NCBI RefSeq assembly: GCF_001045465.1
Contig: NZ_LFND01000003.1
Span: forward strand, 124,001 to 188,000
Direction: 5' to 3'
DNA from: Chryseobacterium angstadtii
GTDB taxonomy: Bacteria > Bacteroidota > Bacteroidia > Flavobacteriales > Weeksellaceae
Length of the DNA stretch: 64,000 nucleotides
Position 1 is the stretch's first letter, and the number at the start of each line of letters is the position of its first letter. The notes under the pieces are model-generated. The model was not told the DNA's origin and made no database searches. It worked only from the letters and a program-made list of their open reading frames with translations. Of this stretch, positions 1-64,000 are shown piece by piece. A program made the position numbers and the translations under genes.

Positions 1-980
1 GAGAATATGTAAGAGCTCAAAGGCATATAGAATTACAAAGCAAGAGGTTTGATTTTATTTCTGAAGAAAAGATGAAATCAAACTTTATTGAATTCTTTGA
101 AGCTGAAGCTAAAAAAAGAAACAACTGTTATAACTGGGTAATGTCTGTTAGATATTTTAAGACTTTTGTTGGGCCCGAAATTCCATTTAATGAATTGAAT
201 GAAACGCTATGTGAGGAATATGCAGATTATTTGTTAACATGCCCCGCATTGGGACGCAGAAAAACCATAAAAAAGAATACTGCCGTAGCTTATTTTGGAA
301 GATTTAAGCTGACATTAAAGGAGGCTTTTAAAAAGCGCTTTTTACCCACAGACCTAGGTTCAATAATTGACAGTATTGCACCGCAGGAAACTCATCGTCC
401 ATTTTTATTCATGGAGGAATTAGAAAGAATGGCAAATTCTGAGTGTCGAAATCCAATAGTAAAAAAGGCAGGACTTTTCTCTGCTATGACCGGTTTCAGA
501 TATTCAGATGTTGAAAAGCTATTATGGAGTGAAATTCATGGAACCGAAGGCAATTATTATATAGTATATAATCAGGAAAAAACAGAGAATGCAGAATATC
601 ATCCAGTATCTGATCAAACTATAAAATTGTTAGGTCCAAGAGGAAATTCTGATTCAAGAGTATTTGAAGGATTAAATTATCATAACACAGTAGCAGAGTT
701 GAAAAAGTGGTTGGCAAATGCTGGTATAGAAAAACATTTCACCTTCCACGGTTTCAGACATACCTTTGCGACCTTACAAATAGCTGCTGGAACATCTATA
801 TATACAGTTTCAAAACTATTGGGACATAAAGATATCAAAACAACAGAGATATATGCGAAAATAGTTGACAGTTTAAAAAAAGAAGCCTCTGAAAAAATTA
901 AAATTAATTTATTTGATATAGGTAAGAACATCGTAAATATCGACCAGATTGATCCTCCAACAGATAATTTAAATATCTAG
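1..980 (+). CDS. Tyrosine recombinase/integrase, 5' end cut by the window
   Basis: Phage-type tyrosine recombinase, the enzyme expected to integrate and excise this element. The reading frame is open from base 3 to the stop at 978-980, with no stop upstream of the first ATG (72), so the gene begins outside the window; full-length relatives have roughly 400 residues. Numbered from the ATG at 72, a SAM-like DNA-binding domain covers about residues 5-100. The catalytic domain shows Arg143 (TGFRYSDVEKL), Lys170, the HGFRH box (His226, Arg229), His252 (LGHKD) and nucleophile Tyr261 (EIYAKI), so all catalytic positions are intact. In such elements int lies next to one attachment site, which would be just left of base 1. 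Family call is firm; target site unknown. Confidence 0.93.
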   Translation, partial: EYVRAQRHIELQSKRFDFISEEKMKSNFIEFFEAEAKKRNNCYNWVMSVRYFKTFVGPEIPFNELNETLCEEYADYLLTCPALGRRKTIKKNTAVAYFGRFKLTLKEAFKKRFLPTDLGSIIDSIAPQETHRPFLFMEELERMANSECRNPIVKKAGLFSAMTGFRYSDVEKLLWSEIHGTEGNYYIVYNQEKTENAEYHPVSDQTIKLLGPRGNSDSRVFEGLNYHNTVAELKKWLANAGIEKHFTFHGFRHTFATLQIAAGTSIYTVSKLLGHKDIKTTEIYAKIVDSLKKEASEKIKINLFDIGKNIVNIDQIDPPTDNLNI

Positions 981-1100
981 TAATTTTGAGATTTTATGAA
1001 ATAGTTAGTAAGCTATAAATACCTTCAAAAGACAAATTACGACAGATCAAGTCATTATCAAGAACGTTTTTCAAGGTCTTATTAACTTGAAAAAAAAAAA

Positions 1101-1442
1101 ATGGAATATACATTTGATCAAATACCAAATATTCTTAGAAGAATTGAAGAAAGATTGGAAAGTTTAGAAGAAATTTTATTGGATCGTATCCAAAATGAAA
1201 TGCCAGAACTTGAATTTATTGATGCGAAAGAGGCTTGCAAAATTTTAAAATTATCATTACCAACATTATATTCTAAAGTTTGTCTACGCGAAATACCGTT
1301 TTATAAAAAGGGAAATAGATTGCATTTTTCTAAAATGGAACTATTAGAATGGATTCAAGAGGGTAAAGAAAAATCCTTAAATGAATTAAGTAGTGATGGT
1401 AATGCTATCTTAAAAAGAATAACAAAAAAAAGATGGCATTAG
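1101..1442 (+). CDS. Helix-turn-helix DNA-binding protein, excisionase/MerR-like
   Basis: Small (113 aa) DNA-binding protein. A coiled-coil-like N-terminus (residues 1-35) precedes a winged HTH of the helix_turn_helix_17/excisionase type at about 37-90, seen as the pattern FIDAKEACKILKLS followed by PTLYSKV and a KKGNRLHFSK wing. The basic tail ends KKRWH. Proteins of this kind lie next to the integrase in Bacteroidota ICEs and act as recombination directionality or regulatory factors; that role here is inferred from position. A second protein with the same plan lies at 2945-3259. A clear terminator follows the stop codon. Confidence 0.8.
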   Translation: MEYTFDQIPNILRRIEERLESLEEILLDRIQNEMPELEFIDAKEACKILKLSLPTLYSKVCLREIPFYKKGNRLHFSKMELLEWIQEGKEKSLNELSSDGNAILKRITKKRWH

Positions 1443-1460
1443 AAATCATACAAGCATTTT

Positions 1461-1491
1461 AAACCTTCCAACTTTATTTTGGAAGGTTTTT
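1461..1491 (+). terminator. Intrinsic terminator after the HTH gene
   Basis: A 10-bp perfect inverted repeat (AAACCTTCCA at 1461-1470 with TGGAAGGTTT at 1480-1489) is followed by a T run, 19 bases after the stop of the small HTH gene. Confidence 0.85.
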
Positions 1492-1856
1492 ATTTACAAT
1501 AGTTTAGACCATATATAAAGGAGATCTATCTCTTAGCACGTAAGTCGCCTATTAGAACAAATTTTGTCAATTAGTTCCTGTTATATCAAACATCACACAA
1601 CGAATATTTGCTAATCACACTCAAATATTAAACAGCAAATAATTTCACCTTACATTAATTTAAATTGCTTATGAATCAAATTATGAACGAATAAAATATT
1701 TCAATAAAAATTTAAAAATGTAATAAAGGTTATTAGCAAAATAATATATAATTAATTGATAAATTAAATAAATCGCCACAAAGGGAAAAATATTATATTT
1801 TTAGGACTGCTGATCACTGGACCTGATAATGAGAACCTTTCAAATATATTTTTACC
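1492..1856. other. Intergenic AT-rich stretch upstream of rteC
   Basis: With the terminator before it, this makes a gap of about 410 bases without a convincing gene. It is very AT-rich, particularly 1660-1800, and must hold the promoter for rteC. I see no strong inverted repeat and no complete match to the Bacteroidota promoter (TTTG with TAnnTTTG) at proper spacing. Confidence 0.5.
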
Positions 1857-2705
1857 ATGACAAAATCAATTTATGATACAATAGTAAAACGTATTGAAAT
1901 TCAAGAATGCAAAATTACGCTAACTAAAGAAAAGGTTATAAAAGAAGCCTATCAAATGGCGACCTCTCTCCGAGAATTATTGAATGAAACAAAAAAGCTT
2001 GTATCAGACAAAGGTTTCATTGATAAAGATCAGGAGATCAATTTTTTTAAATACGTAAAACCACAACTTCTAGGAAAGCTTATTTATTATAATAAGGTAT
2101 ATAGAATTGAAACATCTTGTCCAACAAAAGCTGGTGAACTTTATAAGATATATTTCGAAAATGAACTTGAAAAATTAAACAAAGAATTTCAGGAGCATTT
2201 TGTAGATTCAGATTTTTATCGATATATAAAATCAGATCGTAAAGATCTGGATAAGAAATATTTTGCTTTAGGAAATATTGATATAATAGAAGGACTAAAT
2301 AGTTTTGTCTTTGAAATCGATCCAAATTTTTCAACATATTATGACTATAAAGTCGCTCATATCATTGCAGATGAACTATTATATACTTATATAAGAAATA
2401 GGTTGAGCCCTGACAATGAATATGATTCACCATCGCTAACATATACCAATTACGATGATATGTTCTGGACCGATTCTAAGAACGCTCTAATAGAGTTAAT
2501 ATATGCATTATATGCTGCCAGGTCTTTATCCAATGGTCGATTGGCAATATCAAAAATCAGTACCATAATTGAAACACTTTTCCAGATAGAACTAGGCGAT
2601 TTCCACCATGCTTTCCACCGAATGAAAGTCAGGTCCGGAAGTAAAACAGCTTTTCTTGACCATCTTAAAGTAAGTTTAGAAGAATACATGAGCAGGAACC
2701 TATAA
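1857..2705 (+). CDS. rteC: RteC-family regulator of ICE excision
   Basis: Resembles RteC, the protein that in CTnDOT-type elements activates excision genes. The 282-aa length is typical. The C-terminal third (about residues 205-282) carries the most family-like segment, with LYAARSLSNGR followed by ETLFQIELGDFHHAFHRM and the ending LEEYMSRNL, characteristic of the RteC domain. The N-terminal half is helical and charged. No two-component partner (RteA/RteB) appears in the window, so input signals differ from CTnDOT or lie elsewhere. The gene stands alone between two terminators. Family assignment is good; the precise target promoter is not visible. Confidence 0.85.
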   Translation: MTKSIYDTIVKRIEIQECKITLTKEKVIKEAYQMATSLRELLNETKKLVSDKGFIDKDQEINFFKYVKPQLLGKLIYYNKVYRIETSCPTKAGELYKIYFENELEKLNKEFQEHFVDSDFYRYIKSDRKDLDKKYFALGNIDIIEGLNSFVFEIDPNFSTYYDYKVAHIIADELLYTYIRNRLSPDNEYDSPSLTYTNYDDMFWTDSKNALIELIYALYAARSLSNGRLAISKISTIIETLFQIELGDFHHAFHRMKVRSGSKTAFLDHLKVSLEEYMSRNL

Positions 2706-2717
2706 CATTATTTGATT

Positions 2718-2745
2718 AAGACAGCCAATAGGTTGTCTTTTTTTT
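2718..2745 (+). terminator. Intrinsic terminator after rteC
   Basis: AAGACAGCC (2718-2726), loop AATA, GGTTGTCTT (2731-2739) with one G-T wobble, then an eight-T run. It lies 13 bases after the rteC stop. Confidence 0.85.
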
Positions 2746-2944
2746 ACCAAGTTATGCCAAGATATGCCAAGTTGACCTAATAAACCAACAAAATAGAAAC
2801 CTTTCATTCGTGAGAATTGGAGCATCTGAAGAATAAAAATTACAAAAAAAAATTTTCAATTTCTCTTGGCAGCTCTTGATTAAACTTGGGTTACTGAGCT
2901 ATTTTACTCTAAGAAATTTGTCTGTGAACAAAAATTTTAAACAG

Positions 2945-3259
2945 ATGAATATTGACAGATTAGAATTTATTGCTTGGATGGAAAGAATCATGGATCGATT
3001 CGATTTGATTTCCGAGAGCGTAAGAGAAATGAAGAAAACTAACAATGCAATTGATGGAGAAGAATTGCTAGACAATCAGGATTTGCTTCAAATGCTAAAA
3101 ATTAGTAATCGTTCATTACAGAGATACAGGTCTGATGGTAAATTACTCTATTACACTATTAGTGGTAAGCTTTATTACAAATTATCAGATGTCCACCAAT
3201 TTATTCGTGATAGTTTTAACACTCCCACTAAGCGTAAGAGGAAATTGAAAGCCGAATAA
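2945..3259 (+). CDS. Helix-turn-helix protein, second small DNA-binding protein of the element
   Basis: DNA-binding protein of about 104 aa from the ATG at 2945. An in-frame ATG exists at 2876, but the extra 23 residues lack family character, and homologues in Bacteroidota mobile elements begin with M-N-(I/M)-D-R-L-E-F, which matches 2945. The HTH spans about residues 38-90: ELLDNQDLLQMLKIS, then NRSLQRYRSDGKL and a beta wing SGKLYYKLSD. The tail is strongly basic (KRKRKLK). It has the same layout as the protein at 1101-1442 and precedes the DUF3945/topoisomerase genes. Possible roles are excisionase or regulator of mobilisation; the sequence does not decide between them. Confidence 0.78.
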   Translation: MNIDRLEFIAWMERIMDRFDLISESVREMKKTNNAIDGEELLDNQDLLQMLKISNRSLQRYRSDGKLLYYTISGKLYYKLSDVHQFIRDSFNTPTKRKRKLKAE

Positions 3260-3336
3260 TACCATAAAATTCCAACTTAGTTATTGCTATTGATTTATAA
3301 AATACCTTGATCTGAGATTTACAAAAATTTAGAGTT

Positions 3337-4806
3337 ATGAGTACTAATCAATCCAAAAATCAGAAATCTGATCAAGCAAATGATCTAACAGATACATTGC
3401 TTGTCCATGATACAGAAACCAATAAAATTCTCGCGGTTAAAGGAATAAAGAAAAAATCCGGCAAAAAACCTGGTGAAAAAGATGAGCTTGAAACGGTTGA
3501 TCCAACTAAAAGAAAAGAAAATTCTTTTTTGAAACTCAACAAAAATGAAGATATGCTTTCCAATTTTTTAAAGAATTTTTTTAGTCAGATCGGCAATCCC
3601 ACACGCTTCAATTTTTTTAAAGTTCCTATTGAAACTGCTGTCATGATAGCGAAAAAAATGCAGCAATTTATTGATACAGCAAAACTTGAAGGTAAAGAGC
3701 TTCTGGAAGGACTAAAAGATATTTTGAGTAAAAACAATAATAAAAATACTATGGCGAAACAACAAAACAAAACGGAAAATAGTAATGGTAATCACTATTC
3801 CATTGAAAAAATCGACTGGAAAAGCCTTGAAAATCTTGGATACAGCCGCGAGGAATTTGAGAAATTCAATCTTTTGGACTCTCTTTTAAAAGGTTATAAA
3901 ACAAATGACATGCTTACAGTATCGTTAAAAGTTGGAAATCAAGAAATTGAAACCCAAGCTAAGTTATGGCTTGAACAGGGAAAGGATGGTCTAGCGGTAT
4001 TTAACATGCTTCCCAAAAAAAATGAAATTGAATTAGATAAAAAATTTCAAGGACATGAATTTACCGAAGAGGATAAAACCAACCTATTAGAAAGAGGAAA
4101 TATGGGAAGAGCTGTAGAACTAATTACAGATAATAATACGAAGGCTTTCCATGTGATAACGCTAGATAAGGATACAAATCAATTAGTTTCTTTTCCGGTT
4201 GAAAAGATGCGTATTGATGATATTATCAAAGGAGTGACCCTTACTCCCGATCAAAAAAATCTTTTATTGGAAGGTAAGCCTGTATATCTTGAAGGGATGC
4301 TTTCTAAAAGAGATACTTTATTTAATGGTGAAATCCAATTTAATGCTTTCAAAGGTCATATTGAATTTCAATTTGATAAAGGAAATTCCAAAATTCAAAA
4401 ACAGGATAACTCTCAAAACCAATCTGCAGAAATACCAAAAACTTTTAGAAGGAAAGAATTTACATTCGACCAGTATAATAAACTTAGCAAGGGTGAAACA
4501 GTATATATTACCGATTTTAAGGATGGTGCTGGGAAGGAATATCCGGGATATGTATGGCTAAATAAAGAAAAAGGAGAATTGGATTTTAATTTTAAAAACC
4601 CCAATAAACTTAAACAAAATGCAACCACAGCTGAAACTCATAAAACCCAGGTCGCTGTTAATTCCGATGGAAAAACAAATGAAGCTACTAAAAATATCAA
4701 GGAGCCATTAAAATCAGGTCAAAGTACGCCTGCTAATAAAAGGCAGCAGAACACGCAAAAAGAAACCAACAATGCGCCTAAAAAAAGAGGTCGAAGAGTA
4801 TCCTAA
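3337..4806 (+). CDS. DUF4099/DUF3945 domain protein of Bacteroidota mobile elements
   Basis: A 489-aa soluble protein regularly found next to topoisomerase III in Bacteroidota conjugative elements; molecular function unknown. The N-terminal 140 residues are lysine-rich. A DUF4099-like segment starts near residue 150 (IDWKSLENLGYSREEFEKF) and runs to about 260. DUF3945-like repeats follow: one with GVTLTPDQKNLLLEGKPVYL (about 300-345), and another with EFTFDQYNKLSKGETVYI (about 370-425). The tail is low-complexity and basic, ending KKRGRRVS, suggesting nucleic-acid binding. The stop is 11 bases before the topoisomerase start, so the two are probably co-transcribed. Confidence 0.82.
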   Translation: MSTNQSKNQKSDQANDLTDTLLVHDTETNKILAVKGIKKKSGKKPGEKDELETVDPTKRKENSFLKLNKNEDMLSNFLKNFFSQIGNPTRFNFFKVPIETAVMIAKKMQQFIDTAKLEGKELLEGLKDILSKNNNKNTMAKQQNKTENSNGNHYSIEKIDWKSLENLGYSREEFEKFNLLDSLLKGYKTNDMLTVSLKVGNQEIETQAKLWLEQGKDGLAVFNMLPKKNEIELDKKFQGHEFTEEDKTNLLERGNMGRAVELITDNNTKAFHVITLDKDTNQLVSFPVEKMRIDDIIKGVTLTPDQKNLLLEGKPVYLEGMLSKRDTLFNGEIQFNAFKGHIEFQFDKGNSKIQKQDNSQNQSAEIPKTFRRKEFTFDQYNKLSKGETVYITDFKDGAGKEYPGYVWLNKEKGELDFNFKNPNKLKQNATTAETHKTQVAVNSDGKTNEATKNIKEPLKSGQSTPANKRQQNTQKETNNAPKKRGRRVS

Positions 4807-4817
4807 AATAAATTAAT

Positions 4818-6905
4818 ATGAAAGCAGTAATAGCTGAAAAACCAAGCGTTGCGCGAGAAATTGCAGCACTTTTGGGAGCAACAGAAAAAAATGAAGGTTT
4901 TTTAAAAGGTAATGGCTATATCGTTACCTGGGCAATAGGTCATTTAATTTCTTTGGGAATGCCTTCGGAATATGGTATTACCGGATTTCAAAAAGACAAC
5001 TTACCAATATTGCCAGATCCATTCTTACTTACAGTAAGAAAAGTCAAAAAAGAAAAAGGTTATCTTGACGATCCCAGTGCAGTTAGGCAATTAAAAATAA
5101 TAGAAACTATTTTTGAACAATGTGACAGCATAATTGTTGCAACTGACGCTGGTAGAGAAGGTGAACTAATATTTAGATATATCTATAATTATTTGAATTG
5201 TAAAAAACCTTTTGAGCGACTATGGATTAGCTCATTAACAGAAAAAGCTATTGACCAAGGTTTTGCCAATCTAAAGCCAGGAACCGATTTCGATGGATTA
5301 TTTTTTGCTGCCCAAGCCAGAAGCCGTGCGGATTGGCTTGTGGGAATAAATTCAACTCAGGCATTATCTTTACAAGCTGGAAATGGAATTTATTCTCTAG
5401 GAAGAGTGCAAACACCAACTCTGAGCTTAATTTGTAAGAGGTACATTGACAATAAAAATTTTAAAATTGAAACCTATTGGCAATTGGAACTCAAATATTT
5501 AAAAGATGGACTCTATTTCTCCAGTATATCGAAGGAAAAATGGGATGATAAAGAAAAAGCTACCGAAGTATTAAAATCGATTGAGCGTTTAGGAAGTTCT
5601 ATTGTTAATTCAGTCGATAAACGTAATTCAAACGAACAGCCACCTCTAGTATTCGATTTAACTTCTTTACAAAAAGAAGCTAATAGGAAATTAGATCTTA
5701 CTGCCGAAGAGACTTTATCAATTGCACAAAGCTTATATGAGCAGAAATTCATTACATATCCCCGAACAGGCAGTAAATATATATCTAATGACATTTGGCC
5801 GGAGATCCCTGATCTAGTCAGAGCTTTGGAGAATCGCGTTGGTTATAAAGAGCGGATAAACAATGTAAAATGGGGCCGATTCAATAAAAGAATTGTGAAT
5901 GACCTTAAAGTTACAGATCATCATGCATTATTGATAACAGATAAAATTCCTTCAGCCCTATCGAGTAAGGAAAATGCTATCTATGATATGATTGCTATTA
6001 GGCTTCTTGAATCAATATGCTACCAATGTACAAAAGAAATTACTGAAGTTAAGCTGGAATCACTGCACTTTGAATTTATTCTGAAAGGAGCCCGTGTGAT
6101 TGATCCGGGATGGAGATCTATACAAAACCTCTTTAAAAATGAGGACAATGATGAAGAGGTATTATTGGATATACCAACATTAAAAGAGGGTGATTCACTC
6201 AGCGTTAATGAGGCAAATATATTAGAAAAAAAGACCCGTCCGCCAGTTCTTTACACTGAGGCAGGTCTCCTATCGGCAATGGAAAATGCAGGGAAGCAAA
6301 TTGAAAATGAAGAAGAGCGTAAATCACTTAATAATATTGGGATTGGAACGCCAGCCACTCGCGCAGCTATCATTGAAGTTTTGTTTGATCGAAATTATAT
6401 TGTCCGGGAGAAAAAAAATCTAGTTCCAACCAAAAAGGGAATTCAGGTTTATGAACTCGTAAAAGAAAAGAAAATAGCCGATGTCGCTATGACTGCGCAA
6501 TGGGAGCTTGCTCTTCAGAAGATAGAAAATAATGAGTTAAATGCTAATCTATTTCAAAATGAAATGGAAGCCTATGCTAAAGAAATTACCACAGAACTTC
6601 TATCTACTGAGTTTGTACCAAATACATTGCAATTAAAATGTCCAAAATGCAAAACTCATAATTTAATCTTTAATGAACATGTAGTAAAATGTCCAGATAA
6701 GAACTGTGAATGGATTCAGTTTAAGAAGGTCTGTGAGGTTGCCCTAAGTGATAAGGAAATGGAAAACTTAATTACCAAAAAAAGGACATCACTTTTGAAA
6801 GGCATGAAAAGTAGATCAGGAAATAAGTTTGATGCATACATTATACTTGACGAAAATGGTAAAACTTCATTTGAATTTGATAAAAAAAAGAAAAAAAATA
6901 AGTGA
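4818..6905 (+). CDS. topB: Type IA DNA topoisomerase (topoisomerase III)
   Basis: Relaxes and decatenates DNA through a transient 5'-phosphotyrosine bond to single-stranded DNA; element-borne copies are thought to help process DNA during transfer or replication. The TOPRIM domain begins at residue 1 (MKAVIAEKPSVAREIAALLG), with the acidic ATDAGREGE motif near residue 107. The active-site tyrosine is in FITYPRTGSKYIS near residue 313. A C-terminal zinc-ribbon-like segment with four cysteines (CPKCK, then CPDKNCEW, about 608-640) precedes a lysine-rich end. At 695 aa it is a normal full-length TopB-type enzyme with no sign of damage. It is the second gene of a pair with the DUF3945 gene. Confidence 0.95.
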   Translation: MKAVIAEKPSVAREIAALLGATEKNEGFLKGNGYIVTWAIGHLISLGMPSEYGITGFQKDNLPILPDPFLLTVRKVKKEKGYLDDPSAVRQLKIIETIFEQCDSIIVATDAGREGELIFRYIYNYLNCKKPFERLWISSLTEKAIDQGFANLKPGTDFDGLFFAAQARSRADWLVGINSTQALSLQAGNGIYSLGRVQTPTLSLICKRYIDNKNFKIETYWQLELKYLKDGLYFSSISKEKWDDKEKATEVLKSIERLGSSIVNSVDKRNSNEQPPLVFDLTSLQKEANRKLDLTAEETLSIAQSLYEQKFITYPRTGSKYISNDIWPEIPDLVRALENRVGYKERINNVKWGRFNKRIVNDLKVTDHHALLITDKIPSALSSKENAIYDMIAIRLLESICYQCTKEITEVKLESLHFEFILKGARVIDPGWRSIQNLFKNEDNDEEVLLDIPTLKEGDSLSVNEANILEKKTRPPVLYTEAGLLSAMENAGKQIENEEERKSLNNIGIGTPATRAAIIEVLFDRNYIVREKKNLVPTKKGIQVYELVKEKKIADVAMTAQWELALQKIENNELNANLFQNEMEAYAKEITTELLSTEFVPNTLQLKCPKCKTHNLIFNEHVVKCPDKNCEWIQFKKVCEVALSDKEMENLITKKRTSLLKGMKSRSGNKFDAYIILDENGKTSFEFDKKKKKNK

Positions 6906-7054
6906 TTTATAAGAATGGCGCTTCCAAAGACCGTCATTTTTGTTATTATTCTAGAATTATTACAATATGAATTTTTGCTTTGAATAAAGGAAAGTTATGG
7001 TGTTTTTCTAGAATCGTAACATCATTATGTTGCATCATGTTGTTTTCTCCCTCT

Positions 7055-7062
7055 ACATTTGT
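7055..7062 (+). promoter_or_regulatory. Candidate Bacteroidota -7 element upstream of the first mauE-like gene
   Basis: TACATTTG matches the Bacteroidota -7 consensus TAnnTTTG, with TTG at 7030-7032 as a possible -33 element (spacing 22, slightly long). Transcription would start near 7069, at the first base of the long inverted repeat described next, giving a leader of about 95 bases before the ATG at 7166. Motif match only. Confidence 0.35.
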
Positions 7063-7069
7063 TTGAATT

Positions 7070-7142
7070 ATTTCTCACGACAGTTTGAAATTTATATCGA
7101 AAAAAAAATGGTAATAGCCTTTAAATTTCAACTGTGAGAAAT
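7070..7142 (+). repeat. Long imperfect inverted repeat in the mauE leader
   Basis: The left arm at 7070-7094 pairs with the right arm at 7122-7142 over 21 base pairs in three blocks: ATTTCTCA/TGAGAAAT, CAGTT/AACTG and GAAATTTA/TAAATTTC. The left arm carries two small bulges (CGA and T). The spacer is 27 bases. It lies between the topoisomerase gene and the mauE-like gene, 23 bases before the ATG, so it could be a leader hairpin, an operator, or a scar at the border between ICE backbone and cargo. Confidence 0.7.
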
Positions 7143-7165
7143 GAAAAAGCTAAAAAACCATTGTC

Positions 7166-7612
7166 ATGCAAAAAAAGAGAATTTTTACGGAGATAGTAGT
7201 TGTATTATTGGTCATTTTGTTCCTCTATACTGGTGTAAGCAAATTTGTTGATTTTAAGGGGTTTACTTATGATTTAAATAATCAGCCCTTTCCGAATAGC
7301 TTAACACCATTGTTAAGGTGGTTAATACCAATAACTGAAATTTCAATTGTAATTGCTCTATTATTTGAAAAAGCCAGATTGATAGGTTTATATGCATCAT
7401 TGTTTTTGATGAGCTTATTTACAATTTATACAGCGCTAGTTCTATTTCATGTTTTTGAGTATGTGCCGTGTTCATGTGGAGGCGTCATAAAAAATCTAAC
7501 ATGGCCACAACATTTAATTTTTAACCTTTTTTTCGTTGTGATCACTTCACTCGCTATTCGAGTAAACAAGAAAAACTTGTCAGATCATTTACTTTATAAC
7601 CAGTTACAATAA
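7166..7612 (+). CDS. MauE/DoxX-like integral membrane protein
   Basis: Four-helix membrane protein of 148 aa (helices about 9-25, 50-67, 72-95 and 112-133). Residues 101-106 read PCSCGG, a cysteine pair facing one membrane side just before the last helix. MauE, needed for maturation of disulfide-rich methylamine dehydrogenase, belongs to this DoxX-like family, where the cysteine pair suggests thiol/disulfide chemistry. No methylamine genes occur here. Instead two exported small cysteine proteins follow, with only 98 bases to the first. Inference: it helps oxidise or handle those peptides. A homologous domain with the same motif heads the protein at 23376. Confidence 0.78.
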   Translation: MQKKRIFTEIVVVLLVILFLYTGVSKFVDFKGFTYDLNNQPFPNSLTPLLRWLIPITEISIVIALLFEKARLIGLYASLFLMSLFTIYTALVLFHVFEYVPCSCGGVIKNLTWPQHLIFNLFFVVITSLAIRVNKKNLSDHLLYNQLQ

Positions 7613-7980
7613 TTTAGATCAGTATAAATGAATTAAAATTATTGGGTCCAAAATAAGGGGAAGCTGAAAACCTTCAACTAGAGTAAGCAACAAATCAAAA
7701 ACTTTTTATTATGAAAAATTTTAAATTATTATTAGGTGCGGCAGTAGTATTTGCCGTTGGAAGCGCTTTTACTGCTAGCAACAAAGCTTATGCAGGAGAA
7801 TATGTTTTAATCGCTCCTAATACTTATGAGCTTAAAACAAATCGACCTGCCGGAGAATGCCGAGAAATGCCAAGTCAAATTTGTGATTATACCAAAATTA
7901 ATCCATCTGGCAGTAATACAGATCCAAATAACTTCACCCCTAATACGAGAAATGCCCAATGGGTTGAAGGTGAGGACTAA
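7562..7980 (+). repeat. Tandem duplication, copy 1
   Basis: First of two direct copies. It covers the last 50 bases of the mauE-like gene, the spacer and the first DUF6520-type gene. Copy 2 starts at 8238, offset by exactly 676 bases through the start codon. The spacer and first 60 coding bases are nearly identical between copies, and the 3' halves of the genes diverge. Confidence 0.88.
7711..7980 (+). CDS. DUF6520-type small exported protein, copy 1
   Basis: An 89-aa protein with a signal peptide (MKNFKLLLGAAVVFAVGSAF) and a probable cleavage site near residues 22-28. The mature part is about 60 residues, with two cysteines (Cys50 and Cys58, spacing C-x7-C) and a segment CDYTKINPSGSNTDPNNF shared with the next gene. 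The architecture matches the DUF6520 family of small Bacteroidota proteins, whose function is unknown. Position directly after a MauE-like protein and opposite a SusCD/thioredoxin block suggests a secreted peptide whose disulfide is formed or broken by its neighbours; this is inference. Confidence 0.75.
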   Translation: MKNFKLLLGAAVVFAVGSAFTASNKAYAGEYVLIAPNTYELKTNRPAGECREMPSQICDYTKINPSGSNTDPNNFTPNTRNAQWVEGED

Positions 7981-7985
7981 AGAAT

Positions 7986-8018
7986 ATTTAAGGTGCTATC
8001 ATTAATGGCACCTTAAAT
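7986..8018 (+). terminator. Intrinsic terminator after DUF6520 copy 1
   Basis: ATTTAAGGTGC pairs with GCACCTTAAAT as an 11-bp stem with an 11-base loop, starting just after the stop, followed by TTTG. It separates the first small-protein gene from the second copy. Confidence 0.75.
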
Positions 8019-8386
8019 TTTGTAGTGAATTTATTAATTTAATCTCTTTCTTTATTAGAGTTCTTAGATTTTGACTCCCATTATAAAGATATTTTAAACT
8101 TCTAACAGATTGTAAATTTACGTATTAATCGATTTATTTCACTATAATCTCCATTATATCTTGAAGTGGAAAATTAAAAGTCATACTCCAACTAAAGAGC
8201 TATTTTGATATTTTATGATTATGTTAATTACCATCCAGCAAACAAGATAAATTCGTCCAATCATTTACTTTATAACCCGCTAGAATAATTTAGATCAGTA
8301 TAAGTGAATTAAAATTATTGGGTCCAAAATAAGGGGAAGCTGAAAACCTTCAACCAGAGTAAGCAACAAATCAAAAACTTTTTATT
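8019..8386. other. Intergenic region between the two DUF6520 copies
   Basis: Bases 8019-8237 are AT-rich with no recognisable gene. Bases 8238-8386 duplicate the region before copy 1, including a decayed 3' remnant of the mauE-like gene (8238-8287) that has lost the rest of its reading frame. The conserved 100 bases before the ATG probably hold the promoter and leader shared by both copies. Confidence 0.7.
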
Positions 8387-8644
8387 ATGAAAAATTTTAA
8401 ATTATTATTAGGTGCGGCAGTAGTATTTGCCGTTGGAAGCGCATTTACTGCAAGTAATAAAGCTGCTGGAGAATATGTGCTAATTGGTTCTACTTACCAA
8501 TTAAAATCAAGTAGACCTTCGGGGGATTGTGTAACTCAGTCTAGTCAAACCTGTGATTACACTAAAATCAATCCGTCCGGTAGTAATACCGATCCTAATA
8601 ATTTCCAACCTTATCACACAAATGCTAGATGGGTTGAAGAATAG
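8238..8644 (+). repeat. Tandem duplication, copy 2
   Basis: Second direct copy of 7562-7980. It opens with a mauE 3' tail remnant (GCAAACAAG matching GTAAACAAG) and continues with an almost unchanged spacer. The gene inside is three codons shorter in the signal/mature junction region and diverges downstream. Confidence 0.88.
8387..8644 (+). CDS. DUF6520-type small exported protein, copy 2
   Basis: An 85-aa paralogue of the preceding small protein. The signal peptide is identical over the first 25 residues. The mature region keeps two cysteines (Cys48 and Cys56, again C-x7-C), the CDYTKINPSGSNTDPNNF segment and a C-terminal aromatic-acidic end (RWVEE). The two mature sequences differ mostly between the signal peptide and the first cysteine, which suggests either relaxed drift or diversification of a ligand-like peptide. 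It lies convergent to the thioredoxin-like gene and is separated from it by a bidirectional terminator. Confidence 0.75.
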   Translation: MKNFKLLLGAAVVFAVGSAFTASNKAAGEYVLIGSTYQLKSSRPSGDCVTQSSQTCDYTKINPSGSNTDPNNFQPYHTNARWVEE

Positions 8645-8656
8645 GAATAAGAACAG

Positions 8657-8700
8657 TTTAAGCCTAAGATGATATCTATTGGTAAAACCTTAGGCTTAAA
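8657..8700. terminator. Bidirectional terminator between DUF6520 copy 2 and the thioredoxin-like gene
   Basis: A perfect 12-bp stem (TTTAAGCCTAAG with CTTAGGCTTAAA, loop of 20) is flanked by T-rich and A-rich ends. It serves both convergent transcripts; the minus-strand gene ends at 8704. Confidence 0.85.
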
Positions 8701-8703
8701 ATT

Positions 8704-10206
8704 TTAAAGAAGTGAGTTTATTAATTGAATTAAATTCATCCTATTTTTTTCATCATATGGTCTAGGCGGATTTAAACTTGCAATCTTTCCCAACTTATCT
8801 ATAATTAATACTGTTGGATATCCACGTATATTATAATGACTAATAAGTTTTTCTTCTGAACCATTTCCGTTAGTATATAAGTTTAAACTTCCTCGATGCG
8901 AATATTCTAAACTTCGCACAGATTTAATCCACTCATATTTACTCTTGTCGATACTAATATTAATAAATTTTATTTTAGGATTATCTTTATAGATATTATA
9001 TATTTCAGTCATTTGATCGTTAAGAATACGGCAATTTGTGCAGCCTGTAAAATAAAAATCTATCAACAAAACTTTTCCTAAAAAATCACTTTGTTTTACG
9101 ACGTTTCCTAGAGTATCCTGCAAAGAAAAATTATATGCTAAGCTTCCTGCCAAAGAACTATCGCGATATTTTGTTAATAAGTCAATACAGTAAGGTGTTT
9201 TAACTGAATTTGTAACTTCAATAATAATATCAGAATATTTGTCAGATTGTAATTTTTTAACAAGTAAATATGAGGTTAACAACCTATCCTGAAATAGTCC
9301 GCTAAAATCCTTTCTAAGAAATGCAACTGCCTGAGGTGGAGGGAAGTCTTTTTTCCGTAAACCAGTTAATATAAAATCGTAGTAATAGTCGGAATACAGA
9401 AGAATATCTCTGTCAAATTTTTGGTCGAATTTTAATAAATTTTCAGAGTAAATCTTCTTTAGTTTATTTATACAAGAATCAGCAAATTCTTTATTTTGAG
9501 CATTAGCTTCGGAAGTATAAAAGATATAAGCTTGTTGGTAGTCATTTTTATACTTGAACGTTATATTAGCCTTTAGTAATGAATAAATTGATTTAGATAA
9601 TTTATCTCGGTATTTTTCCAATGCACCTAAAGCCGTCAACTTAGAATTTTCTAATGAGACAAAAGCATTATCAAACCTTCTTTCATAGCTTGTAATATCA
9701 GTTTTTCTTAAAGCAAAGTATTCATAACCATATATTTTCTCTAACTTTCGAACCGAATCTAAAGTTTGAACGGACAATTTTTTTAAATCTTTTTGGATAT
9801 CAAAAAAGAGTTCATATTTCTCTTTACCCTTTCCGGTAACAGTAATAATGTTCCTTTCAATATTAAAAGTTAAATCATCACCAGGTTCAATTATATAATT
9901 ATTAAATATTGTCTGCCCATTTTCTACAGATAAATCAGCATACAAAAATGATTCATTGTTCTTAAATTCAATTTTTATTCTTTCTCCAGAGTTGGAAGTT
10001 AAATTTTTATTATTAACACCTGAATTAGCACCCCATCCGTTATCCCAATAAGCTAATTTGATATTATTTTTTTTAGTTAAGTCATTTATGATAATTCTTA
10101 AATATGCCACTTTATTGCCGCCTTTCGAATTTGTTTGAATAGTTCGAGCATTAGCATAATTTACCAAAAGAATGCCTAATATTATAAATTTGACTATCAT
10201 TTTCAT
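8704..10206 (-). CDS. Exported thioredoxin-like (TlpA/AhpC-TSA) protein
   Basis: A 500-aa protein with a signal peptide (first 20 residues) and a long helical N-terminal region of the DUF4369/TlpA-associated kind (about 25-340). A thioredoxin fold at about 360-500 has its redox motif C-T-N-C near residues 386-389, in FYFTGCTNCRILND, and the cis-Pro region near GYPTVLIID. Such proteins reduce or isomerise disulfides in the periplasm. The ATG overlaps the SusD stop by one base (TAATG), indicating translational coupling. It takes the place that an S9 peptidase occupies in the parallel locus at 25-34 kb. Substrate inferred: the cysteine-containing small proteins encoded opposite. Confidence 0.85.
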   Translation of the reverse strand: MKMIVKFIILGILLVNYANARTIQTNSKGGNKVAYLRIIINDLTKKNNIKLAYWDNGWGANSGVNNKNLTSNSGERIKIEFKNNESFLYADLSVENGQTIFNNYIIEPGDDLTFNIERNIITVTGKGKEKYELFFDIQKDLKKLSVQTLDSVRKLEKIYGYEYFALRKTDITSYERRFDNAFVSLENSKLTALGALEKYRDKLSKSIYSLLKANITFKYKNDYQQAYIFYTSEANAQNKEFADSCINKLKKIYSENLLKFDQKFDRDILLYSDYYYDFILTGLRKKDFPPPQAVAFLRKDFSGLFQDRLLTSYLLVKKLQSDKYSDIIIEVTNSVKTPYCIDLLTKYRDSSLAGSLAYNFSLQDTLGNVVKQSDFLGKVLLIDFYFTGCTNCRILNDQMTEIYNIYKDNPKIKFINISIDKSKYEWIKSVRSLEYSHRGSLNLYTNGNGSEEKLISHYNIRGYPTVLIIDKLGKIASLNPPRPYDEKNRMNLIQLINSLL

Positions 10207-11588
10207 TATCGAATATTTTGAGTTAATGGATGAAAATTGATTTCTACAGGAGGGATTGGGAATACATACCTTGGACTATTGGCTTCTAGAGTGTAGATAT
10301 TTACGCCTATATTACGTGTTAGTTTTTTTGCAAATTTATCATCCATATTTAAACGGCGTAAATCTTCCCATCTTAAATTGGCAGTAAAGGGTAGTTCTTT
10401 TCTGCGCTCATTAATTATTAATAACAAAGCTTCAGTAGGATTTGAAGCTGTTTTATTTGAATATGTACTTCGTCCATTTTCTTTTTTCCACCTCTCTTTT
10501 AAAAGCTTGTTTAAGTCGTTCATTGCTTCAACAAAATTCCCCGATCTAGCCAATGATTCTGATCTAATCAAAAATATCTCGTTTGTAGCTATTCCACAAA
10601 ATAGTGCGCCTGCTCCTGTATATCTACCACCGAAGTTAATTGCGCCATTGGTATTTTTTTTGAAAAAAATTGCCTTACGAAGATCTTCATTTTCATATGT
10701 ATCAAATAAATCTTTCATTACACATAATTCCTGTCTACTGTTAAAAGTATATGAAATAGTTTGTGCATAAAATATAATTTCAGTATTATTACCTCGAACA
10801 GTAGGAAATGGAAAATTCACAGTTGTACTTAAGGTATTGAAATCAATAAGTTCTGAATTTTTAGAAAGGACAATATCTGCAAATTCTTTAGCCTTAGTAT
10901 AATTTTGCATATTAAAATATACTTTTGAAAGCATGCTTTCTGCCGCTAATTTTGTAGGCCGAGTTTTGTAACTGACTTGCAGAGGGAGTAAAGATTCGGC
11001 TTCAATAAGATCATTAATAATTCTATCATAAGTTTCTTTTAATGTGGAACGGTTTGGCAAATCATTTACATCGGAATTTAATTTAAGGGGAAGCCCTAGA
11101 TCTGAATCTGCGGTACTTTCATTGTATTGTTTCGCATATAATTGTGCTAACTGATAATATGCAAAAGCTCTAAAAAATAATGCTGTTCCTTTTACTTCTG
11201 GTATTCGAGTATCATTAATATTTTTAATTTTTTCAATGCCATCAAGTACTACATTAGAATATTCGATAACTTGGTAAGGATAAGTCCAGTCTGGAGCAAA
11301 TAACTCTCCCTCATAAATGTCGCTTGACCACTTATATGCATTTCTTTCTTGTAATGTACCACCAGAGATGGCAGTTTGATCTAAAATATAGGAATTGTCA
11401 GCACCAATTAATCCAATTGCAGGGTATTTGGTATTCATCACATCAGTATTATCTAGTAAAGCCTGAAAATCTTCAACGGTAGATGGGATAATATCTGATT
11501 TATTTGATTTTTTCTCTAACCATTCATCTTGCTTTTTACAACCAACAAGGATAAATGTACATATTGCATAGATTATAATATTTTTCAT
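10206..11588 (-). CDS. SusD/RagB-family outer-membrane lipoprotein
   Basis: Surface lipoprotein partner that caps a SusC-type TonB-dependent transporter and binds its ligand. A lipoprotein signal peptide ends in LVGC (lipid-anchored Cys17). The TPR-containing SusD fold fits the whole 460 aa, with typical features: DWTYPYQVIEYSNVVLDGIE, the KGTALFFRAFAYYQLAQLY helix pair and the C-terminal end NERRKELPFTANLRWEDLRR. The gene is nine bases downstream of SusC on the same strand, and its stop overlaps the next start. The ligand is not readable; no glycan-degrading enzyme occurs nearby, which argues against a polysaccharide utilisation locus. Confidence 0.9.
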   Translation of the reverse strand: MKNIIIYAICTFILVGCKKQDEWLEKKSNKSDIIPSTVEDFQALLDNTDVMNTKYPAIGLIGADNSYILDQTAISGGTLQERNAYKWSSDIYEGELFAPDWTYPYQVIEYSNVVLDGIEKIKNINDTRIPEVKGTALFFRAFAYYQLAQLYAKQYNESTADSDLGLPLKLNSDVNDLPNRSTLKETYDRIINDLIEAESLLPLQVSYKTRPTKLAAESMLSKVYFNMQNYTKAKEFADIVLSKNSELIDFNTLSTTVNFPFPTVRGNNTEIIFYAQTISYTFNSRQELCVMKDLFDTYENEDLRKAIFFKKNTNGAINFGGRYTGAGALFCGIATNEIFLIRSESLARSGNFVEAMNDLNKLLKERWKKENGRSTYSNKTASNPTEALLLIINERRKELPFTANLRWEDLRRLNMDDKFAKKLTRNIGVNIYTLEANSPRYVFPIPPVEINFHPLTQNIR

Positions 11589-11596
11589 AACTGCAT

Positions 11597-14500
11597 TTAT
11601 TTTAATGTTGTCCTAATACCAAATGATACTGTTGTCGGATTTGGGTAGGAATTATAACCGGAAAGGTTATATTCACTAACATCCGGATCAATTCCTTTCT
11701 TATTTGCTCGCCACACTATACCAATATTATTTATATAACTATAAATTTGTAATGAGGAAATTGGAAGATTTCTAAGTAATTCCTTATTAAAATCATAACT
11801 AAGGCTAATATCCTGTAATCTTATATGGTCTCCTTTCTCAACAAGAGATTCAGAGCTTTGATAAAAAATATTGCGATTATAGTTGAATTCGTATAAGACT
11901 GAGGGAACTGTAGTTCGCGTTTCATCTCCTGGGTTTTGCCATCGGTCTTGAAATTCTTGATTGGCATATCCGCTATTTACAACGTCTGACAGGTTTAATG
12001 AGGTTGACCTTCGGCGAAAGTAATATCCAAATTTATATGTAACGTTAGCGGATAAAGAGATTCCTTTAAAAGAGAAAGTGTTACGTAATGCCCCAAAATT
12101 TCTTGGTCTTGACGAACCATGATATACAATATCTTCATTATTCGAACTTGTAATTATATTGAGGTAGTCTTTACTTATAACACCATTTAAATATCCCTGA
12201 GGATCTCCATTTGTTGGATCAAGTCCCGCTGTTTTAAAACTATATACTCCGAAAAGACTATTTCCTTCCTTGATATATAAACCATATCTTCCAGGACCAT
12301 CAATATTAAGCCCTGAACTTGTTAGATATTGCGAAGTATATTTTGTGTCATAAGATATTACTTTATCTTTATTATAACTTAATAGTATAGTCGTATTCCA
12401 TTTAAAATTACCATTAAGATTTACTGAGTTTAAATTAATATCAAAACCTTTTGTCTTAACAGTTGCGGCATTTCCTTTGTAAGAAGAAAACCCGGTTGAA
12501 TGTGCTAACAAAGCATCCTCGATAAGATCAGTACCCAACTTCTCATAAATTTCAAATGAACCATTCAAGCGATTACCTTTAGATGAAAAATCTAAAGCTA
12601 GATTTTTGTTTCTAATTTTCTCCCATCTTAATTCTGCGTTTGGGGCACTCGTGATGTAGGCAATTGGTAGTCCAGTAATTGGGCTGACATCATAGGTTGC
12701 CGTCAAATAGGATGAGGCATTATATACATTTCCATTATATCCAAATGATGCCCTTAGTTTTAAATAAGGTATTAACGAAAATTTATAGAACGATTCTTTG
12801 CTGATATCATAAGCAACACCAGTTGACCAAAGTGGTGTCATTTTATCATTTGTTTTCACTCCAAAAATGTTTGCACCATCTTTTCTTCCACTCAGTGAAA
12901 AAGTATATTTACCTAAATACGTGTAAGCGCCGTTTGCATAATAAGATATATATCTATTTGTATTACCTATAATTTTCCCAAGAGGAGACGGAAGAACCGT
13001 TGATCCAAGTGCCGATGGGTTCATTGGATAAGGAATATTATAATTTAAATTAGTCACAGAAGTTCCAAACTCATCATTGTAGCCATACAACGCTTTATCA
13101 GTACTCTCACTTACTATTTCTCTTATCTCAGCTCCCGCAATTGCAGATACTAAATGTTTTTGTGAAAATTCTTTATTGAAATTCAACTGTGTTCTGAAGT
13201 TATTGGAATACAATTTTCTGTCTGTTAAATAGAGAATTCCTCCTTTTGGAAAGGGGTATGTAAATGAGCCCTCACTAGATCGCTGGCTGTACATATTAAC
13301 GAAATTTCTCGCTTCATAACTTTCGGGACTTCTGTAACCACGATTATTTCCGAATTCATTTTCATGCTGATATTGAATTTCAGCATTTAAGAAATCAGTG
13401 AAATTATACCGGACAATGCCTCTTATAAGGATGTTATCAGTTTTAGTACTGGTATCATAAAGGTCTCTTTCTTGAATGGGTCTATATTTCCAATCTAAAA
13501 AGCCTAAACTTTGGCTATTTTCAAGATAACTGTCTCTTTTTCCATATGGTACCGCAAGCGGATTTTTATTATCATCAACAAAACTTATATATGGATACGG
13601 AGAAGTGTATTGATATCCAAATTTATTCTCACTCTTTGTATATAATACAGAACCTGTAATTTCCAAATTTTTAATGGGATGATATGTATTTGTTGAATTA
13701 ATAGTAAACCTATTGTTTCCAGAACCAAACAAGGTATTACGGTTTTTGTCATATCCTATAGAAAGTGAATAAATAGATTTTTCCGAACCTCCTCTAAAAC
13801 CCAATGAATATTGTTGATTCATACTGGGACGATAAAAATATTCGGATGTTTGGTCGCGAACATCCACATTTCTCAATCTATTTATTTGGTCAGTAATATT
13901 CTCATTTGAAGGATCATTTCTTTGTTTCGATAAAAGCTCAACTACTGGTGATATTACAGGATAGTAATTGTTGTCGTTTAAATTGGGATCATAATACCCC
14001 TTATTAAAAAGAAACGTTTCGACATCTATAAATTCAGAGGATTTAAGAAAATTTCTTGAATATTTTAAATTTGGCCTTGCCCCTACGGTTAAATTTGAAT
14101 TAAAATCAATCTTTAAGGGTTGATTAAATTTTCCTTTTTTGGTAGTGATTACAATGACACCATTCCCAGATCTCGAACCCCAGATCGAAGCTGCAGCAGC
14201 ATCTTTAAGTACTGTGATACTTTCAATATCATTTGGATTTATATTATTAATATCTCCTTCATAGGGAAAATTGTCAAGTACAACCAGAGGATCAGCGCTA
14301 ACTTTATCATCAATTGTAACTCTTCCTCTTATGCTTATTCCTAATTTTTCATTCGGAGGATTTAACCCTATTGGACCTGAAATTTTATTAAAAATCAATC
14401 CACTTGTAACACCGTCCAGTCTGTCTAAAATATTCGTGCTAACACGTCTGTTTAATAATTGGTTATCTATTTGGACAAATGAGCCCGTTGCTCGTTCTTT

Positions 14501-15196
14501 AGGTATGTTTTGATATCCGGTCGAAACAACATCTACTATTCCAATAATATTATCGTTTTGATGCATAATAATATTACCTGAATTTATTACAGGAACTTCT
14601 ACTGGTGTATAACCGATAAATGAAACTTGAAGTACCTCGTCCTTTAATGAACCAGGGATCATAACAATTCCATTTGCATCTGTCATAAAGTTTACATTGC
14701 TTCCTTTTACTCGAAGAGAAGCTCCGGACAACGGTTCACCCCGTTCATTAGAAACCTTTCCTCTTATGGGAGTCTGATCTTTATCTATTGGGTTTTTAGA
14801 ACCTGTTTCCTTCCCCCTATCGACAGAAACTATAATTTTTCCTTCAATAGAATAATCGAACGGTTGGTCATTGAAGATTTCATCTAGAACCGCTTTTAGA
14901 TCTTTTTCCTTTGCAGATATAGTGACAGCCTTAGCAATCTTCATATGCCTGCTATTTATTGAAAAAGAATAGCCCGATTGCTGGTTAATCTGGCGAATAA
15001 CAGTCCTGAAAGGTGCATCTTTTTGGATCAATGTTATTTTTTGTGCAGTAAGTTTTGTGCAAGCGAGAAAAATAATCAATATAAAAAATATTAGGTTTTT
15101 CATGACTTGTCTTTTTTCTAATTGTTTTTCATTGGTTTTCCGTTTCCATAGGGGAATAGAAATCGGTTTACCATTGTCGATAATGGTATTATTCAT
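11597..15196 (-). CDS. SusC/RagA-family TonB-dependent outer-membrane transporter with STN domain
   Basis: Imports a ligand across the outer membrane using TonB energy. Of 1199 residues, the first 31 form an N-terminal extension common in this family; a signal peptide follows (M32 to about 52, ending LTAQ). Next come an STN domain (about 55-110) that contacts the anti-sigma FecR, a carboxypeptidase-regulatory-like domain (about 142-222, PIRGKVSNERGEPLSGASL), the plug (about 225-350, with IKVL-type ESITVLKDAAAASIWGSRSGNG) and the beta barrel. The STN domain plus adjacent FecR and sigma genes indicate cell-surface signalling: ligand binding induces the operon. An alternative start is Met32 at 15103. 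Confidence 0.93.
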   Translation of the reverse strand: MNNTIIDNGKPISIPLWKRKTNEKQLEKRQVMKNLIFFILIIFLACTKLTAQKITLIQKDAPFRTVIRQINQQSGYSFSINSRHMKIAKAVTISAKEKDLKAVLDEIFNDQPFDYSIEGKIIVSVDRGKETGSKNPIDKDQTPIRGKVSNERGEPLSGASLRVKGSNVNFMTDANGIVMIPGSLKDEVLQVSFIGYTPVEVPVINSGNIIMHQNDNIIGIVDVVSTGYQNIPKERATGSFVQIDNQLLNRRVSTNILDRLDGVTSGLIFNKISGPIGLNPPNEKLGISIRGRVTIDDKVSADPLVVLDNFPYEGDINNINPNDIESITVLKDAAAASIWGSRSGNGVIVITTKKGKFNQPLKIDFNSNLTVGARPNLKYSRNFLKSSEFIDVETFLFNKGYYDPNLNDNNYYPVISPVVELLSKQRNDPSNENITDQINRLRNVDVRDQTSEYFYRPSMNQQYSLGFRGGSEKSIYSLSIGYDKNRNTLFGSGNNRFTINSTNTYHPIKNLEITGSVLYTKSENKFGYQYTSPYPYISFVDDNKNPLAVPYGKRDSYLENSQSLGFLDWKYRPIQERDLYDTSTKTDNILIRGIVRYNFTDFLNAEIQYQHENEFGNNRGYRSPESYEARNFVNMYSQRSSEGSFTYPFPKGGILYLTDRKLYSNNFRTQLNFNKEFSQKHLVSAIAGAEIREIVSESTDKALYGYNDEFGTSVTNLNYNIPYPMNPSALGSTVLPSPLGKIIGNTNRYISYYANGAYTYLGKYTFSLSGRKDGANIFGVKTNDKMTPLWSTGVAYDISKESFYKFSLIPYLKLRASFGYNGNVYNASSYLTATYDVSPITGLPIAYITSAPNAELRWEKIRNKNLALDFSSKGNRLNGSFEIYEKLGTDLIEDALLAHSTGFSSYKGNAATVKTKGFDINLNSVNLNGNFKWNTTILLSYNKDKVISYDTKYTSQYLTSSGLNIDGPGRYGLYIKEGNSLFGVYSFKTAGLDPTNGDPQGYLNGVISKDYLNIITSSNNEDIVYHGSSRPRNFGALRNTFSFKGISLSANVTYKFGYYFRRRSTSLNLSDVVNSGYANQEFQDRWQNPGDETRTTVPSVLYEFNYNRNIFYQSSESLVEKGDHIRLQDISLSYDFNKELLRNLPISSLQIYSYINNIGIVWRANKKGIDPDVSEYNLSGYNSYPNPTTVSFGIRTTLK

Positions 15197-15238
15197 TACA
15201 TTTGAGTTAGGGTTAGTAATTTGCTTTATTTAACTTTT

Positions 15239-15296
15239 AAAAACCCGCAGCCGTCCCGACTGGACCTCGGGACGGTATATTCTTACGAACTACGGG
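15239..15296 (-). terminator. Two-tier hairpin with T run between fecR and susC (possible attenuator)
   Basis: On the minus strand an outer stem (CCCGTAG with CTGCGGG, one wobble) encloses a GC-rich inner stem (CCGTCCCG with CGGGACGG), and a T run follows (15243-15239). It lies between the FecR stop and the SusC start. It has the form of an intrinsic terminator, so it may separate low regulator expression from induced transporter expression. An equivalent hairpin occurs at 32290-32340. Confidence 0.7.
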
Positions 15297-15318
15297 CATA
15301 AACACATATGAAACGTTC

Positions 15319-16464
15319 TTATCTGATGATCACCTCCTTTCCGTGAATCTCAGTTTTTACACCGTATGTTTTATCTATTACTTTTAGAACAGTGGAAAGA
15401 TTTTCATTTTTGTTAATGCTTAAATCTGCACTCTCTGAATTTTTGAAATTTTGGGGAAATTTGAAGTCTACATCATACCAACGTTCAACTTCCTTTGAAA
15501 GTTCCACGAGAGAAATATTTCCCGAATTTATCAACCCTTCCTTCCAGCCGATAAAATCAAGAGCATCGACATTTTTAATGGAAAGGCTATAATGATCAAT
15601 TATAGCCTGTTCATTGGGCTTCAATTTTCTGGTAAATGTAGAGCCATTAGATTTAATTTCTACGCTTCCCTGAACGAGAGTCGTATACTGTTTGTCCTCA
15701 TAGGCACGAATATTAAAGGTTGTTCCAAGAACTTTAACTTCTTGGAGAGTTGTGTTGACGAGAAATGGATGTTTTGGGTCATGATGAACTTCAAAATAAG
15801 CTTCACCATTTAATCGGACTTCTCTATTATTGTTTGAAAATTTTACTGGATATTCTAAAGACGAATTGGAGTTTAGCCAAACTTTAGAACCATCTGCAAG
15901 GGTAATTTTATATTGGCCACCTCTCGGGGTTTTCAGTATTGCTGATCCGATGAATTCTGAATCATTTATAGAACTCCCATCACTATAGGTTAGGCCGCTG
16001 GGAGTTACCAAAATGCCTTCCGTTTCTTTCAGATTAATAGCTTTACCATTCCCAAAAGTTATAGTAGCTTTATTTGAGCCCGGTAAGATGTCGTTTTCTA
16101 TGGTTTTAAATGTTGGTTCTTGCGTACCCGACTTATAGTTTAAATACCAAATTGACGTTCCGAAAACGACTATGAATCCAGCAGCAATGCTCATTTTTCG
16201 GAACAGCATTAATTTTCTTTTCTTTCTGATTTTTTGTTCAATCAGTTTGAATTGAACATTTGAATCAGTATTATAAAGTTTCTTTATGGAATCAGCGACA
16301 AGATTTTCATTTTTTAAATTATTGAAATATATTTTATTCCCTTCATCCTTTAATAACCAAGTTTCTAAAGTTGAATGATCACTAAAAGTCAAAGGTTCTT
16401 CCTGAACGATTTTTTTTAATATATTGCTTATTTCAAAACTGATGTAAACATCTTTCCTTTCCAT
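15319..16464 (-). CDS. FecR-family anti-sigma factor
   Basis: Inner-membrane anti-sigma regulator of 381 aa. A cytoplasmic N-terminal part (1-90) precedes one membrane helix (about 92-108, MSIAAGFIVVFGTSIWYLNY). The periplasmic FecR domain (about 175-280) contains TPRGGQYKITLADGSKVWLN and the GEAYFEVHHDPKHPFLV box. A DUF4974/secretin-like C-terminal domain (about 305-381) would contact the STN domain of the SusC protein. It is encoded 64 bases after the sigma gene on the same strand. Standard length and all segments present. Confidence 0.92.
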   Translation of the reverse strand: MERKDVYISFEISNILKKIVQEEPLTFSDHSTLETWLLKDEGNKIYFNNLKNENLVADSIKKLYNTDSNVQFKLIEQKIRKKRKLMLFRKMSIAAGFIVVFGTSIWYLNYKSGTQEPTFKTIENDILPGSNKATITFGNGKAINLKETEGILVTPSGLTYSDGSSINDSEFIGSAILKTPRGGQYKITLADGSKVWLNSNSSLEYPVKFSNNNREVRLNGEAYFEVHHDPKHPFLVNTTLQEVKVLGTTFNIRAYEDKQYTTLVQGSVEIKSNGSTFTRKLKPNEQAIIDHYSLSIKNVDALDFIGWKEGLINSGNISLVELSKEVERWYDVDFKFPQNFKNSESADLSINKNENLSTVLKVIDKTYGVKTEIHGKEVIIR

Positions 16465-16528
16465 GATTCCGCGTTTATAATATAGAAACGGGAAATAGTA
16501 TAGGTTTCTCTAAAGAAAATTGAAAAAT

Positions 16529-17113
16529 TTATAAATAAAATAATAAAAGGGCGATTCCGGCATTTCCAAGCCGTTTTTTTATGATAGAGACGGCTCTGGA
16601 TTTTTGATTATTGACAGTACTTACGCTTATGCCGAGATCATCTGCGATTTCCTTTGCATTTTTATCTTCATCTAAAAACTGCCTCATTATAATCCTGCAC
16701 TTTTCAGGAAGTGCATCAATTTCAGCTCCCAATTGGCTAATAAGTTCAGCATCAATAATATTTTGAAGAATACTTTCTTCTGATTCTTCAAAATCCTGAA
16801 TGTATCTACCAAAGCGATTAGATCTAACTTTTTCTTTAGCAATCTTGTCCAGACACGCATTTTTTGTTACTATGTATAGAAATGCTTTAATATTTTCAAA
16901 AGAATTAAAAGTTGATCTCTTTTCATAAAGCTTGACAAAAACATCTTGTACAATTTCCTCAGCTTCAGAATAATTGTATTCAGGTAAAAGCTTAGAAGCA
17001 AAATAAACTATTGCTTTGTGAAATGTTTGGAAGATTTGGTGAAAGGCATATTGATCTCCATTCCGCAGTCCCTGCAGTAATATTTCATAGGCCATATTTT
17101 CAACATTCTTCAT
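16529..17113 (-). CDS. ECF sigma factor (Bacteroidota FecI-like)
   Basis: RNA polymerase sigma-70 factor of 194 aa. Region 2 lies at about 20-90 (YFASKLLPEY, EEIVQDVFVKLYEKR, AFLYIVTKNACLDKIAKEK). Region 4 lies at about 130-185 with a typical HTH (AKEIADDLGISVSTVNNQKSRA). It should be held by the adjacent FecR and released when the SusC transporter meets its ligand, then drive the downstream genes. A regulator with TPRs and an AraC domain lies just upstream on the same strand. Confidence 0.93.
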   Translation of the reverse strand: MKNVENMAYEILLQGLRNGDQYAFHQIFQTFHKAIVYFASKLLPEYNYSEAEEIVQDVFVKLYEKRSTFNSFENIKAFLYIVTKNACLDKIAKEKVRSNRFGRYIQDFEESEESILQNIIDAELISQLGAEIDALPEKCRIIMRQFLDEDKNAKEIADDLGISVSTVNNQKSRAVSIIKKRLGNAGIALLLFYL

Positions 17114-17219
17114 CTTTAGGTGGCTATAATTTATAAAATTAGCTATTATTTCTAAATTTTAAAAATCATAATTTTTATAAAGGACTGAAAGCGTTTTGAA
17201 AATATACTTTTAAAAAGCA

Positions 17220-18965
17220 TCATAGGGGAATTTCTACTATTGGATCATCATCGAAATTTAAGTCTTTCCGTCTTTTTTTTATAAAGGTTGTGGCTTTAAT
17301 ACCATTAATTTTTAGAAACTTTTCATTAAAATTCTGACGCGACCCTATACCACATTCCTCGGCTAAAGTTATAATGGTATATGACAGATATTTCCTATCA
17401 TTATATAGTTTGTTTGTAATATAATTTATTCTTAGGTGAGCCAAGTAATCGGTGAAATTCATTCCCCTAGATTCTCTGATAATACTTGTGAGATATTTGT
17501 AATTTGTATCAAACTTTTTTGCAAGGTCTTTAGATGTTAAGCCCTTTTCTATAAAACCATTGTTCTGTTCAAATTTTTTCAGTTTTTTTAATATCTCATT
17601 TATTATTTGTTGGGGAATATAAGGGTCAACCGAATTATTTATGGGAGAAGAATCTTCAGGCTTTGGTTCCTCAACTTTATTTAAAATTTTCTGTTCTAGA
17701 AGATAATAGGCTTTAAGTAGTTTATCCTTTTGAGATTGATGCCATATTATCATGAACAATATCACGGAAGAGCTCAAAATTATAATTATTAAAGTTGTCC
17801 ACTTACTTTTGGAAATCTCCTTTTCTAAACTAAGCTTTGTTTCCCGCAATAACGGGGTATCATATTCTTTATGAATTTTAGAAGAAAGATATCTGAAATC
17901 CCTATTAAGGACTATATCTGCTTTTAATAATTGCTTTGTATAAAAATATTCTTTATGAAGATCTTTTTTGGTCTTATAGTAATTTATCAAAGATTCGTAG
18001 TTATTTCTTACTTCTGGTAAAATGAAGTTATGTCTTTGAAATACGGAATCCACCATCTTAAAATATGTTGCAGCTTGATCTTCTTTTCCAAGGGCAAGAT
18101 ATGATTTACCAATGTAAGAATAACAAACCGTTAACCAAGCAAAATCATTGACAGCTGAAATGGATTTCATGCAGGAATTTAGGGATGAGATTGCCTGTTC
18201 ATATTTTCTATTCCTGAATTGCTGAATTCCTTTTTCTTTCAAAAAATAACTGTATTCCTGCATATATTCTTTGCTCGTTGATGTCTGCAATAGACCAACA
18301 GCAATTAATGAATCCGAACGCTTAAACTGTCCAAGATTTCTATAACATACTGCCATTTGATGGATAGAATTAAAATAACCTCTTAAATTGTTGTAAATGA
18401 GGTTTGGATGTTGAGGTTTTTTAGATTCACTTTTAAAAAATTCACTCGTGGTTCTAAACTGTTCCAGGGATTCATTATAATTTCCCATATAACTGTTGAC
18501 AACACCCATAAGATAGATTAGCCTATTGTTATAAAAATAATCTGTACTATTTTTGGCGTATTGATATGCCTTTATGTATTCATCTAATGCGAGATTATAC
18601 TTCTTATACTGGAAATAATACACAACTCCCTTTTCCAAATATGCAGCGCTTATTTTTTCATTATTTTTAGTGAGTTTTGAGGCATAAATTGTACTATCCG
18701 CAAATTTTAATTTCTGTTCTGGGTGTGATGAGTACAAAATACCATCCAAATACCCCTGAATTAATTGTTCGTAATTCTTTTCTCTTTTCGCTTTGGCTAT
18801 ATACTGCTTTATAAACTGAAGCGCATGTTCATCATTTTCTGAAAGTCCCTCATAATTTTTTCGCAGAAGATAGTATTCACTAAACTCTTCATCATTCTGT
18901 CCTTTCAAAGACATCGTGAAAAAAAACGAAAAACATATTATATAAAGTTTAAGGAAGGCTTTCAT
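17220..18965 (-). CDS. TPR-containing membrane regulator with C-terminal AraC-type HTH
   Basis: A 581-aa predicted one-component regulator of a type common in Flavobacteriia and Sphingobacteriia. A signal peptide (1-22) leads into tetratricopeptide-like helical repeats (about 30-380) on the periplasmic side. One membrane helix lies near 390-412 (TTLIIIILSSSVILFMIIWH). A cytoplasmic AraC HTH spans about 470-570, with NYKYLTSIIRESRGMNF as the first helix pair and GIGSRQNFNEKFLKINGI as the second. TPRs in such proteins are thought to sense peptides or protein partners. It is encoded upstream of, and in the same direction as, the sigma gene, so it may be a second control layer over cargo locus A. 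Confidence 0.85.
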   Translation of the reverse strand: MKAFLKLYIICFSFFFTMSLKGQNDEEFSEYYLLRKNYEGLSENDEHALQFIKQYIAKAKREKNYEQLIQGYLDGILYSSHPEQKLKFADSTIYASKLTKNNEKISAAYLEKGVVYYFQYKKYNLALDEYIKAYQYAKNSTDYFYNNRLIYLMGVVNSYMGNYNESLEQFRTTSEFFKSESKKPQHPNLIYNNLRGYFNSIHQMAVCYRNLGQFKRSDSLIAVGLLQTSTSKEYMQEYSYFLKEKGIQQFRNRKYEQAISSLNSCMKSISAVNDFAWLTVCYSYIGKSYLALGKEDQAATYFKMVDSVFQRHNFILPEVRNNYESLINYYKTKKDLHKEYFYTKQLLKADIVLNRDFRYLSSKIHKEYDTPLLRETKLSLEKEISKSKWTTLIIIILSSSVILFMIIWHQSQKDKLLKAYYLLEQKILNKVEEPKPEDSSPINNSVDPYIPQQIINEILKKLKKFEQNNGFIEKGLTSKDLAKKFDTNYKYLTSIIRESRGMNFTDYLAHLRINYITNKLYNDRKYLSYTIITLAEECGIGSRQNFNEKFLKINGIKATTFIKKRRKDLNFDDDPIVEIPL

Positions 18966-19213
18966 GGTTAGGTGACTTTCATATAAAATTAAAAAAAATC
19001 ACCCAAATATGACCTTTTATTGAATAAACATTAAATGGAAGCAATATCTAGGTCAACATCCAGAAACATAAATAATTACGAATGTTATTTTTCTAGAAAT
19101 ACAACATAATTATTTTAGAAGCGCACCATACAAAGGTTTTCAGAGCGAGAAAAGTCCAATAATTTCGAAGTCAGAATTCTATTAAAACCCCGGGGATAAA
19201 TCTTCTAAATATT

Positions 19214-19477
19214 ATGACTATGAAAAAGATTATCTCAATTATTTCATCAATAATTACAATTTTAGCGGGAATTGTTTTTATGCACTCCTGTAGACAGCAG
19301 GACGATGATCAGGCTTTAGAGCAGGACTTTAAGTTTGAAAAATCAATAAGTAAACTATCCAACAGAAATGCGGATAGTCTAAATCAAGTATCGAATTCAG
19401 GTGAATTTGATGCGGCAGAAATTGACTATAAAGATCCACCTCCTAAAAATGGTGGACAGTGGAAAATCAAAAACTAA
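19214..19477 (+). CDS. Small lipoprotein-like peptide, divergent from the TPR/AraC regulator
   Basis: An 87-aa protein not recognised as a named family. The N-terminus is a lipoprotein signal (MTMKKIISIISSIITILAGI, then VFMHSC, acylated Cys about 26). The mature part is short, acidic and polar (QQDDDQALEQDF), and ends with a distinctive proline/glycine tail, DPPPKNGGQWKIKN. The third codon is also ATG, so the start may be two codons later. Divergent transcription from the TPR/AraC regulator suggests it may be its target or ligand. A secreted or surface peptide signal is one possibility, but this is inference from size and position. Confidence 0.6.
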   Translation: MTMKKIISIISSIITILAGIVFMHSCRQQDDDQALEQDFKFEKSISKLSNRNADSLNQVSNSGEFDAAEIDYKDPPPKNGGQWKIKN

Positions 19478-19482
19478 TCAAA

Positions 19483-19525
19483 CTGTTTGTATATATGCAG
19501 TGCGCAATGCATATATAACGAACAG
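19483..19525 (+). terminator. Hairpin after the small lipoprotein gene
   Basis: TATATATGCA (19490-19499) pairs with TGCATATATA (19508-19517), extended imperfectly by CTGTT with AACAG. No T run follows, so it could be a 3'-end stabiliser or an operator rather than a classical terminator. Confidence 0.45.
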
Positions 19526-19679
19526 ATCATGAGGTAAGTCAGAGGCATCTTTTCCAATGGTAATAGAAATTAAAAATTGCTTCCTTTGAGACAAATTTAT
19601 CCTTAAAATACCAATCACTGCCACATTTTGAAGGGTATCATATTACTTCTTTAAGTTTATCCATTAAAAATTATATTAT

Positions 19680-20117
19680 ATGGATATTTTACTTAAAAAC
19701 CTCTCGTATTTTAGATCAAACCTTCAAGAATTACTATACACCAATTATCCTGAAAAGGCTTACGATTCTAAATTTATTTCTCAACGTTCAAATTGGGCTT
19801 TTAAAGCTTATGAAGGTGCTATTCAAGGTAAAAATACTGAAGAAGAAGCTGAGAGAATCGCAAATTCTATTCTTTTTGAAGCTCTATATTTTTCCAAGTT
19901 CAATACAATTTTTCAAGTTGTCACCTACGAATTCGACACCTTTTTTGTTGATGAAGAGATAAGACCATTTTCTCTAAAAATGCTGAATGTCTGCGATGAT
20001 ATATTTAAAAAATATGATCTAACGGATGACTTTGCGTATAGTACTGACTATGATTATCTTTATAACGATATCAAAGCTATTATTAGTGAATGGATTAAAA
20101 AGAACTTGAATTTATAA
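19680..20117 (+). CDS. DUF1896-like protein of Bacteroidota conjugative elements
   Basis: Soluble protein of 145 aa. It matches the pattern of DUF1896, a family of unknown function found in Bacteroidota ICEs: an opening LSYFRSNLQELL with NYPEKAYDSKFI, an Ala-rich middle, LFEALYFSKFNTIFQVV, and an ending with a DDFAYSTDYDYLYNDI motif. It lies 206 bases before mobC. It probably belongs to the element backbone rather than to the cargo; role unknown. Confidence 0.72.
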   Translation: MDILLKNLSYFRSNLQELLYTNYPEKAYDSKFISQRSNWAFKAYEGAIQGKNTEEEAERIANSILFEALYFSKFNTIFQVVTYEFDTFFVDEEIRPFSLKMLNVCDDIFKKYDLTDDFAYSTDYDYLYNDIKAIISEWIKKNLNL

Positions 20118-20163
20118 TCTCTAATAAAAAGCATCCTACATCACCTTATTGAAAATCCAAAGA

Positions 20164-20197
20164 ATTGCTACAGACCTGTTTGATAGCAGTTTTTTTA
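20164..20197 (+). terminator. Probable terminator between the DUF1896 gene and mobC
   Basis: ATTGCTA (20164-20170) pairs with TAGCAGT (20184-20190) with one wobble, followed immediately by a run of seven Ts. The stem is short but the T run is clear. Confidence 0.55.
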
Positions 20198-20323
20198 TTA
20201 TATGTTTTCGGTCAAAAACATAACTAATAATGCCAAATTAATCCTTAAAATTCCCTGAAAAGCCAATTTAATCAACGGATACAGATTCCCAATAATTTCA
20301 CTTGCAAATTTAATTTTTCAGAT

Positions 20324-22324
20324 ATGCAAGGAGATGATGATTTAAGAGGATTAGCAAAAATTATTGCTTTTATGAGGGCCGTAAGTATCGTTCTGATACT
20401 TATGCATTTTTATTGGTTTTGTTATAGTGCATTTGCAGACAAGGGCTGGAACATAGAGGTGGTCAACCGAATTTTAAGCAACTTCCAAAGGACGGCAGGT
20501 TTATTTTCACATACTCTTTATACGAAGGCTTTTGCATTCCTGCTTCTTGCATTAAGCTGCTTGGGAACGAAAGGAGTGAAAAATGAAAAAATTACCTGGA
20601 CAAAAATTAATACCATTTTATTAGTAGGATTTGTATTTTATTTTCTAAACACATCATTACTATTACTTTCTCCCGACATAGGCTTCTTTTTATACATTCT
20701 TACGACAAGTATTGGATATATTTCATTGATGGTAGGTGGTATTTGGCTAAGCCGGCTTTTAAAGAACAATCTGATGGATGATGTCTTTAATAGCGAAAAT
20801 GAAAGCTTCATGCAGGAAACCAAATTGATGGAGAACGAATATTCGGTAAACTTACCAACTAAATTCTATTATAAAGGAAAATGGAATGATGGATGGATCA
20901 ACATTGTTAACCCTTTTCGTGCGACAATCGTACTGGGAACCCCCGGATCGGGAAAATCATATGCCGTCGTCAATAATTTTATCAAACAGCATATTGAGAA
21001 GGGTTTTGCGATGTATATCTATGACTTTAAATTCCCAGATCTCTCAACTATAGCATATAATCACCTGTTAAGGAATACTCACTGCTACAAGGTAAAACCA
21101 AAGTTCTATGTAATCAATTTTGATAATCCCCGCGAAAGTCACAGAAGTAACCCAATCAATCCCAAATTTATGACGGACATCTCTGATGCATATGAGTCTG
21201 CGTACACAATTATGCTGAACCTCAATAGGTCCTGGATAACTAAGCAGGGCGAATTTTTTGTCGATTCACCAATAATATTATTAGCTGCAATTATTTGGTA
21301 TCTGAAAATTTATGATAATGGCAGATATTGTACTTTCCCACATGCTATAGAGCTTTTAAACAAAAAGTATGAGGATATATTTACCATATTGACTTCATAT
21401 CCAGAACTGGAAAACTATATCTCTCCCTTTATGGATGCTTGGGAGGGCGGCGCCCAGGACCAATTGCAGGGACAAATTGCTTCCGCAAAAATTCCTTTAT
21501 CAAGAATGATCAGCCCGCAATTATACTGGGTTATGTCAGGCGACGACTTCACTCTAGATCTCAATAATCCAAAGGAACCAAAAATACTATGTGTTGGCAA
21601 CAACCCGGATCGTCAAAATATTTATTCGGCTGCTTTAGGATTGTATAATTCTCGTATTATTAAACTAATTTCTAAAAAGGATCAACTTAAATGTTCCATT
21701 ATCATTGATGAGTTACCTACAATATATATACGTGGACTGGATTACATTTCCTACGCCAGATCCCTAAAAATTTCGTCTCTCTTTGGTATTCAGGACTTCT
21801 CGCAGCTAACCAGAGATTATGGTGATAAAGAAAGTAAAGTGATACAAAACTTGGTAGGTAATATAGTAAGTGGTCTGGTTGTTGGAGAGACTGCAAAGAC
21901 TCTTTCTGATCGTTTTGGAAAGGTCTTGCAGAAAAGGCAAAGCATGACAATAAACCGTAATGACAAATCGATATCCATTTCCACACAACTTGACAGTTTA
22001 ATTCCTGCGTCGAAGATCAGCACCTTAACCCAAGGAATGTTCGTGGGATCAGTTGCAGACAACTTCGATGAACGCATTGATCAGAAAATATTTCATGCCC
22101 AGATTGTCGTGGACAATAAAAAGGTTGCAGCAGAGACAAAATCATATCAAAAAATACCCGAAATCACCAAGTTTATTGATGAAAATGGTAATGACAATAT
22201 GCAAGAAGTAATTGATGGGAATTACAAACAGATCAAAGCCGACATTAACGGAATTATTGAACGGGAATTAGATCGTATAAGTAATGATCCATCTTTATCT
22301 CATTTGATAAAAAAGGAATCTTAG
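20324..22324 (+). CDS. mobC: MobC-type coupling protein with YWFCY domain (VirD4/TraG ATPase)
   Basis: Type IV coupling protein that brings the relaxase-DNA complex to the mating channel. The N-terminal membrane region (about 15-145) holds the YWFCY signature at HFYWFCYSAF (about residue 30) and four hydrophobic helices. The ATPase shows Walker A GTPGSGKSYAVV near residue 205, Walker B SIIIDELPTIYI near 458, and a TraM-recognition/TraG C-terminal region. It has a normal length of 666 aa. It is about 19 kb from mobB/mobA and on the opposite strand, whereas these genes are usually neighbours in such elements. Confidence 0.92.
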   Translation: MQGDDDLRGLAKIIAFMRAVSIVLILMHFYWFCYSAFADKGWNIEVVNRILSNFQRTAGLFSHTLYTKAFAFLLLALSCLGTKGVKNEKITWTKINTILLVGFVFYFLNTSLLLLSPDIGFFLYILTTSIGYISLMVGGIWLSRLLKNNLMDDVFNSENESFMQETKLMENEYSVNLPTKFYYKGKWNDGWINIVNPFRATIVLGTPGSGKSYAVVNNFIKQHIEKGFAMYIYDFKFPDLSTIAYNHLLRNTHCYKVKPKFYVINFDNPRESHRSNPINPKFMTDISDAYESAYTIMLNLNRSWITKQGEFFVDSPIILLAAIIWYLKIYDNGRYCTFPHAIELLNKKYEDIFTILTSYPELENYISPFMDAWEGGAQDQLQGQIASAKIPLSRMISPQLYWVMSGDDFTLDLNNPKEPKILCVGNNPDRQNIYSAALGLYNSRIIKLISKKDQLKCSIIIDELPTIYIRGLDYISYARSLKISSLFGIQDFSQLTRDYGDKESKVIQNLVGNIVSGLVVGETAKTLSDRFGKVLQKRQSMTINRNDKSISISTQLDSLIPASKISTLTQGMFVGSVADNFDERIDQKIFHAQIVVDNKKVAAETKSYQKIPEITKFIDENGNDNMQEVIDGNYKQIKADINGIIERELDRISNDPSLSHLIKKES

Positions 22325-22455
22325 GATATTGAAGGGTTAATATAACAAAGATTAATTTTATTTTTTTCTTAGAAAATCAAAATTATTTCATTACTTAGTA
22401 AAATATTGGATTTTCTTTTCTATAAGAAATTTGTTATACTAACTGGCCAATAATT

Positions 22456-23238
22456 ATGAACACTTATTTATTAGCATTGGTAGAAAGTACGTTAAAGGAC
22501 GCGATTGAAGAGTTTTCAAAACTTCATTGGGTCTCTCCTGCATTTCACGCTAACAAAATTGATGTGATTCAACTGCAGTTGAATAAACTCATGGATTACT
22601 ACATTGAATTTTTTCAAAAAACCGGATTTCTGCCCAAAGATTTGGATTTAGTAAAAAAATCTTGCCTTATTGAACGAAGAATAAAGGATTTCGATAAAGC
22701 ACAAGAAGATGAAATTTTATCTGGTTTATCCTTTGTTATTGAAGAAATCGAAGATGATGTCAAAAACCGCATTATTCCCATTCACACCCAATATCCTAAA
22801 ACCCATAATTTAGCCCTATTGACAGGAATTGCAGCGACTGACTCCTATGGAAAAACGATTAGATTTCTGCTTCATGAATTTGAAATACCGAGAATTTTAA
22901 TTGATATAATTGCGCAGGATCTTGATTATATTGGAAGGCTTCTTGATCTGTATGATGCAAAGGTAAGAAGTTCGTTAAAAGACTTTGTAACATCATTTAA
23001 TCGTAATTATAAGAAGTTCCAGAAAGACTGTAAGATTTATCTAGAGGATACTTTTTATCAATTTTATATCAAACTAAAGATGATCGGGGCAAACCGTGAT
23101 ATTCTTTTTTCGGATATGAACAAAAAGGAAATTGCTTATAATAATCAATTTGGAGATTATTTAAACCTCTACAGAATATATAATCAACATTATAAAATCG
23201 TGCTGGATGACTTACCCAGATTCAAACAAATATTATAG
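22456..23238 (+). CDS. Unrecognised 260-aa protein downstream of mobC
   Basis: I do not recognise this family. The protein is soluble, predicted mostly helical and rich in Lys, Asp and aromatic residues. It has an N-terminal repeat-like hydrophobic pattern and a C-terminal segment with many Tyr/Asn residues (YNNQFGDYLNLYRIYNQHY). No signal peptide or membrane helix is visible. The size and helical pattern resemble ICE-borne RteC-like proteins, but the RteC C-terminal signature is absent. It is followed by a strong terminator, which makes it the last gene before cargo locus B. It may be backbone (with mobC) or cargo. Confidence 0.6.
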   Translation: MNTYLLALVESTLKDAIEEFSKLHWVSPAFHANKIDVIQLQLNKLMDYYIEFFQKTGFLPKDLDLVKKSCLIERRIKDFDKAQEDEILSGLSFVIEEIEDDVKNRIIPIHTQYPKTHNLALLTGIAATDSYGKTIRFLLHEFEIPRILIDIIAQDLDYIGRLLDLYDAKVRSSLKDFVTSFNRNYKKFQKDCKIYLEDTFYQFYIKLKMIGANRDILFSDMNKKEIAYNNQFGDYLNLYRIYNQHYKIVLDDLPRFKQIL

Positions 23239-23250
23239 TATCGATAATTA

Positions 23251-23274
23251 AATTCCTATTAGTAGGAATTTTTT
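23251..23274 (+). terminator. Intrinsic terminator before cargo locus B
   Basis: A perfect 8-bp stem (AATTCCTA with TAGGAATT), a TTAG tetraloop and a T run, 12 bases after the preceding stop. Confidence 0.88.
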
Positions 23275-23375
23275 ATAATAAAAAAGCATTTATTTGAAAT
23301 ACATTAGCTCATTCAAGATATTTTTTTTCAAGAAAGGTTTTTGAAATTTGGTTATAGATAATCATTAAACCGATT

Positions 23376-24971
23376 GTGATGAAAAAATATTTTGCAAAAG
23401 ACTATGCAAGTATTGTAGCTTATTTCATAGCGCTGCTTTTTGTATATGCAGCTATGAGTAAACTTTTGGATTTTGAAAATTTCCAGGTTCAACTCGCGCA
23501 ATCCCCACTGTTGAGTGCCTATGCCGGATTTATTTCCTATGCCGTAATTATAGTTGAATTTGCGTTGGCAGTTTATGTCTGTGTTCCAGATTATCAATTA
23601 TTTGCGTTATATGGCTCTTTGGGTTTAATGACAGCTTTTACTATCTATATTTATCTGATAATAAATTATAGTGATTTTGTTCCGTGTTCATGCGGCGGAA
23701 TATTAGAAAAATTAGGGTGGACTGAACACCTGATTTTTAATATCGTGGTCGTGATACTAATTTTTACAGCAATTCTTTACAGGGAAAGAAAACAGAATCC
23801 ACAAAATCGACTGATCTTACCCATATCCAAATCTATTGCCATAAGTATTGTCAGTTGTGGAATTGTTGTATGCTTATTTTTAAGTTCCGAACACATTATT
23901 AAGCAGGAGAATAATTTTACAAGGCGATTTGTACCGCATCCACTTGTTAAAGAACAGATTTATGATCTGGGAGTAAATTCTTACTACTTTGCTGGGTTGG
24001 AGGATGGAAATATCTATTTGGGAAATACAACTGCACCGCTTTTCATAACAAAAATTGACACCGCACTAAGAGGGATGTCAGATATAAAGGTAAAATTGGA
24101 CAATAAAAATCATGTATTCCGAAACTTAAAGTTAACAATCCGTAAACCATATTATTATATGTACGATGGTTCTGTACCAGTAATTTATCAAGGGAAGTTG
24201 GAGGACTCATTAGCAAAAACAATAAGCTTTGGTGATGCATATTTTAATCAGCTTGCCATACTTGATTCAATGCGATTTGCCATTAGAACTCAGCGGAGGT
24301 CTGATAAACGGTATATTCTAGCCTCACTGGATTTAGATAAAAATAAAAAACTGGAATTGCAACCGGATATTTTAGAAAAACAGATTGACGGAATTTTTGA
24401 TGTGGATGGAATTTTGAGTTCTGATAGTCAGAGCGGAAAACTGGTCTACACCTATGTCTATCGCAACCAGTACATTGTGATGGATAACAATTTCAAGATA
24501 TTGAATCGTCTAAATACCATTGATACAACAAGCCGTGCAAAAATTTCTGTAGTACGTTTATCCAATGGCAATAATAAAATGAGTGCTCCGCCTTTTAGCG
24601 TAAATAAAGGTTCACTGGTTTCGGGTAATTTATTATTTAATCAATCCAACCTGAAAGGCAAACATGAGCCCTCAAAATCCTGGAAAACATCTTCCATAAT
24701 TGATGTATACAGCACTGATCAACAGCAATATATTGGTAGTTTTTACATTCGACATAAAAATAATATACCAATGTCTGCAATGATCGTTCAGGACAACAAC
24801 CTTTTCGTCCTTATTGGAAATGAACTTGTTCGTTATAAAATCCGGGATGGTGCTTTTGACGTGAATTCAAAACGAAACAGGCCGCTCAGGGAGCAGCCTG
24901 TTGATAAGGAACCCAAAAAAGGGATTGCCGAAAACCTTGAAAAGATTAGGCATAAACCAATAAACACTTAA
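23376..24971 (+). CDS. MauE/DoxX-like membrane domain fused to a large extracytoplasmic domain
   Basis: Fusion protein of 531 aa. Residues 1-135 are a four-helix MauE/DoxX-like domain with the cysteine pair in PCSCGG (103-108), followed by the same spacing to (P/T)(Q/E)HLIFN as in the shorter protein at 7166. A fifth helix at about 152-170 leads to a soluble domain (180-531) rich in beta strands, with recurring segments such as NIYLGNTTAPLFITKI, NQYIVMDNNFKILNRL and NNLFVLIGNELVRYKI. These resemble blades of a beta-propeller, an impression from pattern only. It is followed two bases later by a DUF6520 gene, so the two are surely co-expressed. The propeller part may bind the peptide or its receptor. 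Confidence 0.75.
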   Translation: MMKKYFAKDYASIVAYFIALLFVYAAMSKLLDFENFQVQLAQSPLLSAYAGFISYAVIIVEFALAVYVCVPDYQLFALYGSLGLMTAFTIYIYLIINYSDFVPCSCGGILEKLGWTEHLIFNIVVVILIFTAILYRERKQNPQNRLILPISKSIAISIVSCGIVVCLFLSSEHIIKQENNFTRRFVPHPLVKEQIYDLGVNSYYFAGLEDGNIYLGNTTAPLFITKIDTALRGMSDIKVKLDNKNHVFRNLKLTIRKPYYYMYDGSVPVIYQGKLEDSLAKTISFGDAYFNQLAILDSMRFAIRTQRRSDKRYILASLDLDKNKKLELQPDILEKQIDGIFDVDGILSSDSQSGKLVYTYVYRNQYIVMDNNFKILNRLNTIDTTSRAKISVVRLSNGNNKMSAPPFSVNKGSLVSGNLLFNQSNLKGKHEPSKSWKTSSIIDVYSTDQQQYIGSFYIRHKNNIPMSAMIVQDNNLFVLIGNELVRYKIRDGAFDVNSKRNRPLREQPVDKEPKKGIAENLEKIRHKPINT

Positions 24972-24972
24972 T

Positions 24973-25233
24973 ATGAAAAAAATATTATTGCCAGCACTTA
25001 TTGTAGCAATGGGTGCAGGCGCAGCTTTCGCTACCAATTTGGCAAGTAAAGCCTCTAAAGTAATTCCGACTTATCGTATTGATGAGAATAACAAATGTGT
25101 TCAGGTACAACAAGATTGTAATGCCACAAGCGGATTTGTTTGTACTTGGGATGGAGACGGTACTTCGCGTTTACATGAGTTTATGGATAGTGAAACACAA
25201 TGTTCACAAGAACTATTCAGAACTACTCCATAA
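24973..25233 (+). CDS. DUF6520-family small exported protein, locus B
   Basis: An 86-aa protein with a clean signal peptide (MKKILLPALIVAMGAGAAFA). The mature part of about 65 residues has four cysteines (Cys42, Cys49, Cys57, Cys77) arranged C-x6-C-x7-C-x19-C, compatible with two disulfides. Overall layout (KCVQVQQDCNATSGFVCTWD, acidic end, LFRTTP) fits DUF6520, a Bacteroidota family of unknown function. It starts one base after the MauE-fusion stop, so translation is coupled. It converges with the S9 peptidase gene across a strong bidirectional terminator. Cysteine number differs from the locus A copies (two each). Confidence 0.82.
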   Translation: MKKILLPALIVAMGAGAAFATNLASKASKVIPTYRIDENNKCVQVQQDCNATSGFVCTWDGDGTSRLHEFMDSETQCSQELFRTTP

Positions 25234-25242
25234 GTTCGAAGA

Positions 25243-25272
25243 GAAGGCGCTTAAAAAGGCGCCTTCTTTTTT
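25243..25272. terminator. Bidirectional terminator between DUF6520 (locus B) and the S9 peptidase
   Basis: GAAGGCGC (25243-25250) pairs with GCGCCTTC (25259-25266), followed by a T run. On the minus strand the stem overlaps the last codons of the peptidase gene, whose stop is at 25251-25253. Confidence 0.85.
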
Positions 25273-27776
25273 ATTTGCTTATTGATCCATGGAACATCTT
25301 TTATATCTTTCAGAAAATAATCGAACCATTCTAAGATCTTTTCGTCCCTGTCTTTCTCCTCGAGAGGATGATGGAGAAAATCGTGATTACCATTTTTATA
25401 TAAAAGGGCTATCACCTGTTTTTGATAACGTCTAAGACCAATATAAAATTCCATAACCTGGTCCAATGGCACGTTTTCATCCTTCTTTCCTCCCCATAAT
25501 AAAATTGGTGATTTGACATTTTCAACATTTAAAATAGGACTATTCAGTAAATATTTTTCTTTATCTTCAGCCACTGAGTCTCCCATCTTGAACTGCCCAG
25601 TTTCATAAAAGAAATAAAACGGTTTAACATACTGATAACTATAAGAATGGTAACTGCTGATCAGATCACTGAAACCTGCTCCTGATACATATGTCTTAAA
25701 GCGCTGCGATTGTGTGGCGATGAAATTGGTTTCATAACCACCATACGAATGTCCTAAAAGCGCGATTCTATCCTGATCAATTAGAGGGTTTTTCAATAAA
25801 GCATCCAGCGCGCTATTTACGCATTCTAAAGCTGACATGCCGGGGCCATCCTTGCCTTGTTCTATATCGGGGAGATATACAAAATACCCTCGTTCCAATA
25901 AAGTCCTGATCTGGAATCCTACAGGTGATACATTATTTGGAGAAAGATAATCATTGCTTAAAGTCCGTTGTACCTGATAGATATGGACTACCATTGGATA
26001 TTTTCCCTTTGGATCATAGTCTATTGGATAGTATAAAATACCCCTTAGATTTTTTCCAACAGCTTTGAAATTATAAATTTTCTGTTTGATCTTTTGTGCT
26101 TCAACATCCTTAATTCCGGCATTGAACAATTTATTTTTATGTCCATTGACATAGGAATACAATGTAGGAGGCTGGTTGAAATTTCTTTCCAACGTATAAA
26201 AGGATGTCATATTTCTGTTGAAAAGTAGATGATCAGAGTCAATCCTGTTTTCTGTTTCCGGTACAACCTCTTTCCATTTTCCCTTGCGGTACATATTGTA
26301 AAAAGTTTTATTTGAATAATTATCATATACTTCCAGCAATATGGAATCTTCCGGTAAAAATGAATTTAATGTACTTTCACCAAATTCGTTAGTTTGATTT
26401 TTAATTTCAACTTTTTTTCCTTTTGCAATGCCCAAAGCGGTCAACTTCTTTCTATTGATGTCATATTTCCAGAGGTCGTCACTGCTTTCAAAATAAATTT
26501 GATTGCTGTTTGCCGTAAAAACAGGTTTTTCAAGACCAAATTTTTCTATTAAGGCTTCTCTCTTGCCCGAAGTACTGAACAAGGACCAATTTTTACCATC
26601 ATTGCTCGCTAGGAACAACCTGCCATTCTTGGAACAAAAAAACCTATTTCCCACAAAGTCGGGTCTCCAACCTTTTGTTAAAGTAGGTATTTGTTTTAAG
26701 CTGCCGATTGCTGTTAAACTTTCTGTTGATATATCAAATATATAGGCATCATTGATATCTGGCGTAAACGTATTAAAATTGTAATCTTTTCTAGGTAGAT
26801 AGGTCAGAAAATATCGAGCATTATTTAAAGATTCAAGTACATGGTTCTCCTGAATTTTTAATGACTGCAGTTTATTCGCTATCGTATCCCATAACCAGTA
26901 TTCGTTATTTACGTACATTCTTTTATGTAGGTTGACAAATGGATCATTGCCATACCATATGTCAACCAAGGAAGACTGCTCTTCGGAGAATCTTACCCTT
27001 GAATTGATGAGAAAGTACTTTCCATTTTGAATTTCCGTCAAACTTAATTCTGATTTGCTTGGAACGTTTAATTGAATTACCTTTTTATAGTCATGTTCTG
27101 AATCGAGTATAGTCAATTGATTATGTCCTTTCTGAATCTGAACTTCTGTAATGAGTAGCTGTTTGCCTGATGGCGTAAGTTCGATCTTTGATATTCGATT
27201 TTCTGTTGAATATACAATTTCTTGTCTTTTACCCGTTGTTTCAAGGATCTTGGCTTTTCCTTCACTCTGCCTTACAACATATAGCTTACTTTTTGAGTCT
27301 GTTGCCATAAGACCATCAATGTCTGCCATTTCCTGTAGCTGATTGCCCGTCAGATCATAAAAAATAAGGTGCTTATCTCTGGAGTAAATGGCATATCTAT
27401 TTAAATTATCCAGCCGATAATAATTGCTGGCATTATTATATTGGTATATTTTACCAGTCTTAAGGTTCAGAAACTGTAATTGATCGGCTTTTCTCCCAAA
27501 AACCCCTTCTTCATTAAGAAAGTCCAAAACTCCCGTCGATACAATTTTATGTATTGTCTTGTCCTTTGTGCTAACAACATAAGCCGAATCACCACCAAGT
27601 TTATACTGCTTATTGATTCCTATCCATGTTCCTTCAGATGAAATCTTGGGAACCCCGCCCAATGTTGCAAATTTTGCCTTCCATTGGGTTAAGGTATCCC
27701 CCTGCTGTTGAGCAGGTATAAATATGAAGCCGTTAAGAATTATGGAAACCAGTAAATATTTGATCTTAATAGCCAT
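25251..27776 (-). CDS. Exported S9-family (prolyl oligopeptidase-like) serine peptidase
   Basis: Exported peptidase of 841 aa expected to cleave short peptides. A signal peptide (about 1-22, ending PAQQ) is followed by a beta-propeller-like region (about 50-570) and an alpha/beta-hydrolase domain. Catalytic residues are visible: Ser near 675 in GHSYGGYE, Asp near 763 in GGKKDENVPL, and His near 797 in GNHDFLHHP. Its start overlaps the SusD stop by 11 bases. In locus A the corresponding slot encodes a thioredoxin-like protein. A peptidase here supports a peptide, not a glycan, as the SusCD ligand (inference). Confidence 0.88.
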   Translation of the reverse strand: MAIKIKYLLVSIILNGFIFIPAQQQGDTLTQWKAKFATLGGVPKISSEGTWIGINKQYKLGGDSAYVVSTKDKTIHKIVSTGVLDFLNEEGVFGRKADQLQFLNLKTGKIYQYNNASNYYRLDNLNRYAIYSRDKHLIFYDLTGNQLQEMADIDGLMATDSKSKLYVVRQSEGKAKILETTGKRQEIVYSTENRISKIELTPSGKQLLITEVQIQKGHNQLTILDSEHDYKKVIQLNVPSKSELSLTEIQNGKYFLINSRVRFSEEQSSLVDIWYGNDPFVNLHKRMYVNNEYWLWDTIANKLQSLKIQENHVLESLNNARYFLTYLPRKDYNFNTFTPDINDAYIFDISTESLTAIGSLKQIPTLTKGWRPDFVGNRFFCSKNGRLFLASNDGKNWSLFSTSGKREALIEKFGLEKPVFTANSNQIYFESSDDLWKYDINRKKLTALGIAKGKKVEIKNQTNEFGESTLNSFLPEDSILLEVYDNYSNKTFYNMYRKGKWKEVVPETENRIDSDHLLFNRNMTSFYTLERNFNQPPTLYSYVNGHKNKLFNAGIKDVEAQKIKQKIYNFKAVGKNLRGILYYPIDYDPKGKYPMVVHIYQVQRTLSNDYLSPNNVSPVGFQIRTLLERGYFVYLPDIEQGKDGPGMSALECVNSALDALLKNPLIDQDRIALLGHSYGGYETNFIATQSQRFKTYVSGAGFSDLISSYHSYSYQYVKPFYFFYETGQFKMGDSVAEDKEKYLLNSPILNVENVKSPILLWGGKKDENVPLDQVMEFYIGLRRYQKQVIALLYKNGNHDFLHHPLEEKDRDEKILEWFDYFLKDIKDVPWINKQIKKKAPF

Positions 27777-29136
27777 TATTCTGAGGTTTGAGATTTAGAT
27801 TGAGGAGAATTTCATTTTGGGGGATCGGCCAAAGTTTATGAAAATCCTTCCAGTTAGGCTTTGCAGTTGACAATAAATTGAGTTTATCCATTCTCTTCAG
27901 ATCAAGAAACCTATGTCCTGTTTCAGTAAAGAATTCACGTCTATCTTCCAAAAGGATTTCATTAAGGAGATCAGCTTGGCTTAAGTTGGTTAATGCCGCT
28001 AAACCTGCCCTTTGTCTTATCGAATTTAAATAAATAAGCCCTTCGGTGAGTTTACTCTGCTGAGCCAAAGATTCTGACAATAAAAGATAAGCTTCTTCCA
28101 CCCTGAATATGATAGAATACTCATTAGCATTTGTATTATCGCGATTTTTGTATTTTTCAGCTCTATACCATATTGATCCATTATAGGATACTGACGCCAT
28201 CCAGTGCTGTTTTCTTAGGTCATTAGAGTTGAAGGAGTTTACGAGATTCATATTCAACGCATAAGAACTAGGCTTTGCATTTGAGAAATAGTATAAGGTA
28301 GCCTGTTTCAGAGAAGCATTATTAATAGGTTTTAATTGCCAAAGAATGTGTTTACCTGACTTTTGAAATACTTTTGTTATATCGGTTTCTATTTGATAAA
28401 GCGAAGATTGGGTAATTTCTTTTAACAATTGTTCTGCCTGATTCCAATTTTTCTGTGCCATATAGATCTTTGCCAGTAGAAGCCTTGCTGTCATTTTATT
28501 GGCATATATCCGTTCAGCATTTCGATAGTCATCCTGCAATAGTGTCAGGACCTGTTGAAGATCTTCTACCATTTTTTTCAATGCATCATTTGAAGGTGTT
28601 TTATTTAAAATCTGATTTATTGTGTAATCCGTTGTTTCAGGATATGGAATATCCCCCCAAAGTTGGTTCAAATAAAAAAACATTAACGTTCTAATAAATA
28701 AAGCTTCTCCCTTCAAATACTTTTTGTCGGACATTGAAATCCCGTTAGATTTATCAACACCTTCAATAATAGCATTAGCTGTATAAATATGTTTAAAAGA
28801 TGAAACCCAGATATTGTATACGGTTTGATTCGTGTCAGTTTGTTGGTTTAGATAAAGTTCCCTAGTTGGAGTAATCGTTGTACTGAATTCATCCAGTTCA
28901 TCCGTATAAACGCCTAAGGCGGCATCAAGATTCACTCCTGAAATCGGGGAATTTGACATTACATCGGCATATAAAGCCGATAATGCAGCGTTAGCTGTTT
29001 GAAGATCCTGAAATACTTCGTTGCTGGCAATCTGATTATTCGGTAGATCAACGTCAATCAATTTTTCGCACGAAATCGAAAAATACAATGAGAAAGATGC
29101 GAGAATGCATGTGTATAAATATTTAAAATTTTTCAT
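27766..29136 (-). CDS. SusD/RagB-family outer-membrane lipoprotein, locus B
   Basis: Ligand-binding lipoprotein partner of the adjacent SusC. The signal peptide ends SISC (Cys23). SusD hallmarks are the opening KLIDVDLPNNQIASNEVF, the TPR-type LKGEALFIRTLMFFYLNQLWGDIPYP and the ending EDRREFFTETGHRFLDLKR. The 456 aa span the full fold. It lies 11 bases after SusC and overlaps the peptidase start, consistent with a single susC-susD-peptidase transcript. Confidence 0.9.
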   Translation of the reverse strand: MKNFKYLYTCILASFSLYFSISCEKLIDVDLPNNQIASNEVFQDLQTANAALSALYADVMSNSPISGVNLDAALGVYTDELDEFSTTITPTRELYLNQQTDTNQTVYNIWVSSFKHIYTANAIIEGVDKSNGISMSDKKYLKGEALFIRTLMFFYLNQLWGDIPYPETTDYTINQILNKTPSNDALKKMVEDLQQVLTLLQDDYRNAERIYANKMTARLLLAKIYMAQKNWNQAEQLLKEITQSSLYQIETDITKVFQKSGKHILWQLKPINNASLKQATLYYFSNAKPSSYALNMNLVNSFNSNDLRKQHWMASVSYNGSIWYRAEKYKNRDNTNANEYSIIFRVEEAYLLLSESLAQQSKLTEGLIYLNSIRQRAGLAALTNLSQADLLNEILLEDRREFFTETGHRFLDLKRMDKLNLLSTAKPNWKDFHKLWPIPQNEILLNLNLKPQNNGY

Positions 29137-29147
29137 GAGATTAGAAA

Positions 29148-32100
29148 TTAAAAATTTAACTGTAGTCCGAAAGAGTATGTTCTTAAGGGAGGAAGAAAAC
29201 CTGAGATTATTGCCTCTGGATCAACACCAAAGAATTTAGTCCATGTTATTAAATTCTGGCCCTGAAAGTAAATTTTAGCACTTTTAAAAGGACTTGACGA
29301 CATCGGTATATTATAACCAAATTCTAGGTTTTTTAATCTTACAAAGGATGCATCTGAAACAGCAGCAGTACTTCCTTTAAATAAATTATGATTGAGCAAA
29401 TTTTTTGATGCACTATAAGGCATATATGTTCCGTTAGGATTTTCGGCAGACCAAACATCCAGTACTTCCACAGGTTGGTTAACCATTGTACCCGGAAGAG
29501 GCATAATTGAATTTTGGTTATAGTTTTTCTTTTTGACGAATTGAAATAAAAAATATAAATCCCAATTTTTATATCGAATACTGTTATTTATGCCACCAAA
29601 AAATTTAATTTGAAGATCTTCAATAACCTGACGGTCATCTGGAGAAGATATTTTGCCGTCTCCATTAAAATCAGTGAACTGATAAAGTCCTGTCTGCGGA
29701 TTAATACCTTCCAATTGATATAGCTTAACAATCTGCGTTGAAGAGCCAATGGAATATTGACTTGCATAAGGTGAACCGGCTAGACCTGGAAATGATAACA
29801 GTTTATTTTTAGGGAATGTTATATTAAGATTAGTTTCCCAATTAAAGTTCTTAGTTGAAACTGGTCTTGCATTTATTTCAAATTCCAGTCCGGTATTCTG
29901 CACTGTAGCGTCCAGATTTGCTGTCACACTTGGAAATCCAGTTACGGCAGATAGTTGGTAGCCAACCAATTGATTTGAAGATCTATTACGATAATATGCT
30001 AAATTAGTAGTAATACGGTTGTCCAAAAAACCTAGTTCAATTGCAGTTTCAAACTTTCTTGTTTTTTCCCAACTGTAATTGGGATTAAATAGTCTGGCAG
30101 GTAACAGTCCGGTAATTCCATTGTATATTAATGTTGAGGAAACATTATAATTATCCAAAAATTGAAAATCCCCGATATTATCACTTCCTGTCGAACCATA
30201 GCTACCGCGAATCTTACCAAAAGATAACCATTTAGAATCCTTTAGAAAATTTTCCTTTGTAAAGATCCATGCGGCTCCCAACGCTCCAAAATTTGCAAAT
30301 CTGTTATTAGGTCCAAAACGACTGCTCCCATCACGTCTACCAGTAACATTCAGGATATAACGATTTTTATACTGATAATTTAACCTACCAAATAATGCGG
30401 CATATCTATATTCAATAGATGATTGGTCGCCCATTCTTATCGTTTTTGCAGCGGAAACATTTGTAATAAACTGATTGCTTTCAAATCCTATTCCTGTAAT
30501 TTCATCAGTATTCCTAACATTTCTCTGAAAACTTCCCCCTATCAAAAAATCAATTTTATGGTTTCCCCAATTTTTTGACCAGTTTAATTGAGGTTCAATA
30601 ATGAAAGAAAATATATCCTGATCTTTTTTTCTTGATTGTGAAGTTGCACTGGAAGCACCGCTTGCAAGGGATGGATTATTGACTGTATTGGGAAGTAGAG
30701 ATAATTCATTTATTGCCGTGTAATTTAATCCTGCATTAATCTTAAATTTCATATCCGAGTAAAGCTTGTAATCAGCGTTTATATTAGTTTGAAAGAGCTT
30801 GGTATCGTTACTATAAGTGGCATTAAAGGCCGCTAAAGGATTGTTAAAAGTATTTCCGGCCCAATTTAAACTTCCATCTTCATTATAGAGCAGAGGTGAT
30901 ACAGGTGGTAGCGTATAACTACTGCCAGTAATATCAGTTCTAACAACATTGTTTTTCTGATTGGTAAACATATTAGATAAACTGAGCTGAAAGCGGTTAT
31001 CCTTTGAACGATGTGACAGATTAGAATTAAAAGTATTGCTGAGATATTTATAACCTTGTCCAAAAGGAGTTGTCTGCTCATTGTGTCCGAGGCTGACTAA
31101 AAAACTGGTTGTTTCACTACCACCGCTCAATGAAAGTTGGGTGTTACTATAGGTTGCTTTGTTTCCGATCAATGTTTTTTCCCAATCTATTTCATTGTTT
31201 CCCCAAGCGCCATTAAGATCATAGGCTGTTGCCGGATAGTTTACAACTCCGTCATTCAGGTAAGCTGTACGGCGCATGTTAAGGTATTGGTCCTTGTTTA
31301 ATAATTTGAGGTTGGAAATAGCCTCACTTATACCGTAATTGGTTGTAAGTCGTACACTCAGTCTACCTGATTTACCTTTTTTAGTGGTTATTAATATAAC
31401 TCCGTTTGCTCCTCTGGAACCATAGATAGCAGTCGCATCAGCATCTTTTAGTACCTCAATGCTCTCGATATCACCCGGATTTATGCTATTTAATGGATTA
31501 ATCTTACCAGAAGGCATCACTGTAGCGCCGATTTGCGTGTTTTCAGCTGTTATTTCACTTAAAGGTACACCATCAACCACATAGAGTGGAAGATTACCGT
31601 CAATCGAGGAATTCATACTTGTTCTTAAACTATTCTGTCCCCTGATCTGTATTGTAAACCCTCCACCGGGAATACCGGAATTTTGCGTGATATTAACTCC
31701 TGACATTCGGCCCTGCAAAGAGGATAATACATTCGTTACAGGCTGGTTTTCGATATCTTTTGCCTTAACCTTTGAAATACTTCCAGTGCTGTTCCTTTCG
31801 GTGACTTTATAGTATCCGGCATTTAAAGTGATTTCTTCAATTTTTGTTTCTTTACCCGCAAAAGACTCGGATTTTAATGTGTCAACAGGTAAACTTTGAT
31901 CTTGTGGAGTTATTTGGCTAATTGCTTTAATTTTCTTTTCGCGAATGACAACCGTATTATTAAAAATGGTTGTTTCAAAGGGTAATTCCTTGAATAACTT
32001 CGCAAGGCAATCCATTAATAATTCGTTATTGCATTTTGTGCTTGGCACTTTGTAGTTTATAAATGACTTCTTTTTATAAGAAAAACGACGTATTTTATTT

Positions 32101-32243
32101 TCCTTCAAAAAGAGTTCAATTGCATCAACTGCGGGTAATGCTTCCGAATCATAATTTACTCTCATGGTAGAGAGATTCTCTTGGGCATTAAGACCCTGCC
32201 ATCCGATCAAAAAGAACACGGCGGCTTTGTACAAAATTTTCAT
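29148..32243 (-). CDS. SusC/RagA-family TonB-dependent transporter with STN domain, locus B
   Basis: TonB-dependent transporter of 1031 aa. A signal peptide (1-20, GLNAQ) and an STN domain (about 28-102) are followed by a short linker and the plug (about 135-290: GYYKVTERNSTGSISKV, LQGRMSGVNI, EVLKDADATAIYGSRGANG), then the barrel ending in a C-terminal Phe. Unlike the locus A transporter it lacks the carboxypeptidase-regulatory-like domain between STN and plug, which accounts for most of the length difference. The STN domain and adjacent FecR/sigma genes indicate ligand-induced surface signalling. Confidence 0.92.
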   Translation of the reverse strand: MKILYKAAVFFLIGWQGLNAQENLSTMRVNYDSEALPAVDAIELFLKENKIRRFSYKKKSFINYKVPSTKCNNELLMDCLAKLFKELPFETTIFNNTVVIREKKIKAISQITPQDQSLPVDTLKSESFAGKETKIEEITLNAGYYKVTERNSTGSISKVKAKDIENQPVTNVLSSLQGRMSGVNITQNSGIPGGGFTIQIRGQNSLRTSMNSSIDGNLPLYVVDGVPLSEITAENTQIGATVMPSGKINPLNSINPGDIESIEVLKDADATAIYGSRGANGVILITTKKGKSGRLSVRLTTNYGISEAISNLKLLNKDQYLNMRRTAYLNDGVVNYPATAYDLNGAWGNNEIDWEKTLIGNKATYSNTQLSLSGGSETTSFLVSLGHNEQTTPFGQGYKYLSNTFNSNLSHRSKDNRFQLSLSNMFTNQKNNVVRTDITGSSYTLPPVSPLLYNEDGSLNWAGNTFNNPLAAFNATYSNDTKLFQTNINADYKLYSDMKFKINAGLNYTAINELSLLPNTVNNPSLASGASSATSQSRKKDQDIFSFIIEPQLNWSKNWGNHKIDFLIGGSFQRNVRNTDEITGIGFESNQFITNVSAAKTIRMGDQSSIEYRYAALFGRLNYQYKNRYILNVTGRRDGSSRFGPNNRFANFGALGAAWIFTKENFLKDSKWLSFGKIRGSYGSTGSDNIGDFQFLDNYNVSSTLIYNGITGLLPARLFNPNYSWEKTRKFETAIELGFLDNRITTNLAYYRNRSSNQLVGYQLSAVTGFPSVTANLDATVQNTGLEFEINARPVSTKNFNWETNLNITFPKNKLLSFPGLAGSPYASQYSIGSSTQIVKLYQLEGINPQTGLYQFTDFNGDGKISSPDDRQVIEDLQIKFFGGINNSIRYKNWDLYFLFQFVKKKNYNQNSIMPLPGTMVNQPVEVLDVWSAENPNGTYMPYSASKNLLNHNLFKGSTAAVSDASFVRLKNLEFGYNIPMSSSPFKSAKIYFQGQNLITWTKFFGVDPEAIISGFLPPLRTYSFGLQLNF

Positions 32244-32289
32244 ATTTTTGTAACGTATTTATAATTAATAATTCATCGAACAGTTATTG

Positions 32290-32340
32290 GTTGAATACAT
32301 TGGCCGACGGTCGCACCCGTCGGTCATTTTCTTATTCAAC
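32290..32340 (-). repeat. Two-tier hairpin between fecR and susC, locus B
   Basis: On the minus strand a perfect 8-bp outer stem (GTTGAATA with TATTCAAC) encloses a GC-rich inner stem (CCGACGG with CCGTCGG, loop of six). No T run follows, so it is not a classical terminator. It occupies the same position as the hairpin at 15239-15296 and may control susC mRNA ends or translation. Confidence 0.65.
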
Positions 32341-32402
32341 ATTTAAATTTTCGGCTTCACGTGTCGTCACTGAGCGAGGGCATAATTAAAGCCCATAGTT
32401 TT

Positions 32403-33209
32403 TCACTCCAATTGAAATGTTTTATCATTGATTTGTTTTATTTTGAAATCCAGCTGGAAAGCAATGATTTCAATAAGGGATTTAGCGGTAGAATTAGTAG
32501 ATGAAATCGTAATCTTAACCACCTTATCTTTATCAGGGATTATCATTTTTACGTTATAGGTTTCTTCTATGATTTGGGCTACTTTACTTAGTGAGCAATC
32601 GTTGAAGGATAAACTTGATTTAAGTTGAGATTCTGTTGACCGTGATGTGGCAGATATTCTTGCAACTTGTACAGTTCCCAAATTTGAAAACGTTTCTTTT
32701 GGTTTTAGTTCAAATGATTCGTTAGGTTTTTCAGATCTATAGACCAACACCTTACCTTCATACAGGTCAACACTGAAAGATTTTTCATTTTGATAAATCT
32801 TAAAAACGGTTCCCAATACTTTAGTCTCATAATTTCTACCATGAACAATAAATGGATGTTCTTTTGATTTAGAAATTTTAAAGATTGCGTCTCCATCAAG
32901 TGTAACTTCACGTGTATCTGAAGGAAATGACTTTTCAACAGTCAGCTTCGCTCCTTTTTGTAAAATTACTTCTGATTTGTCAGGCAGTAAGACCTTACGA
33001 GGATCAGAAACGGCCATATAGACATCTGGCTTAATCAAAAAATTATAGCCTAAAACGCTACCACTTAAAATCACGACTGCAGCAATGCCGCCGTACATTA
33101 TATTTTTACGATTTCTTTTTTGCTTTTCTTTACGACGAATAGCGATTAAAGCATTTGTCCATACTTTATTCTCTTCTTCCTCTGTGAGATAGGGAAAATT
33201 GTCTTTCAT
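32403..33209 (-). CDS. FecR-family anti-sigma factor, locus B (short)
   Basis: A 268-aa anti-sigma regulator, shorter than the 381-aa copy in locus A. The cytoplasmic part (1-37) is reduced, with one helix at about 39-58 (MYGGIAAVVILSGSVLGYNF). The FecR domain (about 70-165) includes RKVLLPDKSEVILQKGAKL and GDAIFKISKSKEHPFIV. The DUF4974-like C-terminus (about 195-268) has SLSFNDCSLSKVAQIIEETY. It probably controls the sigma factor encoded 87 bases upstream. Confidence 0.9.
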   Translation of the reverse strand: MKDNFPYLTEEEENKVWTNALIAIRRKEKQKRNRKNIMYGGIAAVVILSGSVLGYNFLIKPDVYMAVSDPRKVLLPDKSEVILQKGAKLTVEKSFPSDTREVTLDGDAIFKISKSKEHPFIVHGRNYETKVLGTVFKIYQNEKSFSVDLYEGKVLVYRSEKPNESFELKPKETFSNLGTVQVARISATSRSTESQLKSSLSFNDCSLSKVAQIIEETYNVKMIIPDKDKVVKITISSTNSTAKSLIEIIAFQLDFKIKQINDKTFQLE

Positions 33210-33296
33210 AAAAGAGCCTTTATTATGTATAGGAGAACGGAGGAAAAAACCACACGGTTTTTATGAAAAATTAACTTATTTTATGATACTTTAACA

Positions 33297-33821
33297 TCAT
33301 TTAGTAATTTTCACTTTGTCTCTCAGGTAGATCATAGATTGATGTATATGCTTTTCAACCGTTCTTTTGGAGATATTGAAATTAGCGGCAATTTTCTCTT
33401 GCGTGACACCCTCTATTTTATTCATTTTGAAAATTTTTCTACGAAGCGGAGGAAATAACTCTTCAATTGCTGTTTCTATTTCTGAGAGATTTCGCTCCTT
33501 ATTTTCTGCAATGATTAAATCTTCATGCGAAGTATCGGAAAAATGTAAGGGTAGATCGCTAGTTTTATCGATTTTTGCGTTCCTATAAAAATGTGCTATT
33601 TCCTGTTGGCAGGTTTTTACAACTATGCTTTCAATATTGCCAGCATCCAGTTTAGACCGATATTCCCATATATGAATAATGACATTCTGAAAGACATCCA
33701 AAACATCGTCCCTATTATTGATCTTTTTATAAATGAGAGAAAATATTAGTGGATTAAATTTATGAAGAAGCTTATGATATTGTTGTTCTTCAATTCTGAT
33801 ATGTCGGTTAAGAGACCACAT
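33297..33821 (-). CDS. ECF sigma factor, locus B
   Basis: Sigma-70 family factor of 174 aa. Region 2 (about 20-85) shows FSLIYKKINNRDDVLDVFQN and IHIWEYRSKL; region 4 (about 115-170) has an HTH in GVTQEKIAANFNISKRTVEKH. It is more divergent from FecI than the locus A sigma, and the region 4 HTH has a LuxR-like look. A TAATTTTG sequence (minus strand, 33840-33833) matches the Bacteroidota -7 element but would leave a very short leader. Partner of the FecR encoded next. Confidence 0.88.
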   Translation of the reverse strand: MWSLNRHIRIEEQQYHKLLHKFNPLIFSLIYKKINNRDDVLDVFQNVIIHIWEYRSKLDAGNIESIVVKTCQQEIAHFYRNAKIDKTSDLPLHFSDTSHEDLIIAENKERNLSEIETAIEELFPPLRRKIFKMNKIEGVTQEKIAANFNISKRTVEKHIHQSMIYLRDKVKITK

Positions 33822-34408
33822 TGTGTTAATAGCAAAATTAGTAATTTTTTAATATATAATTAAATTTATCGAAATAATTTTTAATTATACTGGAAAAATA
33901 TACCACAACATCAGCATTTTTCATAATTACATTCTCAACAATAAAACACTATTATCATTTGGAATATTTATTTCTAAAAAATTAATATATTAGCAGTCGG
34001 AATATTTAATAGAATATTAAGATATAAACGAGCGTAAGCTATCGAAAATTTAATCTAAAGAAAACCGCTAATTTTCAAAAACAGATGCAATTCGATAGAC
34101 TTACGCCTGTGCCTACTATTGGCATGGGCTAAGTCTTTTCGGCATCTGGGTTCTTAGCGGTACCTCTTTAGACGATTGGCTTCAGTACCATGCCTTTCTT
34201 TGTTTATCCCCAATAAATAGGTAAGAAAGATAATTAAACTTCCCAAAGTTTAAAATGCGACAGGTTCTGACGTTTTCCAGTTATAATTTCGCTCCATATA
34301 TTTTTTGAATGAGAATTTAAAAGTAAAAATTCCGTGAAAATACCTAGAGCCGAAAAACATAAATAGAATTAAATTGCAAATCCCTCCGAAAAAAGCACAG
34401 TTATACCG
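33822..34408. other. Long intergenic region with a structured core
   Basis: About 590 bases without a gene, between the divergent locus B sigma gene and the toxin island. Bases 33822-34020 are very AT-rich and probably hold promoters. Bases 34032-34172 form the strong structure listed separately. A further hairpin follows: CTTTCTT (34194-34200) with AAGAAAG (34223-34229), enclosing TTTAT with ATAAA. Bases 34240-34408 show nothing I recognise. Confidence 0.6.
34032..34172 (+). ncRNA. Candidate structured RNA with two mutually exclusive folds
   Basis: Fold 1 is a nested long hairpin with four perfect stems in register: TCTAAAG/CTTTAGA (34054-34060 with 34166-34172), ACCGCTAA/TTAGCGGT (34064-34071 with 34154-34161), CAGATGC/GCATCTG (34082-34088 with 34142-34148) and AGACTTA/TAAGTCT (34097-34103 with 34130-34136). 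The last is topped by GCC/GGC and TGCC/GGCA. Fold 2 pairs 34032-34046 with 34091-34106 over 15 bp with one bulge, and consumes part of the fold 1 tip stem. No known RNA family was recognised and the transcribed strand is not proven. It could be a small RNA, a leader switch for the gene at 34409, or a DNA-level recombination site. Confidence 0.5.
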
Positions 34409-35794
34409 ATGAGATATATTATTATACTATTTTTTAATGTCAGTTCTATTTGTCTCGGACAAATACCCAAGTTTCCTGAAATGCCCCAAAAGAATAATCT
34501 ATTTAGGGTACAGGAAACACAGACGATCACTCCTGGTCGTTATAATCATTCTCGCATTAATTCCCATGCCGATCAACGTATAAATCAACAAGCAGATCAA
34601 GAACATATTAATAAGGAGGTTGAACGTCAGATTGCAGAGATAAGGGCCGAATCCTTCGCTAAGAACTTTAGGCTTGCTTCATTAGCAGATCAAAAAGGTA
34701 CCTCTTCATATTATGCGGCTTATGAAAATCTGTCACAACTTGATCCCGAAAGCTATTCCATAGCAGATGCTGTTTTTATAGTTGAAAATGCTTATTACGA
34801 TAACAATAAAAACTTCCATGAATCTTACCAAAATCAAATCCAAAAAGCAACTAATATTATAAGAAATGATTTAAAGAAAAACGGAGTGGAAGATTCTGAC
34901 AACGTTTCCAAGAATCTATCAATTTTTAGGTATTTCGCGGAGGACAGTAAACAGAATGGGAAAGTAGTTCATAAGGCTATGAAATACGATTTTGACGATT
35001 ATATGGGCGCCAAAGATTATTCAAAAATGTTTGTGTCTAAACTGATGAAAACCAATTCTGGTCAGTGTCATTCAATGCCATTACTATATCTAATATTAGC
35101 AGAACAAATTGGAGCGGATGCATATTTGGTAATGTCTCCGAATCACTCCTATATCAGATTTAAAAATGATGATGGAGAAATACTAAGTATTGAATTGACC
35201 AATGGAATGTTTTCTGCCAATTCCTTTGTACTCAATTCAGGATATATTAAAGCAGAGGCATTAAAGAATAAGCTATACATGCAAAACTTAAATAAACGGG
35301 AAGTTTTATCGCAGACATATGTGGATTTAGCAAGTGGTTATATACATAAATTTGGTTATGATGAATTCGTTTCTAAGGTTCTTGATAAGGCTTTGCTTTT
35401 AAATCCACAGAATATCAATGCGACTTTATGGAAAAGCAATACGGATCAAGTTCGTTTTATGCAGTCTTGCGCGAGATTTGGAATTGACCCTCAGATTAAG
35501 GAGCAGCTGCAAAATATCCGTAATTACCCACCATTGGAAGACCAATTTCGTCAAATAAATTTGAGCTTTGACTATATTGATCAATCGGGGTTTTCCCAGA
35601 TGCCACTGGATCAATATGAAAAATGGCTCAGCTCATTAAGAAGTACTGAGAACAAACAAAAAAGTGATGAAATTGCGGAAAGGATCAAAATTTTAAACGC
35701 GCAAAAGCAGAGAGAAGCTCAAAATAAACCAAAACCTATCTTACCTAAAAAAGAATCCCCAAAGATTTACAAAATTCCAAAGGAATTTTTATAA
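34409..35794 (+). CDS. Exported transglutaminase-like (SirB1-type) protein with TPR-like tail, copy 1
   Basis: A 461-aa secreted protein: signal peptide at 1-17 (ending SICLG), a Gln/Asn-rich linker, then a domain with papain/transglutaminase signatures. Cys220 lies in SGQCHSMPLLYLILAEQIG and His246 in PNHSYIRF, with an acidic IELTNG motif about 16 residues later (Glu262). This matches the SirB1-like transglutaminase layout (GxCxSxPxLYLxLAExxG). A TPR-like segment follows (KALLLNPQNINATLWKSN), and the tail is lysine/proline-rich. The same Cys-His spacing (26 residues) is found in the protein at 40117. It precedes the RHS toxin gene by 25 bases, so it may act on or help release that toxin (inference). 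Confidence 0.7.
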   Translation: MRYIIILFFNVSSICLGQIPKFPEMPQKNNLFRVQETQTITPGRYNHSRINSHADQRINQQADQEHINKEVERQIAEIRAESFAKNFRLASLADQKGTSSYYAAYENLSQLDPESYSIADAVFIVENAYYDNNKNFHESYQNQIQKATNIIRNDLKKNGVEDSDNVSKNLSIFRYFAEDSKQNGKVVHKAMKYDFDDYMGAKDYSKMFVSKLMKTNSGQCHSMPLLYLILAEQIGADAYLVMSPNHSYIRFKNDDGEILSIELTNGMFSANSFVLNSGYIKAEALKNKLYMQNLNKREVLSQTYVDLASGYIHKFGYDEFVSKVLDKALLLNPQNINATLWKSNTDQVRFMQSCARFGIDPQIKEQLQNIRNYPPLEDQFRQINLSFDYIDQSGFSQMPLDQYEKWLSSLRSTENKQKSDEIAERIKILNAQKQREAQNKPKPILPKKESPKIYKIPKEFL

Positions 35795-35819
35795 CTGATA
35801 ATCAAGAAACAAATAAATT

Positions 35820-36911
35820 ATGAGAAAGATTTTATTTTGTGTTTTCCTGTTTCTTATGTGCTTTTCGCAAGCGCAGGAAAAACAAAAGAAAAAACACACA
35901 AAAGAAAAAGAATGGGTAAACCCCGTTAAATTGACAAAAGAAGAGCGATCCCGCCCCTATATGTCGGAAGTGCTTAAGACAAGAGATAGCTTAAGTCCTG
36001 CCGAAGCCGAAAGAAGAAGAAAAAATATAGAAGCAGGAAACCCATTTAAAAAATATGGTTACTACCCCAAGGTAGCTACATTAAGTAAGGGAAAATACCT
36101 TGAATTTCATGATCAGGACAGTATTGTTACGATAGGATCAGTAAAATTCAACGTCAAAAAAGGTGAGGTTGTTGATTTCATTGAAGTAGATCTTGAAGAT
36201 CCGGACGCACAACCGATCGGTGATACACATGGACGCTGGATGAGTCCTGACCCCCTGAGTGAAGAGTTCCCAAGTTGGAGCCCTTACAGTATGTCCTTCA
36301 ATAACCCTGTAAGATTTAAAGATCCCACAGGTTTAGCGCCGGAAGATGCTACTGAGTGTTGTTGGTGGCTACGTTTAATGCCGTTATTTGAAGAATCGTC
36401 AATTAAACCGAACATAATTGAAACAGTTACCAAGACTGGTGAAGTAGGAACAAAGCAAAGTGAAGCCGTAACAAAAGCTCAGCAGGAACATTTCAATTTT
36501 GGTAGATATGTTGAAGAAAAACAGCTTGCGGAAATGGGAAAGGAGAAAAATACCAAAACCTATGAATACACCGATCCTAAGACTGGAAAGACCGGAAAAA
36601 CTATACCCGACGCAATGACAGATGAAGGGGGAACTGTGGAAATAAAGCATGTTGCCAAACAATCGTTTACAAAACAGCTTAGGGGCCAGCAGGAAATTTC
36701 AAAAGCAAGTGGACAGGAAGCTATTTTGAAAATTAATGAATCTGCAAAACTAAGCGAACCGCTTAAAAATTCCGGTATTAATATTCAACGCTATACGCCT
36801 CCTGCAAAACCCAAAATTGATAATCTTAGAGTTACACCTGCTCCTGCTCCTAAGCTTATTCCTGTACCAAAACCTAAAGATCCCTGTGGTGGTGTTCCTG
36901 GGTGCACATAG
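35820..36911 (+). CDS. Short secreted RHS-core toxin with PD-(D/E)XK nuclease-like domain
   Basis: A polymorphic toxin reduced to 363 aa. A signal peptide (1-19) and a basic linker are followed by a lone RHS-associated core signature at about 135-174 (GRWMSPDPLSEEFPSWSPYS and FNNPVRFKDPTGLAP). There are no YD repeats or beta-cage, so the usual encapsulating shell is missing. The C-terminal domain (about 220-330) has a restriction-endonuclease-like pattern, with IPDAM (Asp264) followed by VEIKH (Glu274, Lys276) and QLRGQQEISK. The end is Pro-rich with two Cys (DPCGGVPGCT). Predicted DNase toxin. Genes for immunity-type proteins follow directly on the same strand. Confidence 0.75.
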   Translation: MRKILFCVFLFLMCFSQAQEKQKKKHTKEKEWVNPVKLTKEERSRPYMSEVLKTRDSLSPAEAERRRKNIEAGNPFKKYGYYPKVATLSKGKYLEFHDQDSIVTIGSVKFNVKKGEVVDFIEVDLEDPDAQPIGDTHGRWMSPDPLSEEFPSWSPYSMSFNNPVRFKDPTGLAPEDATECCWWLRLMPLFEESSIKPNIIETVTKTGEVGTKQSEAVTKAQQEHFNFGRYVEEKQLAEMGKEKNTKTYEYTDPKTGKTGKTIPDAMTDEGGTVEIKHVAKQSFTKQLRGQQEISKASGQEAILKINESAKLSEPLKNSGINIQRYTPPAKPKIDNLRVTPAPAPKLIPVPKPKDPCGGVPGCT

Positions 36912-36934
36912 TTTAAAAAGTATTATATTTATTT

Positions 36935-37291
36935 ATGAATAATATTGAGAAATTGCTCAATGCCATAAAAGAGCAAGCAACAAAGTATTTAATTGAAAGT
37001 GGTGAATTCGCACCCTATGCTACCTATGTAAGAGCAAATGGTAACCTTACTAATATCTCTGCTTATTCAGAATCAACAAATTCAAAAGAAATGTATGATA
37101 TTTTGCTGGCTGGCGCATATGATGATTTAAAAGATGAGGATATTCGGGTTTATGCTATTGCTCAGGACGGAAGATATCAGGGTAAGGATGTATTGGTTGT
37201 GGATTTAATTCTTTCACCTGAAAGCAGATTTCAGCAAATCTATCCCTATACTAAAGATGGTGAAAATGTAAAATTTGGGGAAATGATCTAA
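36935..37291 (+). CDS. Putative immunity protein for the RHS nuclease toxin
   Basis: A 118-aa acidic soluble protein encoded 23 bases after the toxin stop, the classical position of a cognate immunity gene. No named family was recognised. The pattern (long N-terminal helix, then strands SGEFAPYATYVRANGNLTNI and DEDIRVYAIAQDGR, ending in QQIYPYTKDG) is that of a small alpha/beta binder. Acidic residues would suit inhibition of a basic nuclease. Role inferred from position. Confidence 0.6.
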   Translation: MNNIEKLLNAIKEQATKYLIESGEFAPYATYVRANGNLTNISAYSESTNSKEMYDILLAGAYDDLKDEDIRVYAIAQDGRYQGKDVLVVDLILSPESRFQQIYPYTKDGENVKFGEMI

Positions 37292-37301
37292 ATTCAGATT
37301 T

Positions 37302-38282
37302 ATGACGGATAATCCATATTTAAAATTTAAAGATGATGACCTAAAGGAATCTAAAGTTTTAGCCGAAGCATTAAATATTTCTGAAAGTGATTTTTTAAAA
37401 ATTCAGGATTGGTTTGACCAGTTACTTCTATATCATCAAGAATTAACAAGTGATAAGGAAGAACAATTCAATGCGGAAAAGAACTTGGAGAATAGTTTCC
37501 ATGAACTGATCTCATCAGAAATTGAAAAGAACAGCTATAAGTACATCCTGCCAAAATTGTTGCATTATAACAATGAATTTAATGGCGCATTTTTAAGGTC
37601 GTTATACGTCGCCAGATTGGGAGCTTTGCTCGGAAATAATCTTATCCCAAATTTTGTGAATGACAAGATGATTACGTATTCACCGGAAGATTATTTTCAT
37701 ATTACGGTTTATCTTAAGCATAACTATTTTGTTTCGCCGAACAGCAACTTTTTGGAAGGTATTATAAAAATTGAACAGTCCAGAAGTATTTTCAAAAAAG
37801 CTACTGTGGAAGTTAAACTATCAACTTTGAAAAATATACTGGAAATTATAAATCAGATCAGCTTCCACCATGACGTAATCTGTTTTAAAAAGATTTTAAA
37901 ATTAGTGTCTCCCAAAGACATTTTATTGATTGATTATCTGAAAAAATTTAAAGTTGCCAATAATCAGTGCTGCTACAGAATTATTAACCGAATTATGAAT
38001 TTGGAAATAGTTGAAAACAGTTGGGATGACTTTGAGATTAAAGTTCAGCTGATTCATTTCTTTGACACAGCGAGAGGCGCAAATCCCAGTTCGAGTTGGT
38101 TAAAAAAGTTAGATGAACTGACCGTAAGAGTAGGCAGTTCTAAACTTTTACAAACAGCAAATACAGTTTTGGATAATAATAATTGTACGGATCATAAAAT
38201 AGATTATGGGGTCCAATGGAGCGATGATACGGCAAAACGATTTTTGAAATCGGCGCAATGGATTAAGGACATTTGTCGGTAA
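37302..38282 (+). CDS. Unrecognised 326-aa helical protein in the toxin island
   Basis: No known domain recognised. The protein is predicted almost wholly helical, without signal peptide or membrane segments. Paired amphipathic helices (for example FNGAFLRSLYVARLGALLGN, then KATVEVKLSTLKNILEIINQ) give it a HEAT/ARM-like look. It follows the putative immunity gene by 10 bases. Possible roles are a second immunity factor, an adaptor for toxin export, or a remnant of another toxin-immunity pair. None is supported beyond position. Confidence 0.55.
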   Translation: MTDNPYLKFKDDDLKESKVLAEALNISESDFLKIQDWFDQLLLYHQELTSDKEEQFNAEKNLENSFHELISSEIEKNSYKYILPKLLHYNNEFNGAFLRSLYVARLGALLGNNLIPNFVNDKMITYSPEDYFHITVYLKHNYFVSPNSNFLEGIIKIEQSRSIFKKATVEVKLSTLKNILEIINQISFHHDVICFKKILKLVSPKDILLIDYLKKFKVANNQCCYRIINRIMNLEIVENSWDDFEIKVQLIHFFDTARGANPSSSWLKKLDELTVRVGSSKLLQTANTVLDNNNCTDHKIDYGVQWSDDTAKRFLKSAQWIKDICR

Positions 38283-38345
38283 AAAAAATTAAAATTCGCT
38301 ATTTGCCTAAATTGAGAAAAATTATAAAATTCCTCGTCAAATAAA

Positions 38346-38855
38346 ATGGGTAAAAGAGTAAAAACAGAAATCGGGGACATATTCTCGGTGGAATTAGAAA
38401 ATGGGAATAAAAAATATTTCCAATACATCGCTAATGACCGAACCCAATTGAACAGCGATGTTATTAGATCATTTAAAAGAGAATATCCAGCCCGTGTAAT
38501 TCCTGATTATTCGGAACTGTTGAAGGGCGATATTGAATTTCATGCACATACCGTGATCAATATTGGAGTAAAACAGGGCTTATATATGCAGGAAGGTAAA
38601 AGTATTGTTTATCCAACTTTAGAGGAAGTCTTATTTCGGGATACAAATGATTATGGTAATAAAGTTGGGGATGAACCGATAAAAGTTTCTGAAAGGTGGT
38701 TTGTATGGAAAATTAATGATGAAGGTTTCAGAAAAGTTGGTAAACTGGAAGGAGAAAACCGAATCGCGGAAATTGGAATTGTAATACCGCCTTTTGCAAT
38801 AGCGGAACGAATTAGGACAGGAAAATACAATTTCGTCTATCCAGATTTTGACTAA
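38346..38855 (+). CDS. Imm26-like immunity protein
   Basis: A 169-aa protein whose opening (VKTEIGDIFSVELENGNKKY, then FQYI) has the Imm26 pattern: a GD-(I/V)-F strand followed by a strand with the gene's substrate loop. An acidic central region and a C-terminal segment IVIPPFAIAERI complete it. Imm26 proteins occur in polymorphic toxin loci and neutralise diverse toxins. No cognate toxin lies directly upstream, so this looks like an orphan immunity gene that may protect against toxins of competitors. Confidence 0.6.
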   Translation: MGKRVKTEIGDIFSVELENGNKKYFQYIANDRTQLNSDVIRSFKREYPARVIPDYSELLKGDIEFHAHTVINIGVKQGLYMQEGKSIVYPTLEEVLFRDTNDYGNKVGDEPIKVSERWFVWKINDEGFRKVGKLEGENRIAEIGIVIPPFAIAERIRTGKYNFVYPDFD

Positions 38856-38980
38856 ATAGATGGCAATATGAATAGCCTTACAATTAAGTTTTTTGGATGC
38901 TAATTTTAACCATAATAAAATACCCAATATTACCTATTTAAAAAGAAGCCACCAATTTCCCCCAAAGTATTAAGAGAATA

Positions 38981-39748
38981 ATGGACAATCATATAACAAT
39001 TGAGGTCGATGATAAATTTATATATAATTTATATAAGGCCAGCAGCACGCTATGGTACTTCGATCAGTTGATCGCAGGTGGATTTACAGGATATAATTCT
39101 ATAAAGTTCAAAGACAAAAATGATGTTTTCGTTTGGTTGGAAAATATTGAAATTGAAGGAAAATATTACAAAGGAGTTCTCGCTGAAACAGGTCAGCCGG
39201 AAATCGTTCTCCGAAAAGAATCTGTTGACTGGCTGTTAATAGATAACCAACGACTGATAGGTGGCTACACCATACGTCATTATTACAATATGCTATCAGA
39301 GGATGAAAGAGTAAATTTTGAAATATATTGTGGATATCGTATTGATCATGGGAATGATTTTTTCAGACCAGACCGTTCAACTCCTGAAGGTGCAATAATC
39401 ACTTTGGAAAATTTTTACAATGAAAATAATATGGAAGGTATTTTATCCTGTAAAGATTTTTATCTGGAAGCGGAAAATGTGATGCAAGAACACAATATGG
39501 ATTGGGATTCAGAAATCCATTCTAAAGTAGTAAGCGTGCTGAGGGTTTCTCTATTAGAGGATTTAGAGAATAAAGGTTTTCCAAATTTTGAGACCATTGA
39601 GCGCGTGTTCAACCTTATAGAGAGAAGAAAAGATCAGGAGCTAATTGAAGAAACGCTTTACTATCCGGACGGATTTATAACGGTCAATAAATTTTGGGTT
39701 GGTCTAACAAAGGATAACGGTTGGAAAGTGTTGAATCTTGTTGAATAA
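38981..39748 (+). CDS. DUF2314-like plus NTF2-like two-domain protein in the immunity array
   Basis: A 255-aa soluble protein. The N-terminal half (about 35-115) has the DUF2314 pattern: a strand with DVFVWLENIEIEGKYYKGVL, then VDWLLIDNQRLIGGYTIRHY and LSEDERVNFE. The C-terminal half (about 130-255) looks NTF2-like, with TPEGAIITLENFYNENNMEG as its first helix and a strand-rich end. Both domain types occur among polymorphic-toxin immunity proteins. It lies 125 bases after the Imm26-like gene, without an adjacent toxin. Domain assignments are by eye. Confidence 0.5.
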   Translation: MDNHITIEVDDKFIYNLYKASSTLWYFDQLIAGGFTGYNSIKFKDKNDVFVWLENIEIEGKYYKGVLAETGQPEIVLRKESVDWLLIDNQRLIGGYTIRHYYNMLSEDERVNFEIYCGYRIDHGNDFFRPDRSTPEGAIITLENFYNENNMEGILSCKDFYLEAENVMQEHNMDWDSEIHSKVVSVLRVSLLEDLENKGFPNFETIERVFNLIERRKDQELIEETLYYPDGFITVNKFWVGLTKDNGWKVLNLVE

Positions 39749-39756
39749 AAAAATTA

Positions 39757-40089
39757 ATGCAGGTAGCCATGAAATTAGATGAAATTATAAAAGCAATCAG
39801 AAGAAATACGATTAATGATTTCCTCACCGAAGAAGTGAGTGATATGGACTATGAGAAAATCATTCTGTATGGAGAGTACTCTATAGGAACTGATACAAAT
39901 TATAGATTCTTTAAATTAAAAAGGGCAATGAAGGAATTACTCAATGATAATGGGATTACATATGAACGGCTTTGTTCACTAAAAGAACTTGGTTTATTAA
40001 TAGATTATTATCTTTCTAAGTATGATCGAAAGACAGATGACGTACTTGCAATTGACATTATAGACCATATTCAAAATCCAGATTTTTAA
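39757..40089 (+). CDS. Small unrecognised protein in the immunity array
   Basis: A 110-aa acidic, mainly helical protein beginning eight bases after the preceding stop. An internal ATG at 39769 (MKLDEIIKAI) is an equally good start. No family recognised. Its size, charge and tight spacing to neighbours fit a small immunity protein (Imm-type), but nothing specific supports this. Confidence 0.5.
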   Translation: MQVAMKLDEIIKAIRRNTINDFLTEEVSDMDYEKIILYGEYSIGTDTNYRFFKLKRAMKELLNDNGITYERLCSLKELGLLIDYYLSKYDRKTDDVLAIDIIDHIQNPDF

Positions 40090-40116
40090 ATATATCCCAT
40101 GTTGGGAACCAAAATT

Positions 40117-41142
40117 ATGAAATACTTCTATCTCTCTTTATTTATCTTTTTTGCAGGGGTAATCAAAGCCCAGGTGAACCAGTTTTATACCGATGCCTAC
40201 CAGACTATTGATAATATGCTGGACGATAAGCAGAAATACAGTTTTAAAACTGCTGTTCTGAGTGTGGAAAATGCATATTATCAGGGCAAACTAGACACAG
40301 TTGAGCTTGACAGGAAAATCCGATTTATGGCCAACTTTTGCAAAACAATTATTAAGAACCGGGATCTTACTTACAATGAAAAAGATAAGGAGACGGTTAG
40401 CAAATATGCTGCAATTTTCTCGGTGATCTGTGAGGAAACGCCAATTTTAATAAACCAGGATACGATTCGCTACAAACCATTTTCTTATGATTTTGAGGAC
40501 GTGTTTGGACACAGAGAGCTGGCGAATCTGTTTGTTTCCAAACTGATAAATACACAGAAAGGCAACTGTAACTCGTTGCCCTACCTATATAAGATCCTCG
40601 CCGAGGAAATTGGTGTAAATGCTAATTTGGCCCTTGCTCCCAATCATATTTATATAAAGCATAACATTAAGTCAATAGGTTGGTATAATACCGAACTTAC
40701 CAGTGGTATATTCCCACAGGATTCCTGGCTAATGGCATCGGGGTTTATCCATTTGGATGCGATTGAAAATGGTGTATATATGAAAGCGCTTGATGATAAA
40801 GAAAGCTTAGCGTTGTGCTTGGTAGATCTGGCAAATGCATTTAATAGGTCTTTTCCGGATAATGATGGCAGCTTCGCTTTAAAATGTGCTGATCGTGCGA
40901 TACAAATATTTCCGAATCTGATAACGGCCTTAATTCTAAAAACGGAAACGCATAAAAACCAATATTTAAAACTTGAAAAAAATTCTTCAAGTGCTGTCAG
41001 GCTGCTTTCAAAAATCAATGCTGAATATAGTTACATACATAAGATCGGATACAGAAATATGCCGGAAGGAATGTATTTAGAGTGGTTAACATCATTAAAA
41101 ATCGAAAGAAAAAAATATAGTGATCAAAGAGTAGTACTTTGA
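40117..41142 (+). CDS. Exported transglutaminase-like (SirB1-type) protein, copy 2
   Basis: Paralogue of the protein at 34409. The ATG at 40117 is preferred over 40099 because it opens a clean signal peptide (MKYFYLSLFIFFAGVIKAQ). The core has Cys151 in KGNCNSLPYLYKILAEEIG, His177 in PNHIYIKH and a TELTSGIF motif equivalent to IELTNGMF in copy 1. Cys-His spacing (26) is identical. A TPR-like region (RAIQIFPNLITALILKTE) and a shared ending (GYRNMPEGMYLEWLTSL, compare GFSQMPLDQYEKWLSSL) confirm homology over most of the length. Copy 1 has longer N- and C-terminal linkers. The two copies bracket the toxin/immunity genes. Activity is unproven. Confidence 0.7.
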   Translation: MKYFYLSLFIFFAGVIKAQVNQFYTDAYQTIDNMLDDKQKYSFKTAVLSVENAYYQGKLDTVELDRKIRFMANFCKTIIKNRDLTYNEKDKETVSKYAAIFSVICEETPILINQDTIRYKPFSYDFEDVFGHRELANLFVSKLINTQKGNCNSLPYLYKILAEEIGVNANLALAPNHIYIKHNIKSIGWYNTELTSGIFPQDSWLMASGFIHLDAIENGVYMKALDDKESLALCLVDLANAFNRSFPDNDGSFALKCADRAIQIFPNLITALILKTETHKNQYLKLEKNSSSAVRLLSKINAEYSYIHKIGYRNMPEGMYLEWLTSLKIERKKYSDQRVVL

Positions 41143-41245
41143 ATAAATCAATAACTGTTAGTTCTTGAAATTAAAAGTTCGACTTCTAATTGTAATTTGT
41201 TTACTGCCACTTTTTCAAATATTGCCTAAAAAAAAGATAAATAGA

Positions 41246-42508
41246 TCACAGTTTTCTACGTTTACGTTTACTCTTTCTTTTCATCCGGTTTTCAAAATCA
41301 ATTTCCTCAAAATCTTCTCCCTGTGATCCTGGTATCATTGAGCCCGTTCCCTCAATAAAATTATCGGTCAGATTGGTTAAAATTCCTTCATCTATGAAAT
41401 CAAATAATTTATGGATCGGCAGGTCATTTTTTTGACCAGTACCATAATCATCGCTGAGTGGCCTTGCCCCTATCGACCAATACTCGTTAAAGAAATTTGC
41501 AGAAAGGTTCTTCCCTAACTGTGAGCCGTTCCAGACAGAATGACTTTCATGGTCGATAAAAGTTACACCATAAATTCTACCTTCATCATTTCTGCGTACT
41601 ACAATATTGATTCCCTGTTTTGCCAACTGTTTTTTAAATTCTATCTCACTATTGGTAATTGCTAGAACAGATTCACAGGTATTCTTTAAAATTGATTTTG
41701 CTGGGCTGGATTTCATAGCGATTTTGCTTTCTTCAAAATGACTGAGTAGAAATTCCATTCCAGCCTTTTTTCCGAATAATGAAGCTTTAAAAGGATTGCT
41801 CGCTTTATTACCTTTTTCATCCAACGCAAAATAAACAAGACCACTTTTAGGCTGTCCCTGAATTTCTCCTTTAACCTCTTCGGCGGTGATATTAAATAAT
41901 GATAAAAGCGCGTTATACCCCCCAAGAGTCTGAAATTGGTAGTGTTGGGGTATATATCGGACCACCGCTGAAATCTGGCTCTTGATATTTCCTTTTTTAT
42001 GGTTAACAGGTCTAAAATTAAGCTCATCTTTAGTTAATTTTTCCGTTGCGGGCAATAACCCATATTCCTTTTCAATATTCCTGCAGATAGTCATCGATTT
42101 GCCGTGATCATTATAATCGGGAATTTTCTTTCCGTCAGATTTTACACATGTGGTAACTATGTGCATATGGGTTCTTTCAATATCTGTATGTTTAAATATA
42201 ATGTAAGGCTGATTTCCAAATCCCATTTTTTTCATATATTCATTGGCAATATTAATAAGATCATCGTCCACTACTTTATCATTCGGATCAGGATTTAAAG
42301 AAATATGACGGATTGGTTTCTCTGTTTTATTGTTAGCTGTAAGATATGGATCAAAACATTTCATTAGATAACTGACCGAATAAGTTCCATCGAAACTTTC
42401 CGGCATATTATTAAGACCAAGAATCTCCCCATTTTCACTTGCTACTTTTTGAAAATTGTAGGTAATTACTCCGTAAAGGTTTGCTCCTTTCCCAATTTTA
42501 GCGATCAT
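41246..42508 (-). CDS. mobB: Relaxase (MobB/BmgA-like mobilisation nuclease)
   Basis: Nicks the transfer origin and stays covalently bound to the transferred strand. A 420-aa relaxase of the Bacteroidota MobP type. The histidine triad is visible as His107 (IIFKHTD) with His114 and His116 (ERTHMHIV). Candidate nucleophile Tyr17 lies in VITYNFQ and Tyr12 in NLYGV. The C-terminal 25 residues are very basic (RMKRKSKRKRRKL). The start overlaps the mobA stop by four bases (ATGA), typical translational coupling. Confidence 0.92.
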   Translation of the reverse strand: MIAKIGKGANLYGVITYNFQKVASENGEILGLNNMPESFDGTYSVSYLMKCFDPYLTANNKTEKPIRHISLNPDPNDKVVDDDLINIANEYMKKMGFGNQPYIIFKHTDIERTHMHIVTTCVKSDGKKIPDYNDHGKSMTICRNIEKEYGLLPATEKLTKDELNFRPVNHKKGNIKSQISAVVRYIPQHYQFQTLGGYNALLSLFNITAEEVKGEIQGQPKSGLVYFALDEKGNKASNPFKASLFGKKAGMEFLLSHFEESKIAMKSSPAKSILKNTCESVLAITNSEIEFKKQLAKQGINIVVRRNDEGRIYGVTFIDHESHSVWNGSQLGKNLSANFFNEYWSIGARPLSDDYGTGQKNDLPIHKLFDFIDEGILTNLTDNFIEGTGSMIPGSQGEDFEEIDFENRMKRKSKRKRRKL

Positions 42509-42942
42509 TTTTCAAGGTGTTTTTTTTCAAATTCGCGTGTTAAGTCAATGATTTTCCGACAAAGTTCTGCAAGTTCAGCAGTCTGATTTTCTAATTTGAA
42601 AAGATATGCCGCGGCCTTTTTCTCTGAAAAATTTCGGTATAAAATCTTTACTATCTGGTTATAATTTACGCCTATTGATCGGAATTGGCTATATAAATTG
42701 GTTAACCTGGTATGATAATCCACTGCATTCATATCAATTTTTACTGTCTTTATGGTTCTATCAAACATGCAAGCTGTGATAAAATGGGCCATTACTTTCA
42801 TACCTGACTTCTCAAATAGCGATAAGAAACGATCATTCTCCTTATCGTTCAAACTTATGGAATACCGGTGTCTTGCCGGATCAACCTTGGGCTTGCGCCC
42901 AGACTTTTTGATTTGCTCTTTTTTTTGATTGTCCATTGTCAA
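42505..42942 (-). CDS. mobA: MobA-type relaxosome accessory protein (ribbon-helix-helix)
   Basis: Small DNA-binding partner of the relaxase (145 aa). A basic N-terminus (KKSGRKPKVDPARHRYSIS) leads into a ribbon-helix-helix region (about 24-60). A C-terminal helical part follows, with the signature IGVNYNQIVKILYRNFSEKK found in Bacteroidota MobA/plasmid MobC-like proteins. It recognises oriT and positions the relaxase. It is transcribed away from the structured region upstream, which fits oriT lying at 42990-43090. Confidence 0.9.
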   Translation of the reverse strand: MTMDNQKKEQIKKSGRKPKVDPARHRYSISLNDKENDRFLSLFEKSGMKVMAHFITACMFDRTIKTVKIDMNAVDYHTRLTNLYSQFRSIGVNYNQIVKILYRNFSEKKAAAYLFKLENQTAELAELCRKIIDLTREFEKKHLEK

Positions 42943-42989
42943 AAATTAATGTTTTAATGAAAACCTCGACTTCGGAGAGTGTTTTTAAA

Positions 42990-43090
42990 GCCCCGCTAGG
43001 GCAAGTTGTTTTGAGCGGCGGAATTTATTTCGAGCTGCTCAAAAGATAACTTGCTCCTTTCCGATGAAAGGATTCCGCCAGCGATGGCGG
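42990..43090. other. Candidate origin of transfer (oriT): dense hairpins upstream of mobA
   Basis: Within 100 bases there are five inverted repeats: GCCC/GGGC (42990-43002); GCAAGTTGTTTTGAGC (43001-43016) pairing with 43037-43054 with a short bulge; GGCGGAAT (43017-43024) with ATTCCGCC (43072-43079); CCTTTC-CGAT-GAAAGG (43056-43071); and CCGCCA-GCGA-TGGCGG (43075-43090). Some stems exclude others, giving alternative cruciforms. The position between divergent mobA and the transfer operon is where oriT is expected. The nick site is not identified. Confidence 0.55.
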
Positions 43091-43712
43091 ATTGAGTAAC
43101 AACGATTAAAGGATTTTATTTTTTAAATCCATCAACAGTATATGAGCTTCTTTTATGTCTTCCACGAATCCTATACAAAGTAAAGGCTAGTTTTTCAAAG
43201 GCTCACCATATCAACAAGAGCCAAAAACCGCCGCTTCTGGTCAATCAATTCCAGGTAATTATAGTGCATTAAAAAATACTTCTTCTTTGTGCTATCAAGC
43301 AAGATAAGCTGATAGTTTTCCGGATATCAGGCAGGCAAAAAGTCATGGGGGCAAATCATCAGGCCAGTTATACAGCGAACTTGTTTTCAAGCCTGCCAGA
43401 AAACATGATTTCAGGACGACAGTCGAGTTATGATCCTGTCCCGCCTGAAAAATATCCGGGATTCAGGGATGAAGGAAGAATTGATGGACAGATTGCTTTC
43501 CGGAAATAAATAAGATCGGCAGGATGGATAGAAAGTCTGAAGGATAGGATGAAAATCGGCAAGAATGCAGGCTTGACGGATTCCTTTTGGAAAATCAGTC
43601 AGTCATTCTATCTGGAAAGAGAACAATAAATATGGCAAGCCATCACGCAGGAGATCCGGTTTGCAGGATAGACCAAATACTATTTTATAATAATTTTTAA
43701 AAATCTAGAAAA
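43091..43712. other. Intergenic region between oriT candidate and the transfer operon
   Basis: About 620 bases of mixed composition, more GC- and purine-rich than other intergenic DNA here, with many recurring short words (TCAGG, ATCGGCA, GGAT). A 54-codon open frame (43345-43509) is listed separately. In the same frame after a stop lies a 26-codon ORF (43549-43629). The last 40 bases are AT-rich and would hold the promoter of the ParA gene. No known gene recognised. Confidence 0.45.
43345..43509 (+). CDS. Possible small ORF of 54 aa in the oriT-proximal region
   Basis: The ATG at 43345 opens a 54-residue frame (MGANHQASYTANLFSS at the start, PPEKYPGFRDEG near the end). The frame is open upstream to 43273. 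The word ISGRQ appears both just upstream of the ATG and within the frame. Composition is protein-like, but the region is repetitive and there is no ribosome-binding support. It may be a chance frame or a remnant of a decayed gene. Confidence 0.2.
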   Translation: MGANHQASYTANLFSSLPENMISGRQSSYDPVPPEKYPGFRDEGRIDGQIAFRK

Positions 43713-44492
43713 ATGGAAAAAAAGAAAAAAACATTATTTGTGGCATTCTCCAGCCAAAAGGGAGGTGTCGGTAAAAGTACTTTCACCGCGATTTTAGCGA
43801 GTACATTACATTATAGTCGAGGACTTAATGTAGCTGTTTTTGACTGCGACTATCCCCAACACAGTCTTGCCCAGATGAGACAGAGAGACCAATCCGCAAT
43901 TATGAAAAATGAGACCTTTAAAAAATTGGCTTTCCAACAATTTAAGACAATAAATAAGAAAGCTTATCCCATATTTCAATGTAAGCCTGAACTTGCCTTA
44001 AAAGAAGCAGAGCAATTTTTAAAATTGTCGCCCATTCCTGTTGACATCATATTTTTTGATCTACCTGGAACAGTTAACACTCCCGGCCTTCTAAGCACTC
44101 TTGCGGGAATGAACCACATTTTTTCTCCGATAACTGCGGATCGCGTTGTGCTTGAAAGTACACTTTCTTTTACCGATGTCATGACCAACGTTTTGATCAA
44201 AAATGGAGAGACCTCGATTGAAACAATTAGACTCTTCTGGAATCAGGTAGACGGCAGGGAAAGGTCTGTTCTATATAACCATTATGATAAAATAATTCAT
44301 GAACTGGGATTGACATTGATGGAAACTAGAGTTACTGACAGCAAACGATTCAGAAAAGAAAGTGAATCAGAAGCGAAAACGGTTTTTAGGTCAACTCTGC
44401 TCCCACCGGATAGAAGACTTGTAAGGTCCTGTAAAATGGATATGTTCATTGAGGAATTTCTGAAAACAATAAAACTGAAGGATAATGGATAA
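43713..44492 (+). CDS. traA: ParA-family ATPase, first gene of the transfer operon (TraA)
   Basis: A 259-aa ATPase of the MinD/ParA type with the deviant Walker A box KGGVGKST at residues 16-23 and a Walker B-like IIFFDLPGTVNT near 112. It is the first gene of the CTnDOT-type tra operon, where it is named TraA. Its role in conjugation is not well defined; partitioning or positioning of the transfer apparatus is usually suggested. Its stop overlaps the next start by eight bases. Confidence 0.9.
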   Translation: MEKKKKTLFVAFSSQKGGVGKSTFTAILASTLHYSRGLNVAVFDCDYPQHSLAQMRQRDQSAIMKNETFKKLAFQQFKTINKKAYPIFQCKPELALKEAEQFLKLSPIPVDIIFFDLPGTVNTPGLLSTLAGMNHIFSPITADRVVLESTLSFTDVMTNVLIKNGETSIETIRLFWNQVDGRERSVLYNHYDKIIHELGLTLMETRVTDSKRFRKESESEAKTVFRSTLLPPDRRLVRSCKMDMFIEEFLKTIKLKDNG

Positions 44493-44883
44493 AAATGAGA
44501 AAAAAGCGAACCTCCCAAAAGTTGATGAAGAATATCTTATGCAAGTTATGGCTGAGGGTACACGGGATCCAAATCTGCCAGTTCAGCAAGAACCTTCTGC
44601 TGAAAATAAGCCTGTGGTGAAAGATAAACCGAAAGGAAAAAGACAGCCAGAAGGAAGCTACGGGGAACTTTTTCTTAAAAATCATTCCATGAACCGAAGA
44701 GGTGAAAAGAGTATCTATATCAGGCCGGAATATCATGAACGTTTATCAAGAATAGTACAGGTTATTGGCGAAGATAAAATCCCGTTGTATGCCTATCTAG
44801 ACAATATTCTGAATCACCACTTTGAACTTTTTGAAAAGGCAATTACAGATGACTTCAATGATAAGTTTAAACCAATCTTCTAA
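44485..44883 (+). CDS. DUF3408-like protein, TraB position
   Basis: A 132-aa protein. The N-terminal half is disordered and charged, and the C-terminal half (about 65-132) has a ribbon-helix-helix-like pattern with KSIYIRPEYHERLSRIVQVI and YLDNILNHHFELFE, typical of DUF3408 proteins in Bacteroidota tra operons. It starts inside the traA 3' end. It is probably a DNA-binding accessory factor working with TraA; function unproven. Confidence 0.8.
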   Translation: MDKNEKKANLPKVDEEYLMQVMAEGTRDPNLPVQQEPSAENKPVVKDKPKGKRQPEGSYGELFLKNHSMNRRGEKSIYIRPEYHERLSRIVQVIGEDKIPLYAYLDNILNHHFELFEKAITDDFNDKFKPIF

Positions 44884-44901
44884 TTATTTCAATTTATAAC
44901 A

Positions 44902-45189
44902 ATGAATATCAAAATGAAAAAACAACAGAATAGCCAATTGAAAAAAACACTTCATATAGATGAGTATGAATGTGCTTTTTTAAAGCCGACAAGTACTGTA
45001 GCCAGATGTGGAAAATCGGTTTACATATGTTCGGATTTTCACAAGAAACTTACCCGGATCGTATGTATCCTTGGGGACGGTGAAATTACCCTCACTGACT
45101 ATATCCATAATGTCCTGAAGCAGCATTTTGAAAATTTCGCTGACGAGATAAACACAATCCATGCCCTGAACCAAAAACCAATATTATAA
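44902..45189 (+). CDS. Second DUF3408-like protein, TraC position
   Basis: A 95-aa paralogue of the preceding gene product. The conserved block is SVYICSDFHKKLTRIVCILG and YIHNVLKQHFENFADEI, aligning with KSIYIRPEYHERL and NILNHHFELF next door. It lacks the long disordered N-terminus. Starts at 44902 or at the second ATG (44914). Tandem DUF3408 genes after parA are usual in this operon type. Confidence 0.78.
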   Translation: MNIKMKKQQNSQLKKTLHIDEYECAFLKPTSTVARCGKSVYICSDFHKKLTRIVCILGDGEITLTDYIHNVLKQHFENFADEINTIHALNQKPIL

Positions 45190-45191
45190 CG

Positions 45192-45806
45192 ATGGAAGTA
45201 TTGATTTTAATCTTTCTTTTAACAATAATCATTCTTTTGTTGAAAGATAAATTGGTTATAAACAAAATTACAAGAACTCAGATCGTCGCTCCTAAGAAAG
45301 ATCAGAAGGATATCATGGGCAAATCCAACTATGATGGAAGACTTACCGCGCCAAGTGTATCCACTGAAAGCCAAATAAATGAGCGAAAGGATAAAGAGAA
45401 TAATTTTGAAATGAAAACCGAGGGAAAGGGTTTAGAACATCCTGTTCCAGATGGAAATTCTGATGAAAATTCCGAAGAGCAAATTGACTACGAGGAAGAA
45501 GAGGAAGAATTTAAAAACATGGGACTTCCAAATGATGTCAGAGGGTATGCCAAAGGGGTTTCCTTTCAGGAACTCAATGATGCCGGGCAGGTATTAAGGA
45601 ACAATGATCCGGAACCTGTTTCAGTTAAAAAGGCCGTTGCTGTAGTTCGTAAAATAGAAGGTACCGACCTGTTCTATCTTTTGGAAAATGCTATGGAAGG
45701 TTCATCCCGTAAGATCGCAGATCTTTTGAATAAGAATTTGCCAAACGAAGAAGAACCTAAAACTTCTGAAAACAGTGATGATTTTAACATTGGGGATTTT
45801 ATTTAA
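45192..45806 (+). CDS. traD: TraD-position conjugation protein with N-terminal membrane anchor
   Basis: A 204-aa protein. One N-terminal hydrophobic helix (MEVLILIFLLTIIILLL) is followed by an acidic low-complexity stretch (about 80-110, EEQIDYEEEEEEF) and a conserved C-terminal region with VSFQELNDAGQVLRN and FYLLENAMEGSSRKIADLLN. It is found at the TraD position of Bacteroidota tra operons; biochemical role unknown. It starts two bases after the preceding stop. Confidence 0.7.
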   Translation: MEVLILIFLLTIIILLLKDKLVINKITRTQIVAPKKDQKDIMGKSNYDGRLTAPSVSTESQINERKDKENNFEMKTEGKGLEHPVPDGNSDENSEEQIDYEEEEEEFKNMGLPNDVRGYAKGVSFQELNDAGQVLRNNDPEPVSVKKAVAVVRKIEGTDLFYLLENAMEGSSRKIADLLNKNLPNEEEPKTSENSDDFNIGDFI

Positions 45807-46018
45807 GATCCCCTTTGTTTTTTTACCGGCTTTCAAGTCATTAGTTCTTTAAAAAATCCTTCTCATTATTTGCCGTTGAAGTACAAAACCTGTTATATGA
45901 TTTATTTTTAGGGCGACAGCGCAATTGAAAGACAAAAGATGCCCTAAAATTCCTTTTAAACAATGCTATTGCTTTTCCAAACATTTTTGCTCCATAACAA
46001 TAACAAATATTCATTATT

Positions 46019-47557
46019 ATGGAACAGACCAAAAGACAACTCCCGGAAATTGAAATAAGTGGAACTGTTTTTCAATTTGACATTGATAGGCTTGCTCTTA
46101 TAGAAAAAGACAATCCAGCCAATTCGATCAGCTTTGCCTACATGGAAGATCATGGGACACACTATTCCTTTAATTACAGCCCAATCTCTAAAAATCACGA
46201 TTTTATCGTTATCGATCCCGAATTTGACGACACTGGAAAAATTATCCTTGATCCTTATTTTGAGACCAGCCAGAATGTTAAAATTCCAAGGATTACAGAG
46301 ATTGATCCATTAGGGTTTAGCCAGAAGTACAATTGCACCAGCAAAGATATGGTTGAGAAGACTGACTTTGAATTGATGGTTAACCAGGATGTTTACAATA
46401 AGAGAATTGACGGTCATCCCGTCAAAGTAAACATTTGCGGCAATCAATATGTTGTTGATCCGGACAATGATATCTTATGGTCGATTCAGGGAAAACCGGA
46501 CATTGACCTTGACCTGGTTAGAGATTATTATAGTGACAAAAACAGAGCATATAATATATTGTATGAACCTGCAACCGGACGGGTTATTGATCTCAAAAAG
46601 GAAAGTGTTATGGATACTGAGTCTGTTAGGCTTGTGGAGATTCCAGACATAAGAACCATAGATCCTATAGGTAAAAACCATGCGGCAAAATTACCGCTAA
46701 AATTTGGCCTTTTATACCATGATCTAAAGCTTGAATACGACCTTGCCTACAGTCTGAACGAAATTAGCCAGGTTATACCAGCAAATAGGAATGATCAGGG
46801 CCAACTGGAATTACTGATCGAGGGGACTACATTTATTGTCGATATCAATAGATTTGAGTTCCGTGACAAGTCCGATCCAAATAATGTAATTCCGTTAAAA
46901 GAAATGCAGGACAGTGGTGATGGATATCTGATCGAATATAATGACAAGGATATTCACTTACCTGAATTTGTTGTACTTGATCCTTCAGGCATGGCAAAAA
47001 AATACAACGTCTCCATCATGGAAGTGGAATCGCATGATGACTTTCATTTTATGGTTGATCAACAGGCTTTTCACAGCCGGATGCAGGGCAAACTTCCAAC
47101 TATCGATATTGAAGGCCATACCTTTACTGTTGACATCAGGATGAATATGCTCCGTTCGGCAACTGATTTCGCATCTAAAGGGATAAATTTTGATGATATT
47201 GACCACTATTATTCGGAAGAGAAAGATGCTTATCTCATTCCGTACGATCCCATAAAACATGAATTTCGCGAATTGGACTACGCAAATATTTCCAGCATTC
47301 CAAAAGATCTGATCGCCATTGAATTTCCATTTCAAACAAAACTTGATCCGATTGGATGGAACCGTGAAGGTGGGTGGGATCTGAAAAGTGATTTAAAATG
47401 GCTTGGCGTACAGAGCCATTTTGAAGCCAAGAAAATTCTCTGGGAAAAAACTTTTATTGTTGATGTCATCAAAGAAAATAAGGAAAAACAACAAAAAAGT
47501 CAGGACAATCAAAAGGCCAATAATCAGTCAAAGAAAAGTAAAGGGCGGAAATTCTAA
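46019..47557 (+). CDS. Unknown 512-aa protein with internal tandem duplication
   Basis: Not a family I can name. The protein consists of two homologous halves of about 230 residues. Matching segments: EISGTVFQFDIDRLALIEK with LIEGTTFIVDINRFEFRDK; DFELMVNQDVYNKRIDGHPV with DFHFMVDQQAFHSRMQGKLP; ICGNQYVVDPDNDIL with IEGHTFTVDIRMNML; and YYSDKNRAYNILYEP with YYSEEKDAYLIPYDP. Each half is strand-rich and acidic with recurring (T/L)DP(I/L)G motifs. The tail is Lys/Gln-rich. No signal peptide. It sits between traD and traE with its own terminator, so it is likely an ICE accessory protein. Confidence 0.72.
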   Translation: MEQTKRQLPEIEISGTVFQFDIDRLALIEKDNPANSISFAYMEDHGTHYSFNYSPISKNHDFIVIDPEFDDTGKIILDPYFETSQNVKIPRITEIDPLGFSQKYNCTSKDMVEKTDFELMVNQDVYNKRIDGHPVKVNICGNQYVVDPDNDILWSIQGKPDIDLDLVRDYYSDKNRAYNILYEPATGRVIDLKKESVMDTESVRLVEIPDIRTIDPIGKNHAAKLPLKFGLLYHDLKLEYDLAYSLNEISQVIPANRNDQGQLELLIEGTTFIVDINRFEFRDKSDPNNVIPLKEMQDSGDGYLIEYNDKDIHLPEFVVLDPSGMAKKYNVSIMEVESHDDFHFMVDQQAFHSRMQGKLPTIDIEGHTFTVDIRMNMLRSATDFASKGINFDDIDHYYSEEKDAYLIPYDPIKHEFRELDYANISSIPKDLIAIEFPFQTKLDPIGWNREGGWDLKSDLKWLGVQSHFEAKKILWEKTFIVDVIKENKEKQQKSQDNQKANNQSKKSKGRKF

Positions 47558-47577
47558 CCATTTCAAACTATAAGATT

Positions 47578-47612
47578 AAAAGTGCTAGTTCTTAGAATCT
47601 AGCACTTTTTTT
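47578..47612 (+). terminator. Intrinsic terminator before traE
   Basis: An 11-bp perfect stem (AAAAGTGCTAG with CTAGCACTTTT, loop of ten) followed by a T run, 21 bases after the preceding stop. It splits the transfer region into two transcription units. Bases 47613-47828 must contain the traE promoter; a small CCTGCA-GGG-TGCAGG hairpin lies at 47785-47799 in the leader. Confidence 0.87.
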
Positions 47613-47828
47613 TGTTCCCCAGAAAGATAAAATCGTCCCATCCGCTGACCTGTATTCTAGGGTTATAAATACTCATTATTTAGGTCGCAAAAGTACCCCC
47701 TGACAACCTTAGAAAGCCAAATAATTCCACGGATTTCCAATTTAAAAGAGTGCTTTCAATTCTATCTCACATTTGCCATGTAAGCCTGCAGGGTGCAGGA
47801 AAAGAATAACAAAAAATTCGATTAAAAC

Positions 47829-48134
47829 ATGGAAAAACAAAGAAAAAGAATTTTGATGACAGCATTGTTAATGATGTCAACTTTTGGCGCATTTGCCCAG
47901 GGAAACGGTCAGGGCGGTATTCAGGAAGCAACTCAAATGGTTACTTCTTATTTTGATCCTGCAACAAAATTGGTTTATGCTATCGGCGCAGTAGTCGGGC
48001 TGATTGGAGGTGTCAAGGTTTACAACAAATTTAGCTCTGGTGACCCCGATACCAGTAAGACTGCTGCCAGTTGGTTTGGAGCATGTATTTTTTTAATTGT
48101 CGCGGCTACGATCTTACGATCATTCTTCCTGTAG
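47829..48134 (+). CDS. traE: TraE (DUF4134), putative pilin-like membrane subunit
   Basis: A 101-aa protein with an N-terminal signal/membrane helix (about 9-24, ending GAFAQ) and two further helices (about 46-62 and 78-98) with glycine-rich YAIGAVVGLIGGVKVYNKF. This is the DUF4134/TraE layout, similar in size and topology to VirB2-type subunits of mating channels. It heads the structural part of the tra operon. Confidence 0.88.
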   Translation: MEKQRKRILMTALLMMSTFGAFAQGNGQGGIQEATQMVTSYFDPATKLVYAIGAVVGLIGGVKVYNKFSSGDPDTSKTAASWFGACIFLIVAATILRSFFL

Positions 48135-48164
48135 CCTTCAATTCAAACCTTCAAATCAACAGCT

Positions 48165-48998
48165 ATGACGACAGCAAAAAAAATAGTTACTCCATTAACA
48201 TATTATGGGGGTAAACAAAAACTCGCAAAGGTTATAATTCCTCTTATCCCGCCACATAAAACATACGTTGAGCCTTTTGTCGGTGGCGGGGCTATATTTT
48301 GGTCAAAACCTATTACCGAGGTTGAAGTTATCAACGACTACAATAGGGAATTGATCAATTTCTACGAAATGGTCCAAAACCAGTTCGTAGAATTGGAAAA
48401 GCTGATCAGAATAAGTCTCCACAGTAGATCCTTACACAACGACGCCCTAGTGATTTACAACAACCCTCACTTATTTGACAGGTTAAAGCGTGCCTGGGCA
48501 GTATGGGTTCTCTGTAACCAATCCTTTAGTTCAATTATCGGGGACACCTGGGGCTACGACAAAACCAGTTCTACGAGCGCCAGAAAGATCAGCAATAAGC
48601 GCAACTCATTTTCAGAGGAATATGCGATCAGGTTACAGAATGTTCAGATCGAGAATACCGATGCTCTCCGCATCATTAATTCACGCGATCACATTTCTGC
48701 ATTTCATTACTGTGATCCACCATATTACAATTCTGACTGTGGCCATTATGACGGCTATACGAGAGAAGATTATTCCTCACTCCTACGGTGCCTGTCCCAG
48801 ATCAGTGGGAAATTTCTGCTGAGCAGTTATCCGAGCCCTGAGTTAAAGCAATACATAAAAAACGAGGGCTGGTACACTTTACAGATGCAGTCCAGTGTAA
48901 TGGTGGATAATGCACATGGAAAACCGCATAAAAAGAAGATTGAGGTCTTGACGGCGAATTACGACCTGAACGCAATTCAGGGAACTATAAACTTTTAG
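48165..48998 (+). CDS. DNA adenine methylase (D12 class, Dam-like) inside the tra operon
   Basis: N6-adenine methyltransferase of 277 aa. The SAM-binding motif is seen as YYGGKQKLA (about 13-21) with FVGGGAIF (about 39-46), and the catalytic motif DPPY lies near 183-186 (HYCDPPYYNSDCGHY). No restriction gene is adjacent, so it is an orphan methylase. It sits between traE and traF with gaps of 30 and nine bases, so it is expressed with the mating machinery. A protective role for the entering DNA against recipient restriction is plausible but inferred; target sequence unknown. Confidence 0.88.
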   Translation: MTTAKKIVTPLTYYGGKQKLAKVIIPLIPPHKTYVEPFVGGGAIFWSKPITEVEVINDYNRELINFYEMVQNQFVELEKLIRISLHSRSLHNDALVIYNNPHLFDRLKRAWAVWVLCNQSFSSIIGDTWGYDKTSSTSARKISNKRNSFSEEYAIRLQNVQIENTDALRIINSRDHISAFHYCDPPYYNSDCGHYDGYTREDYSSLLRCLSQISGKFLLSSYPSPELKQYIKNEGWYTLQMQSSVMVDNAHGKPHKKKIEVLTANYDLNAIQGTINF

Positions 48999-49007
48999 AC
49001 CATACCG

Positions 49008-49343
49008 ATGAAAACATTTAATATCAATAAAGGTGTGGGCCGTTCGGTTGAATTTAAAGGGCTTAAGGCCCAGTACCTTTTCATTTTTGCGGCAGGTCTT
49101 CTGGGTGTATTGATCCTGGTCATGATCATGTACATGATTGGTCTAAACTCCTATGTATGCCTTGTACTGGGAACTACGGGATCATCGGTTCTCATCTGGC
49201 AGACTTTCTCACTTAATGGGAAGTATGGTGAACATGGACTTATGAAAATAGCTTCAAAAAAGCGACATCCTAGGTTCATTATCAGCCAAAAGCGGATTTA
49301 TCGCTTACTAAAATCCAAGTTGAATTTCAAATCAATCAAATAA
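49008..49343 (+). CDS. traF: TraF (DUF4133) membrane protein
   Basis: A 111-aa protein with two membrane helices (about 25-43 and 48-66; LFIFAAGLLGVLILVMIMYM is the first) and a basic C-terminal tail. VirB3-like in size and topology, and encoded directly before the VirB4-type ATPase as in other Bacteroidota tra operons. Its stop overlaps the traG start (TAATG). Confidence 0.88.
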   Translation: MKTFNINKGVGRSVEFKGLKAQYLFIFAAGLLGVLILVMIMYMIGLNSYVCLVLGTTGSSVLIWQTFSLNGKYGEHGLMKIASKKRHPRFIISQKRIYRLLKSKLNFKSIK

Positions 49344-51850
49344 TGAGAAATATGGCAAAGACAAGGACACTTGAATCAAGGTTTCCGCTACTTGCAGTTG
49401 AAGAGAACTGTATTATATCGAAAGAAGCGGACATCACTGTATGTTTCAAAGTTATCCTTCCGGAAGTATTTACGGTATCATCTGCTGAGTATGATGCAAT
49501 GCACTCTGCCTGGCATAAAGCGATAAAAACCTTGCCCGATCATTCAATCGTGCTAAAACAGGATTGGTTCATTAAAGAGAGTTATGAACCGGATCTTTCC
49601 AAAGAAGATATAAGCTTTTTAGGGAAATCCTATCAACAGCATTTCAATGAGCGACCATTCTTAAACCATTACTGTTATCTATTTCTGACCAAGACCAGTA
49701 AGGAAAGAATGCGGATGCAATCTAATTTCTCCTCGCTTTGCAAAGGTGTCTTGATACCCAAAGAAATACGTGACAAAGAAAACATCCATAGGTTCATGGA
49801 GGCCGTGGCACAGTTTGAACGGATTTTAAATGACAGTGGATTTATATCTCTTGAAAGGCTTACGAGTGAGGAAATTACCGGAACTGACAATGTTCCTGGC
49901 CTCCTTGACCAATACTTAACCCTTTCAAGAGCCAAAGATGAACCTTTACAGGACATATCTCTTGGAAACGAAGAAGTGCGCGTTGGTAATAAAAGGCTCT
50001 GTGTACATACCTTATCGGACACCGATGATCTTCCTGGTACTGTTTCAATAGATAGCAGGTACGAGAAACTATCAACGGACCGTAGTGACTGTTTACTGTC
50101 ATTTGCTTCACCTGTTGGTTTGTTGCTTAACTGTAATCATATCTACAACCAATACATCTTTTTGGATAATTCTGACGATAACCTCAGAAAATTTGAGAAA
50201 TCCGCACGGAACATGCATTCGTTGGCAAAGTATAGCCGAAGCAATCAGATAAATCGGGAATGGATCGAAAAATATCTCAATGAAGCGCATTCTTTTGGTC
50301 TTTCTTCGATAAGGGCACATTTCAATGTGATAGCCTGGTCAGATGATCCTGCAGAGTTGAAACGTATAAAAAATGATACCGGCAGTGCACTGGCCCTAAT
50401 GGAATGCAAGCCAAGACATAACACTGTTGATGTCGCTACGCTGTTTTGGGCAGCAATGCCCGGCAATGCAGGCGACTTTCCAAGTGAGGAAAGCTTCTAT
50501 ACGTTTATTGAACCAGCGCTCTGTTTTTTTACCGAGGAAACAAATTACCATGATTCCCCCTCTCATTTCGGGATAAAAATGGCAGATCGGCTCACGGGAA
50601 AACCAGTTCATCTGGATATATCTGATTTCCCGATGAAAAAAGGTATCATCACAAACAGAAATAAATTCATTCTTGGTCCTTCCGGTTCGGGCAAGTCTTT
50701 TTTCACTAACCACATGGTTCGCCAATACTGGGAACAGGGATCGCATGTTTTATTGATCGATACCGGGAATTCATATCAGGGGTTATGTGAAATGATAAAG
50801 GGTAAGACCAAAGGGCAAGACGGGGTATATTTCACTTACACCGAAGATAATCCAATATCCTTTAACCCATTCTATACAGACGACAACGTTTTTGATATTG
50901 AAAAAAGGGAAAGTATTAAGACGCTTATCCTAACACTATGGAAGCGAGATGATGAACCACCAAAACGTTCAGAAGAAGTTGCTTTATCGAATGCGGTAAG
51001 CGGGTACATCGAACATATTAAAAACAGCGATGTTAAACCGTCCTTCAATGGATTTTACGAATATGTCAAGAACGAATACAAGCAAGTTCTCCAAGCCAAG
51101 GAAGTCCGGGAAAAAGACTTTGACCTTGCCAATTTTCTAAATGTGCTAGAGCCTTACTATAAAGGTGGAGAATATGACTATTTACTAAATTCCGAAAAGG
51201 AGCTGGATCTACTGAATAAACGGTTTATTGTTTTCGAAATCGACGCTATCAAGGATCATAAAATTCTTTTCCCCATTGTGACCATTATTATAATGGAAAC
51301 TTTTATCAATAAGATGAGGCGGTTAAAGGGTATCCGGAAGCTAATTCTGATTGAAGAGGCTTGGAAAGCGATAGCAAAAGAAGGTTTCGCGGAATACATA
51401 AAATACCTCTTTAAAACGGTCAGAAAATTCTTCGGAGAAGCAATCGTCGTGACCCAAGAGGTAGATGACATCATTCATTCACCCGTGGTCAAAGAGACTA
51501 TCATCAACAACTCTGATTGCAAAATTCTCCTTGATCAGCGTAAATATATGAATAAGTTCGATGACATCCAAGCGATGCTAGGTCTTACCGAAAAAGAGAA
51601 ATCCCAGATACTTTCGATCAATATGAACAATGATCCTTCCAGAAAATATAAGGAAGTATGGATCGGGCTTGGGGGCACTCACTCTGCAGTCTACGCAACG
51701 GAGGTTTCAATGGCCGAATATTATGCCTATACCACGGAAGAAACCGAAAAACTGGAGGTCATGCAACTGGCTGAGGAACTCGGCGGGAATGTTGAGCATG
51801 CCATAAAACGCATTGTTCTCAAAAATACCGCAAATCAAAATAATAATTAA
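49343..51850 (+). CDS. traG: TraG, VirB4-type conjugation ATPase
   Basis: The motor ATPase of the mating channel, 835 aa. The Walker A motif GPSGSGKSFFTNHMV lies near residue 445 and Walker B LILIEEAWKAIAKEG near 665, with a conserved VVTQEVDDI segment near 707. The N-terminal half (DUF3875-like) carries LPLLAVEENCIISKEADITV-type features. The start at 49343 overlaps the traF stop by one base; an alternative ATG is at 49352. Full length and intact. Confidence 0.94.
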   Translation: MRNMAKTRTLESRFPLLAVEENCIISKEADITVCFKVILPEVFTVSSAEYDAMHSAWHKAIKTLPDHSIVLKQDWFIKESYEPDLSKEDISFLGKSYQQHFNERPFLNHYCYLFLTKTSKERMRMQSNFSSLCKGVLIPKEIRDKENIHRFMEAVAQFERILNDSGFISLERLTSEEITGTDNVPGLLDQYLTLSRAKDEPLQDISLGNEEVRVGNKRLCVHTLSDTDDLPGTVSIDSRYEKLSTDRSDCLLSFASPVGLLLNCNHIYNQYIFLDNSDDNLRKFEKSARNMHSLAKYSRSNQINREWIEKYLNEAHSFGLSSIRAHFNVIAWSDDPAELKRIKNDTGSALALMECKPRHNTVDVATLFWAAMPGNAGDFPSEESFYTFIEPALCFFTEETNYHDSPSHFGIKMADRLTGKPVHLDISDFPMKKGIITNRNKFILGPSGSGKSFFTNHMVRQYWEQGSHVLLIDTGNSYQGLCEMIKGKTKGQDGVYFTYTEDNPISFNPFYTDDNVFDIEKRESIKTLILTLWKRDDEPPKRSEEVALSNAVSGYIEHIKNSDVKPSFNGFYEYVKNEYKQVLQAKEVREKDFDLANFLNVLEPYYKGGEYDYLLNSEKELDLLNKRFIVFEIDAIKDHKILFPIVTIIIMETFINKMRRLKGIRKLILIEEAWKAIAKEGFAEYIKYLFKTVRKFFGEAIVVTQEVDDIIHSPVVKETIINNSDCKILLDQRKYMNKFDDIQAMLGLTEKEKSQILSINMNNDPSRKYKEVWIGLGGTHSAVYATEVSMAEYYAYTTEETEKLEVMQLAEELGGNVEHAIKRIVLKNTANQNNN

Positions 51851-51869
51851 TCTCTAAAATTTTAAAACA

Positions 51870-52502
51870 ATGAAAAAGATCATTTTCATGGTGATGATGG
51901 CATTTACATTCGCCTTCACACCATTAGCAAAGGCGCAGTGGGTAGTAACCGATCCGACAAATCTTGCATCGGGTATTGTCAACAGTGCAAACGAGATTGT
52001 CCAGACATCCTCGACAGTTTCAAATGTAATCAAGAATTTCAACGAAGTCAAGCGAGTCTATGAGCAAGGAAAAGAATACTACGATAAGCTCAAGGCTGTA
52101 AATAATCTAGTAAAAGACGCGCGCAAAGTTCAGCAAACAGTTTTACTCGTTGGCGATGTATCTGAAATGTACGTTACCAATTTTGGTAAAATGATGAATG
52201 ACCCCAATTTCAAACCGAATGAACTGGCAGCCATTGCAAACGGCTATTCTGCCTTGCTTAATGAGAGTACTGAGCTTTTAAAAGAATTAAAGCAGATTAT
52301 CACTGCCAACGGCCTATCTCTTAATGACAAGGAAAGAATGGAAGTTATTGATAAAGTATACAAGGAAGTAAGGGAATACCATGCCCTTGTAAAATACTTT
52401 ACCAACAAAAATATTTCCGTGAGTATCATTCGTGCCAAGAAGAAAAACAATACCCAACGAGTTCTTGAACTCTATGGAAATCCTGATCAAAAATATTGGT
52501 AA
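51870..52502 (+). CDS. traI: TraI (DUF4141), exported VirB5-like component
   Basis: A 210-aa protein with a signal peptide (about 1-22, ending AKAQ). A helical body follows with NLASGIVNSANEIVQTSSTV and repeated amphipathic helices, as in DUF4141/TraI of Bacteroidota conjugation systems. It is VirB5-like in position and topology. It ends RVLELYGNPDQKYW and is followed three bases later by traJ. Confidence 0.88.
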   Translation: MKKIIFMVMMAFTFAFTPLAKAQWVVTDPTNLASGIVNSANEIVQTSSTVSNVIKNFNEVKRVYEQGKEYYDKLKAVNNLVKDARKVQQTVLLVGDVSEMYVTNFGKMMNDPNFKPNELAAIANGYSALLNESTELLKELKQIITANGLSLNDKERMEVIDKVYKEVREYHALVKYFTNKNISVSIIRAKKKNNTQRVLELYGNPDQKYW

Positions 52503-52505
52503 ATC

Positions 52506-53489
52506 ATGGAATACGAGAACTTACATGAAATCTTAAGGTCGTTATACGACGAGATGATCCCACTTTCAGCTGATATGGCGGGAGTGGCTAAAGGTGTAGC
52601 CGGTTTAGGAGCGCTTTTCTATGTGGCTATAAAGGTATGGCAAGCATTAAGCCGTGCTGAACCTATCGACGTTTTTCCTTTACTCAGACCCTTCGCTTTG
52701 GGCATTTGTATCATGTTCTTTCCAACAATTGTGCTGGGATCTATCAATGCTGTTTTAAGCCCGGTTGTAAAAGGCACCCATGCCATGCTCGAAAATCAGG
52801 TTCTTGACCTAAATGCTTTACAGGAAAAGAAAGACAAACTGGAATATGAGGCAATGATCCGAAATCCTGAAAAAGCATATTTGGTTTCTGACGAAGCATT
52901 TGACAAAAAACTGGAAGAACTTGGCTGGTCGCCTGGGGACCTTGCTACCATGAGCGCTATGTATTTTGAGCGGGGAATGTTCCAATTTGGACAGAGTATT
53001 AAAGATTCTTTTAGGGAGTTTCTGGAAATATTATTCAATGCAGCGGCTTTGGTGATCGATACCATAAGAACATTTTTTCTGATAGTCCTTTCAATTCTAG
53101 GACCAATCGCATTTGCCATAAGTGTCTGGGATGGATTTCAGTCCACATTAAATCAGTGGTTTACGAGATATGTCAGCGTGTATTTATGGCTACCTGTTGC
53201 TGACCTGTTCAGCTCCATCCTTGCCAGAATACAGTCTCTGATTTTGGAGCGCGATATCGAGAATTTATCCGATCCTTCCTTTATTCCAGATACAACCAAC
53301 ACCGTATACATCATTTTTATGATCATCGGGATAGTAGGATATTTTACGGTTCCTACGGTAACAGGCTGGATCATTCAAGCTTCTGGTGCTACAAATTTCA
53401 CCCGAAATATTCAGCAGGCTGCAAGTGTTGCTAGTGGTGGTGCGGGGGCTGTTGCCGGAAATATTGGTGGGAGATTACTTAAAAAATAA
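52506..53489 (+). CDS. traJ: TraJ, polytopic VirB6-like channel protein
   Basis: A 327-aa integral membrane protein with at least five hydrophobic segments (about 25-45, 60-85, 175-195, 200-225, 265-285). It has a conserved LSILGPIAFAISVWDGFQST motif region and a glycine-rich C-terminus. It matches TraJ of the CTnDOT family, the VirB6 equivalent. Position directly after traI is canonical. Confidence 0.92.
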   Translation: MEYENLHEILRSLYDEMIPLSADMAGVAKGVAGLGALFYVAIKVWQALSRAEPIDVFPLLRPFALGICIMFFPTIVLGSINAVLSPVVKGTHAMLENQVLDLNALQEKKDKLEYEAMIRNPEKAYLVSDEAFDKKLEELGWSPGDLATMSAMYFERGMFQFGQSIKDSFREFLEILFNAAALVIDTIRTFFLIVLSILGPIAFAISVWDGFQSTLNQWFTRYVSVYLWLPVADLFSSILARIQSLILERDIENLSDPSFIPDTTNTVYIIFMIIGIVGYFTVPTVTGWIIQASGATNFTRNIQQAASVASGGAGAVAGNIGGRLLKK

Positions 53490-53510
53490 CATACCTAAAA
53501 AATTAAAAAC

Positions 53511-54134
53511 ATGGAATTTAAAACCCTCCGGAATATAGAAAATAGCTTCCGCCAGATCAGGCTTTATGCGATAATTTTTGCCTTGTTATGCACTGGTATC
53601 GTTGGATACGCAATCTGGAAGTCATACAGTTTCGCGGAAAAGCAACGGGAAAAAATCTATGTCTTGGATCAGGGCAAATCATTGATGCTGGCGCTTGCAC
53701 AGGATGCCAGCATCAACCGCCCTGTTGAGGCAAGAGAGCATGTAAGACGTTTTCACGAACTGTTTTTTACCCTGGCCCCGGACAAAAATGCTATTGAGAG
53801 CAACATGAAGCGTGCTTTTAATCTTGCCGACAAGAGCGTATTTGACTATTACAATGACCTTGCGGAAAAGGGATATTATAATCGTATCATCAGTGGAAAT
53901 GTACAGCAAAGGGTCGAAGTTGACAGTGTAATCTGCAACTTCGATTCTTACCCCTATTCAGTAAAAACTTATTCCACTCAATTTATCATCCGTTCAAGCA
54001 ACGTGACCAAGCGTAATCTGGTCACTTCCTGTAATCTGCTAAACTCCGTTCGGTCAGATAATAACCCACAGGGCTTCAACATCGAGAAATTCGCCGTGTT
54101 GGAGAACAGGGATCTGGAAGTTGTAGAACGTTAA
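53511..54134 (+). CDS. traK: TraK, VirB8-like inner-membrane component
   Basis: A 207-aa protein. A short cytoplasmic start (MEFKTLRNIENSFRQIRLYA) precedes one membrane helix (about 17-35) and a periplasmic NTF2-like domain (about 60-207) with NAIESNMKRAFNLADKSVFD. This is the bitopic VirB8 plan and matches TraK of Bacteroidota ICEs. Confidence 0.92.
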   Translation: MEFKTLRNIENSFRQIRLYAIIFALLCTGIVGYAIWKSYSFAEKQREKIYVLDQGKSLMLALAQDASINRPVEAREHVRRFHELFFTLAPDKNAIESNMKRAFNLADKSVFDYYNDLAEKGYYNRIISGNVQQRVEVDSVICNFDSYPYSVKTYSTQFIIRSSNVTKRNLVTSCNLLNSVRSDNNPQGFNIEKFAVLENRDLEVVER

Positions 54135-54144
54135 ATCTATCATT

Positions 54145-54426
54145 ATGAATCTAAGAACAAAAATCGAAAATCGTATCAATGATCTTGATGACTGTTGGCG
54201 CGAATTGCCCATAAAAAAGCAGCGAAAATATACTATTTATTTTTTCCTGTTGTACACCATTTTAACGCTTATTGTTGTGGTAAACGTATGTGTCGAAACG
54301 GGAGAAGCAGATCAGGAAGTTGCCATCCGGCATATTGAGAATCCTGTCGAAAAAACAGAAAAGTCCGGTCTTATAGCCAAGGACAGTGTATCAATTAACT
54401 TAAAAAATGAGAATAATGGAAAATAA
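54145..54426 (+). CDS. traL: TraL (DUF3989) small membrane protein
   Basis: A 93-aa bitopic protein with one helix at about 28-47 (TIYFFLLYTILTLIVVVNVC), flanked by basic and acidic tails. Size, topology and the opening RIEN-DDCWRELPIKKQRKY region match TraL. Its 3' end overlaps the traM start. Confidence 0.85.
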   Translation: MNLRTKIENRINDLDDCWRELPIKKQRKYTIYFFLLYTILTLIVVVNVCVETGEADQEVAIRHIENPVEKTEKSGLIAKDSVSINLKNENNGK

Positions 54427-55744
54427 CGAGAATAAAAGAATCAGTATTCTAGTCGAAGAATCTGACCAGAAATCTGAAGATTTAATCAGTGGGAATGACA
54501 AATCCAAGCTGGAAAAATTAAAAAAGCCATTGATCTATCTTCTAATGGGAATTGTTTTCCTTGTCTGTCTATATCTGATTTTCAAACCATCGTCCGATAA
54601 GGATGAGAACAAAGATTCGGGCCTCAATGGTGCTGTTCCACAGGCAACAGAAATAGGTATGCAGTCCGATAAACAAAAAGCCTATGAGCAGGCAATGATG
54701 GACGAGAAAAACCAGCAAAAAAAGAATATGCTCACATCACTTTCCGATTATTGGAATAGTGACAGTACGATGCAGGCCGCCGATCCGAATTCAGGATTAA
54801 ATGAGAATCCAACAAATAATCCATCAGGAAAGAGCTATCAGGCCGAAAGTCCGGCATTAAACTCCTATCGCAACGCACAGGCGACTTTAGGGTCATTTTA
54901 TAACAGTAATGAAAATTATGAATCAAATGAACTTCGCAAAGAGATTGCAGGATTAAAAAGGCAACTTGATGAAAGGGATGCGAATCCTGCTCCCTTGACA
55001 GTTAATGACCAATTGCAGCTCATGGAAAAATCTTACCAGATGGCGTCCAAGTATCTTCCAAATAATGGTGGTGAGCAAAAAAAGTCAGACAGTACAGCCA
55101 TTAGAAATACCGGAGGTCAGAAAACATCCTTTGTTGCTTTTTCGCCTATGCGTGCAAATGTGGTTTCTGCACTTTATCGTGAACCTTCAGATCGGGAGTT
55201 TTTGGAAAATATTAACGGAGAAAGAAACCGTGGATTCTACACTGTGGGTGTAACCCAACAGGCTACCAAAGTTAAGAATAGTATTCGGGCATGCATTCAT
55301 GAAAACACAACCATTGTTGGTGAAGGAACCGTGAAATTGCGGCTTCTTGAAGATTCAAAGACTCCTGATTTCACTATTCCCTCCGGTTCTATTGTTACTG
55401 CCGGAGCAAAATTCAACAATGGACGTTTAAGCCTAAAGGTTTCTTCAATAGAATCCAGCGGCAATATTTTCCCGGTAGAAATCAATATTTATGATCTGGA
55501 CGGTCAATTGGGGCTGAACGTGCCATATTCCGCTGAAATGAGTGCCGTCAATGAAATTGCTGCTAACATGAGCCAGTCTTCCGGTACTTCTATCATGATG
55601 AGCAGATCCGCAGGCCAGCAAATAGCGGGCGACCTCTCCCGTGGCCTGGTTCAAGGAGTTGCGGGCTATTTTTCAAAGAAAGTAAGAACACCCAAAGTAA
55701 TGTTAAAGGCAGGTCATCAGGTCTTTTTAGTTTCAAAAAAATAA
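54407..55744 (+). CDS. traM: TraM, VirB10-like component
   Basis: A 445-aa protein. The N-terminal cytoplasmic part (1-42) is followed by one membrane helix (about 43-60, LIYLLMGIVFLVCLYLIF), a Gln/Asn-rich periplasmic linker with coiled-coil segment ELRKEIAGLKRQLDERDANP, and a C-terminal beta domain (about 270-445). This is the VirB10 plan and matches the DUF3714/TraM family. A second ATG nine bases downstream (54416) is possible. Confidence 0.92.
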   Translation: MRIMENNENKRISILVEESDQKSEDLISGNDKSKLEKLKKPLIYLLMGIVFLVCLYLIFKPSSDKDENKDSGLNGAVPQATEIGMQSDKQKAYEQAMMDEKNQQKKNMLTSLSDYWNSDSTMQAADPNSGLNENPTNNPSGKSYQAESPALNSYRNAQATLGSFYNSNENYESNELRKEIAGLKRQLDERDANPAPLTVNDQLQLMEKSYQMASKYLPNNGGEQKKSDSTAIRNTGGQKTSFVAFSPMRANVVSALYREPSDREFLENINGERNRGFYTVGVTQQATKVKNSIRACIHENTTIVGEGTVKLRLLEDSKTPDFTIPSGSIVTAGAKFNNGRLSLKVSSIESSGNIFPVEINIYDLDGQLGLNVPYSAEMSAVNEIAANMSQSSGTSIMMSRSAGQQIAGDLSRGLVQGVAGYFSKKVRTPKVMLKAGHQVFLVSKK

Positions 55745-55768
55745 TACTAATTCTTAAATCAAATAGAA

Positions 55769-56668
55769 ATGAAATCGATCATTAAAAAAATATTAATAAC
55801 GATTTGTGCAATGCTTGGTTTTGTTTATTCGCATGCACAAACAATTACAGACTCATTAAATCATCAGTTAGATTCAGAACACGTTGAGCCTTATCACATC
55901 ACTGTAACGTATAATAAAACAACGCACCTTATCTTTCCATCTGCGATCCGTTATGTTGATCTGGGAAGTGAATTTCTCACTGCGGGAAAAGCTGATGATG
56001 CGGACAATGTATTACGGATCAAAGCAGCAGTGAAAGATTTTGAAGATGAATCCAATTTCTCAGTGATTACGGATGACGGAAAATTTTATAGCTTCAGTGT
56101 TTTTTACAGTTCTTATCCCGAGATCCTAACCTATAACCTTGATCCAATGGATAAATCCGTATCAAACTCCAGAGCCAATATACATCTGGAAGACCTGGGT
56201 TTTTCTCCTTATGTTCCCGATCAGCTCATGGAAGCTATCTATAAAAAAAACCGGAACAATATCAGGCACATTGCTTCCAGAAGTTTTGGAATTCTCTTTA
56301 GTCTGAAAGGGATTTACATATACCAGGGGAAATATTACTTTAATACGCAGATTCAGAATAAAACCAATGTTTCCTATCAGATAGACTTTATAAATTTTAA
56401 AATAGTCGATAAAAAAGTAGCAAAACGTACTGTATTTCAAGAGAAACCACTAAATATCGTACGGACTTACAGCGATATTGCCGAAGTTCCGGACAACAAA
56501 ACGAGCCGTGAAGTTTATCTGCTGGATCAGTTCACACTTGATCATGATAAAATACTTGTAATTGAGCTTTTTGAAAAGAATGGTGGAAGGCATCAACGAC
56601 TTGAAGTTGAAAATGAGGATCTACTCCGTGCAGTACTATTAAAGGATCTACCACTAAAAATTAAATAA
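55769..56668 (+). CDS. traN: TraN (DUF4138), VirB9-like outer component
   Basis: A 299-aa exported protein with a signal peptide (about 1-24, ending SHAQ) and a VirB9-like beta-rich body. Typical features are TTHLIFPSAIRYVDLGSEFL, AVKDFEDESNFSVITDDGKF and a C-terminal domain starting near 170 with GILFSLKGIYIYQGKYYF. With TraM and TraO it would form the outer-membrane-spanning core. Confidence 0.92.
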   Translation: MKSIIKKILITICAMLGFVYSHAQTITDSLNHQLDSEHVEPYHITVTYNKTTHLIFPSAIRYVDLGSEFLTAGKADDADNVLRIKAAVKDFEDESNFSVITDDGKFYSFSVFYSSYPEILTYNLDPMDKSVSNSRANIHLEDLGFSPYVPDQLMEAIYKKNRNNIRHIASRSFGILFSLKGIYIYQGKYYFNTQIQNKTNVSYQIDFINFKIVDKKVAKRTVFQEKPLNIVRTYSDIAEVPDNKTSREVYLLDQFTLDHDKILVIELFEKNGGRHQRLEVENEDLLRAVLLKDLPLKIK

Positions 56669-56687
56669 CAATCTTATTTAAAACGAT

Positions 56688-57248
56688 ATGAAAAAGATAT
56701 TAAGCATATTCTTAATGGTTCTATTGCCATTTACGTCAATTTTGGCGCAACGATTACTACCTTATCAAAAAGGTTTACAGGTCACTGCTGGCATGTTTTC
56801 CAATGATCAGCCAAAGGACAATTATTTTGTGAATCTGGAGCTGACACAAAATCACAAAAAAGGAAACTATCATTTCTTTTCAGCAGAATATCAGCGTAGG
56901 ACAACATTCTATACTGAAAACCCCATTCCGATTGAAACTTATTTATTATCGGGGGGATATAGTTTCCATGTTATAGGCTTACCAAATAAAATTGTGAATT
57001 TAAATTCAGCAGTTGAAGCCAGTGGTGGTTATCAGTTGGTCAATCACAACAAACTATTGCTAGCGGATGGTTCACAAATCAACAATGAAAGCAGTTTTGT
57101 GTACGGTGCCGGAGGCAGGCTGACCCTAGAGACATATCTGACCAATTTTATTATCCTATCCTTACAGGCCAGAGCGAAATACGTTTGGGGAACAAATTTT
57201 AATCAGTTCCGTCCTTCCGCGGGTATTGGCCTTCGTTTTAACCTTTAA
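56688..57248 (+). CDS. traO: TraO conjugation protein
   Basis: A 186-aa exported beta-rich protein: signal peptide (about 1-20, ending ILAQ), then alternating strands ending RPSAGIGLRFNL with a terminal hydrophobic residue, as in small outer-membrane barrels. It matches TraO of CTnDOT-type systems. It is encoded 19 bases after traN. Confidence 0.88.
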   Translation: MKKILSIFLMVLLPFTSILAQRLLPYQKGLQVTAGMFSNDQPKDNYFVNLELTQNHKKGNYHFFSAEYQRRTTFYTENPIPIETYLLSGGYSFHVIGLPNKIVNLNSAVEASGGYQLVNHNKLLLADGSQINNESSFVYGAGGRLTLETYLTNFIILSLQARAKYVWGTNFNQFRPSAGIGLRFNL

Positions 57249-57259
57249 ATTTTATCTAT

Positions 57260-57712
57260 ATGAAAACATTCTTAGATACAAAATTCCAGTATAGCTGGTT
57301 CATTTTATTAATGAGTATTGGCTTATTATTTTCCTGTAAAAATGATGATCTTGATATTCAGCAGAACTTCCCATTTGAGGTTGTTGTCCTTCCTGTTAAC
57401 AAAGCAATTGCAGTCGGCCAGACGGAGGCAATTTCCATGAAAATCAAAAATACAGGAAGTTTTTCTGGTGTTCAATATTTCTTCCGGTATTTTCAGTATG
57501 ACGGAAATGGAAATCTGATCTATGAGATTGGGAAGACAGGGAAAAAAGCCTTTCTACCCAATAAAGTATACTTTCTTTCCGATGCCAAGAGTTCGGAGAT
57601 CACCTTCTATTACACATCGCAATCCAATGTCCAGCAATCATTTGACATTTGGATACTCGATAATTTTGGCAATGAAAGACAATTGAGCTTTCAATTTAAC
57701 AGTATTGATTAA
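57260..57712 (+). CDS. traQ: TraQ (DUF3872) lipoprotein-like conjugation protein
   Basis: A 150-aa protein with an N-terminal signal and lipobox (LLFSC, Cys26), then a single beta-sandwich-like domain (QQNFPFEVVVLPVNKAIAVG; SGVQYFFRYFQYDGNGNL). This is the DUF3872/TraQ layout. In CTnDOT a TraP primase gene lies between traO and traQ; here it is absent, the gap being only 11 bases. Last gene before a strong terminator. Confidence 0.87.
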   Translation: MKTFLDTKFQYSWFILLMSIGLLFSCKNDDLDIQQNFPFEVVVLPVNKAIAVGQTEAISMKIKNTGSFSGVQYFFRYFQYDGNGNLIYEIGKTGKKAFLPNKVYFLSDAKSSEITFYYTSQSNVQQSFDIWILDNFGNERQLSFQFNSID

Positions 57713-57719
57713 TTAATGT

Positions 57720-57760
57720 AATGGGACAGCTTAATGATCAAAGCTGTCTCATTTATTTTT
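57720..57760 (+). terminator. Intrinsic terminator after traQ
   Basis: A 13-bp stem (AATGGGACAGCTT with AAGCTGTCTCATT, one G-T wobble, loop of eight) followed by TATTTTTC. It marks the end of the main tra operon. Confidence 0.9.
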
Positions 57761-57779
57761 CTCTCATTAAAACTTAACG

Positions 57780-58301
57780 ATGACGATTTCAGAAAACGAT
57801 TATTTGCTGACAATGGACTATCTAAAGAGAACACTTGATAAAGGTGACAAGTATTTAGCCTACGGTGATTGGATAACATTATGCACCCTTGAAGACCTGA
57901 AATCACTTCCCACTTTCCGAACTAATTATGATGCGACAGAATATTGTTTTGAAAACACCACGGATCGTGATTTTGTGGTTCAGTTATCGGTAGAATGGCT
58001 TTATAAAGCGATGCTGGAAGGCATAAAAGATCCTACCATACTTGTAAGAAAGGGAAACTTAATCGATGTGGAAATGACAGCTTTTTATTATGCTGACAAA
58101 GTGGAGAACGAACTAACAAAAATTGAAAAAAAGGAGATCAGTAATGAAAAAAATAACCCAAAAGAAAAAACTGTGGAGCATGTCGGACATTTTGAAAAAG
58201 AAAACCCAGTCACTCAGCAAAAAGATAAACAAGACAAAAGTCTTTCAGATCAGAAAAAGAACCGGAAACCGGAACGGAAAAGAGGAAGATTCAGATTATA
58301 G
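57780..58301 (+). CDS. Unrecognised ICE-associated protein with charged tail
   Basis: A 173-aa soluble protein. The folded part (about 1-110) contains MDYLKRTLDKGDKYLAYGDW and the tail (110-173) is extremely Lys/Glu/Gln-rich (KKNRKPERKRGRFRL at the end), probably disordered. It lies between the traQ terminator and another strong terminator, so it is a separate unit or read-through partner of the tra operon. Function unknown; family not named. Confidence 0.65.
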   Translation: MTISENDYLLTMDYLKRTLDKGDKYLAYGDWITLCTLEDLKSLPTFRTNYDATEYCFENTTDRDFVVQLSVEWLYKAMLEGIKDPTILVRKGNLIDVEMTAFYYADKVENELTKIEKKEISNEKNNPKEKTVEHVGHFEKENPVTQQKDKQDKSLSDQKKNRKPERKRGRFRL

Positions 58302-58340
58302 ATTAAATCAGGATTGCAGGATTATCCGGTTGAGGAAATG

Positions 58341-58379
58341 AAAATTGGGTTGTTTCACACTGAAACAACCCAATTTTTT
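58341..58379 (+). terminator. Very strong intrinsic terminator
   Basis: A perfect 17-bp stem (58341-58357 with 58361-58377), three-base loop CAC, then a T run. It is the strongest hairpin in the window and closes the transfer region. Confidence 0.93.
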
Positions 58380-58420
58380 CTTAGTAATATCTTATGAAGA
58401 AAAAATTTTTTCGTATTTTT

Positions 58421-58717
58421 ATGGAAACCGAAACACTGAATATGATACCGTTATTAGTTATGGGCATTGGCTTTTTAATTCTCGGACTGGCTTTACGTTA
58501 TTGGATCAACAGGCGTAAATTCTACCGTCGTGGTCCCGCAGGCGCAGAAGGCTTTTCCAGTTATGAGCGATCCGTCATTGTAACCTTAGCAGAAAGATTT
58601 GGCAAATGGATAGCGTATGCACTGATCATTTTAGGTATTGGTTTTTTATGGACTGCAAGAACTTTCAAAAAAGATCAGGAAAGACGCCAAAAGAGTATTG
58701 AAGCCTATCAGAAATAA
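58421..58717 (+). CDS. Small membrane protein at the end of the tra region
   Basis: A 98-aa protein from the ATG at 58421; an ATG at 58394 would add nine basic residues and overlap the terminator exit. Two membrane helices (about 6-24, MIPLLVMGIGFLILGLALRY, and 62-82) flank a basic cytoplasmic loop (RRKFYRRGPAG). The tail is charged. Genes like this sit at the 3' end of Bacteroidota tra regions and are often given misleading transporter names. Role unknown. Confidence 0.6.
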   Translation: METETLNMIPLLVMGIGFLILGLALRYWINRRKFYRRGPAGAEGFSSYERSVIVTLAERFGKWIAYALIILGIGFLWTARTFKKDQERRQKSIEAYQK

Positions 58718-59063
58718 GCTATTTAAAAGCTAAAATTCCATATAATCCTATCCTTATATCTCCGGTCGTAGAAATACGACAATTTCTCAAAAATGTGGTA
58801 TAAAATTTTGTCAGAAATTTTTATAGTTATATATTGGCTTACCAAGTCATTAATTATTAACCTATTAAAAACCGCTAATGAGTCATTTATTTAATCTTCA
58901 AATCACCTCTTGTTGAGGTATTCCCGCTAGTTTTCGCTACAATTACAAGCAAGTGAAATTAATGTAAATGGAACAGGGCCTACCTTTTTGTTTGCAGTTG
59001 TCCTCAAAGAATCCTACCCAAAGGATTATATTTTAATTAAACACAACCGAAAAAATTATTATC
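58718..59063. other. Intergenic region upstream of the VgrG cassette
   Basis: 346 bases without a gene, AT-rich. It contains a small hairpin ACCTC-TTGTT-GAGGT near 58907-58921, and must include the vgrG promoter, but no complete Bacteroidota promoter is evident. It separates the transfer region from the T6SS cargo. Confidence 0.5.
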
Positions 59064-61106
59064 ATGTTTCAAGAAGAAAAGGATCTTTCCCAAACCGGAA
59101 AGTATTCGGATAAGATGAATTATGAAAACGAATTCAAAAAAAATGTAAATATTGAAAACCTGAAAAGCGATGCTTTAAAAGCCCAAGATGCTATAAGTTC
59201 AGGAAACCAGATGTTTAATAAGCCGATAACTCCTAATGAGGCGGAAATTTCCAATAAAAAGATCTGGAGCAATCAACCGACTTCAAAAATTTTCAATGCC
59301 CATGCAATCCCGGAAAACGCAATTGCAGGTATTAATCGGGTTATAAATCTTGACATTCATGTTGAAGGTAAGCAAATCAGACATTTTAAACATTTTAGAT
59401 TAAAACAGAAGGCATCTAACCATCATAAGTTTGAAATGGTTCTTGCCCACGATGCACTGGGAGATCCTGAAAACCATAATCTTGAAAACGCACAGGCTTT
59501 TCTAGGGAAAAGAATCACCGTTGTTTTTAAATATAAAGATGTGGATCAAAGCCCTGAGAGAAATTTTGTAGGTGTTATTACAGAGATTGGATTTAGTCAG
59601 GAAAAAGGCAGTTTAGGAGACATCGTTTTTAAGGGCTATAGTCCAACGATCCTATTAGATGCAGCTCCACATATACAAAGTTTTGGAGGTTCGCAACCGA
59701 TAAGTTTGAACAGCGTTGCAAATGAAGTGATTAAAGAAGCCCTGGATCAAGGAAAATTTGATTTTCGTGTTGATTCTCAGCATGGTAATATTTCTTACAG
59801 TTGTCAATATGAGGAAACACATTTTAATTATCTGTCAAGAATCGCCGAGGCTTATGGTGAGCAGTTTTTTTATGATGGAGAGATTCTTCATTTTGGCAAA
59901 TTGCCACCACAGGAGAAACCGATAAAATTGGTTTATGGAAGTAATTTAAGTGATGTAAAGATCAAAATGAAGGCACAGCATGTTAAACCAACTTTTTATG
60001 GTTACAATAGTAGTAAAGATGAAAAGTTTATCGGAAGCAGTTCAAAAATTACACATACTTCAGACATTGCAAAACGTGCTTATGAGATTTCAGAACGCAC
60101 TTTTCAAACACCTTCTTTACGTGTTGCCCCTATCAAAGCGATATCTTTTATGGATATTGATGCTTCCCAAAGAGGTACGGCAGGGAGCAAAGCCGCTGAG
60201 GTACTCGTTACCTCTGGGAAAACAAGTTTGCCATTTCTTTATCCAGGATGCATAACGGATATAGAAATGCGAAAACCGGACTCCAATGAGACTACTTTTT
60301 TTACGAAATTAATGGTTATTGAAGCTCTTCATCAGGTAGATGCCAGAGGCTATTATGAAGGATCATTTAAAGCAATTGCCTCCGATACGGGCTTTCTTCC
60401 AAGACCGGAATATATCAATCCATTAGCGGAGCCCCAGTTTGCAAAAGTAATATCCAATACCGATCCACAAAATCAAGGAAGAGTACAGGTACAGCTTGAC
60501 TGGCAAAAGGGCCAGGATACCACGGAGTTTATCCGCGTTATGTCACCAGATGCTGGAAGCAGCGATAAAGTTGGAAAAAACCGGGGATTTATGTCAATTC
60601 CGGAAGTTGGTGACCAGGTAATTGTCAATTATGTCCATCTGCATCCTGATCGGCCTTTTGTTATGGGAGGAATGTATCACGGTGGGATTGGCGCCGGAGG
60701 AGGAGAAGGAAATAATATCAAAAGTCTTAGTAGTAAAAGTGGAAATAAGCTAGAATTGAATGACGGTGAAGGATCTGTTTTCCTTACAGATCAAGGTGGT
60801 GCGAACATGAAATTTGATGGTGCCGGGAATGCGAACACCAATGCTACCAAGAATAAATCTGTTTCAGTTGGTGAAAAAAATACGGTAACTGTTGGAGATA
60901 TCCACAAAACAGATGTTGGAAACGGTCAAAGTGTTCTTACCATGGGAAAAGATGGTGTTATTGATTTAAGTTCGCTGGAAAAGCTAACCTTAAAAGTTGG
61001 TGACAACAGTCTTGAAATTTCAACGGCAGGAATTAAGGTCAACGGAGCAAAAATAGAAATTACTGGTGAAGGTTCCTGGAGTGGTGGAAACGTATTTATT
61101 AATTAA
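59064..61106 (+). CDS. vgrG: VgrG spike protein of a Bacteroidota (type iii) T6SS
   Basis: Trimeric spike tip of a type VI secretion system, 680 aa. After a 90-residue leader come the gp27-like domain (about 95-430, with EETHFNYLSRIAEAYGEQFF), the gp5 OB-fold (about 445-560, with FAKVISNTDPQNQGRVQVQL, then SIPEVGDQVIVNYVHLHPDR) and a C-terminal beta-helix (KLTLKVGDNSLEISTAGIKV). No TssB/C/F/G/K genes are in the window, so the protein must use a T6SS encoded elsewhere in the host. It starts a four-gene cassette with an effector and putative immunity. Confidence 0.93.
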   Translation: MFQEEKDLSQTGKYSDKMNYENEFKKNVNIENLKSDALKAQDAISSGNQMFNKPITPNEAEISNKKIWSNQPTSKIFNAHAIPENAIAGINRVINLDIHVEGKQIRHFKHFRLKQKASNHHKFEMVLAHDALGDPENHNLENAQAFLGKRITVVFKYKDVDQSPERNFVGVITEIGFSQEKGSLGDIVFKGYSPTILLDAAPHIQSFGGSQPISLNSVANEVIKEALDQGKFDFRVDSQHGNISYSCQYEETHFNYLSRIAEAYGEQFFYDGEILHFGKLPPQEKPIKLVYGSNLSDVKIKMKAQHVKPTFYGYNSSKDEKFIGSSSKITHTSDIAKRAYEISERTFQTPSLRVAPIKAISFMDIDASQRGTAGSKAAEVLVTSGKTSLPFLYPGCITDIEMRKPDSNETTFFTKLMVIEALHQVDARGYYEGSFKAIASDTGFLPRPEYINPLAEPQFAKVISNTDPQNQGRVQVQLDWQKGQDTTEFIRVMSPDAGSSDKVGKNRGFMSIPEVGDQVIVNYVHLHPDRPFVMGGMYHGGIGAGGGEGNNIKSLSSKSGNKLELNDGEGSVFLTDQGGANMKFDGAGNANTNATKNKSVSVGEKNTVTVGDIHKTDVGNGQSVLTMGKDGVIDLSSLEKLTLKVGDNSLEISTAGIKVNGAKIEITGEGSWSGGNVFIN

Positions 61107-61116
61107 GGTTATCTGA

Positions 61117-61947
61117 ATGGAATATATAAATTTTAAGACCTTAAGTACTAAGAAATACCTTGTCAACATTACTAGCAATATGCTTTTAAATGGCATGATG
61201 AGTGAAACAGAAGTGGAATTAAGATGGATGCTTACACTTAAAGAAATAGGCTCCCACGATTATACATTTGAACTTATTACGCTTGATCACCGTATGGTCA
61301 AAGCGGATAATATGGGATACATAGAAATTCATAAAGTTGTCAGCCAATTACAAAAGGCTCTCAATGAAATCACTTTTACCGTAGATAAGCAAGGTACTCT
61401 TCTGCGGGTTAAAAATTTGGAACAGATAAAGGAACGATGGGAAGATGTTAAGGCTGAGACAATTGAATACAATAAGGCCAATACCTCATTGGTTGAGTTG
61501 TTTAAAATCCAAGATGAAGCTTTTGAAAAGGTTGGCGGTGTGGATGCAATGGTAAAGGCTATGGAATTTTTTGACATATATTTAAATAATATTTATGGCA
61601 GGGATTTTTTTGGAAGGATAAAAAAAAATATTCCTAATTTATTTAGGTCAGGTTTAATTCCTTTTGCCTTGGGATATGATGGGAACAAAAGTCCGGATGC
61701 GGAAAATATCTATACTATCAAGGTTGATGGATATCCGAATATAGTGGCAGAGAATCATCTGAAAGATTTATATGGTGGGTTCCCGATTTCAGATTTTGAC
61801 GCTTTAAAACCGGTATATCTGTATAACGCACAATATAATATAGACCTATTGAGTGGCTTTATTATTGACGGGGAAGTGAATTTTTCTGAAGCTATCAATG
61901 ATAAATTTGGAGGCGAAGTTCATTATAAAATTAGACTGTATGAGTGA
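61117..61947 (+). CDS. Unrecognised protein between VgrG and effector, possible adaptor
   Basis: A 276-aa soluble protein, not a named family to me. Strand-rich N-terminus (about 1-90) with a helix pair, central helices, then a C-terminal beta region (GYPNIVAENHLKDLYGGF). It is encoded 10 bases after vgrG and overlaps the effector start by eight bases. Position between spike and PAAR-like effector is that of T6SS chaperone/adaptor proteins (Tap/EagR-like function in other systems), but no sequence similarity to those is visible. Confidence 0.6.
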   Translation: MEYINFKTLSTKKYLVNITSNMLLNGMMSETEVELRWMLTLKEIGSHDYTFELITLDHRMVKADNMGYIEIHKVVSQLQKALNEITFTVDKQGTLLRVKNLEQIKERWEDVKAETIEYNKANTSLVELFKIQDEAFEKVGGVDAMVKAMEFFDIYLNNIYGRDFFGRIKKNIPNLFRSGLIPFALGYDGNKSPDAENIYTIKVDGYPNIVAENHLKDLYGGFPISDFDALKPVYLYNAQYNIDLLSGFIIDGEVNFSEAINDKFGGEVHYKIRLYE

Positions 61948-63319
61948 ATCAGGACAAACCGGCTATGTGGCATTGACCAGTGATATGTATTTTACATGTT
62001 CATCAGGTCTTGCTCCGGCAAAGATGTACCCGACGCAAACAAACCACGGGACAAAAGATAAATTCTATTATTTAGTTAAAGATGATACTGCAACACAACA
62101 GCTGGGCGATTTCTGTTGCCGCTGGACAGTGGTTATCGCTGCCGCGATAGCTGCAGCTGGCATTGTTACCGGAGGTGCGGCATTGGTTTTATTAGCGGCA
62201 GTCGCAGTGGCTGCAAGTGCTGCACTCTGTGGAGGTCTGGCAGCTCCTTTCAGAAAGTGGGTGGGTTACTCCACGTTAAATGCCTATGGACGTAAAGATG
62301 CGTATTCTTTAACTTCAAAATGCCAAATGACTTGCATTATAGGTGGCACGGTTACTTATGCAGAAGGAATTACGAGTACCTGGCAGGCTATGATCTACAC
62401 TGCAAGAAACACTGGCTGGGCAGTTTTAGAAGGTGCTATGCTGGGTAAACTTGGATCAGCGGGCTTTGGTGCTTTCGCAGGAACCGCAACCCCCACAATG
62501 TCTACAGCATTGCTCAATTTTGCTTTTCTGAACGTTTCCGCAAGGGGAATTGCTGTTGTAGATCAGGTAGGCTTCGAGGGGATATTAAGAAATGGTAAAA
62601 GTCTAAGTGAAACAGGCGATGAAGTAATTTCAGGTTTAACGATGTTTGAGCAACCCTTTATTCAGATATACCAAAAAGCTACTGGCTCAAATCCACAACC
62701 GTTGAATTGGCAGGATTTCTATTATGCTGGATTATCACTGGTTGGGCAAAGAGCGATGGCTGAAAGTGCGAGGACAAACCCGAATATGGCGGTTGGAATT
62801 TACAAACAGGGAGCGCAGACAGTTAATGCATTGAAAAATGGTAAGCTTTTTGAGCGTGTCACTTTAGAGGGGAGATTTGGATTGCAATCACTTTTTGATA
62901 ATCCGGTCTGGCGTGCCTTGTGGGAACAAGCCAAAGAAAACAAAAGAAACACGGGACAAGAAAATGCTTTTACTCGATACGAAGCAAATATGCGTAATAA
63001 TAGACAGATGACAAATACAGAATTGAGGAATGCATTTTCAACGATTGAGCGAGAATTTAAAAAACTGGCTTCTGAACAGGGTGTAGACTTACCGGAAGGC
63101 CCAATACATCATACCAATTGGCCATTACAGCGTTATCCAGAGCATGCTACTGATCCTAAAAATTTATATCCAACCCAGAGTACTGACCAGCATTTGAACC
63201 AAATACATCCAGCAACTACTCAGGGTCCGCATCCAACCAGAGATCCGGTTAGTCCACAGCATGAAAAACCATTATATGAATATCCTCCTAGACCAATTGA
63301 CGATAACGACTTAGATTAA
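61940..63319 (+). CDS. PAAR-like (DUF4280-type) T6SS effector with putative HNH-type nuclease tail
   Basis: A 459-aa effector from the ATG at 61940, which overlaps the preceding stop; an in-frame ATG at 61898 adds 14 residues and is less likely. The N-terminus has PAAR-like/DUF4280 cysteine features (MYFTCSSGLAP, and LTSKCQMTCIIGGTVTYAEG near 115-135) split by a long hydrophobic hairpin (about 68-105, Ala/Val-rich), a likely membrane-translocation segment. The C-terminus (about 385-440) shows His390-His391 in IHHTNWPLQRYP, then DPKNLYP and a later His (STDQHLNQIH), resembling HNH/His-Me finger nucleases. Toxin class assignment is by pattern only. Confidence 0.72.
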   Translation: MSESGQTGYVALTSDMYFTCSSGLAPAKMYPTQTNHGTKDKFYYLVKDDTATQQLGDFCCRWTVVIAAAIAAAGIVTGGAALVLLAAVAVAASAALCGGLAAPFRKWVGYSTLNAYGRKDAYSLTSKCQMTCIIGGTVTYAEGITSTWQAMIYTARNTGWAVLEGAMLGKLGSAGFGAFAGTATPTMSTALLNFAFLNVSARGIAVVDQVGFEGILRNGKSLSETGDEVISGLTMFEQPFIQIYQKATGSNPQPLNWQDFYYAGLSLVGQRAMAESARTNPNMAVGIYKQGAQTVNALKNGKLFERVTLEGRFGLQSLFDNPVWRALWEQAKENKRNTGQENAFTRYEANMRNNRQMTNTELRNAFSTIEREFKKLASEQGVDLPEGPIHHTNWPLQRYPEHATDPKNLYPTQSTDQHLNQIHPATTQGPHPTRDPVSPQHEKPLYEYPPRPIDDNDLD

Positions 63320-63324
63320 GAAGA

Positions 63325-64000
63325 ATGGAAGAATTATTAAATGAATTAAATTTAGGAAAGGAACTTAAATCATTGTATAAAGGTGAAATTCCGATTATTG
63401 ATGAATATAGCATGTTTAGGTTTTATATTGAAGAAACAAATACAGGCTCATTTGCTCATCCACCGTTTCTCATACCTTTTATGTATAGTTATGACGCAGA
63501 CCATTATCATGTGGGAATGGTTAAACACTGGTTTTCAGATAGAAAAATTAGTTTTGGTGATATGACAGATGGAGCTGGGTTTCAAACAAGTGAAATTGCT
63601 AGAAACGAGAAACAACTGTTTTCGCGATTGTTGTTTAACGAATTCGTAAACAGCGAGGATTGCATAGTTACCGAAAGACTAGAAAAATGTGCGGCACTCA
63701 TGGGGTTAAGGAATCAGGATTTTTTAGAATTTCAACAAGCAAATCAGAACCACCAAGAAAATCCAGAATGTAATATATCGGTAATCAATACAAATAGACC
63801 ACTTTCATGTGTAAACGAAAATGAAATTTATGATGGTCAATTTCCCTCTAACGATAAACTGATAATTTTGAGCAATGTTCCAAAGTCTTGTTACTTTGAA
63901 ATCTTTCACAAAGAATGGATCGGGTATAATAAAGATAAGTCAAGTTTTTCCTTTTTTAAAAAAGATCCAAAATACAAACCAATCGAGGATATTCCCGAAT
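63325..64000 (+). CDS. Putative immunity protein, 3' end beyond the window
   Basis: The ATG at 63325, five bases after the effector stop, opens a frame that runs uninterrupted to base 64000 (at least 225 codons). It starts MEELLNELNLGKELKSLYKG and includes PPFLIPFMYSYDADHYHVGM. No signal peptide and no family recognised. The position directly after a T6SS effector suggests a cognate immunity protein, and the helix-strand mix is compatible. The C-terminus is missing. Confidence 0.6.
   Translation, partial: MEELLNELNLGKELKSLYKGEIPIIDEYSMFRFYIEETNTGSFAHPPFLIPFMYSYDADHYHVGMVKHWFSDRKISFGDMTDGAGFQTSEIARNEKQLFSRLLFNEFVNSEDCIVTERLEKCAALMGLRNQDFLEFQQANQNHQENPECNISVINTNRPLSCVNENEIYDGQFPSNDKLIILSNVPKSCYFEIFHKEWIGYNKDKSSFSFFKKDPKYKPIEDIPE

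Follow-up and report, generated by a model that had tools for sequence, protein, structure and literature searches.

A set of genes encoding a cysteine-containing peptide with an export-type leader, a MauE protein and a facing SusC/SusD pair (SusCD), usually with a peptidase, recurs in many Bacteroidota, and the divergence of the peptide tracks that of SusC and of the S9 peptidase better than that of MauE. Two such loci, blocks A and B, are present in the window (the whole 64,000-nt stretch of DNA analysed here). From the sequences it is tentatively proposed, with slightly less than even confidence, that the locus makes an exported disulfide peptide and likely re-imports it via its own SusCD, with the S9 peptidase (in block A, a thioredoxin) opening it. 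Literature searches found no published description of a MauE–peptide–SusCD locus. Import across the outer membrane of Bacteroidota relies mainly on SusCD pairs, the majority of which are assumed to be glycan-feeding; if the proposal is true, an orphan SusCD family gains a directly testable substrate in its own candidate ligand, the DUF6520 and MauE-propeller proteins gain a function, and the RF02914 RNA gains a target set. With a peptide of ~65 residues, one SusD and one peptidase, such a loop is within reach of ordinary biochemistry.

Composition of the two blocks

The genes, strands and coordinates of both blocks (Table 1) agree with the original prediction, as does the presence of the PCSCGG motif in each MauE protein. 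FecR, FecR_C, sigma-70 and SusD domains were likewise identified by Pfam, with ECF sigma and FecR domains both present and adjacent to SusC in each block, and both SusC proteins exceed the TIGR04056 cut-off. Pfam also assigns the extracytoplasmic enzymes as expected, to a thioredoxin-like protein in block A and to Peptidase_S9 in block B. These are the only enzymes of the two SusCD operons, so that the claimed lack of glycan enzymes stands; the glycan-degrading enzyme by which a polysaccharide utilisation locus is recognised is found in neither operon.

Two further details had been predicted differently. The 'bidirectional terminator' between the facing arms is not apparent, as junction B harbours a hairpin with a T-run on the + strand only, and the scan returned no such hairpin at junction A, between A2 and TlpA. 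A single − strand match near junction B (24902–24876) falls inside MauE B, whilst on the block-A side the scan found just one hairpin, after peptide A1 (7986–8018, +). The SusC proteins had been described as STN-type; that of block A scores 28.2 bits against a cut-off of 28.4 and that of block B has no STN match. Among four other FecR-type SusC proteins, two score 15–16 bits (L133 and L134) and two have no match (L140 and L149).

Table 1. Features of blocks A and B and of the DNA between them
Feature	Position	Strand	Evidence or remark
MauE, block A, 148 aa, PCSCGG	7166..7612	+	PF07291 113.5 bits, cut-off 27
RF02914 DUF805b RNA before peptide A1	7654..7689	+	37.0 bits, gathering score 35.6
DUF6520 peptide A1, 89 aa, two mature cysteines	7711..7980	+	PF20130 26.2 bits, cut-off 25.4
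TlpA-like gene remnant, decayed 3′ end	8029..8228	−	tblastn pieces
RF02914 RNA before peptide A2	8330..8365	+	36.5 bits, gathering score 35.6
DUF6520 peptide A2, 85 aa, two mature cysteines	8387..8644	+	PF20130 31.4 bits, cut-off 25.4
TlpA-like thioredoxin, C-T-N-C	8704..10206	−	Thioredoxin_8 53.4 bits
SusD (A)	10206..11588	−	SusD-like_3 121.7 bits
SusC (A)	11597..15196	−	TIGR04056 507 bits, cut-off 368
FecR anti-sigma (A)	15319..16464	−	PF04773 71.8 bits
ECF sigma (A)	16529..17113	−	Sigma70_r2 45.4 bits
TPR-AraC regulator	17220..18965	−	TPR_12 32.1 bits (above cut-off); HTH_18 31.5 bits (below cut-off 33.6)
TraG/VirD4 coupling protein of conjugative element	20324..22324	+	YWFCY 155.6 bits
260-aa helix-turn-helix-like protein, directly 5′ of MauE B	22456..23238	+	weak HTH_18, 23.4 bits
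MauE fused to beta-propeller, block B, 531 aa	23376..24971	+	PF07291 104.5 bits, cut-off 27
RF02914 RNA within 3′ end of MauE B frame	24918..24952	+	40.8 bits, gathering score 35.6
DUF6520 peptide B, 86 aa, four mature cysteines	24973..25233	+	PF20130 39.8 bits, cut-off 25.4
Terminator-like hairpin with T-run, junction B	25238..25271	+	scan, + strand only
S9 peptidase (B)	25251..27776	−	PF00326 91 bits
SusD (B)	27766..29136	−	SusD-like_3 68.7, SusD_RagB 54.2 bits
SusC (B)	29148..32243	−	TIGR04056 651 bits, cut-off 368
FecR anti-sigma (B)	32403..33209	−	PF04773 46.1 bits
ECF sigma (B)	33297..33821	−	Sigma70_r4_2 39.2 bits

The small, putatively exported proteins with 2–4 cysteines were correctly foreseen, all three passing the PF20130 cut-off. 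Of 96 B-type peptides, 93 have a mature part with four cysteines, and both block-A peptides have two; these cysteines likely form disulfides. The peptides display a conserved Sec-type leader, as read from the sequence, and a mature part that varies more than this leader (mean divergence 0.74 versus 0.58).

Each peptide ATG in the window is preceded, at a distance of 20–21 nt, by an RNA of the RF02914 DUF805b family, all three scoring above the gathering score. These RNAs were absent from the original prediction, as was the C-terminal beta-propeller of ~300 aa carried by MauE B (predicted model with pLDDT 84.5, and propeller matches). The RNA is compact, with covarying pseudoknot pairs that join loop to tail; the link to DUF6520 and these pairs were found here, and the source paper of the family may already draw the pairs. 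Elsewhere, RF02914 precedes peptides that by eye resemble double-glycine-leader peptides. PCSCGG is invariant in 30 aligned MauE proteins. For S9 B, residues S677, D766 and H798 align with conserved columns, the serine and aspartate being retained in 40/40 and the histidine in 39/40 sequences, and the N-terminal part diverges fast.

Recurrence and co-divergence

For a reverse query, an alignment of the block-B MauE(-propeller) was run against species genomes and the best 80 matches were kept, 74 loci with sufficient room being counted; these named loci are thus the best MauE matches only, and are related to each other. DUF6520 is present in 73 of the 74, and facing it are S9 in 71, SusD in 70 and SusC in 69, against approximately 5 expected by chance for SusC (from first-look counts); five loci lack SusC. 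The RF02914 RNA precedes the peptide in 71 of these best-match loci. The predicted co-occurrence of DUF6520 with MauE and SusCD, which chance association would have undone, is therefore far above chance, and extends to several families. In a draw from the same family, 36 of 40 PF20130 loci hold the peptide by profile and SusC faces it in 33 of these 36; of the remaining three, two are cut by contig ends and L065 shows no SusC within its remaining 2.2 kb. SusC and SusD occur together in 19 of the 20 loci fetched from other families (29 found).

Among strong MauE loci, scoring 93 bits or more, 17 lack a PF20130 match, of which 15 were fetched and two at contig edges in G044 set aside; SusD–SusC is present in 12/12 of those away from short contigs and contig ends. 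Eight of these 12 lack S9 and encode another type of peptide, which has two cysteines and an export-type leader. BT_3928-type housekeeping MauE proteins (typed by a frame length of ~370 aa) share the Pfam domain of the locus MauE but have neither peptide nor SusCD alongside in the five chosen (0/5). As the main layouts retain them and housekeeping MauE does not, MauE, a cysteine peptide and SusCD can be taken as the constant core. Several loci occur per genome, four matches being seen in G092.

Other elements of the supposed common plan are less constant. Sigma/FecR control is found in 19/74 named loci and TPR-AraC in 44/74, the two regulator sets being nearly exclusive and the latter, commoner set usually accompanied by an RteC-family gene. 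The TPR-AraC relatives lie divergent from MauE in those 44 loci, and the regulator in the window has, by eye, a membrane-spanning stretch. Of 17 FecR-only named loci, 16 have a homologue of the 260-aa helix-turn-helix-like protein directly 5′ of MauE. The thioredoxin is a minority enzyme, seen in 0/40 own-family and 3/20 phylum-draw loci.

Co-divergence was assessed over 96 loci, using 500 permutations and partial correlations given the MauE membrane part. The mature peptide correlates with the SusC barrel at 0.67, the S9 propeller at 0.65, SusD at 0.63 and the MauE membrane part at 0.44; the partial correlations are 0.58, 0.57 and 0.52 for the SusC barrel, S9 propeller and SusD, respectively, with 0/500 permutations as high. 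The difference between SusC and the MauE membrane part is 0.23 (bootstrap interval 0.14–0.32), and that between SusC and the MauE propeller is narrow (0.07, interval 0.01–0.12). Every tested part beat all 500 permutations, even the leader of the peptide itself (0.36) and the propeller of MauE (0.47), and because all loci are linked blocks, such co-divergence can partly be shared descent. The peptide gene is nearer MauE than SusC, so that distance alone predicts the opposite of the tracking observed. Against the loop proposed below, the TPR regulator hardly co-varies with the peptide (correlation 0.17, partial 0.06).

Proposed peptide loop and rival readings

The RF02914 pseudoknot would set translation of the peptide, Sec would export it, and MauE, whose propeller would face the periplasm, may oxidise or guide the cysteines of the peptide. 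The peptide would then leave the cell, be captured and imported by its cognate SusD/SusC, and be cleaved by S9 or reduced by TlpA, with import or product feeding back via FecR/ECF or the AraC-type regulator. Export beyond the periplasm, SusCD import and sensing are what we infer, and are the least supported steps. The original prediction receives partial support, from co-occurrence and co-divergence; its sigma/FecR plan, STN domain and thioredoxin version are not borne out as described.

Our best reading is that the locus would work like lasso/isopeptidase clusters with another peptide chemistry. A lasso review (PMC9266682) describes clusters with a peptide gene, an isopeptidase that cuts only its own cognate peptide, a TonB-dependent transporter and a sigma/anti-sigma pair. 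Features in common with those clusters are a genetically encoded peptide next to a peptidase of the S9/POP family whose propeller is N-terminal, a receptor of TonB type and FecI/FecR control; the likely Sec-exported disulfide peptide, the MauE-propeller and SusCD in place of a lone receptor differ. No lasso maturation genes were recognised among the Pfam matches of block genes. S9 B was rejected as a member of the Atxe2 isopeptidase family (49.6 bits, cut-off 400). If true, the proposal provides a Bacteroidota counterpart to the lasso/isopeptidase loop, whose own purpose is an open question.

An alternative that we regard as unlikely is that DUF6520 is a periplasmic disulfide-bonded inhibitor or plug, silencing S9 or SusCD until a ligand arrives from outside. 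The partial correlation of peptide and S9 propeller (0.57) would suit this, as would a peptide gene sandwiched between MauE and S9, whose stop codons are a median 345 nt apart (125 loci), and the genes examined include no identified outer-membrane exporter. However, MauE, peptide and SusCD persist without S9 in all eight loci with the second peptide type and in block A, so that the shared partner is not S9; a plug of SusCD is still compatible with this. It is less probable that the locus serves nutrition on oligopeptides or some other ligand from outside and that the small protein only assists uptake or sensing. A pairing of SusCD with a secreted peptidase is ordinary among uptake loci, where AraC or ECF/FecR control is usual, and RagAB of Porphyromonas gingivalis has a peptide role. 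The blocks share the SusC/SusD pair and type of control with such loci, RagAB included, and the solved proteins related to SusC B include RagA. As several SusC homologues rank above RagA among them, the sequence yields no peptide specificity for SusC B. Unlike uptake loci, the blocks encode a thiol protein as well as a candidate ligand of their own, with no glycan enzyme in the two operons, and a nutrient role does not account for the constancy of MauE, the RNA 5′ of the peptide gene or the greater variability of the mature part.

A metal or cofactor carrier, recaptured with its cargo like a siderophore, is similarly improbable: re-uptake by a TonB-type receptor under sigma/FecR and enzymatic opening on return would fit, and the lasso review raises the same idea (PMC9266682), but beyond the cysteines, which likely form disulfides, the aligned peptides have no constant cargo-binding motif, nor was any gene for metal uptake recognised in the locus. 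Least credence is given to an antagonistic peptide that enters relatives via the same SusCD, S9 or TlpA protecting the producer. The variable, likely disulfide-bonded peptide, the double-glycine-like peptides behind RF02914 elsewhere and the multiple loci per genome are consistent with antagonism. Against it, no dedicated immunity gene was seen, the producer would keep its own entry port, and astexin-1 is the sole isopeptidase-type lasso peptide that does not lack antimicrobial activity according to the lasso review (PMC9266682).

The conjugative element

Both blocks lie on one conjugative element, which had escaped the original prediction and occurs also in a relative. Its integrase (Phage_integrase), RteC, TopB, YWFCY/TraG, relaxase, MobC (MobC_2), TraM and DUF4138 genes provide the integrase, RteC, mobilisation and Tra functions of a CTnDOT-like element. 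Pheromone-controlled conjugative elements are known in Gram-positive bacteria, and the likeness here is that of peptide genes on such an element. A peptide-pheromone class of Bacteroidota, in which a polymorphic self-peptide loop of RNA-controlled peptide, MauE-propeller, cognate SusCD and S9 would let cells sense neighbours with the same element and tune its transfer via the adjacent RteC-family regulator, has a low probability, the only pointer to transfer being the RteC-family gene in many loci. Some Bacteroidota carry the MauE–peptide–SusCD gene set on transferable DNA.

In G704 (probably C. elymi), the counterpart of peptide A1 from block A shows 95.5 % identity and that of its TlpA only 37 %, which argues against tight peptide–enzyme pairing there. 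The A2 unit in the window is a duplicate of the A1 unit (436 nt, 82 % identity), and the TlpA remnant comprises tblastn pieces of TlpA residues 341–445 (E-values of 2e-4, 3e-4 and 0.018; 406-nt target). A TlpA piece likewise sits between the two peptide genes of G704.

Twin loci on a single conjugative element

Blocks A and B follow a shared plan, as the original prediction had held: gene order and strands match, with families called and checked by Pfam and NCBIfam. The window, from a 5.2-Mb genome of 11 contigs, also harbours genes for an integrase, RteC, TopB, DUF1896, TraG, a relaxase, MobC, TraM and DUF4138. Given the integrase, RteC and Tra/mobilisation genes, both blocks are cargo of a single conjugative element.

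Features of the window, with their content and surroundings
Feature	Position	Description
Block A	7166-17113	+ strand: MauE, peptide A1, peptide A2; - strand, facing: TlpA-SusD-SusC-FecR-ECF
Duplication	7600-8386	436 nt (82%): MauE tail, RNA and peptide
TPR-AraC gene	17220-18965	Between the blocks, adjoining the block-A sigma factor
Small protein	19214-19477	87 aa; N-terminus lipoprotein-like (by eye); Pfam scan gives no family over cut-off; 43% relative in the same position in G704
Block B	23376-33821	+ strand: MauE-propeller, peptide B; facing: S9-SusD-SusC-FecR-ECF
Region past block B	34409-36911	Transglutaminase-like protein and Tox-REase-7 protein; possibly a polymorphic-toxin region
Spike protein	59064-61106	VgrG/GPD-like (Phage_base_V, Phage_GPD); after TraM/DUF4138 genes

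The relative G704 (probably Chryseobacterium elymi) carries the same element and both blocks in unchanged order. Its named backbone genes are 73-94% identical to those of the window, with values in block A of 85% for SusC, 71% for SusD, 95.5% for peptide A1 and 37% for TlpA, and in block B of 44% for the peptide, 39% for S9 and 63% for SusC. A decayed TlpA end separates the A1 and A2 genes in the window, and a TlpA piece occupies the same position in the G704 locus L212. Amongst the 80 named loci, which are the best of 587 confirmed matches to a reverse query with the block-B MauE-propeller alignment, 29 carry one or more backbone genes of the window's element (RteC-like genes excluded) within a stretch of up to 10 kb on either side. 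Position varies between elements, with loci lying beside TraG/relaxase, beside TopB/DUF4099 or after TraM-type genes.

Recurrence and the constant core

The predicted association of DUF6520 with MauE and SusCD was borne out by a neighbourhood survey. Of the named loci (best 80 of 587), 74 have at least 9 kb downstream, and these harbour DUF6520 in 73 cases, S9 in 71, SusD in 70 and SusC in 69, the latter against 0.07 per locus expected by chance (upper-bound density); as the loci are related to one another, such counts are not independent trials. Genera represented amongst these best 80 include Chryseobacterium, Sphingobacterium, Pedobacter, Flavobacterium, Myroides, Kaistella, Epilithonimonas, Empedobacter and Chitinophaga. 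Because the annotation profiles started from window genes and were extended with related loci, divergent genes can go undetected; signal-peptide and topology assignments come from reading the sequence and one predicted model.

A draw of 120 genomes from the family, searched with PF20130, gave matches in 32 at E 0.001 (25 over cut-off). The 40 loci lying in other genomes were all retrieved, and a profile built in this analysis places DUF6520 in 36, facing SusC in 33 of these; the stretches of L056 and L064 stop at a contig edge before a facing SusC is reached, and L065 has none in its remaining 2.2 kb. Across the phylum, PF20130 matched 25 of 395 genomes, and 19 of the 20 loci fetched (from 29 in other families) contain SusC and SusD, with neither found in L086. 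Another family of the same order accounts for 13 loci on the B plan, 12 with S9, whilst in six more distant loci (L073, L080, L087-L090) MauE is free and the plan resembles that of block A, with TlpA in three and ECF/FecR in L089.

Of the strong MauE matches, scoring 93 bits or more, 17 lack a PF20130 match nearby, and 15 of these were fetched; three (L093, L095 and L103) span only 3-7 kb, owing to short contigs or contig ends. SusD-SusC is present in all 12 remaining loci. Four contain a DUF6520 unreported by PF20130, and eight (L097-L102, L105, L106) encode a different peptide, about 105 aa long, which has two cysteines and a leader of the export type; its gene follows MauE and faces SusD-SusC. 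No Pfam match was returned for the two such peptides scanned, and in these eight loci RF02914 RNA is absent by pattern, as is S9. Housekeeping MauE loci have SusC/SusD in 0 of 5 cases. The constant core is thus MauE, a cysteine peptide and SusCD, with S9 or TlpA as an addition.

Regulators come in alternative sets, with 42 of the 74 loci (from the best 80 of 587) possessing TPR-AraC only, 17 ECF/FecR only, two both and 13 neither; two of the last were checked, and both have other AraC-type genes. Mutual exclusion gives a Fisher P of 3e-6 over 134 loci, kinship ignored. A homologue of window 22456-23238 lies directly upstream of MauE in 16/17 ECF/FecR-only loci. Among L032-L106 and L132-L211, AraC-type loci couple an RteC-family gene to TPR-AraC: the RteC-family gene occurs in 59/81 AraC loci and adjoins TPR-AraC in those mapped. 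In MauE-propeller loci, 61 of 62 RteC-like matches lie on the strand opposite to MauE and upstream of it (at a distance of 2.43-2.50 kb in the 12 loci listed), and such genes occur in five of the eight second-peptide loci, three being Pfam-confirmed.

Co-divergence and a possible peptide loop

Divergence of the mature peptide correlates most closely with that of the SusC barrel (0.67), S9 propeller (0.65) and SusD (0.63), followed by the MauE propeller (0.60), leader (0.51) and MauE membrane part (0.44), with 0.17 for the TPR domain (50 loci). Given the MauE membrane part, every part tested beats 500 permutations; as even the leader (0.36) does so, this test demonstrates linkage rather than specificity, and it is the ranking of correlations that is evidence for peptide matching. 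The margin of SusC over the MauE membrane part is 0.23 (0.14-0.32), and over the MauE propeller 0.07 (0.01-0.12). Within S9, the N-terminal 500 aa diverge by 0.79-0.85 per 100 aa versus 0.56-0.60 for the catalytic part, and the triad columns are conserved. From these sequence comparisons, the SusCD importer and S9 peptidase appear matched to the peptide, and the TPR regulator unmatched.

These data fit a loop in which the peptide would be exported, folded via MauE, released, imported by its own SusCD and opened by S9 or TlpA. Lasso clusters offer a precedent: PMC9266682 describes a POP-family isopeptidase with an N-terminal propeller that cleaves only its own peptide, and adjoins a TonB transporter and a sigma/anti-sigma pair. 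By profile score, the block-B S9 falls outside that isopeptidase family. Alternatively, DUF6520 might act from the periplasm to keep S9 or SusCD quiet. This explanation loses weight, since whole layouts can do without S9 but not without SusCD.

An RNA element preceding the peptide genes

Three RF02914 (DUF805b RNA) matches at the Rfam gathering threshold, overlooked in the original prediction, lie 20-21 nt before the ATG of all three DUF6520 genes in the window. Counting the window's three, 54 of the 56 DUF6520 genes in the fetched loci are preceded by the element; the two exceptions, one in L043 and one in L044, are each the second copy of a tandem pair. The pattern hit at the L044 copy is spurious; for block B, where the pattern overran, the Rfam match was counted. 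The gap to the start is 17-29 nt in 52 of 53 pattern-measured genes, and 69 nt in L080. In the 74 named loci, the RNA was found in 67 by pattern and four more by Rfam.

In the pseudoknot of this element, part of a loop base-pairs with the 3' tail. All four loop-tail pairs display changes on both sides, with 40 two-sided-change cells versus 13.7 when shuffled (0/500 shuffles as high), and the register gives 87% pairing versus at most 34% in every slid register; at the outermost position, pairing occurs in just 26/51.

The own genome has 16 matches, 13 of them away from DUF6520, and for 12 of these a frame begins 19-26 nt downstream; in relatives, 23 of 26 chosen sites have a frame starting 15-25 nt downstream. 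Genes so preceded encode double-glycine-leader-like peptides and caspase-like, tail-collar-like, DUF805-like and lipoprotein-like proteins (by eye). RF02914 RNA is a control element common to several kinds of gene, and not particular to the DUF6520 locus. Unrelated accessory genes lie 15-26 nt after the RNA both in the own genome (L012-L022) and in L112-L131.
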